From positions 124,001-188,000 of the forward strand of contig JAPMOS010000045.1 in assembly GCA_027972325.1 (NCBI GenBank): a stretch of DNA of 64,000 nucleotides, read 5' to 3'. Position numbers and translations under genes: made by a program. The notes below the pieces were generated by a model that saw nothing but the letters and a program-made list of their open reading frames with translations, ran no database searches and was not told the origin of the DNA. Positions 1-64,000 of the stretch are shown in pieces. This DNA is from Paratrimastix pyriformis. Lineage: Eukaryota; Preaxostyla; Paratrimastigidae. Each line of letters begins with the position of its first letter. The stretch's first letter is position 1.

Positions 1-3000
1 CGACCAGTGGCAGTCGGCTCTGGTGCATGAGCGGCAGTCCTGCAGGGTGGCGCAGTCGGCGGTCCGCGGGCACTCGGCCTGGCGCGCCTTGAGGCAACCC
101 GGGCAGCTCTGCGCATCCGCGGCCCCCCAGGGGCGACACCCCGCTTGAAGGGGAAGATCCCAGGATGGCGGTGGCGGTATGGACCCGCAGACTTCACCGG
201 GGGCATGCAGACATGCAGGAATCATGCAACCGTGCGAACGTTGCGGATCTGCCGAGATGCGGGCAACACACAGGCCCCGCACAGAGACAGGCAAGGGAAG
301 GAGGTGCGCGTGGACATCACCCAGGGGTGGTGATGACGCATGCTAGGAGGCGGGTGGGGATGGCGTGGGGGCCCTGGATCCGCAGCCCGCATACACTGGG
401 TGGCATGAAGCGGACCTGGGCGCCACAGACAGCCAGATCGCCCACCAGAGATAGACGCACAGACGCGCACACACAACGGGTGGCATCATGAAGCGGACCT
501 GGGCGCCACAGAGGGCCCCCGTTGTGGCGTCGGCCTCCATGCAGCGCCGGGTTGCCCCGCACCAGCTGCCCCCCACCCCACCCACCCATGGGGTGATATC
601 CCCGCCCGGCATCATGTGAGCAGATCAACCAAGGCAAGGGGCCACGGGGGGGGGGGGGGATACTCCCCATGGGGGGCCATCGACCAGGACCGGAGACATC
701 GTGCGCCCGGAAGATATGGGCCATGGAAGGCGGAGCGGCGTGTACAAGGGTGTGGCGGATGTGGGGCGGGTATAACGGGTGTGTGTGTGTGGGGGGCAGG
801 GCGCAGACGCGCAGCCGGCGGTGGCGCAGTCGAGGCAGTTGGTCAGAGCGTCGCACTGGGCCACGGCTGGACACTCGTCCTCCCTGGATTCCACCCCCCG
901 CCCGCGCCCCACACCACCACCACCCACCCAGACAGGATGATCATATGGGCGCATGTGCACATGGGCGTGGGGAACGAGGGACTGCGGCGGCGGTGAGGCC
1001 AAGACCGTGCCCCCAATGCAGGAACCCCCTGGCCGGACCATCAAGCCCACATCACCCATCACCACGAAGGTGGGGCCGGGGGGATGCAGGCAAGGGAAGA
1101 TGAGGGGACGGACGAGGACTTGAGGCAGCCGGTGCAGTTGGCGGCCCCGCAGGTGGTGCCCGTCTGGTGGTCGAAGTCCAGGCAGGTTTGGGTGTCCCCG
1201 CACCACTTGCAGTGGTCTGCAGTCCCCGGGGGGGAGAGACACCACCGCCATCACCCGACGATCAGGCGATGAAGTCGTCAGAGGCCAAATCATTGGAGAT
1301 CGAGGGTGGCGATAGACCCCAGGGTGATAGCTCCCGCCAGTTGGTGTCATCCCTTCCGATCCGCCCTGTTGGGTCTACAGCACCCTGGGGTGTACATCAC
1401 CCCCTCCCTCATCCTCCTCCTCCCGGGGTCCTATCCGCCCATCCAGACTTTGGGTGCAGGCGGTGCAGCTATGCTGGTCGGCGCAGGTGGCCCGGAGGGG
1501 GCACTCGCTGAAGCGGGTCTTGGTGCACTGCGGGCAGAGGCCGCCCGTCCCCTCGCAGAAGCCCATGCTGGATGGGTCGTACTCGTGGCAGGTTTCCGTC
1601 GCCCCGCACTGGGGTGGATAGAGACGGGGGGGGGGTGGGGGGGGGGGGGGGGGGGGACAGACAGGGAGTATGTCGGCATGGACCCGAACGGAGGGCGGGG
1701 CGGGGCGGGGCGGGGCGGGGCGGGGCGGGGCGGGGCGGGGCGGGGCGTGGAGGGCAGCGGGCCCGAGAGGCGGAGCGGCGCGGCGGCGCGGATGGGGCGG
1801 GGCGGACCCACTCGCACATGGCCAGGGTGCAGCTCATGCAGTCGTGCAGCGCGCTGGTCCGATTCGCCCAGGGCCGCACAGCCACGAGCAGCAGCAGCAG
1901 CAGCACCATAACAGACAGACAGCACAGACAGCACAGACAGCACAGACAGCACAGACAGCACAGACAGCACAGACAGCACAGACAGCACAGACAGCACAGA
2001 CAGCACAGACAGCACAGACAGCACAGACAGCACAGACAGACAGACAGACAGACAGACACCCGCACGCACGCACGCAGCCGTAGAGCGGGAAGCGAAGTGA
2101 GGAGGCGGGACCGGGGCAATCCACCCCAAAACCAACCCGTGGGTGATGCGGGAGGGGGGGGGGGGGGGGGGGGTTTGGGTGATGTCGACATGCGGTTGGG
2201 GTCGGGGTGCGTCGATGGAGGGATGGGTGGTGGGTGTGCAAGAAGGGTGGTTATGGAAGCGGGGTGATGCCGACATGCAATTGGGGATGTTGATGGGGAT
2301 GGATGGGCAGGGGGGGGGGGGTATGGTGGCGGGGTGATGCCGACCTGCAGTTGGGGGTGTTGGGGCACATGTGCGGCTCGGCCCGGGCGCAGGCCCCGCA
2401 GGCGGCCCCACTGCAGACGGCGCTGGTGTTCAGGCTGACCTCCAGGCACCGCCTGACCACCGCCAGGGGGAGGCGGGGGGAGGGTGGCGAGACGACATGC
2501 GAAGGGGTGAGGAAGGCAAAAGGTGGCCGAGCAAGGGGGCGCCCGAGGAGACGGACTGGGACTGGCCGCACCAGAGGCAGCCCGACTCGGCGCATGCCCG
2601 GCACCCGTGCACGTCGCTGCACCGGACGGGCGCCACATTCCCGAGCAACGTGCGCACGGCGGCTGCCCCTGCGCCTGCCTCGGCCAGCAGCGAGGCGGCC
2701 GGGGGGCCGGACAGGTAGACGGGGTGGCTGGGGCACAGCGAGGCCGAGCCGGGGCCCACGGGGCACTGCTGGCAGGCCTGGGCGGCGGCCGGGACTTGGT
2801 CGGGCCGGCAGGCGAGGCCCGTGTGGGAGTCGGCCTCGAAGCAGGTCTCCATGTCCCCGCTGAGAAGGGGTGAAGGTGACGGGGGCGAAGATGACGGGGC
2901 GAAGGTGGCGGGGGGGCGGGGGGGAGGGGGGGGGGGGGGGGGGGGGGGGGACAACAAAGATCGTCAAGCAAGATGGCCACCTCGGCCCCGGGAATGCTGG

Positions 3001-3639
3001 CTGGTGGCTGGCGGGGGCGTGATTGGGAGTAACGGATGGGTCGGGAGGCGAGGCGAGGCGACCGACCACCACTTGCAGCCGCTCTGGGCGCACTGTAGAC
3101 ACGAGGTGAGGGCGGAGCAGTTGCCCACGACAGGGCACTCTGCGCGCAGGCCGGAGGTTGTGGAAAGTGCCCCAGTTGCAACGACAGGGGCGGCGGACCT
3201 GTTGGGGCGGTTCGCAGGCAGGCGCTGCACTCGTGACCGTCGCAGAGAGTCGCTTCGTCAGTATCGACAGGATGGCACGATTGGTCAGCGCCACACCATG
3301 CACATCCCGAGACGGTGCCTGCTCGGGGGGGGGGGGGGGGGGGGGATGACGCTACAATGCTGCAGGGGAGCAGGCGGACGGACAGGCATGACAGTCTGAA
3401 AGAATGGTACAGTTGGTCACCTTTGGACATTGAGTTGGATTCCGAAACCCGCAGAAAGAAGTGGGGCAAGAAAGGGAGCCGGAAACGCATGTCGATGTGG
3501 ACTCACACCACTTGCAGCTCGAGCTCGTGCAATTCTGGCATGATGAAAAAATATCGCAATTTACATCGAGATTTTGGCCTGGGTCGGCCAATGCCACACC
3601 CAAGAATAAAAAAATCGAAACAAGCGCGACACGATTCAT
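1..3639 (-). CDS. PSI-repeat (plexin-semaphorin-integrin type) cysteine-rich extracellular protein, 3' part missing
   Basis: The gene starts at the ATG at 3639 with a typical signal peptide ([18 protein letters not shown]) and runs off the left edge. Exon 1 (3384-3639) reads [13 protein letters not shown] then CKWC. Exon 2 (3199-3318) joins in phase and gives [12 protein letters not shown]. The exon beginning at 3139 gives [11 protein letters not shown]. Further exons near 2870-2560, 2450-2350, 1850-1800, 1610-1450, 1220-1110 and 860-800 repeat the pattern C-x5-7-C-x2-C-x5-C-x-W-C, and 1-120 still encodes [17 protein letters not shown]. This is the PSI cysteine knot, usually found in secreted or cell-surface proteins, so the product is probably extracellular. 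Donors include GTCCGT and GTCCGC. Introns carry poly-C (sense strand), a GGGGC repeat and a 9-bp repeat. The C-terminus, and so any membrane anchor, is not visible. The exact edges of the middle exons are approximate. Confidence 0.8.
397..522. repeat. tandem copy of an exon end with its donor, PSI-repeat gene
   Basis: On the minus strand the sequence TGTGGCGCCCAG|GTCCGCTT occurs twice (around 430-405 and 518-488), each followed by CATG and CCACCC. Both copies keep a usable GTCCGC donor. Confidence 0.75.
1686..1745. repeat. (GGGGC)n intronic repeat
   Basis: About ten copies of a GGGGC pentamer in an intron of the PSI-repeat gene (CCCCG on the sense strand). Confidence 0.9.
1911..2060. repeat. 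9-bp minisatellite (CAGACAGCA)n
   Basis: Roughly 14 near-perfect copies followed by (CAGA)n, in an intron of the PSI-repeat gene. Confidence 0.9.
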
Positions 3640-3692
3640 AGAGATAGCCAGGATCGCCCCACTGGCGCAATCGACACCTTGGGTTCGGAAGA
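3640..3692. promoter_or_regulatory. bidirectional promoter, PSI-repeat gene / CCDC25
   Basis: Only 53 bp separate the start codon of the minus-strand PSI-repeat gene (3639) from that of plus-strand CCDC25 (3693). Both promoters and 5' UTRs must share this space or overlap the coding regions. No TATA box is evident. Confidence 0.5.
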
Positions 3693-4517
3693 ATGGTGTT
3701 CTTTTTCGTTTCCTGTGGTCCGTTTTTTGTCCCTGTATCTGTGCCTCCGACATTTTTTACCTAGATTCTCGATTCTTCTATTATATGGGCCGTGACAAGT
3801 TCGAGAACGAGGACCTCATCAAATACGGCTGGCCTGAAGACATGTGGTCCGTATGCCTTTTTCGTTTTTATCATCTCTCCTTTCAAGGTTCCATGTTGAT
3901 GGGTTTTCTTCTGCCCACGTTTATCTTCGTCCCAAGCCCGGCACTCCTCCCCCCACCATCGACACCCTCCCTCCGGAAATTCTCGAGGAGTGCTGCCAGC
4001 TGGTGAAGAACAACTCCATCGAAGGCAAAAAGGAGCAGTCAGTTTCCGTTTGCTGGACTCCCTGGGCAAACCTCCGCAAGGATGGCGGCATGGATGTTGG
4101 CCAGGTTGGCTTCCGGGACCAGCATCAGGTTTGTGTCTCACATCCGGCGCAACTACAACCCCAGGGCGGACCACATCTAGGTTCGGCACCGCCGAGTGGA
4201 GCGGAATCGCGATATCGTGAAGCGTGTCGAGGCCACTCGCGAGGAACGGCAGGTGAGTGTTGCTGCGGAGCGCAGTGCCCGCGACCGCGAGGAGCGCCGC
4301 AAGCAAACGGAGGCCCGACTGCTTCAGGTCTTTTCTCCGTCTTTCTGCCCCAATATCCCTCCGGCTTTCCCAGGCCCAACGCGACCAACAAGAGAAAGAG
4401 GAGGCCGAACGGCAACGTGAGGTTCGCGAGTATCGCTCGCTCATGACCGAGGAGAACATGCACAGTAACCAGGAGCAGCGGATGACTGCCAAGCAGTTCG
4501 AGGATAGCTTCATGTGA
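3693..4517 (+). CDS. CCDC25: CCDC25 family protein (NFACT-R domain, DUF814)
   Basis: Five exons (3693-3717, 3765-3846, 3888-4128, 4181-4327, 4374-4517) splice in phase to a 212-residue protein, close to human CCDC25 (208). Diagnostic stretches are [21 protein letters not shown], then [14 protein letters not shown] across the second junction, VGQVGF, and a charged coiled coil ending AKQFEDSFM. The first exon encodes MVFFFVSC, matching the family N-terminus MVFYF. The fold is the NFACT-R RNA-binding module. Human CCDC25 has been described as a membrane sensor of extracellular DNA, but in protists the role is unknown. Donors are GTCCGT, GTCCGT, GTTTGT and GTCTTT. Introns are only 41-52 nt. The gene is followed 120 bp later by the proposed CDC48 start on the same strand. 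Confidence 0.93.
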
Positions 4518-4636
4518 TCGGATTTATTGTTTTTTTTCTCGCTAACAATGAACAAGCTCGGACTTGTCAAATACTTGTTGTCTTCAGAGATTCAATTTAA
4601 AGCGTGCAGGGTGAGTCTGGCGCCCATCGGACCCGC

Positions 4637-8013
<3,377 letters not shown>

Positions 8014-8154
8014 GCGGGGCCCCTCTGCTCGCTTTCGTTTTTTTGCGTATCCCTTTTTTGCACAGCCTTGATTTTTTGTACATTGAGACCACAAATGCGA
8101 GCTCTTCGTTTTTGTGCAACAACAGGACCCGCCTGTTTGAGCATTTGGGCCATG

Positions 8155-8895
8155 TTACAACGCGGGGTCCTGGGCAGGGGCGGAGGGACCGCGTCTCTCG
8201 AGCAGGTGCTGCATCAGAGCGGATCCATCCGGCGAGGTGATAACCCCCGAGGCAATGGTCGAGTTATAGAAGGTATCCAGGCGTCGGTGTTGGGCTGTGG
8301 CGGTCCGGTCAAAACAGCCGGGGGTGTGGCAGCGAGCGAACTTCTTTTTTGCGGGCAGACCATCTTCGTATTCGGAGGCCTGGCAGCACATTTCGAGCTT
8401 GTCCAGCTCGTGGACAAACTTCGACTCTGGGGTTGCGGCAGTCTGGAGGACAGGAGTGTTCAGCGAGTCGGGTGCGGGGGAAGGAAGACCTCATACTCCA
8501 CGAAAAGGTTGAGCAGCTCGTCTCCGTTCTCTTTTGGAAGCAAACTGCACATCTCAGCAAAAGCCTTTTGCTCTGCTTGTGATTTGGCCGCAGGGTCGGG
8601 GATCTGGGAGGGGGTCAGGTCACCGATGACGGATTCGGCGAGATCGTGAATCAGTCCCATCTTAACACAATGATCCTTGTTCACACCGGACGGGCAAAGG
8701 ATCATAGCCATCAGAGCGGTCCGCCAACAGTGGCTCGAAACCGCCTCGGGGTTCTGGATGTGATTATGGACCCACCCAGTCCGAGGTAGTGTCTGGGGTG
8801 CGATACTATCGATGTGAGCGGCAGAATTCGATGTGGGAACAGACCTTCAAACGGGTGGCAATGGCAAAGAACTGCCGGAGGCTCTCTGGATTCAT
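8155..8895 (-). CDS. HDDC2: HD-domain 5'-deoxynucleotidase, HDDC2/YfbR family
   Basis: Three exons (8845-8895, 8490-8792, 8442-8155) give 213 residues, against about 204 in human HDDC2. The family hydrolyses deoxyribonucleoside 5'-monophosphates using a metal bound by an HD motif. Visible are the substrate-binding stretch RTGWVHNHIQNPEAVSSH, the LIHDLAESVIGDLTP block with the catalytic His-Asp pair, KFVHELDKLEMCCQASEYE, and a C-terminal helix. An insert of about 25 residues after SEYED (GLPAKKKFARCHTPGCF, positions about 8360-8300) is not typical. Donors are GTCTGT and GTCTTC. The gene is convergent with CDC48 (141 bp between stops) and divergent from the F-box gene, with only 30 bp between start codons. 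It may contribute to dNMP turnover together with the thymidine kinase at 38.8 kb, but that link is inference. Confidence 0.9.
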
Positions 8896-8925
8896 GTCGC
8901 CTGCAGCGCCTTTTTGTCAAACTCA
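8896..8925. promoter_or_regulatory. bidirectional promoter, HDDC2-like / F-box-LRR gene
   Basis: Just 30 bp lie between the HDDC2-like ATG (8895, minus) and the proposed F-box gene ATG (8926, plus). This is the tightest divergent pair in the window. Transcription of at least one gene must start inside the other's coding region. Confidence 0.45.
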
Positions 8926-11264
8926 ATGGTGCGTTGACTCTTGCTCCGCGGTTTCGTGACTTTCTCTTTTAGTTCGAGTTAACAGATCTCCCCGAAGAGC
9001 TTATCAACGAAATTCTCGTCTCGGACCCCACCGTCGCTGCTCACATCATATTCTCATCGGTTTCCCATCACTGGCGTCAAATGCTCAGGAACCGCCGGCA
9101 ACTCACAACATTTGGAAACACCATTGTTGGCGTCAACGTTGTCCCGCTTTTCTGCGGGGAGGGTCTCAAGATTGTGCCGCCCGATCTGCTGACCCTAATC
9201 CTGGCACCGCTCCAGGAATTGGAGGTCCTCGTTCTCGAGAACCTTCGTCTATTCATCAAGGAGAGGTATGCCTTTGATTCCGTTGCGTGGCTCCAAAAGA
9301 CTTTTGGAAACCTGCGAAATGTGCGCCGGCTCGGATTGCGCCGGACCGATGCGATCTCGCCCGTCTTTCAGAACGGCTTGCAGCGCGCGAAGATCTTCCC
9401 CAACCTGGAGTGTCTCCAGTGCGACTTCCCAATGGAATTCTGGCTCCTTGCCATGCGCTTTCCCCTGCTGGTCTCCCTCACCCTGGCACCTGACAGGACC
9501 AGCTTCGACGACATGCCCACCTCCTGCCTGCCCAACCTGCGCGAGCTGGCTATGCAGCAGTTCCGGTGGGACAGTCCAATCTCCCCCACCGCGGAGTTGG
9601 GTCGCTGGGCGCGCGCCTTGCACCACCTCGAGCTGGTCGGCTTCTCCGATGGGGTGGCGGAGGCCCTGGCCGAGGCCCACTCACTCGGCGCGCTCCATAT
9701 CAGCGGGGTCCACTGCACTGATACAGTCCTGGCCACGTTCCTGCTCCAGCGCCGGAACTTGCGATCGCTTTCCATCCATACCGCTGGGAAGGCGGTGGGG
9801 AGCGCCACTCTCAGGGCCATCGCCGCCCATCCGACCATCGCAGACCTGAACCTGGCCCAGTGCGAGGGCTTCCGCATCTGCGATCTGGTGGAGGTGCTCA
9901 AGTCGCTGGCCCCCCGGTTGGTGCGTTTCCTTGCCCCCCACCCGATGTCCGTCACCACGCTCCCCGACATCCGGCTGGTGGCTCCCCTGCTGGAGGATCT
10001 CGACCTGTCGGGGTGGTGGGCCGAGCGGGTCGACCTCACCCTGCCCCGTGCCGGCTCGGTCCACCTGGACGGCATCCGCGCGACCAGCCTTCGGCTCCAA
10101 GCCGACCAGCTGTCCGAGATCTGGGGCCTCGGCACGGCCCAGGTGGACTTCATCGAGCTGCAGTGCCCCCGCCTCGCCGCCCTCCGGCTGATGCCCGACG
10201 GAAGCACCACGAAAAAAGCTGCCTTGCGGGGCCTCTCCACGGCCGTGGACATGCCGGACCTGAAATGCCTCGCGTTGCCGCTCCTGCCCGATGACCAGAC
10301 CCTGTCCCTGCTGGCCGGGTGCCCCGCCCTCAGGGAGATCTACGCCCTGACCCTGGGTCGGACCCACTCTCTGGCCACCCTGCTGCGGCTGCTGCCCGCT
10401 ACCCTGACCAGTCTCGAGCTGACCCTGATCTGCCCGCTGCCCTCCGGCGGCGACGACGACGGGGCGGCCCGGCTGGCGCTGCCCAAGCGGCTGACCAACT
10501 TCTACCTGCGCTTCATCAAGGACCTCCCGGAGGATGAGGGCGGTGCGCCGGTGACCCTAGTCGTGGAGGCCCCTCAGCTGGCCCAGTTCTTCATGCGGCG
10601 GGGCCCCGTGACCCGGCTGGTCCTGCGCAGCCAGGCCCTGGCAAACTTGCGCCTGGACAAGTGCGCCTGCCTGCAGGACGTGGCCCTGCCCGGGCCCCTG
10701 GTGGAGCTCCAGTGTGCGGGCTGCCGGCCGGACTGCATCGGCCCATTGCTCGCCCAGGCGGCCGGCCCGACCCTGGCGGTGGTGCGCCTGGGCGGGTGGG
10801 CGCCTCCGGGGGCACTCCTCGACCCGGCCGAGGGCGCGGCGTGGTGTCGACTGCCCCCCGGGCTGGATGGCCTCCACACCCTGGAACTGACCCGGTTCGG
10901 CTGGCCCCGGCTGTGTCTGGGGCCCACCCGGGACGCCCCGGCCCGCGCCTACCCGGCCCTGACGAGCCTGCGGGTACTCAACTCGACCGGGCCGCACACC
11001 GTCGACCTGCGCGGGTGCCCCGCCCTGGACACGATGGCCTTCGAGAGCTGCCCCGCCCTGACCGAGTTTCTGGTGCCGCCCGGCGGCCTGCCCAGCCTGA
11101 CCAGCGCCCGGTTCGTGAGCTGCCCCGAGCTGAGCAACGCGGTCAAGATGACTCTGGGGTACCAGCCTCTCATGCCCCCGGACAAGTGCACTGTCTGCTT
11201 CGCGCGCCGGCCGGCCCCCGACCAGCGGTTCGGCGCAATCCTGGCCGCCGAGCTGGACGGGTAG
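8926..11264 (+). CDS. F-box / leucine-rich repeat-like protein
   Basis: A 2.3-kb exon (8973-11264) without introns encodes FELTDLPEELINEILV followed by SSVSHHWRQMLRNRR, an F-box signature, then about 700 residues of irregular leucine-rich repeats (for example LEVLVLENLRLF, LRNVRRLGLRR, LRVLNSTGPHTVDLRGCPAL). The proposed start is an ATG at 8926 directly followed by donor GTGCGT, so exon 1 would carry only the start codon and exon 2 joins at TTC in phase. That gives about 764 residues. F-box proteins recruit substrates to SCF ubiquitin ligases. The substrate is unknown. GC content and codon bias rise steeply toward the 3' half. The gene resembles the minus-strand gene at 46.3-48.7 kb in plan. 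The alternative first ATG inside exon 2 (9081) would lose the F-box, so I prefer the spliced start. Confidence 0.75.
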
Positions 11265-11646
11265 GGTGGCGGGGCCCACCAACCGCCTCCTCCCCTCCCT
11301 CCTCCCCCTTCCCTCCCCCTCTCCCCCTTCCCTCCTCGCGGTGTGATGCTAAGTTCCGAGTGGACGAGCGGTGCCCATCTTGCGGGATTGTATGGGCAAC
11401 GGAGATGTCAGAAAGGGGAGAGGAGGGGAGAGGCAGACGGCCCCGGATGGGAAGGAGAGCAGGGTAGGGGTGGGGGAGTGGGAGGGTCGGAATTGGGGTG
11501 AGGCGGCGGTGGATCGTACCGGAGGTGAGGCAGCCCGTCATGGCAGTGAGACCATCCCCCGGCAGGGGCCGGGGGCCACGGCTCAGAGGGGCCCACCCCC
11601 GGCCGGAGGGGAAGCAGCCCGCCAGGGCAGCGGAGACCATCCCTCC
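11265..11646. other. convergent intergenic region
   Basis: Space between the stop codons of two converging genes. It holds a CT-rich tract (11280-11340) and purine-rich sequence (11400-11490). I see no gene. It should contain both 3' UTRs, but I recognise no clear polyadenylation hexamer. Confidence 0.6.
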
Positions 11647-14108
11647 TCAGAGGGACCCGTACGCGGCCGGGGGCAGCGGGGCCGGCAGGGCGGCCACTGT
11701 CATGGCGCCTGGGGCCTCCAGCGAGCCCTCGCCCACCGTCCCGTAGGCCGATTGGCGAATGGACGGCTACTCGGACCCCCCACACGCACACACCACCCAG
11801 GAAGCGGAGCGGGTGAGGCAGACGGGGGGGGGGGGGGGGATGGCAGCATTGCCCACGCTCCCTATCCACCGATCATCCTCATCCAATCGCCCACACCGCC
11901 AAGAAGGGAACCGATGCAGACAGAGGGGGAGACAGCATGCACGGCGATGATGGAGGGATGCTGGCAGCACGTGGGGGGATGGTGACAGCATGGAGGAGGA
12001 GGAGGAGGAGGAAGAGGAGGAGGAGGAGGAGGAGGAGGAGGAGGAGGAGGAGGAGGAGGAGGAGGAGGAGGAGGAGGATGACAGCATGGGGGGGTAAGTC
12101 GACGCACCCTAAAGCATGCGATGGCGGTCTCGACCAGGGGCAGTATCCGCCATCCCCTGACGCCCTGGCGGTAGTTGCGCAGGGCGAAGGCCCCGTAGGC
12201 GAGCAGCACCAGGGACAGCCAGACCGCCACCACCACCGTCAGCAGCAGCGACCCCGTGGCCGGCTGGGTCCACGGGCCCTTGGGAGGGGGGGGGGGGGGG
12301 GGACGCGGTGTGAGTGAGGGCCAGAGAATGGGGCTGGGAAGGCATTCGCGAGGGGGCATCGATGCGCTTGAGGGGCGGGGCATGAACGGGCGATGGTGAA
12401 AGCGGAGGGACCCGGGGTTGGGTCATGGGACCCCAGTGGGAGTCGGGTGGTGGCACAGAACCCGCGGGATGCAGACTGAGGCGGCGGGGGTGGACGGGTG
12501 GGTCTAGAACCCGGGGGGGATGCAGACCGAGGCAGGTCATGGGACCCGGCTGGGGTGGGGTGGGCGGGTGGGGTCTAGAACCCGGGGGAGATGCAGACCG
12601 AGGCAAGTCTTCAGGAAGCCGATCCTGAGGGGCTGGTAGCCGGCCACCTCCATGCGCAGCGTGACCAGGGCCGTCCCGCTGGTGCTGCAGACGGCCTCCA
12701 CGTCCATCTCGAGCGGCGTGTCCTGCGCGCACAGACACACGGACGCCACGGGGGCACAGATAGACGAACACGGGCGAATGCGCAGACACACAGACAGATA
12801 GACAGCACGGGCAGACAGCACGGGCAGACAGCACAGCACAGCACAGCACAGCACAGCACAGCACAGCACAGCACAGCACAGCACAGCACAGCACAGCACA
12901 GCACAGCACAGCACAGCACAGCACAGCACGGGCAGAGAGCACAGCACAGCACAGCACAGCACAGCACGGGCAGAGAGCACAGCACAGGCAGCACAAAGAG
13001 CACAGACGCCGCGGTTGGGCATGAGCTGAGTGTGCGGGGGGAATGGAGGGGAGTGGACGAGAATGAGGGCGTGGGCCTAGTGCCGACCTGGTAAATGGCG
13101 CCCCCCCTGGATGGGGTGGCGGGCAGAGCCACATCCTCCCGGGTGGTGGCCAGGAGGGGGGCCCCCAGGGTATAGGATTGAGCCCCCCCCCCCCCCCCCC
13201 CCAATCACACAAAATGGCGCGTGGCAAGCAAAAAGAGGGGCACCGAGCGTGAGAGGCGGGATCAGTGGCCACACAGGGTGGGCGGTGGGGGGACGGGATG
13301 CTGACAGACGACCGCTGGTGCGGAGGGAGAGGTGGAGGGCGGGGGTGTTCTGGGGCAGGACGTAGGTCGGGGCATCCGGGGAGAAAGCGGCCTGGACAAC
13401 CCCGTTCACCACCACCTCGGCGGTGGCAGCCGAGAGGCCGACTTGGAGAGAGCCTGGAAGAGCGGCGGTGGGTGGTGATGCGTGCCCTGGGGATAGCGAC
13501 CACTCGAACAGACCAGGGAGACGCAGGGTCTGAGGGGGGCATTGCGCGGCGACAACCAAGGTCGGTTCGCATTGTGGCCACCCGGCGACACCACAGATGC
13601 AGAAGGGCTGCTCGGCGGTGGGTACACAACCGCCGGTGGCATAGTCAGACGGGCAGGCACCACACGCAATGTCGACCGTGGTGGTGCGGCCATCTGGCAT
13701 ATGTTGACAGGGGGAACTCTGTGAACCCGACGAAAAGGTCATTTGAAACGTGGTCATATTCGCTGAAGACAGTGGAGCTGTGTGAAGTGACGGTCAAGAG
13801 CCAATCACGGACTTTTTCGGAACGATGTCATATCATGCCCAAAGTCCGTCCCCGGAACTTGACCAGGAACCCCGGTCCATCCCACAACAGCAGAGCAGAA
13901 GGAAAGATCGAAGGTAAGATTGGAGGCGGGATCGAAGAATCGGGAAGCGTTCGCGGAAGCAAATGCCGTAAAATCATATTGCCAATTCGTCTCCTCAACA
14001 ATGCACGATGACTGCGCAAGGACAGAGGAGACGACGGCCAAGAGGGGCAAAAGGAGCTGCACTGCGAAAAAGAGGGATAACGGGTAGAGCCAACGGGCAA
14101 ACTACACT
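11647..14108 (-). CDS. type I membrane protein with MRH/ATG27-like lumenal domain
   Basis: Signal peptide (MQLLLPLLAVVSSVLAQ), then a lumenal domain whose cysteine and aromatic spacing (CIVEETNWQYDF, LSFCSAVVGW, PCQHMPDGRTTTVDIACG, FLKTCL) resembles mannose-6-phosphate receptor homology/ATG27 domains. A hydrophobic segment (GSLLLTVVVAVWLSLVLLAYGAFALRN at 12278-12200) is followed by RQGVRGWRILP, like the membrane-proximal G-x-x-G-x-x-x-x-P of ATG27 and M6PR. A last exon (11647-11766) ends PAAYGSL, a possible YxxPhi endocytic sorting signal. A role in sorting between Golgi, endosomes or autophagosomes is inferred. Donor GTCCGT joins exon 13813-14061 to the next in phase. The start codon seems to be assembled by splicing: A at 14108 joined to TG at 14061. 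The junction between 12599 and 12278 is uncertain because the donor region is tandemly copied. Confidence 0.72.
12000..12078. repeat. (GAG)n microsatellite
   Basis: About 26 GAG/GGA triplets (CTC in the sense direction) inside the last intron of the MRH/ATG27-like gene. Confidence 0.9.
12455..12610. repeat. three tandem copies of a donor-containing segment, MRH/ATG27-like gene
   Basis: The minus-strand block TGCCTCGGTCTGCATC, followed by a CCCGGGTTCTAGACCC-like stretch, occurs near 12604, 12536 and 12480 with growing divergence. Each copy carries GTCTGCATC, the putative donor. Confidence 0.75.
12830..12968. repeat. (AGCAC)n microsatellite
   Basis: More than 20 copies of a 5-bp unit, interrupted once by GGGCAGAG, in an intron of the MRH/ATG27-like gene. 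Confidence 0.9.
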
Positions 14109-14142
14109 ATTCCGGTTTTCTGGCACTCACTTTGAACAACAG

Positions 14143-17100
14143 CGGTGGATAAGCCTCTGTTTTTTGTGGGGGGGAAGAAGAAGGATCTCAACGAACCCCC
14201 CACCAAGGGTGAAGACTGTCGGAAGGAGGAGGTCCTCACTCAATGACAATTAATCCCCCCATTTCACCATCATATAGGCTCGGAAACGCGTGGAGACCAA
14301 TGTAGCCCTAGAACAAATTCAAAATCGAATCGAAAGAGCGATTCGGAACTATCAGGACTTCGATCAACCCACTTCCCGACCCCTCTCGACCGACCGACCG
14401 GAGAGCTCGGGGGAACTGCTCCACTCGGTCTGCGACATCCGTTCTATTTTCCGTTCAAATTTCCGAAATTTTCCCCTTGGTCCAGCTGTCGGCACGTGTT
14501 ATCACCTCCTCCGCCATCGTCTGGTGCTCCCCTGCCTTCCCACCACCTCACTCCCCCCTACCCAGGAGTCGATGATTCGCCTGCGGAGCAACTTGGAGTC
14601 CTTCGGGACGACGGTGGCCACCCGGGAGGCCAACCTGACGACCCTGCTGGAGTGGTTCGACCGGGCCCAACTCGAGCAGGAGCAGCAGCCCCTGGCCGAG
14701 GTCCGCCGCATGGTGGCTATCACCCCCCGCAGAGCCCATGGCCCACCAGCGCCATGGAAGAGGGGGAGGGGGGGGAGGTCATAGTGCTGATGTCTTGACA
14801 TGGGCGTGTCTTTCATCAGCATCTCTTTTTGGGATGCGGTGGTGATGCTTGTTGCTCCGGCTGTCGGACGAACCCCCGGGGGATGCCGCAGAGCGAGCCG
14901 CTCCCTGAGATCTCGGTCCGCACGTCCCCCCCCACAAACTCCGAACTCACACCGGCCCCCGGCGTGCCCCGCTGCTGCCCCATGGCCGCCGTCCCTTGGC
15001 CCCGTCATCACCCCCCTCCTCCTCCTCCTCCTCCTCCTCCTCCTCCTCCTCCTCCTCCTCCTCCTTCCACTTCCTGCTTTGCAGGACGGGGCTGTGGACC
15101 AGCTGCTCAGCGAGGCCACGGGAGCCACCCAGCAGCTGTCCCGCATCCAGAGCGACCTCGCCCAGCGTCCGCCTCTCCATCCCATCCCCATCCCCATGTC
15201 TCGTGGTGGTCGGCTGGGATTGTGTGGGGGGGCTTGGAGGGGTCGGGTGAGGGAATATCTTGAGGGCGGGCGGCATCACCTGCCGCACCGTCTCCATCAC
15301 CCCGTCATCCTCCCCACCACCACCATCACCATCACCATCACCCGTCATCCTTCCCCACCCCCGTGTCCGCGTGTGGGCTGTGTGGCTGGTGTCTGGCCCA
15401 GTGATCGCCGCCGAGGAGCGCCGCCGGCGGAGCCGCACATCAGTTTCCTGCGAGACGGCCGCACCTTCGGCCCGCTCGGCTGCCTCGGGCGGCGCCCGGT
15501 CCCCCGTCCGCCGACTGCCCATCCGCCCATCCCATCCCATCCCATCCCATCCCATCCCATCCCTCCACGCCGCCCATATCGCCATGCCTGATGCGGGGAG
15601 GGGGGGGGGGGGGCTGGGGCTGGCTGGCTGGCTGGCGCGGGAGATCTCTCCTTGCGGTTGGTGAGCTGGTGGTGATGGAACGGCGGGGGCCCGCGAAATC
15701 ACTCGCCACGTCCCCGCCGCCTGCCTTCCACCCGCCTCCTTCCGTCGGTCCGCTTCATGATGGAGCCGGGCTGTGGGGCTGTGGGTGGCGGTTGATGGGC
15801 CCTGCCGGGTGCAGGAGGTGGCGGCGGCCCACGTGGGGCAGCTGGAGCGACCTCCAGGATGCCCTCCTGCAGCTCAAGGTCCCCGCCCACTGCCCCACCC
15901 CCCACACACACACACACACACCACCCCACCCTCCGGGCATACCCGACCCCGCCCCGCCCTCGCCCCGGCCACCACCCCACACTACCGTACAGCACTCGCC
16001 CATCCTCCTCCTTCTTCTCCCTACATGCTCGCGCACTACTGCGGGCCCAGAACCACTGCACCCCATCACCGTCACCACCCGGGACTGTCTGCCCTCCACC
16101 CCCCCACCACCACCACCACCCCACCATCACGCCCCGCAGGACTCGGAGGCTGAGGTGCATCACCTCCGGGAGGCCCTCGCCACCGCCCAGCAGCTTGTCA
16201 CGGCCTCAAGGTCCCTCGCCGACATCACCCCCGTCCCCACACCCGCTCTTCATACCCCGTCTTCATACCCCCCATCGCCTCCGTGTCACCCCACCACCAC
16301 CATCTACACCTGCACCACCCCCGCTCATGTGCCCCCCGGGCCACCACTCCTTCTATGGCCCCCTCCCCCCCCCCATCCACCTCCATCGCCCCGCATCATC
16401 ACCACCACCATCCCATCGCCCCCTCCGCCTTCCCTCTCTCTGGCGCCGCGCCGCTGGCCAACCGTCAAATGTCGCTTCTTGTCTTGGCTCTGCTGGTGGT
16501 GGTGGTGGTGGTTGGTGTATCTCCCCTGGGTACCAGGCCCCACGAGGGGCCAGGCCACAGCCCACCGATGGCCGCAGCCAGGCCGCAGCCGACCTCAACA
16601 CCCGTCCGTCCCGCCCGCGCCCACGCCCCCACCCAGTGCCGTGTCAGACCCCATCATCGCCACGCCCCCGCACCCTGCATGCGCAGCACCCCGCACCCGC
16701 CGCCATCCCAATGTCAGGCCAAGCCCGGTCACCATCACGCCCATCGGCAAGCCCGCGATCCCACCGCTGCTCGGCCCCCAACATACACCTAGCTGCCCCC
16801 CACCACCCGCCCCAGCTCACTCCTTCGTCCCCGTCCTGATCGCTTGTGTGTTTCCCCCACGCCCTGTCCACTGCCCGCCCCGTGCCCCGTGCCCTATGGT
16901 GGTGGGGGGTGGGGGTGGCCGAATGCAGAGCAATTGGAAGCGACCGTGGCCCAGCTCCAGGCAGACCTCACCGCATGGTCCGCCCCCCCCCCCCCCCCCC
17001 CCCCCAATATCCGCGCCATCTCTGCTCCTCCCTGACGTCACCGCCCCCACCGTCAAATATCCATGTTCGTCCGTGTGGCTATCACCCCACCGCCAATTTC

Positions 17101-18545
17101 CGCGTCCCGATATGCTCACCCGTTCCTTCTTCATCACCCGCCGCACGTCTGTCCCCAGGGCGGCCCAGGCGGAAGCGGACGGGAGGATGCGGGCCTTCGA
17201 GGAGGAGCACCGCACCCAACTCGCTGGTCCCCGCGCTGCCCACCGGCCCATCCCACTTCCCCATCCCATCCCTCCACCTCAAATCCCCAACCACTCGAAC
17301 TGATCTCACCTCACCGCTCACCACCACTCCAGCCGAACATCCCCAACCCCAACCCCCAACCCCTGCTGCCTGGGCTGTCTCCAGTGCCCCCTGTCCACTC
17401 GGCCTGACCTGGCCATGGCTTGTCATCGCTTGGCGTTGATTGCGGTGGGTGACGGGTGCGGGTGGGGTGCGCGGCTGTGGCGCGGGGGTTGAGCAGACCT
17501 GCAGGAGGAGGCCGCCTCGAAGCTGCGCACCCAGACGGACCTCGAGGAGCGCCAGCAAAGGCTCCTCTTCCGCATGAAGGTCGCACCCCCCCCCCCCCCC
17601 CGCGCGTCACCCCCCCCCCCCCCCATCCAGGGGTTATTCCCACATACGACCCACCTCATCGACTCCCTGTCGGTTGGTTGATTGGACGGGGCGGTCGGGT
17701 GGGATATGCTTCTGGGGTGATATCCTCCTGGGGGTGATATCCTCCTGGGGGTGATATCCTCCTGGGGGGTGATATTCTCCTGGGGGGTGATACAGGCCGA
17801 CCTTGAGATGCAAGTGGACGCCCTCCGCAAGCAGAACGCCGCCCTCCGGGCCGCACCGGGCGCTGCCGAGGCCGCGCACAGGTCCGCCTCCCCATGCCGC
17901 CCCGTTCATGATGGCACTCGCTCCCTCCCCTTTCCCCCGGGCGCACAGGCGTCGCCCGCTCAAATGACGCTGGTTTTCTCGCGATGTGTGGCTGCCCCTG
18001 TGCTGTGCTGTGCTGTGCTTTGCTGGGTCCGGGTGGGCGGTGGGCGGGGCAGGGAGGTCGAGGAGGTGCAGCAGCGGCTGCTGGCCAACATGACCGCCGA
18101 GCGGGACGAGTGGATGCACCGCAGCGGGCAGCTCCAGGAGCAGCTGGAGGAGCTCCAGGGGGCCCTCAGGAACCAGAAGGTGCCGTCTACATCACCCCCA
18201 CCCGCCTGCCTCACCCTTCCCACCTCAGAACCCACCCCTCACCTCCTATCCCCTACTCACACGCATACATCATCTTGTATCGACTTCACCGGGGTTGGAT
18301 CCATCACCCGCCTACCTCACCCCTCACCCCCCTCTTCGACTTCACCCGGGTTGGACCCACCAATAGGAGATCGGCCGGGGGCTGATGCGGGCCATGGGCT
18401 CGACAACCGACCTCACCAGGTCCGTGGATATCCCCCCCCCCCCCCCCCCCCCCACCAGCCTCTCCCCCCCGGGAGGGCGATGGCACCGGTTTGGGCTTCG
18501 CTTGTGGATCATAACGGATACCGGCGAAAAGAAAAGCGGTGTTGA
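14143..18545 (+). CDS. many-exon coiled-coil protein, function unknown
   Basis: A chain of short exons, each encoding heptad-like helix, separated by C-rich introns: KKKDLNEPPTKGEDCRKEE (to 14231), ARKRVETNVALEQIQNRIE (from 14278), RLRSNLESFGTTVATREANL (14580), VDQLLSEATGATQQLSRIQ (15090), EAEVHHLREALATAQQL (16150), LEATVAQLQADLTAW (16935), AEADGRMRAFEEEHRTQLA (17170), LRTQTDLEERQQRLLFRMK (17530), LEMQVDALRKQNAALRAA (17805), LANMTAERDEWMHRSGQLQ (18085), and a tail ending YRRKEKRC before the stop at 18545. Most donors are GTCCG or GTCCC. No ATG is obvious at the 5' end, and one exon near 15820-15880 does not hold a single helical frame, so the model is incomplete. Such proteins are often Golgi, centrosomal or trafficking tethers, but nothing here identifies it. 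Confidence 0.6.
15010..15063. repeat. (CTC)n microsatellite
   Basis: About 18 CTC triplets directly upstream of a predicted acceptor in the coiled-coil gene. It can act as an extended polypyrimidine tract. Confidence 0.85.
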
Positions 18546-18769
18546 TGAAAGACCCTTTGCGAAAACAACCAACAATAAGAAATCGGGAAACCCCCAAAAG
18601 AGATCGAGATCATCCCAAATCCCCCCGCCAAACAAGCAGGGCGCGCCTCCCCCCATACGACACCACAATACAATTACGACGAGACGGCCGGCAGTCCTTG
18701 GGTCACGCACGGGCCCGCCGGACGGCAACAAAGCTTGGCGCGTGCCGCAAGAGAGGCACCACCGTCAGC

Positions 18770-19639
18770 TTAGCCGCGGTTGACGGAAGCCGCGCGAATC
18801 TCGTCATCGTCCCCGTCAAGAAGGGCGGTCCCCTTGGCGCAGTTGCAGGCGTGGTCCTTGATGCCCCACAACAAGCCCAGCTGCCCCATCCAATAGGTGA
18901 ACATCACCAGGGCACGCTCGACAGGCTCGAAGGACATGACGAACATCCCGTAGGCCAGCAGGGCGTCCGAAGTCATGAAGAGGATGCTTCCCACGGTGGG
19001 AACCATATGGCACTCCCTACCGGGGGAAGGCGGTGCGGCGATCTTGGGATGGATGTGGCAACAGACGCGCAGCAACCACCGCGTGGACGGCTGCTCACCA
19101 TAAGGACCACAATCCCCTCGATCACAATGTAAAGGGGGCAGGCGATTTGCAGAGGGATGCTCTGCTTGGCAAGCCCCTGGAAAATCACGGCGTAATAGCA
19201 AATCGCGATGCAAAAGATCGGAATGCCGCGCATCAGCATCTTCCGGCCGTTTGGACGATGGGCATACGCGGCAATGTAGCACAAATGGCCCACAGTAAAG
19301 CTGCCAAGGCCAGCAACAAACATCGCCGTTCCATCAAAGGCGAGGAATTCGTCCCCGATCGCGCCAAAAACGAGGCCGACCTGAAGAGAGCGGATCTATC
19401 GATGATGATGATGAAAAACGGACAAAGATGGTAAAGAAACGCCGCTTTGAGCATTGAGAATCACGGCCAAATAAGAACATCACAATAATCATGACCACGA
19501 GCGGCATCGGCTTCGCAATTTTATGGCACACCGACCACTCAAGGTAGTGTGCAACAAGAGTGAGAACTGCAGCACAAAGAGCGCCTACAATCAAAGCAGC
19601 GGCAGTGATCACACGGGGATTCTTCCAATGAGGTTGCAT
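18770..19639 (-). CDS. TMEM86: TMEM86/YhhN family membrane protein (lysoplasmalogenase-like)
   Basis: Three exons (19424-19639, 19067-19380, 18770-19016) splice in phase (donors GTCCGT, GTCTGT) to 258 residues with about eight hydrophobic segments. Family landmarks are VGLVFGAIGDEFLAF, then FVAGLGSFTVGHLCYIAAY, and VGSILFMTSDALLAYGMF, which hold the conserved aspartates and histidine of the YhhN fold. TMEM86 proteins hydrolyse the vinyl-ether bond of lysoplasmalogens in the ER membrane. Whether this protist makes plasmalogens is not shown by this window. Start chosen at MQPHWKNPRV, upstream of the first membrane segment. Only 108 bp separate this start from that of eS21. Confidence 0.85.
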
Positions 19640-19747
19640 ACTCGCTGAATTTGAGTTCGCCCAACGAAAAAAAACAACTGGGGATAGTCTCTTCCACCTT
19701 GGTTGCACTCCTTCTTTGGCGCTCTCCGTCAGATCGCTCTCATAGCC
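19640..19747. promoter_or_regulatory. bidirectional promoter, TMEM86-like / eS21
   Basis: 108 bp between divergent start codons. It includes a pyrimidine-rich tract on the plus strand (ctcttccaccttggttgc and following) just before the ribosomal-protein ATG, reminiscent of 5' pyrimidine tracts of ribosomal-protein mRNAs. The regulatory meaning is inferred. Confidence 0.4.
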
Positions 19748-20145
19748 ATGTCGGCCCCTAAGGTTGAGCTTTACACCCCCCGCAAGTGGTCTGCTTTCGA
19801 TTTTTCTTGGCCAACTGAATTCGAACGCGTTATACCTTTCCCCCCTCGCCCCGCGTCTCCGCCCACTTGTTCTTAATCCTTCCAATACCATCCGATCTCG
19901 GGCACTCTTCTTGCTCAAATTCACGCACGATTGCATTTAGCTCCGCCACCAACCGCCTGATCATCCCCACTGATCACGCTTCGGTTCAGATCAATGTCGC
20001 CGTCCTTGACGAGAACGGCCACGTCATCCCCGGCCGCTATGAGACCGTTACTCTCTGCGGCATGATCCGCTCCAACGGTGAGGCCGATGCCGCCCTGAAC
20101 CGTCTCTGCTCCGATCTCAAGCTCGCCGAGAACCTCCTTGACTAA
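19748..20145 (+). CDS. RPS21: 40S ribosomal protein eS21
   Basis: Two exons (19748-19788 and 19941-20145) encode 81 residues. Exon 1 gives MSAPKVELYTPRK plus two bases of Cys. Exon 2 continues SATNRLIIPTDHASVQINV, then GRYETVTLCGMIRSNGEAD. This matches the eS21 family in length (83 in human) and in the YVPRKCSATNR-II block. The protein sits on the solvent side of the small subunit near uS2 and is needed for late 40S maturation. The donor is GTCTGC, the acceptor GCATTTAG. The intron is 152 nt. Codon use is strongly biased to C-ending codons, as expected for a highly expressed gene. Confidence 0.95.
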
Positions 20146-20271
20146 GCTCTTTCCTTTGTGGCTGTCTATGAGCGCTTGAGAAAATCGGGGCTTGGCTTCT
20201 CTTTCCTGTGGTCTCAGAATTCCATGTCCTTTTCGGCCTGCGTCCTCTTTTTAAAAAAAAACATCCGTAAA

Positions 20272-21405
20272 ATGGGAGATAAGGGAAGGGTCGCAAAGGG
20301 AGGGATTTTCACGAAAAGTTTCTCCTCCGATCTCTCACCATCCGAAAAGATTTTCTGGGAAGCTCTCGGGGTTCGGCCAACCGGATGTCGCCGCCATCCT
20401 CCTGGTCTGTGAGACTGTTGGGCGATAGGGGAAGGTTGCGTTGTGGAGTACGAGGGGGCGGGGGATGTCGACCAAAAAACCAAAAAGCCGGCACTCCCTG
20501 ATTTTCCGTCTGGATGGCAGGCTGAGGCCAACCTCGAACACGATGCCTTGAGGCAGCACTGCAAGGTCTGCCCCTGCTACCCGCGCTGCGCTCGAGACCC
20601 CCCCTCTCCCCCCCCCCCCCCCCCCTCCCTCCCCCCCCCCCCCCCACCGCCCAAACCGCCCCAAACCGCCCCAAACCGCCCCAAACCGCCCCAAACCGCC
20701 CCAAACCGCCCCAAACCGCCCCAAACCACTCTGGCAGGGCGTCGAGGCGCGGATGGAACGAATCGCCGAGAAAATTGATCAGGTCAGGCCCATCCCCGCA
20801 CCCCGCCCCGGCGCCCCTCCCCGCCCGTCCCTGCTCTGCCCTGCCCTGCCCTCTGCCCTGCCCTCTGCCCTGCCCTGCCCTGCCCTCGCCTCGCCTCGCA
20901 CCCTGCTGACGTCATCGCCCTGCCTCGCTTCCCCCCGCCCGGCTGCCCGCGTCGTCGCCATCACCCCACCCGCTGTGGACAGATCCCCGACATGGCGCCC
21001 TTCCTCGACGGGGAGATCACAAACAACCCCCAGTTGGTCTGCCTCACCCCTCCCCCTCCTTGACCTCGAACATCTCCATTATGGTGGTTCCCACCCCGGG
21101 GGGGCAATGTCGACCCTGCCGGCAGATTCAACTGGAGCACATCCAGCGGGCGCTGCGGGAGAGCCGGGCCAAGATCGCGGCCCTCGAGCAGGCCCTGGCC
21201 GCCATCCGTAAGGAGAACATCGCCCTCCGCAAGCGGTCCGCTTCCCGCTACCCCTGCCACCCTCGCACAGCCGCCATGGACACAGACACTCCACCCGCCC
21301 GCACGGCGGCACGTTGCTGATGCTCATGATCTTCCTGTCCCTGTTCCCGTTCCTGTTCCCGTTCCCGTTCCTGTTCCTGTTCCTGTTCCTGTTCCTGTCT
21401 CTGTT

Positions 21406-21464
<59 letters not shown>

Positions 21465-24400
21465 TCCTGTTCCTGTTCCTGTTCCTGTCCCTGTTCCTGT
21501 TCTGCCTCCGTGGGATGCGCCGGCACTTGGCAGGTGCCGCTCGGCGCAGCCAGTCAGCCCCGCAGGACCTGCGTCCCCATCACCCCACCCGTCCGTCCCC
21601 CCCCCCCCCCCCCCCCGCCGTCTTTGTTACCCCGCCCTTCCGTCTGTCACCCCGGCTCACGCCACCCTTCTGCCCCCCCCCCCCCCCCTCCTCCTCCTCC
21701 CTCCTCCTCCCTCCCTCCTCCTCTCCCTTCCCCTCTCCCTTCTCCCCTCCCTCCTCCCAGCGGACCCCCCACCGGCCCGAGTCGGGCTCCTCTTGGACCA
21801 CGGCCCACTCGGCGGCGCGCCGGCCGGGTCCGCTGACGGTTGCCCTGGCCGAGTCGACCGCCAGCCGCCGGGGGCGCCCGCCCCGCCGCCCCTCGGCCCC
21901 CTCCTCCCGGGAGCCATCCACCGTCTCCTCCACCCCGACCTCACCCACCTCGGCCCTCGGCCCGGCCGCCCCCCTGGACGAGCCGCCCCTGTCCCTGGCC
22001 GCCGACACCACAGACACCTCCACCAACACCGCCGCCGCCCACACCGCCTCCGACGCCCACACCCCGACCGGCAGCAGCGAGGGGAACATCTTGCTGCCCC
22101 AGCTGACCATGGCCGCCCTGGGCGGGGGCTCGCCCGTCCCGCTTGCCTCGCCCCGCTCGGCCGGGCCCTTCGGCCCCAGCGGGTCGGCCGCCTACCACGA
22201 GCTCTCCCCGGAGCCGCCCGCCCACCTGGACCAGCCCCCGACCACCTCGCCCTCCGCCGAGCCGCACCGGGTCGCTGCCGGCATGTCGGAGCAGCCACAG
22301 CAGCGGCTCCCCCCATTCGCCAGGGGCAGCTCCGGGTTTCAGGCGGCGCGCGGTTCGGCGCCACCCCAGGGGGCCCTCAGGCCCGCCCCAATGGCCACCC
22401 GCCCCGGCGGGGGCGCCGGCTCAGCACCGGCAACGCGGGCTGCTGTCCCCCGGCGCGAGAAGACGGCGGCGTCGCCCGGGGGCAGTGCCGCGGCCAGCCC
22501 CACGGCCGCGAGCCCCATCGGGGAGGAGGAGGCGGAGGAAGCCGGGGGGATGGAGACTTCTGCGGCCAGTCAATCTCCCCTCGGCGGCAGGCAGGTGGGT
22601 TCGAGTGGCCAGACGGATGAAGCCGGGGGGATGCAGACGAAACCGCCCCGTCCTTCGGCTGCCGGCACACAGCTGGTCGGCTCGAGTGGCCAGAGACCCC
22701 CGGCCTCGGCTGGGGCCGCAGCCGCCTTGGCCCGGGAGAGCATGACAGTCTCCCCCGAGCCGGCAGTCTCCCCTCCCCCCTCCCTGGCCAGCGTCCCGCC
22801 CACGGACGAGCCGCCCCCACGCCCGCAGCAGCAGCAGCAACGTCTATCCGGCCAGGGTCAAGGTTCGCCCCCCCGACGTGGCGGGAACCTGGGTGTGGGC
22901 CCCGCCCGGGCATCGGCAGGCCGCCGGGTCTCCGTCCCGCTGGTGCGCCGGGCAAGCGACTCGGCCGCCGCGGTCGCACCGCCCGGGGGGATCGCCACCT
23001 CCGAGAACAGGAGTCCCCGAGCCGCTGGGGCGCACCGGGCGGGCCGGAAGGAGCTTCTGGTGCCGGCCAAGGCGGACCTGGCCCTGCCGGCCTCGGTGGA
23101 TGCCTCCCTGGGCACGGCGGGCCTGCTGACCTCGGCCGCCCAGGCGCTCCTTGAGGAGCTGCCCGCCCTGGGGGTCTCCCAGGGGAACCCCATCGTCACT
23201 GGCGCCCCGGCGGGCGACCCCAAGGGGGCCGGGACCGAGGCGTCATCGCTGGCAGTCGAGGGGGCCGGGGGGATGTTGCTCCCCGGGGCCGTGGGCACGG
23301 GCGATGTCGAGGCCGACCTGTTGCTCGCCCGGGAGGCGGCGCTGACCCTGGCAACCCAGCTGCGCGCGTGCCGTGGGGCGCTTAAGTCTGCTTGCTGCTG
23401 CCTCCCCGTCGTCCCACCTCTCCTCCACGCTCCATCACCCCGGGTGAATGTGGCGGCGGCGTGGGGCCTGCACACCACCCATACATCAACATCCTCATCC
23501 TCATCCTCATCCTCACCGCTATCAGCATCATGATCATCACCAACCATCATCTTGTTCACCCACCCCACCCAGCGGGACCCAATCGCTGCTGAACTACCTG
23601 TGTGCCGTCTTCGTCGCCTACCAGCGTCGCCTGCTGGCTGCCCTGCGCCACGCGGCCCCACCAGGGCTCCTCTCGACCCGGGTCACGACCTCCCTGGGTG
23701 CCCTGGCCGCCGGCAAGCCCCTGCCGCCCCTGCCGGCCAAGCTCTCCGCCGACCGGCTGCTGGGGGTGGGCACCGGGGCTGGGGCCATGGACCTGGCCCT
23801 CTTCGGGCGGGCCGCCGGGGCGGGGACGCACCTCAGGCCGCCGCATGCGAGCCAGGACATGGTCGAGGTGGTGCATGCGCTCGAGGAGATCACCTCCGAG
23901 GAGGTCGGTCGCGCCCCCCCCCCCCCGTTTTTTATGGGGGGTATGTGATGTCGTCGCTCCCCCCTGTCTCTCTCGCCCCATCCCCCACACCCACCGTTTC
24001 CGTTGACTCATCCCCCCTCCATGCCTACATTACCCCCCTCCACCCCCCAGTTTTTCGGGACGCTCGCCCACCAACTGGAGGTTGCCGCTCCCCCGCCGGT
24101 CTCCCCCGTCCGGTCGTCGCTGCGCCTGTCGGGGGGCACCGTCAGTGCCACCCAGGCCATGCTCGCCAAGGCGGGGCCGCCCGCCCGGGCCGAGAGCAAC
24201 CCGGCCGAGAACCGTGCCCGGGCCGAGGGCTTCCTGACCCACATGAAGCTCCTCGGCAGGACAACCGCCGAGGCCATCACCGTCTGTAGCATCGACCCCC
24301 CCCCCCCCCCCCCCTGTGCATGTGCCACAAGTGGACAAGACCACGGCTTTGGCATCCTCCCCCCGGGGGAAATCAGGCGTCTCCATTTTTCGTTGTGTGC

Positions 24401-24840
24401 GTGTCTGAGGGCGCGTATATAGCGACTATCGCCCCCCGTCCCATCCACCACCACCATCATTCCGCCACTCTTCCCCGTCTCTCCAGAAATGGGTCGCCTT
24501 TGCGGATGACGGCAACGCGGCCGTCCAGGCGCTGCTGGCGAACATGCCCTTGGCTGCCATCGAAGCCGCCAGCACCACCGGGGGACATAGCCACACCACC
24601 GGCCCCGGCCCCGATTCGGCCCGCTCCTCCTCGGGGGCGACCCTCCCTGCCGGCGCCCAGTCGCCTGGACGGCCCGGGGAGGAGGAGACCACCGGTGGAG
24701 GCGGCCTGGTGGTTGTGCCCCTCCAGCACCCCGGGGGCAAGCGCGGGGCCGACGAGATTTTGGCGCAATGCACGGTCTGTGGTTGCATGTTTTGGGGCCA
24801 CGCGGATGGGAGGGAGGGGGGTGGGGTGGGGTGGGGGTGA
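20272..24840 (+). CDS. coiled-coil and low-complexity protein, function unknown
   Basis: N-terminal exons encode a coiled coil: [14 protein letters not shown], then [15 protein letters not shown], then [20 protein letters not shown] (21125-21235). A long exon (about 21760-23388) is low-complexity, rich in Ala, Pro, Ser and Gly, with a duplicated module EAGGM-x-T ... VGSSGQ at 22545-22690 and a poly-Gln run. The 3' exons are more ordered: [20 protein letters not shown], then [16 protein letters not shown], then [20 protein letters not shown], ending at 24840. Donors include GTCTGC (23388), GTCGGT (23904) and GTCTGT (24270). The start is unsettled: the ATG at 20272 keeps phase but would require a 24-nt intron, far shorter than any other here. 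No domain was recognised. It may be a cytoskeletal or trafficking protein. Confidence 0.55.
20640..20730. repeat. 10-bp repeat (CCAAACCGCC)n
   Basis: About eight perfect decamers after a poly-C run, within an intron of the gene at 20.3-24.8 kb. Confidence 0.9.
21335..21505. repeat. hexamer repeat (CTGTTC/CTGTCC)n
   Basis: About 28 copies of a pyrimidine-rich hexamer within an intron of the gene at 20.3-24.8 kb. Confidence 0.88.
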
Positions 24841-24850
24841 GAGGGGACAC

Positions 24851-25341
24851 TCAGAATGGCTTGAAAATACGACTGGAGTGCATTTCGGCAATCCTCTTCT
24901 TGTCTTGCTCGAAACGAGCCCGCAGCTGTTCCAGCTCTGTGATGACATTGCGATAGAGTGTGAGGCGCAAAAAAGGTGGTTCTTGCACAGACTTGATTGC
25001 TTCTCTGATAGATTTTGGAATTTATAAAAGTCTGAAACAGTCTGAATGGCTTTCTGTTGCTGCTTGCCCTGGAATTGTGGAGCGATTCTCCTCTTCCTCC
25101 TGTGCTGGACTTGCGTAAAGCCTTCCTCATCGGCCATCGGATTTTTCATCGCTTCGAGTTCCTCGTGCTCTTTGGCCTCGTACTGCATCATAAAGGCAGC
25201 AATCTCGCGTTCGAGCGTGTCCCGATCGACACGGTTTGTTGAATCGTATTCTTGAATCCACCCTGTCCGTTTTTGAGTGCCGATTGGCAGTCGAGTGTCA
25301 GAAAACCCAGAAGAGGATGCGAAAAACCCCAGACGTTCCAT
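24851..25341 (-). CDS. RRP7: RRP7-like ribosome biogenesis protein, C-terminal domain only
   Basis: Two exons (24993-25341, 24851-24936; donor GTCTGT) give 144 residues. They align with the C-terminal third of RRP7/RRP7A: TGWIQEYDSTNRVDRDTLE, an FMMQYEAKE helix, MADEEGFTQVQHRRKRR (the DEDGW-TVV block), then FYKFQ and LEQLRARFEQDKKRIAEM ending RIFKPF. RRP7 is part of the UTP-C/CURI complex in the small-subunit processome. Full-length homologues have about 280 residues with an N-terminal RRM-like domain. Here an in-frame ATG at 25341 leaves almost no room for it upstream. Either the N-terminus has been lost, or it lies in upstream exons that I could not find. Confidence 0.75.
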
Positions 25342-28112
25342 CTTGATTTATGACCCGCGGGTTCAATTAGCTGACTTTGTCATGTCATTTCCTTTCCTCT
25401 GTATAGGAAATTCTTGCTCAAGATGAACGGCTTCGTGAAGCCTCTGCCCGTGTGACTCTGGAACGTCTTGTGGAAGGAGTCAAATGGCACCAATTCCGGA
25501 CGGAGCTCTCCCGTGCCCCAAATGCTGGGGGCGCTGCGAACCGTTCCGTCTCGGATAAGCTGGACAATGCTCTCCACAAACTTGAAACACGGTCTTTTTT
25601 TTATTGAACGATTCGCTTCGAATTTCGTCCCTCATCATTCTCCCGCCGATAGTCACAAGAAATTCTTGCAAGACTGGGCCGAATGCCGCCGGGCCGTGGA
25701 GCAGGAGCGAACCTCCAATTTAGAGCGGGCCGTGGATACGCTTCGGTCACTGGAAGGCGTCGTCCGCCAGATTCTCGCAAAGTCTGTGCGTCTCCCTCCC
25801 CGAGGGCATCATACCCAAAACCATCGTTCTGTGCAGGGGGGCCGTCGTGACGGTGCCTCGGCCGCTTGAACCCGAGTCCCCTCGAGGTGCGACATCCTAC
25901 AAGCAGGGACTCTACTCGCTCGAGTTCCTCACCCGGTTCGTCTCGACCACGTCTTTACCCCGCCTCCTCCGGCACTCCCGTCTCCATCCCGCCTTCATCT
26001 CCCCGACACTCGTCACCTTCGAACCAACTCAACCCCTGCTCTCCTCCCCTCCCCACTTGACCGGGGCAACAGCCACCGAGTCGGCGGCGGCGGGACGGTC
26101 ACGACCACGGGCCCCTCCTTCCACCATCAGCAGCCCACCCCAACCCCAGGCCCCCAGGAAGCAGGGACCGATGCCGCCCCCACCCCACACAGCCCCACGG
26201 GCGGCGAGAGTGCCATGCAGCCCACGGTCACCTCGGCCGCGGCATCCACGTCTCCTGGCGGGACCGCGCCGCTCCAACCCGCAGACGGGATGGGCGCGGT
26301 CGACCCAACTGCTGCCCCCACCCAGCAGCCGCCCCTGGCCCGCGCCCTCTCGCCCGTCCAGCGGCCACACGCCGCCAAGCATCATCACCACCATCACCAC
26401 CACCGACACCCGCGCTCCGAATCATCCCCGGTCAGCTCTTCCGGCGCCTCCCCCACCCCGGGTGATGCCCACCAGCCGCAGACCTCCCAGTCCATGGCCC
26501 GGATCACCCTGTCGGCCGACCTGAACCCCGTCATGCCCCTGACGGCCATCTCCTACTCGAGCGCCCTGCTCCACCTGCCCCAGAACGCCCTGCTGCCCAT
26601 CCTCAAGTCGCCCCGGGCACCCGCCGGCCCGCCGCCCGCCGCCGCAGCCTCGCCCCTCCTCGCCGCCGCCGCCCCGACGCGCCCCCCGGTCGGGTCCCGC
26701 TCGCCCACCACCACCGACCGCCAGGCCGGATCGCTCCTGGTCAACCCGCGCGACGCGCCCATCTTGGAGACCCCGACCGGCCTGGCAGGTCCCGCCCAGC
26801 ACGGCAAGGTGTGGTCCTTGGCCGGCCAGCCGCCGCCGCCGCCGCCCCAGCAGCAGCAGCAACAACAACCGCAGCAGCAGCAACAAGGAGGTGGCTATCC
26901 GTCGCCCCTGCGGCCGTCTCCGCAGCGGCGCCCGCAAGCCACCAACAACAAGCGGTCAGTGAGCCACCCAACATCCTCCGCCTCGCCTCCGCCCGCCGCC
27001 CTCACCTCCTCCCTCTTCCCGTTCATCTGGTTCTCACCTTCTCCCTGCTATGCCTCTCCCCTCCTCCATACCTCCCCCCTCCCCCTCCCCCAGGGCGCAC
27101 GGACCTTCCCCCGGCAGTACATCTCGGGAGACAGCCTCTCCGGGTGTGAGTACCAGCCGGGGAGAGTCTTCCTCCCCCGGGCCTGCATCCCCCCCGGCGG
27201 CTCCCTCCCCGGCGGCGGCCGCTGCCCCCAGCCCCAGCCCCAGCCCCTCCCAACACGCCCCCACCCCGGCAACCCCGCCCCATTGGCAACCCCACGCCCC
27301 CAGCAAACAGCACCGGCAGCAGCACCGTGGTCGGGGGCGGCTCACACCACCGCACCGTCCTCGCCCAGCCGCCCAGTCTGGCTCTCTCCCCCCAGGCGGC
27401 CCAGCACGCCCACCCCCCTGCCGCCGCGTCCGGCTCGGCCGGGGCCGTCACATGGCCGCTGACCCAGCCCGCCATGCAGGCCCTCCGGACCAACTTCCAG
27501 CAGCTCGTGCCCGCCCTGGAGCGCCTCTTCGTGCGCATGGTGGGGGCCCCCATGCCGGGCCCCTTCCAGACCCAGCTCTTCCACCGCCTCTCCGAGTCCC
27601 GCGCCGCCGGGCTGAGCCCCGCACGCTCATCGACAACCGCCAAGGCGCCCTACTTCTCGCGGCCTGCCCAGGGTCAGCTCCACACGGCCGGCCAGCAGCA
27701 GGGTACCGTCACCACCACCGCCGGCGACCTAACCGGGGAGCTGTGGGCAGAGGCCGTCACCATCCTGGTGAACATGGCCAAGTCCCTTCAGCCGCTCCCG
27801 TCGCTCGCACCATCGGCGGCGTCTCCGGCCGGGGTCACGTCGACGGGCCCCAGATCCGAAGCGCCGCCTGCTGATGTGGAGCCTCAGCTTCTTCCGTCTG
27901 GCGAGCCGCACAGTGAGCGGAGTGACCGGGCCGCGGAGGAACGCAGGTGGGTCCGGCAGTTGATGGGCTCAAGTGTCCCGTGTCCATCCCCCCGGCAACA
28001 AGCCCAGGTAGCCCCGCCCGATCCGCACCGGAGGCCGGCTCTTCCGCCATCTCCACTCCTCTACTCATCCACCGTGAAATTGCCCGCCTCGACGCAGCTC
28101 AATAACAAATAA
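25317..28112 (+). CDS. coiled-coil / low-complexity protein, function unknown
   Basis: Ordered N-terminal exons: EILAQDERLREASARVTLE ... ALHKLETR (25408-25591), HKKFLQDWAECRRAVEQERT ... GVVRQILAK (25652-25791), then GLYSLEFLTR. Donors GTCTTT, GTCTGT and GTTCGT keep phase. A long low-complexity section follows, with poly-His (26385-26405), poly-Gln (26845-26890) and Pro/Ala/Ser runs. The C-terminal part is again more ordered: MQALRTNFQQLVPALERLF at 27475, then LWAEAVTILVNMAKSL, with a stop at 28112. One start that fits is the ATG at 25317 (MRKTPD, donor GTTCCA), which would overlap the RRP7-like gene by 25 nt on the opposite strand. This start is uncertain. Splicing between 26950 and 27360 is unresolved. 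No known domain was recognised. Confidence 0.5.
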
Positions 28113-28188
28113 CAGCAGCGTTCGATCGCCTCGATTTTTCCGAGGTGATTTTCATATCATCGACTTGAACGAAAAAAATACAGTTGCA

Positions 28189-28526
28189 TCATTTATCCTT
28201 CTTGCTCCTTTTGCCAGTTTTTTCGCCGGTACCCCACACGTTGGTGCCAAACCATGGCCACGGAGGGACGCAGACCTATGAAGGCTCTATGAAGGAGAAT
28301 TCAATAAGTCAATGACTTACAGACAGCCATCGCAATAGCGGCCCCAACTGTGACGATGCCAATCGAGACCTTGTACGATTGAACGGCGTAGCCAACCGCA
28401 AAAGCTATTATCTATACAGTGGTGTGAGAATGGAACGCCACAAAAAGGCGAGCCGACTCCGGCGAGAATGATAATCCAGTGGTAAAGCTTATAGCAGAGT
28501 GCTTGTCCGGCGAAATCGTAGCCCAT
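28189..28526 (-). CDS. SPCS1: signal peptidase complex subunit 1 (SPC12)
   Basis: Three exons (28458-28526, 28325-28411, 28189-28275) total 80 residues. The start MGYDFAGQALCYKLYHW leads into membrane segment IIILAGIIAFAVGYAVQSY. A second segment (VSIGIVTVGAAIAMA) ends in VCVPPWPWF, the family's C-P-x-W-P-x-F signature, and a basic tail KRSKKDK. SPC12 is a small two-helix ER membrane subunit that tunes signal peptidase selectivity and is not catalytic. Donors are GTCGGC and GTCTGT. The introns (46 and 49 nt) are AT-richer than those of neighbouring genes. Confidence 0.9.
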
Positions 28527-28745
28527 TCTACACGCGGAAAGCCAGTCGACAAAGCCAGGACAGTCAATTTGTACCACGTCATGTCAAGTGAAGTGTCCCC
28601 TCATTTATTTGGTTCTGTTAACCAATACCGGCCTCATTGTTCGGGACATCTTCTTCCCGTCTGTGATGAATTTTGGGGAAAGGAACAGGAGGGGATTGAG
28701 ACAGGGACTCTGCTGGAAGAGGCCGAATGGTCGATAGAAGGTTGG

Positions 28746-29305
28746 TCAGATAGTGGTCTCTTGCTCGCGTCCCAAAGGGAGTCTGAGGCGGTGAAAGCGC
28801 GAGTTATTCCCGAGGGAACGCCGGACCAGAAAGAAGGCTTCCAGTATGTCGGAGGCAGCCGAAGCGCCCGTATAGTTTGATGAGAGACAGAGGACGCTGG
28901 CGTTGTAATGTGAGCGTGCCCAGGTTGCTGCACTGACACTTTCTGGTGCAACTGCGCGAATCTCAGCGTTCATCTTATTGAGAGCCACTGCGGCCACTAG
29001 AGAAAACTGACGAGACCCAAAGAAGATGGATACAGACAGTGACCATCTTTTGAGAATGTAACACCAAAGGAACAATGCATTTCGGGGTGGAGTAACGTTC
29101 GAGCGAAGATATCAAGCTGTCCTCTGTTCAAAGGCCTGTCGATACGCAGCATACAGACCAACTGTGACCAATTATCGTCTTCGGCATCGGGATTCGGAAT
29201 GCCCAAATTTGTTAGTTGTGCATCTAAAATGCGCAGCTGCCCCGAAAGAGCATGGAACAGTTGCAAGCCGTCTCCATCAAAAGCGGCCACAGCGAGACGA
29301 GGCAT
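28746..29305 (-). CDS. hypothetical protein, 163 residues
   Basis: Two exons (29065-29305 and 28746-28996; donor GTGTTA, one of few with a purine at +3) give a 163-residue protein that I do not recognise. It starts MPRLAVAAFDGDGLQLFHA, then LRILDAQLTNLGIPNPDAED, LDIFARTLLHPEMHCSF, LNKMNAEIRAVAPESV and SDILEAFFLVRRSLG. It looks globular and helical, without membrane segments or signal peptide. It is head-to-head with the F-box-cyclophilin gene (51 bp between starts). The last 20 residues are basic and less convincing, so the true end could lie in another exon. Confidence 0.55.
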
Positions 29306-29356
29306 TGCCGGCCGAACTAATTATATCCGCTGGGCCACATACGCACATATTGGGAG
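29306..29356. promoter_or_regulatory. bidirectional promoter, hypothetical / F-box-cyclophilin
   Basis: 51 bp between divergent start codons at 29305 (minus) and 29357 (plus). AT-richer than its surroundings (aattatatccg). Confidence 0.4.
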
Positions 29357-30352
29357 ATGGACTATTTTGCGCTGCTCCCCGACGAGTTGGTGGAGCTGAT
29401 TCTTCGACGGGCTGAGCTGAAGACTTTTTGCAAGGCTGCTGTTTTGAACAGGCGATTTTCATCGATTGTCAGAAGAGACGATCTCTGCTTTGCTCGTGTT
29501 CAGAGCGTAAACAGTGCCCTCCGCACTCTTCCTCCTCCATTTCGGACTTGGGCTCAGTACTTGGCGCAGTTTTTCGCTTTTGTTGATGTCGTAAAACCCG
29601 ATAACCCGTTCGTTTTCTTTGAAATCGATCTCGATGGCCGCCCTGCGGGAACCATCGTCATGGAACTCTATGCGCATAACACTCCTAAGACGGCAGAGAA
29701 TTTCCTGCATATCTGTGTTGGCGATACCGTTCGCGACGATGGCGAGGCACGAACCTACGCAGGCTCCCCGTTTCATCGGGTCATCCCTGGTCAGTGCATT
29801 CTCGTGACATTATTCTCACATTATCCGTCTTTTTTCCGCGGCAGATTTCATGGCACAGGTTCGGTTTTTTCCCCCCTCTCCGGACCACCAACTCAACCGT
29901 CTCAGGGTGGGGATATCGTGAGCCACGACGGACGGGGTAGCGATTCAATCTTTCCGGAGAAGGTCTTCTCCTTCCTCCCCTCCTTTCTCCTCTCATCCGA
30001 TCGACCCCGGGGCTCCCTTCCTCGGCCCTCCGCAGAGGTTCAAGGACGAGAACTTCAATATCAGACACAACAAGCCGTTCCTCCTTTCGATGGCCAATTC
30101 AGGTCTGGACGAGTACCCGAATATGGCGTTTATACATTCCATCTCTTGGCATTTTTAGGCCCCAACAGCAATGGCTGCCAGTTCTTCATCACCTTTACGG
30201 CCACGCCCTGGCTGGATCGGCACCATGTCGTATTCGGGCAGGTTGTGAACCCGGATGGCCGAGTCCTGCTGAAGCTGATCGAAACGAAGGGTTCGGGCAG
30301 TGGAAAGCCAACCTGCCCGATTACCGTGACCCGTTGTGGACAGCTTTTCTAA
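29357..30352 (+). CDS. F-box-cyclophilin fusion (peptidyl-prolyl isomerase)
   Basis: Five exons (29357-29789, 29845-29858, 29906-29962, 30036-30102, 30159-30352) give 254 residues. Residues 1-45 form an F-box: MDYFALLPDELVELILRRA, then LNRRFSSIVRRDDLCFARV. A cyclophilin domain starts near residue 80: FFEIDLDGRPAGTIVMELY, SPFHRVIPDFMAQGGD (split by a 14-nt exon), NKPFLLSMANSGPNSNGCQF and FFITFTATPWLDRHHVVFGQV. The catalytic Arg of FHR-V-P-F, the FMxQGGD loop, the Phe of QFFITF and the Trp-Leu-Asp site are all present, so isomerase activity is likely. An F-box joined to a cyclophilin would recruit a prolyl isomerase, or its client, to an SCF ubiquitin ligase. I know of no common metazoan or fungal protein with this arrangement. 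Donors are GTCAGT, GTTCGG, GTCTTC and GTCTGG. Confidence 0.9.
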   Translation: MDYFALLPDELVELILRRAELKTFCKAAVLNRRFSSIVRRDDLCFARVQSVNSALRTLPPPFRTWAQYLAQFFAFVDVVKPDNPFVFFEIDLDGRPAGTIVMELYAHNTPKTAENFLHICVGDTVRDDGEARTYAGSPFHRVIPGQCILVTLFSHYPSFFRGRFHGTGSVFSPLSGPPTQPSQGGDIVSHDGRGSDSIFPEKVFSFLPSFLLSSDRPRGSLPRPSAEVQGRELQYQTQQAVPPFDGQFRSGRVPEYGVYTFHLLAFLGPNSNGCQFFITFTATPWLDRHHVVFGQVVNPDGRVLLKLIETKGSGSGKPTCPITVTRCGQLF

Positions 30353-30397
30353 CCTGGTCCACTCGCACACTGTGGTCATCTTTTTTATTATGCATAA

Positions 30398-30807
30398 TTA
30401 TTCAACGAGTCCTGGAAGCCGACCCAACACCGCGTGTAATGTGTCCTGCAGCTTAAGCGCTCTCTTTTTGATCTGCTCTGCCGCTTCGTTGCTGGATTGT
30501 GCCTCTTTTGACAGGTACGACATGAGGGCTGTGTATTCTTCGTCCTGTTTTCTATTTTGAAAACAAGGGTCGTCGTGGACACACGCACAATTTCCCACAA
30601 ACCGGAGGCGTTCGACGAATTTTTTCATGATTTTTTCGGTTCCTTCTGCAAAAGCTGTCGGGATGGAGATGATCATGTGGATGGGAGATTAGCACTCGTC
30701 AAACCGTTTCCGATCGCCGCAAACGAGTCAAAAGTGCCTTCCCCGGTATTATCATCCTCGGTTTTCGCCTCGGATAGCTCGAGATCCTTTTCAGATGGCT
30801 CCGCCAT
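30398..30807 (-). CDS. small coiled-coil protein, 102 residues
   Basis: Three exons (30705-30807, 30603-30654, 30398-30551) splice in phase. They encode an acidic N-terminus (MAEPSEKDLELSEAKTEDD), then a long amphipathic helix: FAEGTEKIMKKFVERLRKQD, YTALMSYLSKEAQSSNEA and IKKRALKLQDTLHAVLG. Both donors are GTTTG-type. Size and helix pattern resemble small subunits of BLOC/BORC-type or kinetochore assemblies, but I see no family signature. It is divergent from the STRIP gene (77 bp between starts). Confidence 0.65.
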
Positions 30808-30884
30808 CGAGCGGGAGTTTGAATGTTCGAACCTGCCGGAATGAGGCCGCTCGTCCTCGTGTCATAACGGTTGTTCGATGAACC
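30808..30884. promoter_or_regulatory. bidirectional promoter, small coiled-coil / STRIP
   Basis: 77 bp between divergent start codons at 30807 and 30885. No TATA-like motif was noted. Confidence 0.4.
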
Positions 30885-38349
<7,465 letters not shown>

Positions 38350-38760
38350 TTTTCTGTTGATATACGTCCGCACATCCTGGAGCCGAAGAAATTGCTATTC
38401 CGGAACTCAATCACGAGCAAGAAATGCCAACCACGGCAAAGGACAACATGATGATGGATTGGGGAAAAGTCCATTCGATCCCCTTCAGTGCGTTACACAA
38501 GGAGGAGCCAAAGATGAGGATACTACTGACTGACTGACTGACTGGGAGGTGGGAGTAAACCATTTTGTGGAATTCTCTCTGATGTCATGATTTACTGGGC
38601 CTCGCGCGAGGCTGCACTCGCACCACAATGACAGGAACAGACGACGGCCCCGGGCCCGCCGCCCGAACGGGCGGGATGTTTGGCGCCTGTCTGGGAATAT
38701 CCGCACTCAGGGTATAGACGCCCTTTCCTCTTCTCTTCTCTCAACCTTTACACCGTTGTC
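38350..38760. other. intergenic region upstream of thymidine kinase
   Basis: 411 bp with no convincing gene. It holds a short (GACT)n run at 38525-38543 and the likely thymidine kinase promoter. The last 80 bp (from about 38680) have a degenerate second copy at 40071-40135. Confidence 0.6.
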
Positions 38761-39427
38761 ATGGACACACCTTCCGTCCTCGGACCATGCGGCCGTCTGG
38801 AGTTGATCCTTGGGCCCATGTTTTCCGGGAAATCGACCGAGCTTCAACGCAGAATTCGTCGCCATCAAGCAGCCAAACGTCGCTGCCTTGTGATCAAGTA
38901 CAAACGGGATACCAGGTATACTCGGGAGGAGTGCATCTGCACGCACGATCAGGCAACCATGTCGGCCTTTTCGTGTGATACGCTGGCCGATGCCGCCCGT
39001 TTTGTCTCTGAATACGATACGATTGGAATCGATGAGGGGCAGTTCTTCCCCGATATCGTTGAATTTGCCGATCGCCTTGCGGACGCTGGCAAGATTGTGA
39101 TTGTTGCTGCGCTGGACGGTCGGCTCTTTGTCAAAATGGACGGGGACTCACTGTTTTGTAGGCACATTTCAACGGCGACCTTTCAATGATATCCTGGCTC
39201 TGATTCCTCGCGCCGAGAATGTGGTGAAACTTTCTGCCATTTGCCAGATTTGCAACTCAGATGCAGCCTTCAGTCGACGCTTGACTGCCGATCAGGAAGT
39301 GGAACTCATTGGCGGTGCCGACAAATACATCGCAGTTTGCCGCAATTGTTATCACAAGACCATTCACAATACGACCACTGCGGCAGAAAACGAAAAGATG
39401 TCTGCCTTTAGAACTGGTCGGTTTTGA
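38761..39427 (+). CDS. TK1: thymidine kinase, TK1 type
   Basis: Two exons (38761-39118, 39162-39427; donor GTCGGC, acceptor TTTTGTAG) give 207 residues. P-loop LILGPMFSGKSTEL, RCLVIKYKRDTRY, the DExQF Walker B stretch TIGIDEGQFFPDIVEFA, AALDGTFQRRPFNDIL (the lasso region, formed across the junction), and the zinc site CQICNSDAAF ... CRNCYHK. The substrate loop GGADKYIAVC is intact. The enzyme phosphorylates thymidine for dTTP salvage in the cytosol. The C-terminal tail ends KMSAFRTGRF. I chose the ATG at 38761 because it directly precedes the conserved fold. An in-frame ATG-less extension upstream has no homology. Confidence 0.94.
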
Positions 39428-40389
39428 CCTCATTCTTCCTCCCGCAGCTCTCCAACACCCCCGCCACTCTCACCGCCACTCTCACCGGTATCACTTGAGG
39501 CTTCCAGCCCTCCGCGTTGACCTCGTTGAAACCTGGCAGGTTTCACTTTCTTTTCTTCGGTGTACCCCCGAGGATCCTTTTCTTTTCCATATCTGCTGAC
39601 CCGGTGGTCCGAGCCTCCTAGCTGCATCCCCGCCCCCCCCCCCCCCCCCCCCCCCCCCCCGGACTCCCTTTGTTTTCAACGAGGGAGAGTCCTCTTCGTT
39701 CTTGCAGCAAGGAGTCTCTTTTGAACCTTCTTACGGCTGGGTTTTCTTTTTTTGATTCCATTTCCTTTTTCTCCATTTGGCCCTTGCGAAGACAGGACTG
39801 ACGCTGGAACAGGAGTCCGTTGGAAGGAGGGATGCCAGCCAGCCAGCCAGCCGGCCGGCCGGGGGGGGGGGGGGGGGGGGTCTGAGCACGGCAGACCAGG
39901 ACCATCTTGATATTTAGGTTGGTCCAGGCGCCGGACCCAGGGTCTTCGTCTGTTCCAGCATGAGTGCAGCCTTGTGCGAGGCCGAGTAATTGCCCATCGG
40001 GACTTGACCGAGGGAGCACCTCCTTCATGACTGTGGAGGTGAGAAAAAGGTCATTCGAGTACGAACACGTTTGGCGGTGTCTGGGAAATCGACGCACTGG
40101 GTAGCTACGCCCATGTTCTTCTCTTCCCCTAGGCCCGAGCAATATTCCGAGCTTCGACGCAGAATTCGTCGCCTTCAAGCGGTTTTGTGGTCCTCGCCGC
40201 CTCTATCGTCGCCTCTATCGTCGTCGCACCGCAATCATAGATTATCAATGATGTTGTTCTTCTCTCACCTGCGGCTGTCGTCCCCCTCATAAGTCCCCGC
40301 CTGGACGAACTTTTTCTCCCGAACGGTCCCCCACAGTGCCGCTCGTTCTTCCGGCGGGGTTGTTTCCTCCTTCAGGGTATTTTCCGCCG
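39428..40389. other. intergenic region with homopolymers and a thymidine kinase fragment
   Basis: About 960 bp between two plus-strand genes. It contains a poly-C run (39637-39660), a CCAGCCAGCCAG/GGCCGGCC stretch followed by poly-G (39834-39880), and a diverged copy of the thymidine kinase 5' region (40071-40195). I found no conserved gene. An open frame on the minus strand (39618-40178) looks fortuitous. Confidence 0.55.
40071..40195 (+). repeat. degenerate duplicate of thymidine kinase promoter and exon 1
   Basis: The segment CCGAGCTTC-ACGCAGAATTC with GTCGCC-TCAAGC matches thymidine kinase coding sequence at 38838-38875 with a few changes. The 60 bp before it (TTTGGCG..GTGTCTGGGAA..CGCACT..GGGTA) matches the sequence just upstream of the thymidine kinase start. 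About 100 bp, including the start codon and P-loop, are absent from the copy. It now lies upstream of the TFIIF-beta gene. Confidence 0.75.
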
Positions 40390-41607
40390 ATGAAGACTGA
40401 CGGCCCACGCGCGTTCCCGCCTGGCCCCCAGCAAGGTGGCCAGCCTGCTCCGGCAGACTCTGAACCTATGGGTGTAGATCATGTCGATCGGAAGGTGTGG
40501 CTGCTGAAAATTCCCCGCGCTGTCGCCGACTCGTGGAGAAAGAATGGGGAGACACCAGTTTTGGTGGGGAAAATGCATATAGAAACGAGTCCAGGATCAT
40601 CTTTGGTGCGTCTCGATCCCAATCCGGCACTCGCCGCCACTCAGCGAATTCCGTCCATCGACATGGATCACACAACCAGCCCCGCCTCGATGGTGTGGTT
40701 CTCCACTGTGCCCGAGATCCACGTACCACCACCTCCTCCGAGACCACATCGGAGTGGCTTCAGGAAACGAAAGGAGCAACCGGAGGCTCCACCCCCTGAG
40801 CCACAGCTCCCTCCTCAGTGTATCTCGCTGGAGGGAGTCGTGGGCAGCCGTTTCGTGCCGAAGCCCACTGCTCTTGCCGTTGATTATATCGAACGGGCTG
40901 TTAACCAGAGATTGGAGCCACAGATTCAGGTCGCGACGAGCTCCCACGCGCGTGTCGGTTCCCAATATCATTTCTCTCTCCCCTCGCATAGATGGCCGGC
41001 GATGTCCGGCCCGACTCCGTGATCAAGATTACGACCGTCACCGTCTGCGACTTTCATCGCCTTTCTCCTGCACTCTCAACCACCACCCACCCGACTATCT
41101 CCTTCCCCCCAGACCGGACCCGCAGCAGCGGGCACCAAGAGGCGACCGTCCTCTCCGGTCCACCGCAAGGGGAAGGAGGAGAAGCTGAAGAGAGCCCGGA
41201 CGATGACCAAGGAGGGACTGGAGGAGGTCATCACCCAGCTCTTCAGTCAGCAGCCCTACTGGCAGCCAAAGCAAATCATGGACCGGACCGACCAGCCCCA
41301 CGTCTGTCCTTCTGCCCTGCATCAATCCTTCGCCCCTGACAATCGATTCCATCGGTCTCACACCACACCCCGATTCTCCGCTTGGTCTGGGTGGGGGCAG
41401 TCCTTTGTGGTCGAGGTTCTGCGAAATCTCTGCATCCCCGTCAAGAAGGGGCCGCAAAAGGGCTCCTGGGAGCTGCGCCCTGAGTATCGGGCCCCCTCTG
41501 CCCCGGCACCCGCCACCGCTACCAGTCCTGCCTCCCCTGCTGGAGGGAACCCGGAGGGCGACGATGACGGTGGCGATGATGATGATGGGGGCGACGATGA
41601 CGAATAA
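40390..41607 (+). CDS. GTF2F2: transcription initiation factor IIF subunit beta (RAP30)
   Basis: Four exons (40390-40953, 40992-41042, 41113-41301, 41401-41607) give 336 residues. The N-terminal dimerisation domain starts DRKVWLLKIPRAVADSW, continues GKMHIE and later ISLEGVVGSRFVPKP. The basic linker KRRPSSPVHRKGKEEKLKRA is followed by the winged helix TKEGLEEVITQLFSQQPYW and LRNLCIPVKKGPQKGSWELR plus PEYR, as in human RAP30. TFIIF binds RNA polymerase II and stabilises the preinitiation complex. Extras are a proline-rich insert (PPPPPRPHRSGF) in the dimerisation domain and an acidic Asp/Gly tail (EGDDDGGDDDDGGDDDE). Donors are GTCGGT, GTCTGC and GTCTGT. Start taken at ATG 40390. Upstream in-frame sequence lacks an ATG. 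Confidence 0.92.
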
Positions 41608-41976
41608 TCGGCGGATGAAGTCGGTTTTGGGGTGGATGATTGGGTGTTGCTGTCTCCGCTGCTGCGCGCTGCTGCCTCCGCCCGAACGACGACAAAGATG
41701 ACTCGCCTTTCACACACCTCATCCGGGATGATGCGGTCGCTCCCAGAGAGATAGTCGATGTATTCTACCCGCAGACACAGGCAAACGAGATTGTTACTCG
41801 GCCAGGCCTTTGCGGGGCGGTCCATCAGAGGGGAATCGCTGACCAGGATCGAACGACCCAGGGTAATGGTGGGCAGCGGCCCTCCGGCCTCGTGGGCCTG
41901 TATTGGGGAGGACGATGCGATGCCGGCTCTCACGCCTCTGCGAGAACAACACGGGGTTGATGGCCTGCCGGCCAAA
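41608..41976. other. intergenic region, possible unassigned coding sequence on minus strand
   Basis: 369 bp between tandem plus-strand genes. The minus strand is open across most of it (encoding for example LRVEYIDYLSGSDRIIP), but I recognise nothing and found no splice pattern, so I do not call a gene. Confidence 0.4.
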
Positions 41977-44900
41977 ATGAACCGTAGCGAATTCTCTCAT
42001 GTTCCCTCGCCCCCACAGCCGGGGAAAAGGGCATTGCAAGCAGCCCAAACACGCCTTGGCGATTTATCAAGCTCGGTCTGCCCTGTTCCCCAACGATGGC
42101 TCAAGGCCTATGTTTCTCTTGGCGTTTTGTAGGTTTATCTCATGACACGCAAATGCCCCCAGCCTCAGACTCAGCCTCATCTGGTTGCTTTAAAGCGGAT
42201 TTGCTGTGCCGACTTCGAAGAAGCCAATCAACTCCTTCGGGCAGGATTCGCTCTTGTCTCACTGCAGCATCCAGGCTTTCCACAATGCTTTTCTGTTTTC
42301 CTCGATCCTCCAGACCCCGATGGTTCCTTGGTTGTTTGTGTCGTGATGGAGGCATGTCGGGGTCCCTCCCTCGCAGAGATGCTTCACCAACCCTGTGAGG
42401 AGCCCTCGTTGACCCAGGACGAACGAGAGACCATCGCTGAATCACTCTTGGAAACGTTGACTTTCTTGGAGAGCAAGGGAATCATTCATAAAGACGTCAA
42501 GGTTTGTTGTCTACAGTACCCTGTTCTTTGCTCACCACCCCGCCCCCTCGCAGCCTTCCAATGTGCTCTTCCGGGTGCGCGCGCACCCCATTCTGGTCGG
42601 GCTCCTTTCTTCGCCGCACCTCTACGAGGACTATCCCCTGGGGCAAGCCGACTTTCTCGCACCCGAGGTGGCCCTGCATCCCCCACGGCCCACCCCACGA
42701 ACGCCCCTCTTCTCGGCCGCCCTGACCATCGTGGCCACCCTGGCCGGCATCGAGCTCCCTCAGGGCCTCCGTGCGACCCTGGGCGCGGGATCCGCACGTC
42801 CCTACGCGTGGGAGCTGTGCCAAGGCGGGCAGGCGGAGGCGCTGTATGCACGCGTCCGCGCCTGCCTGCAGGCGAGCGGACTCTGCCCCCGGCGGATCGA
42901 CCTGCTCGTGGCCATGTTGGCAACCAACGCCGAGGAGCGCCCAACAGCAGCCCAGGCCCTCGAACGGTGGCGGGTTCAGGCCAACACAGCCGACCCAACC
43001 CAAGAAACAGCGGTCTGTTCCTCCATCCACCGTCCCCCCCCCCCCCCCACTCTTCCTCCCATTCTTGTATCGTTGATCCATTTTTTTTCTCCTCTCCGTT
43101 CTTCTTCTGTCCATGCGCAGGTTCTCGCACCCCCTCCTACATCCCCGTCACCGCCAATAGCAACACCTCCCCCTCCCCTCCCCGTCGTTGCTCCTGGGCC
43201 TGCTGGAGCCGACCTTCCACCAACGCCGGCTGCTGACTCCCCAGCAACATCGGATATCCACACGCCCCCATCAAATGTGCCCTCCTCAACCGAAGTCCCG
43301 ATTGCGCCACCGCCCGCCCCGCAAGTCGGGTCCGCCCCTCCGCCTTCTGAGGGCGCCCCCACGGCCATCGCTTCTGCCAAGGAGCGCAAGAAGAAGCGCC
43401 GCAAGGACAAACGCGCCAAGAAGGAGAAGGGGATGGGGAACGAGTTGGAGAAGGGGGTGCCACCCGAGCCAGACCCAAACCAGCTCCTCGCCATGGCTCT
43501 CGAGCTCTTCCAGGGGCCTGAGCCCCTCTCGACGCCCGCGGATGTCCGCCAGTGCATCCGGATGAACGCCACTGTGCTGACGGCCCTCCTCAGGCGCCCC
43601 GACGGCCCCTCATACCCATACATCTTCAACATGATCGAGCGGCATGTGCGCCTCGCCGGCAGCCTTCCCGAATTCCTCGACATGGGCAACGCGCCTGTCT
43701 TGGTCCGCCTGCTGAGCGACCGGCAGCATGGCATTGAGGCAGCCCGAGTGATCGGCATCATTCTTGTGCAAGACGAGCAGTTGGCGACGCCCTTCATCGC
43801 GGCTGGGATTGTCGATGCCCTCCGCAACATCGCCGACAAGCCTGAGATGCCGCTCCTGGCGGCCCTTCTGCCGGCCTCCTCCCTGCCCGGCCTTGCGGAG
43901 ACCCTGGTGGAACTCCTGCACCAGACGCCCGTCATCTCGGCCAACTCCGAGTTTGTGTGTCACCTCTACGATGCCATTCTGCGCGGGTTGTCCGACCCGG
44001 ATGTTGCGGCCGCCTTCATCCAAGTGGGTATGATACGGCCCCTAATGGCCCACCTTGTCGCCACGGCCACCCTCCAGCCGGTTCCCATCTCGCTGACCAA
44101 ACTCCTCGCGTGCTTCGCCACTCTGGCCAAGGTCCAGGACCCATGGACCAACGCCACGCTGGCTGAGGCCGGGATTGCAAAGCCCCTGGTGGAGATGCTG
44201 CGGACCATGCCGCACAAGTCCTCGGGCTGGTCGGAGAAGGACCAGATCTTGCTTGCGCGGCTGCTGATCAGGCACTGCGATTGGGAGATGCCATCCATCG
44301 CCCGACCTTCCCACGAGGCCGGGCTGTCCGCGGCCATCCGGCAGTGCATCCTGGACCTGGACCCGCGCGCCACCTCAAACATCCTGTTTGTGGGGGTGCT
44401 CTTCGGGCTGCTCGAAGGTGTGTGGCATTCCGGGGTGACGAAGGAGGCGGCCTTCTTTGAGTCGGGCCTGCTCCAGAGAGAAATCGCGATCCTGCGCGGG
44501 ATAGCTGCGCGCGACGACGCCAACTTGATCTGGCAGAATGCCCCGACTATGTGCGGATACGGCGGATACCTCCGCGCGGCTGTGACGGGCAGCCCCGCGG
44601 CGGCCAAGGAGCTGCTGGACCTCGGGATCATCGAGAACTGCCTCGATCCGCTGCTTCGGCTGCCCCCCACCCACGACGTGGTCACCCATTACCTCATACT
44701 GACCATCTCCGCCCTCTGCGACCACATCGCCCAGACCCCGTCCTCTGGCCCCTTGACTCGGATGCGCACGGGTCAGTTGCCCGAGTCCGTCGCCGCGTGC
44801 ACCGCCAAGTCCGGGTTCGCCACCGCCCCGCTGGATGCATGCGCGGCCCTGGCCAAGGACCCGGAGTGCGCCGAACGGATGGCCCGGAGCCTGGGCCCCC

Positions 44901-45628
44901 GTGCCGTGTCGGCTCTTCGCACAGACAGCGCCTCCGCCGACCGCATTATGCAAGCACTGAGGGCCTTTATGCCGCACCCCGACGCCATGGCACATTTCCA
45001 CGACCTGGGCCAGTGCCTCGTGCAGGCCTTCCGCGAGTACGTGTCCCAGGTGGGCCCGCTTCGACCGAGCGGCACAGTCACCACCTCCATCCTGGAGGTC
45101 CTGGTGCACAGCGGCAAGGCCGTCATCCGGACCATGGTGAACGAAGGCCTCTCGGACCTCCTGACGCGCGTCCTGGCCGAACCCGCCTACTCCAGTGCCC
45201 CTGCCGACACCGGAGGGGAGCCCGGGTCCGAACCCTTTGGCGAGTGTGCTCTCATGGCCTGCGCCTTGTGTGTCATACCCGAGTTTCGGGAGCCCTTCGT
45301 CCCGCTGGCTGGCCGGGTGGTGGCCCTGATCCGACAGGCCCTCAGCCAGAAGCTCAAGACCACAGCCTTCACACTCACGGCCCTTTTGCATGGGATTCTC
45401 GCCTGCGACGGAGAGACGATTGACTGCGGGCGGGCGGGCGAGGTGATGGCGGCCGGCGTTGCGCCGCTGCTGATTCAGGTGTCGCACGAGATGCGCACCC
45501 GTGGCGACACGGAGGGCATGAAAGCAGCCACACGGATCATGGAGGCCCTCACCCAGACCGGCAACCCCGAGGCCACGGGGGCCTTCCGAGACACCCTCAC
45601 AAAACAGTCGACAGTCTTGCCCGGCTGA
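41977..45628 (+). CDS. pseudokinase-like domain plus long ARM/HEAT-like helical protein
   Basis: Four exons (41977-42075, 42133-42501, 42554-43012, 43121-45628) splice in phase (donors GTCTGC, GTTTGT, GTCTGT) to 1144 residues. N-terminal kinase fold: degenerate glycine loop RLGDLSSSVYLMTRK, VALKRI lysine, catalytic loop GIIHKDVKPSNVLF, then ILVGLLSS where DFG should be, and FLAPEVAL. Glycines of the loop and the DFG metal-binding Asp are missing, so it is probably a pseudokinase. A Pro/Ala linker and a basic stretch (ERKKKRRKDKRAKKEKG) precede about 750 residues of helical repeats (for example VLVRLLSDRQHGIEAARVIG and VVALIRQALSQKLKTTAFTL) reminiscent of ARM repeats. A scaffold role is inferred. 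The linker intron contains a poly-C tract. Confidence 0.82.
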
Positions 45629-46346
45629 GCGGGCAACGCCATCCACCACGACCGGGCGGCACCGCCTCTCCCAGCCATCACTCGCGGGTCACTTGGCCCG
45701 GGCCCCTCCGGAGTGTAACACATGGCACGACTTTCAATCTTGGACTTGTCGCTTGCGCCCTCGCAAATACCCCGCATGTTCTTCCCCCCTTCCCCCTTCC
45801 CCCCTCCCCTCCCCTCCCCCCTCCCCCCTCCCCTCCCCCCCTTCTGTCCCTGTTCGCTGATGCGGCGTTTGATTGTTCTGGAGGCGGAAGGAGAGGGGAT
45901 CTGTTGGCAGTCCGCCAAAATGAGCCGATCGAGTGATTTTGCCCACTGGGGTTCCCTCGGAAGGACCACGCCTGAGTCAACATGGTCCAGCCAACCAGCC
46001 GGACCCCCGGCCTCATGTCCCAGGTGGGTTCGTGGACTCGGGTTCTCAAGCCACGCAGTTGGGAGGAGGCCAGCAGTACCCGCTCTACATGCGCAAACGG
46101 CGCCGGGGGGGGGGGGGGGGGGCGGCCTCGGGGCCCGCAGTTTAGCAGGCGGCAGCTCTCCGCACGCCCCAACAACCACTGAGCGCCCCCGCCCCCGCCC
46201 TGGAGTGTAACGCATGTCGAGAGACACAAGTGATCTTTCTTCTTGAACTTGTCGTCGCGGCGCGCCCTCGCAAATACACAGCGTGTTCGCTGCACGGGGG
46301 CCGGATCACGACGAAGATTTTCTGTCGAGACCGAGAATGCGTCTCC
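45629..46346. other. convergent intergenic region with two diverged direct repeats
   Basis: 718 bp between converging stop codons. Two related blocks (45708-45790 and 46198-46290) share GGAGTGTAAC-CATG, CTTGTCG and GCGCCCTCGCAAATAC in the same order. A CCCCTCCC repeat (45785-45840) and a poly-G run (46107-46123) lie between them. No gene is seen. Confidence 0.6.
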
Positions 46347-48749
46347 TCAGCAGTACCCCGACCTCGAGAGCGGGTTTCTGAGGGCCCGCTCGGGCGGCTG
46401 GACGGCATGCAGCCAGAGCTCGGCCAGGGATGGCGGCTTCTTGGACAGGATGGACACCGGGACCCCATCCAGCAGGTTGGCAGCCATCCACGGGGAGCTG
46501 AGCCCGTTGCGGGCCAGACTGACCCCGCGCAGGGAGCAGTGCCCGTCCTCCCCGAGGATGCGCTCGCGGAGGCACCGCAGGGCCACGTCCCCGAAGGCCG
46601 GCGCCCCGTGGATGGCCAGCTGGACCAGAAACCGAAATCGGGCAACCAGCTCCGCAAAGGCCTGCTCGCTCGGCTGGGTGACGAGGCATTCCGCATTATC
46701 CCCGGGCGGCCGAAAGACATCCACCAGCGAGAGCGACCGCAGCCAGCTCCCGCGGAGCACCTCGAGCACGTCATCAGTGACCAGACCCGCGCAGCTCTCG
46801 GGGGCAAAGCCCGGGCCGGCTCCGGGCGGGGCCAACGGTGGTGGCGCGCCGGGATTCGCAGCCGGACTGCAGCATTCCTGGAGATGCAGGACCCGAAGGC
46901 GGCGGGCTGTCTGCAGGAAGGCCATCAGCACAGGGATCCGCACGCAGGACCGCCACAGGGCCAACGTCTCCAGGCGGGGCAGGGCCGCGCCCACGGCGGC
47001 CAAGTCGAGAGGGTCGGCCGGGCTGCCGCTCTGGAGGATGAGCACGCGCAGGCGGGGCCACCCCGAGCAGGCGGCGCACAGGCCGATCGGGCTGACGGAC
47101 ACATTATCGGTGCCGAAGACCTGCGGGGAAAAGATGGAGTGCAGAGCCGGCCTTGTGAGGCCACAACTGCCGTCATGCCATCACAAGTCATCATCGCCAT
47201 CGTCAACACCAACACCATCATCATCACCACCACCACCAACAACAACAACATCGACATCGACATCATCAACATCATCAACATCAACATCATCCAATCATCA
47301 CCATCATCACCCATCCTCGGGACGAACCTCGAGGGCGGGTGTGCCGGCGGTCAGGGCGCGAGCCTGGGGCTCGGAGATGGTGCAGAAGAGGCCCCCGGCC
47401 AGTCGCAGGTGCTCCAGCTGCCGGCATGGGCACAGGGCGGCCAGGACCGCGTCGAGCTGGGGAAACAGGCGAGCAGGCGCCGCGGATGAAGTACCGACAC
47501 GCACAAACACAAACAGCCCCGCCCCCCCGGGGGGGACGACAGGGAGGCCCAAACGCCGATCAATGAGAGCGGACATCATTCTGGCTGGGGGCGGTGTAAT
47601 TGAAGGTTCGCAGCCCGAACCGGGCCGCTTCGCAGAGGAAGGCGGGGAGGCGGGGCTGGGGGACGGGCATTTCCCCACAGCCGGCCGAGGTGAGCCACTG
47701 CACCTGCTCCAGCAGCGGACACGACCTGGCCAGGGCCGATAGCAGCTCGGCCGCCCCCGGGCCAGCCACGACGGCCAGCCGGCGCAGAGATTGAAGGGCT
47801 GGCGCGCAGGCGAGAAGCTCGAGGTTTGCAGCTCTTGAGGCAACCTGCACCGGGTGAGGGTGGTGGTGATGGGGGGGATGGGCCACATGCTCAGGAGGGA
47901 GGAGGTGGGGGGGGGGGGGGGGGGGACGGGCCGCCCACGAACCACGAGGCTCAGCTCCTCCAGCTGGGGGCAGCGCTCCTGGATGATGGCGAGGAGCGGG
48001 CCCAAACGCGCCGCCTCGGGCGCGAGGTGGAGGGACCGGAGCTCATGGGGGACGGTGCCCAGCATCTCCGGGGTGGAGTTGGCGCCGTCCAGGCGGAGGG
48101 TACGCAGAGCGGGGAAGTGGGTGAGGTTGAGGCCTTTGGTCGGCCCGCGCAGGGAGAGAGAGACCAGCCGAACCAGGTGGTGCACGGCGGACCCGTCAAG
48201 GCCGTCTGCCTCCAGCTCTTCCAACTGGGATGGTAAGGCCCCGCCCCGTTCGAGGGCGAGGGTATTGCCATGACATTTCAGACTCGTCAGTTGCCAAGGA
48301 AGGACCCGCACGTGGAGGTTACAGTGTGTGATGTCGAGCTCTTTGAGGGAGCAATACTCGAATTCCTCCATAACCCGGGAGGTGAGATGGCATCGGCGGA
48401 GAGAGAGGGCTTTCAAACTGTGCCGCAAATGGAACATGAGGAAAGTTACACACGAGTTGGTTATGTTTGCGCCTTCCAGTGTCAGTGTGAGTCTTTCCAC
48501 ATCACCCTGAACACGGATCAGGGAATTGATTGCCCAATCGTTCCAGAGTTCTTTGAAGCTGACATAATCGCAAAAGGATGACACTAATTTGTGAAAGCGG
48601 GACGATGTCTTCGAAAGGACCGCATAACCACCCAAATTTAATTGGGATTTGGTGCGCTGAAAAGGGACCCAAAAAATGAGACGCTCGAAGATTTTGAGAG
48701 TGACATCATCAGAAAGTTGGTCAAAATATGCCTGTTGATCTGTTGCCAT
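46347..48749 (-). CDS. F-box / leucine-rich repeat protein
   Basis: Four exons (47943-48749, 47575-47844, 47328-47456, 46347-47120), all phase 0, give 659 residues. The N-terminus YFDQLSDDVTLKIFERLIF ... YAVLSKTSSRFHKLV fits an F-box. LRR-like units follow: LKALSLRRCHLTSRVMEEF, SLKELDITHCNLHVRVLPW, LRTLRLDGANSTPEML, LEHLRLAGGLF, LRVLHLQECCS and WLRSLSLVDVF. The predicted role is substrate recognition for an SCF ubiquitin ligase. It shares plan and style with the gene at 8.9-11.3 kb and may be a paralogue. Donors are GTTCGT, GTCCGC and GTTCGT. Introns hold poly-C (sense) and an ATC-rich repeat at 47205-47300. Confidence 0.8.
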
Positions 48750-48859
48750 GACGGGGCCGAGACACCACACGCCCAAATGAATAATGACAGGTTGTCACAG
48801 GTGAGGCTAGAATTTTGGTTGAAGAAACTTTTTCAGCCGGCCGTTTTCTTCCAGGCGAT
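48750..48859. promoter_or_regulatory. bidirectional promoter, F-box-LRR / coiled-coil gene
   Basis: 110 bp between divergent start codons at 48749 and 48860. It includes a pyrimidine-rich stretch ending TTCTTCCAG just before the plus-strand ATG. Confidence 0.4.
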
Positions 48860-50422
48860 ATGGATCCCGCAGAAGACGAATCTCAGGGAGCCGAAGAGGC
48901 GGCTCGCGCTCGGGCAGAAGTTGCAGCCTTGGAAAAGTGCGGCCTGACATTCTTTTGCCCACAACTCCTGATTTGTTTTGTTCAGGGATCTGCCACAGTC
49001 TGGGGCTCCTGCGAGCGCCACGATGCCGTCTGGGGACTCCGAAGAGCCTCCTTTCGCCGACGGCCCTTCACAACTGAAAGGTTCGAAGCGCGATCACACT
49101 CTTTTTTTTTCTTCACTTGCGGTGTAGAACTGGAGGACCAAAACAATATGCTCCTCAACCAACTTGCTCAAACAAAAAAACAAATCGCAGATATGGAGAA
49201 GCAGATGCCCGGATACAAGCCAGAACTCGTTCCTGAAGGCACTGATCTTCGGGAGGCCCGCATTCTGGAACTTGCAAAGAAGGTCTTCACCTCTCTTCAC
49301 TGCGGTGTGCTTGAAGATTATTATTTGTGTAGAATCGCGGATTGATGGTTTCCTTCCAACGGGAGCGCGACAAGGCGGCCAGCCTCAGCAAGGTCGGTCG
49401 GCCTCCCCCCGTCCACTACTTCGGCTCACCGTTCGCCGGCAGATTTGCAAGCAACTCCAAGGGGAACTGAAAGCCATCAAAGAGAGTGGTCTGTTGATGG
49501 TTCAACTGGATCATCCCATCCACACACACACACACCCCTGCCCCCCCCCCCCCCCCCTACTCCCAGACCCCTCTGCGGCTCCCAGTGCCCAGGCCACGGA
49601 GGCTGTGTCGGTCGAGCAGGACTACAAAGACAAACTCGCCCAGGCCAACGCTCGAGTTGCCGACCGGCAGCACCAGATCCAGGCCCTGAAGAACGACCTC
49701 GCCCGACACCAGGTCTGGCTGGCGGCGTCACGACCCCCCATGACCATCTCCCTCCCGTTGGACCGGGTGGTCTGCAGCGGGCCCTTCTTCGGGAGGTTGG
49801 CGACGTACCCTTGGCCAAGGTCCTTGAGGAAGGCACGGGCGGCTGGCGGGGCCGAGCCCAGGAGATCTCGCTGCTCAAGGTCCGCCCGCCCGCCCGCCCG
49901 CCCATCTGCTGGTCCTCATCCGGCCGCTGCGTTCTTCTTCGTAGTCCCAGCTGAAGGAACTCCGCGCCCAGCCTGCATCACCCCAGGCTGCTCACACCCC
50001 ACCGACGGAGGAGGATGGGCTCCCCGCCGAAGCGGGTCCTGTGAAGGGTCTGCCTCCCCCCTGGTGAGGTCCGCTCACCCGTCCACGGCTGTGCGTTCTT
50101 CGGCTGTGCGGCGGGCCAGACTTCGACGTGGAGCACAAGCGGATCGTCTCTGCGGCCGACCGGAAGAAGGTCCAGGAGATCGAGCAGCTCCAGCGGCAGG
50201 TGCAGGACCTCGCGGCCGACCTCGCCGCCGCCAAGACCAAGAACGCCTCCCTCGTGGCCCGAACCAGGGTCTGGAGCGGAGAGGGGGAGTTGGAGGAGGG
50301 GCGGGGGCGGGGCAGTGGAGTGGATTGGCATCCAACGGAGTTGCAAGGAATGGTGAACGGCGCCTCACACTCACCCACCCACTCACCCACTCACTCGCTC
50401 CACCCACTCGCTCCACACACTG

Positions 50423-50456
<34 letters not shown>

Positions 50457-51040
50457 CCCGCGGCAGATCCTGGAGCAAGACAACGCCCAGTTGCGGCAGC
50501 GCATCGGGCAGGTGATGACCAAGACCGAGCACGACAGCGAGCTGGTGGCCACCCAGCGCGAGGCCATTGGGCTCCTCCAGAAGGAGCTCGCCCAGGCCCA
50601 GGTCCAGGCCGCCCAGGCCACGCAAGCCGCCCAGGCGGTCGCCCAGCAGCGCGGCGACAGCAACAGCCCGCCCGTCTCTGCTTCATCGCACCCGCCAAGC
50701 GCCGCCGCCTCACGGGATGTCTGTTGCTGCCCCCCGTCGGGCCCGTGGCTGGGCGGCGGGCGCCTTATCCTCGCGTCTTCTTTGCAACTGCCTGCAGGGC
50801 GCGGGGGCCTCCTTCCTCGGCGGCAACGGCGAGTCCGGGGCTGTGACCGGCGAGCCGAGCGAGATGGTGCTGCTGCAGGAGCGGCAGATCAGCCGGCAGG
50901 AGCAGATTATCCGCTCGCTGCGGGCTGAGTTGGAGGCCCTCCAGCAGGCGCCCCTCACCCCGCCTCTGCTGCCCCCAGGGATGGTCGCCGCCGCCGCATC
51001 GGCCGCCGCCGCGGCCCTCGCCCCGCAATACCATCACTAG
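48860..51040 (+). CDS. multi-exon coiled-coil protein, function unknown
   Basis: Start MDPAEDESQGAEEAARARAE at 48860. Eleven or so exons follow, nearly all helical: LEDQNNMLLNQLAQTKKQIA (49130), LMVSFQRERDKAASLSK (49340), ICKQLQGELKAIKES (49443), VEQDYKDKLAQANARVADR (49612), RALLREVGDVPLAKVLEE (49777), SQLKELRAQPASPQ (49946), RKKVQEIEQLQRQVQDLAAD (50160), NAQLRQRIGQVMTKTEHDSE (50485) and LLQERQISRQEQIIRSLRAE (50870). An Ala-rich end AAAASAAAAALAPQYHH precedes the stop at 51040. Most donors are GTCTG, GTCGG or GTTCG. The protein looks like a rod of more than 300 residues. Golgins, kinesin tails and EEA1-like tethers share this look, but no end domain allows assignment. It resembles the gene at 14.1-18.5 kb in exon style. 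Confidence 0.7.
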
Positions 51041-51326
51041 ATTCATCTCCCTTTTCACTCCTCCTTCCACCTCCAATTTGGATTGTGGCGGCTCTGCCGC
51101 TATTGGTTGTTTTGTTAATTTCGGCTCTCGCTCTCTTGCGTCGCTGGCGGGCGGGAGCGAATGTGAGCGTTCTGGTTTCGGTTTGTCTGCGAGCGCGTTT
51201 GTGCAATTGTTGCACATTCTGCGGGGCGGGAGCTCTCGGACGCAAATCGAGTCCCATCGGAAGTCCCACCGGGAGAGGCCGACTTCCGTTTTTTTCCGCG
51301 TCGCCGCGTCTTCTTCGTCCCACCTG

Positions 51327-52852
51327 ATGGCGCGCCCACTGCGTTTCTATCTGCTGATGCCGTTCGCATTCATTTTTGTTCTGGTAGTCTGGGAGGCTGT
51401 CCAGGGCTACCCACTATGGCGAATTCTGGCTTGGGCATTCCCTCAACACGAACTCATCCTTCTCATCCCTGGACTCCTCATCCCATTCGCACCTCCACTC
51501 CTCAGACTGCTCGACGAGGTTGTGGGGCATCCAATCACAAGGCTTTTTGCCCAACTTGGCTGGTTTTTGTTTGGATTTTTGTTCATCGCCCTCTGGGTAT
51601 GCATCGTTTTTGAGATCGTTTTTGCGGCGTGGCCTGCCTTCCATGAGAACTTTTCGTATGTCGGCTCCATCACCGTTACAGGGGTCGGCGTCCTCCTGTG
51701 CCTGATCGCTTTCATCAATGCACATCAGATCCGAATCGTGGAACACACCATCCGAACGTCTGGGCGCTCGTCTTTTTTTATTTCGTCTGAATTTCTGGGG
51801 GGGTAGTTCCAAGGTCAGGCGCCCTGTTCGACTGGTGCAGCTCTCGGATATCCACATCGGGTCGCGGTCGCCCTCATTCCTGAAGCGGGTCGTGGATCGG
51901 GTTAATCTGCTCAACCCCGACCTGGTCGTTGTCACGGGTGACTTCACCGATGCCCGCGGGGTCGGCCCTCGGGGTGACATCGACGGCTTCAACGAGATTC
52001 GATGCCGCGGGACCCCCACACACACTCCCCCGCTGGAGAAGAACTCCCCCGCCCCGGAGGAGTCCGCACCCCCCAAGGAGCAGGAGGCATCCGTCTATGC
52101 GGTCTTCGGTAATCACGATTTTATGAGCGGGGCAGGGCCCCTGGGAGATAGCTGCCACTCGCGTCTTCCCAAGGTCCGTGCCCCCCTGCATCATCCCATC
52201 CCTCATCCGCCGCCCCGCCGCCCCCACAGTTCTCGCTGCTTCGCGATCAAGTTGTGCGAGTGCGCATCCCCAGCCCAGCCGCATCGCCCGCACACGTGCC
52301 GAGCCCCGACCCGGGGGTGGTGCTGCAGCTGGTCGGGCTGGACGACAGAAACCGGGGTGCCGACATGGTCCGGGCCTACCGCGGCCTGCGTAACCTGCTG
52401 GATGATGACCTCTACACGGTGCTGCTCTACCACCGGCCCCATGGGGTCGAGCAAGTAGGCGCCCTGGGTGGGATCGATCTTTTCTTGGCCGGTCTGTGGG
52501 CCATCCTCATTGGGGCCCAACTCAGACAATAACCCCCAGGTCATACACACGCCGGCCAGATCTTCCCCTTCAGCCTGCTGGTCAAGATCATGTTTCCCTA
52601 CGCGGCGGGGCTCTTCCATGTGAAAGCCCCCGTTCCCGCGACCACCACGGCCGTTGGCCCGGCGTCCACCGAGACCACCCCGATCAATCCCAGCAAGCAG
52701 CTCCTTTACACGAGCCAGGGCACCGGGACATGGGGTCCCTTGCTCAGGTCTGATGATAGTGTCCGATTCCCGATTTCCAACTTGACCAAATTCCGTCGAT
52801 TAGGCTGGGAACACGAAACGAGATCACCCTCTTCAACATCGTGCCTGCTTAA
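51327..52852 (+). CDS. membrane-anchored calcineurin-like metallophosphoesterase
   Basis: Five exons (51327-51769, 51807-52173, 52230-52491, 52540-52747, 52804-52852) give 442 residues. Four N-terminal membrane segments (for example LMPFAFIFVLVVWEAV and LFAQLGWFLFGFLFIALWV) precede the phosphoesterase core. All metal-binding blocks are present: VQLSDIHIG (DxH), VVVTGDFTDA (GDxxD), VFGNHDF (GNHD), VLLYHRPHG and LAGHTHAGQIFPFSLL (GHxH, completed across a junction), then YTSQGTGTWGPLLRLGTRNE. The plan matches bacterial YkuE and metazoan TMPPE. The substrate is unknown. An acidic Pro/Glu-rich insert (PPLEKNSPAPEESAPPKEQE) lies between the second and third metal motifs. Donors are GTCTTT, GTCCGT, GTCTGT and GTCTGA. 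Confidence 0.88.
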
Positions 52853-53119
52853 CCCCATTCAGTTTTTTTTTGTGCGAACATTTTGTGGTCTTCATACCCA
52901 CCCTCACCAGGCCGAAAAGGAGTGGTACCTGAAGGTTGGTGGGCGAGGTCCGTCAGTTTGCCATTGCGGAGAAAAGGAAAAAGATACCGATCTCCGCTGC
53001 CTAAAATCCTCCTGCCTTAGCTGACCTAACCAAAAGGGTTCTCGTCACTGATCCATCTCGCTCATCGGCTCGGACCGTGTTTTTGCCTCTTGCTCTTTTG
53101 AAAAAGAGCTGCCTTATCG

Positions 53120-64000
<10,881 letters not shown>

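Follow-up and report, generated by a model that had tools for sequence, protein, structure and literature searches.

In the free-living protist Paratrimastix pyriformis the usual start of an intron, GTAAGT, is replaced by GTCTGT, and the 5' end of the U1 snRNA genes carries two substitutions at the positions that face the altered letters. The 5' end of U1 is nearly invariant and is treated as almost universal; here, U1 and the large set of donors that it reads have covaried as predicted at each of the two changed letters. Judged from the gene sequences, a change is seen in U1 only among the recognition strands of U1, U2, U5 and U6. Because U1 has changed and the recognition elements of U6, U5 and U2 are intact, we favor a compensatory recoding, across the genome, of the pairing between U1 and the 5' splice site, and assign it a probability of roughly 0.9. 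Statements on the genome as a whole rest on predictions and on homology at a few loci, with transcript support from one gene.

Donor sequences of the introns

The window (the whole stretch of DNA that was analyzed, 64,000 nucleotides, C388 124001-188000) comes from a genome of 56.06 Mb in 495 contigs, with which the published P. pyriformis genome (56.6 Mb, 633 scaffolds, 60.9% GC; PMC10703272) is consistent. The introns of the window were placed afresh by a spliced aligner that scored every GT alike, with no preference for donor context, and the counted set consists of 21 introns in six genes (Table 1): nine in CDC48, four in the cyclophilin, three each in CCDC25 and HDDC2, and one each in eS21 and TK1. 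CDC48 was aligned with two guide proteins, P0001 (91% identical) and P0002 (84% identical), which gave identical junctions, and the other five genes with human guide sequences. All 21 introns are GT-AG by requirement of the aligner. Adding the six introns of a TM9SF-like gene fixed by a cDNA-derived protein, in whose alignment GC and AT donors and AC acceptors were also permitted, gives a set of 27 donors.

In the window, +3 is C in 17 introns and T in 4, and never A or G; +4 is T in 15, C in 3, G in 2 and A in 1, and +5 is G in 18 and T in 3. Over all 27 donors, the counts are C 23 and T 4 at +3, T 18, C 6, G 2 and A 1 at +4, and G 24 and T 3 at +5, with G at -1 in 25. Compared with all GT sites of the contig, the probability is 3e-8 for C at +3 in 23/27, 7e-9 for C or T at +3 in 27/27, and 1e-8 for the enrichment of G at +5. 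The nine CDC48 introns begin with GTCTG (six), GTCCG, GTTTG and GTTGG (one each). Neither GTRAG nor the U12-type donor, RTATCCTTT, occurs among the 27 counted donors; with GT-AG ends, and with U1, U2, U5 and U6 all present, the introns are of the U2-type spliceosomal class.

The observation of an unusual donor is therefore confirmed. The preliminary description had reported C at +3 in 31 and T in 5 of 36 introns, and G at +5 in 32, and the independent placement agrees with it, giving 17 and 4 of 21 with no purine at +3, and G in 18/21 at +5. The GT-Y-Y-G consensus that it proposed holds at +3, where all 21 introns have a pyrimidine, and is slightly too strict at +4, where T dominates and A or G occurs in 3/21.

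Table 1. Introns of the counted window set, in window coordinates, with their donors (exon/intron)
Feature	Position	Strand	Donor	Remark	Basis
CCDC25 intron	3847..3887	+	gtg/GTCCGT		spliced alignment, human CCDC25
CCDC25 intron	4129..4180	+	cag/GTTTGT		spliced alignment, human CCDC25
CCDC25 intron	4328..4373	+	cag/GTCTTT	without +5G	spliced alignment, human CCDC25
CDC48 intron 1	5273..5355	+	aag/GTTGGT		same junction with P0001 (91% identical) and P0002 (84%)
CDC48 intron 2	5610..5662	+	aag/GTTTGT		P0001 and P0002 guides
CDC48 intron 3	5951..6031	+	atg/GTCTGG		P0001 and P0002 guides
CDC48 intron 4	6314..6355	+	aag/GTCTGC		P0001 and P0002 guides
CDC48 intron 5	6730..6784	+	gtg/GTCTGT		P0001 and P0002 guides
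CDC48 intron 6	6791..6860	+	cgg/GTCTGT		P0001 and P0002 guides
CDC48 intron 7	7027..7159	+	atg/GTCTGC		P0001 and P0002 guides
CDC48 intron 8	7291..7350	+	atc/GTCCGT		P0001 and P0002 guides
CDC48 intron 9	7580..7800	+	gag/GTCTGT		P0001 and P0002 guides
HDDC2 intron	8295..8360	-	atg/GTCTGC		spliced alignment, human guide
HDDC2 intron	8443..8489	-	gag/GTCTTC	without +5G	spliced alignment, human guide
HDDC2 intron	8793..8844	-	aag/GTCTGT		spliced alignment, human guide
eS21 (RPS21) intron	19789..19940	+	gtg/GTCTGC		spliced alignment, human guide
Cyclophilin intron	29790..29844	+	ctg/GTCAGT	+4 A	spliced alignment, human guide
Cyclophilin intron	29859..29905	+	cag/GTTCGG		spliced alignment, human guide
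Cyclophilin intron	29963..30035	+	aag/GTCTTC	without +5G	spliced alignment, human guide
Cyclophilin intron	30103..30158	+	cag/GTCTGG		spliced alignment, human guide
TK1 intron	39119..39161	+	acg/GTCGGC		spliced alignment, human guide

The closest named matches of the spliced CDC48 protein are preaxostylan (Paratrimastix eleionoma, 84-85%; Blattamonas and Monocercomonoides, 76%), and a search of the genome for a second close CDC48 gene found none; on these grounds P. eleionoma was rejected as the source. Between the GTCTGT introns 5 and 6 this gene has an exon of 6 nt (window 6785-6790), placed identically by both guides, that codes for part of the conserved WFGE motif. The cyclophilin gave no match in the protein database at a strict cut-off.

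Eight introns were omitted before the count. The first intron of HDDC2 (GTCAG) and the last of TK1 (GTCTG) lie at protein ends that match poorly, and the six of TFIIF-beta (GTTGT, GTCCA, GTGGT, GTTAA, GTCCG and GTCTG) were omitted because the alignment was too weak for junction placement; one of the eight has G at +3. The guide for SPCS1 gave no usable match, and the re-placement left out TMEM86, RRP7, the phosphoesterase and the pseudokinase. The alignments of SNRNP27K, METTL16 and U1C with human guides contain forced introns and were left uncounted; they gave four donors for SNRNP27K (GTCGC, GTCTG, GTCTG, GTCGG), ten for METTL16 (GTCCC, GTCGG, GTGTA, GTGTG, GTTGG, GTCTG, GTCTG, GTGCG, GTCGG, GTCTG) and one for U1C (GTGGA). 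Four of these junctions, which by eye lie within conserved motifs, read GTCTG, GTCTG, GTCTG and GTCGG.

A gene with cDNA support

About 8 kb beyond the window lies a TM9SF-like gene, with the domain PF02990, which we take to be that of the TM9SF family. It is 100% identical, over 98% of the query, to a EukProt protein from GAFH01001029.1; GAFH01 holds the assembled cDNAs of strain RCP-MX of Trimastix (Paratrimastix) pyriformis (PMC3596361), and the match identifies the organism as this species. The evidence for the junctions is the protein translated from the cDNA, not the cDNA letters, and from this protein the removal of six introns in this one gene is evident. Their donors are GTCTG (three) and GTCCG (three), and GT-AG won in 6/6 although GC and AT donors and AC acceptors were allowed. 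Within 30 bases either way, 2 to 12 junctions per intron would yield the same protein; in 6/6 introns the reported junction is the sole GT-AG choice that gives the cDNA-derived protein, and none of the choices is GC-AG. Transcripts with canonical donors nearby had been named beforehand as the result that would speak against the unusual consensus; one gene was examined, with no such donor among its six, all of them GTCTG or GTCCG.

U1 snRNA genes

A search of the genome with the U1 family RF00003, in which the best 41 of 992 candidates were scored, gave among those 41 eight U1 loci that match the family over its full length (positions 1-166, best E 3.7e-13). Their best score, 60.2 bits, is under the curated Rfam gathering cut-off of 69.5 bits, which is a curation threshold, and we call them, as a gene prediction, a putative divergent U1 homologue. 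All eight of these full-length matches begin ATACAGACC: the start reads AUACAGACC versus the usual AUACUUACC, the 5' end reads ATACAGACCTTG versus the conserved consensus of the model, AUACUUACCUG, and ACAGACC stands in place of ACUUACC. In other words, UU at nt 5-6 is changed to AG in 8/8 loci, with nt 1-4 and 7-10 untouched. A pattern search that left nt 5-6 free and tolerated up to three mismatches recovered exactly those eight loci, all with AG, and its reversed-pattern control gave 0 matches; the three loci that were rescanned (L001, L007 and L008) showed no other Rfam family at E<=0.01. One locus is on the window's own contig (C388:215803-215958), and a scan of viral contigs for U1 found nothing. 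The first interpretation offered for the donors by the preliminary description, a lineage-specific change in U1, is supported by A5-G6 standing for U5-U6 in all eight loci found.

The motif CCCATAA is present at -59 or -60 upstream of 8/8 U1 loci, and also upstream of the U5 (7/7) and U6 (4/4) loci found, at a nearly constant position within each family. The upstream DNA of the U1 copies differs except for short shared pieces, which include AATTC directly before the start (8/8), CTCAAG near -32 (6/8) and a T run. A TATA-like stretch occurs at -32/-33 in the four U6 genes and is absent from U1 and U5 (L001-L019); the arrangement suggests one snRNA promoter element serving two polymerases. As for the body of the predicted RNA (L001-L008), stem-loop II is without the usual U1A-binding loop sequence, and the Sm-site-like region reads AAUGUUUGG.

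Other snRNAs and splicing proteins

The four U6 loci found have an intact ACAGA box (ACAGAG) and keep GAUACAGAGAAGAUUAGC in 4/4, so that a change in U6, another suggestion made beforehand, is not the cause. The U5 loop CGCCUUUUAC is likewise intact, with CGCCUUUUACU kept in 7/7 loci found, and so is GUAGUA of U2 in the three loci read, with scores up to 160 bits.

A METTL16 homologue is retained (L040, contig C332). It has the motif CMCNPPFF, the solved structures that it matches best are those of U6 A43 methyltransferases, and against NCBIfam it has a weak match, far below the cut-off, to the related bacterial RlmF. A homologue of SNRNP27K is retained as well (L042, C9). Loss of METTL16 as the cause of +4U is rejected, since the homologue is present; its retention together with a near absence of +4A is a puzzle for the rule, drawn from yeasts, that links METTL16 loss with +4U. 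The zinc finger of U1C (L041, about 1480-1700, C86) reads SILHHERGARHQEN and differs in several residues from the human SVRKTHCSGRKHKEN, possibly including some that lie close to the U1:donor helix.

Pairing of the donors with U1 and U6

Against the ideal donor AAG/GUCUGU, U1 with A5-G6 forms 9/9 Watson-Crick pairs (-12.4 kcal/mol), whereas canonical U1 forms 6/9 (-5.1 kcal/mol). The 5' end of the P. pyriformis U1 is complementary to the organism's own donors, with a mean of 6.7/9 pairs over the 27, and the mean duplex energy is -9.0 kcal/mol for A5-G6 versus -4.3 for canonical U1. When all 16 dinucleotides were tested at nt 5-6, AG gave the most paired positions (6.96) and, after GG, the second-best energy (-9.0 kcal/mol versus -3.7 for ancestral UU, which ranks near the bottom); G at nt 5 gives a slightly better energy than A.

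In U1, which now begins 5'-AUACAGACCUU, nt 3-11 are the complement of AAG/GUCUGU. G6 would pair with C at +3 (T at +3 would wobble) and A5 with T at +4, and G1, U2, G5 and U6 of the intron would pair as usual with C8, A7, C4 and A3 of U1. C at +4, found in 6/27 donors, has no pair with U1 A5 or with U6 A43. Because the changed U1 also pairs at +3 and +4, a donor read mainly through +5G, the other way out considered earlier, is not needed. Donors have drifted genome-wide to GTCTGT and GTCCGT. We infer that the predicted U1 RNAs are transcribed and pair in this way, and that +4U arose first, with C at +3 and the two changes in U1 coming later.

The word UCUGU (+2 to +6) is the exact complement of the U6 ACAGA box, with which the donors form a mean of 3.96/5 Watson-Crick pairs, compared with 3 for GUAAGU. 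Once handed over by U1, UCUGU would meet a perfect complement in the unchanged box, and U1 and U6 would read the same word. The two RNAs now share AUACAGA. Because U1 already began AUAC..A, this match amounts to two letters only (1 in 16), and an origin of the new donor word driven by U6 is therefore plausible rather than demonstrated. A bolder version, in which this is the first natural genome-wide rewriting of U1 and its donors, driven by the invariant U6 box, with U1 converging on AUACAGA and METTL16 perhaps modifying A5 of U1 in addition to A43 of U6, is put forward tentatively and is, as a whole, unlikely to be right.

One competing account, which deserves a minor share of belief, differs in the driver only: GC mutation pressure would have moved +3 to C and U1 would have followed, with no selection for pairing with U6. 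The genome is GC-rich (52-74% GC over the window in 2-kb steps), yet the GT sites of the contig have G at +3 more often than C (0.42 versus 0.33) and G is found in 0/27 counted donors, and +4 is dominated by T, not C.

It is very improbable that U1 pairing is unimportant in this organism, with U6, U5 and proteins choosing the donors, as has been proposed for Entamoeba, and the U1 5' end drifting freely. The donor word does fit the U6 ACAGA box very well, as described above, and stem-loop II of U1 lacks the usual U1A loop sequence. A precedent for pyrimidines at +3 and +4 exists in Entamoeba, which has GUUUGU donors and in which no U1 has been found (PMC6085484, PMC13292270). However, a dinucleotide at nt 5-6 that pairs best of all 16, next to unaltered nt 1-4 and 7-10 in 8/8 loci, is not the outcome that free drift predicts, and all eight retain the shared upstream element.

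Still less credible is a second, canonical U1 that is absent from the assembly or was missed, the AG type being a variant that serves some of the introns. In its favor, sequence may be missing from the assembly, scoring was confined to the best 41 of 992 candidates, and one diplonemid has two U1 types (PMC12621601); but a canonical U1 should match RF00003 at least equally well and none is among those 41, the search for near copies gave AG only, and there are hardly any canonical donors to read (GTRAG in 0/27 counted and 0/107 predicted, 2.4 expected). Finally, that the donors are misplaced and the real sites canonical, a few bases off, is almost certainly wrong: if GT-AG is waived, 1 to 11 further positions per junction of the cDNA-supported gene would give the same protein, but none of them is GT-AG or GC-AG in 6/6 introns, the CDC48 junctions are identical with two relatives, and the idea is already contradicted for one gene.

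Comparison with other systems

P. pyriformis shares much with the canonical U1/GTRAGT system: a full-length RF00003 homologue, a donor-complementary 5' single strand, GT-AG ends, -1G and +5G. It differs at nt 5-6 of U1, which read AG instead of UU, and in its donors, where +3 is a pyrimidine and +4 is T in most. A search of the open-access literature for an earlier report of an A5-G6 U1 or of a GTCTG/GTCCG donor found none.

Among 230 budding yeasts and 10 outgroups, ACUUACC of U1 is given as invariant in the 227 and 9, respectively, in which U1 was detected, and the same study describes a switch to +4U that accompanies the loss of METTL16, with U1 unchanged, and suggests that +4U might be compensated by A at nt 5 of U1 (Parker 2023, PMC10581693). 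P. pyriformis resembles those +4U yeasts in having mostly U at +4, the Watson-Crick partner of the central A in the ACAGA box of U6. In the yeasts, according to that study, U1 ACUUACC and U6 ACAGA are invariant where detected and METTL16 is lost (PMC10581693), whereas in P. pyriformis nt 5 and 6 of U1 and +3 of the donors are changed, and METTL16 and SNRNP27K are kept. The change of nt 5 to A that was foreseen as compensation for +4U exists here, along with a second change for +3. P. pyriformis can be regarded as an experiment of nature in which compensatory mutations test the pairing of U1, and as a system that separates the demands placed on +3 and +4 by U1, U6 and METTL16.

The oxymonad relative Streblomastix strix shares +4 U and +5 G with P. 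pyriformis and differs in having A at +3 (PMC1501061); the usual U1 contact at +3 would be expected to remain there. The +4U may accordingly be older, with C at +3 a step taken by Paratrimastix. The GUUUGU of Entamoeba also combines pyrimidines at +3 and +4 with good complementarity to U6; there, however, no U1 snRNA is known (PMC6085484, PMC13292270), whereas in P. pyriformis U1 is present and compensated. The donor code can change, then, without loss of U1. A changed 5' end in a U1 gene also occurs in the diplonemid S. specki, which has two U1 genes: one starts with a run of C, the second has a conserved 5' end, and both are reported to pair comparably with the canonical donors of that organism (PMC12621601).

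Gene prediction

Ab initio gene finding was used as support only, because its predictions hold many false introns. The HMM gene finder learned from the CDC48 gene and gave every GT the same score. In a 258-kb stretch minus CDC48, GTCTG was the commonest donor, with 14 of 98 predicted introns (3.4 expected, p=8e-6), and GTRAG occurred once (2.3 expected). In 24 loci (75 kb) outside C388, after two rounds of self-training, GTCTG was again at the top with 14 of 107 (2.6 expected, p=4e-7), and GTRAG was found in 0 of the 107 (2.4 expected). Since the opening bases of the CDC48 introns had gone into the intron model, the runs were repeated with the first 10 intron bases masked and self-training left out: GTCTG was still at the top, both in the 258-kb stretch (12 of 97, p=1e-4; GTRAG 1) and in the loci outside C388 (10 of 40, 1.0 expected, p=3e-8; GTRAG 0).

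With a canonical donor matrix as the starting point, GTCTG was already the commonest choice in the first pass (14 of 65), and the final set of 440 contained GTCTG 70, GTCCG 54, GTGAG 13 and GTAAG 4. A flat matrix ended with GTCCG 137, GTCTG 110, GTGAG 13 and GTAAG 1 of 609; the GTGAG and GTAAG of these final runs are read as false introns. A flat donor combined with many iterations drifted toward G at +3 (C 211, G 185 of 513). Standard donor models could mislead gene finders in the Paratrimastix lineage.

Two features of composition were also noted. On the + strand, C strongly exceeds G at positions 54001-62000 of the window, with a GC skew between -0.21 and -0.48 in 2-kb steps. Near and between exons that by eye resemble an MCM helicase, long simple repeats at C388:47000-47100 and 47400-47550 translate to runs of serine or proline, which can lead ab initio predictors astray.
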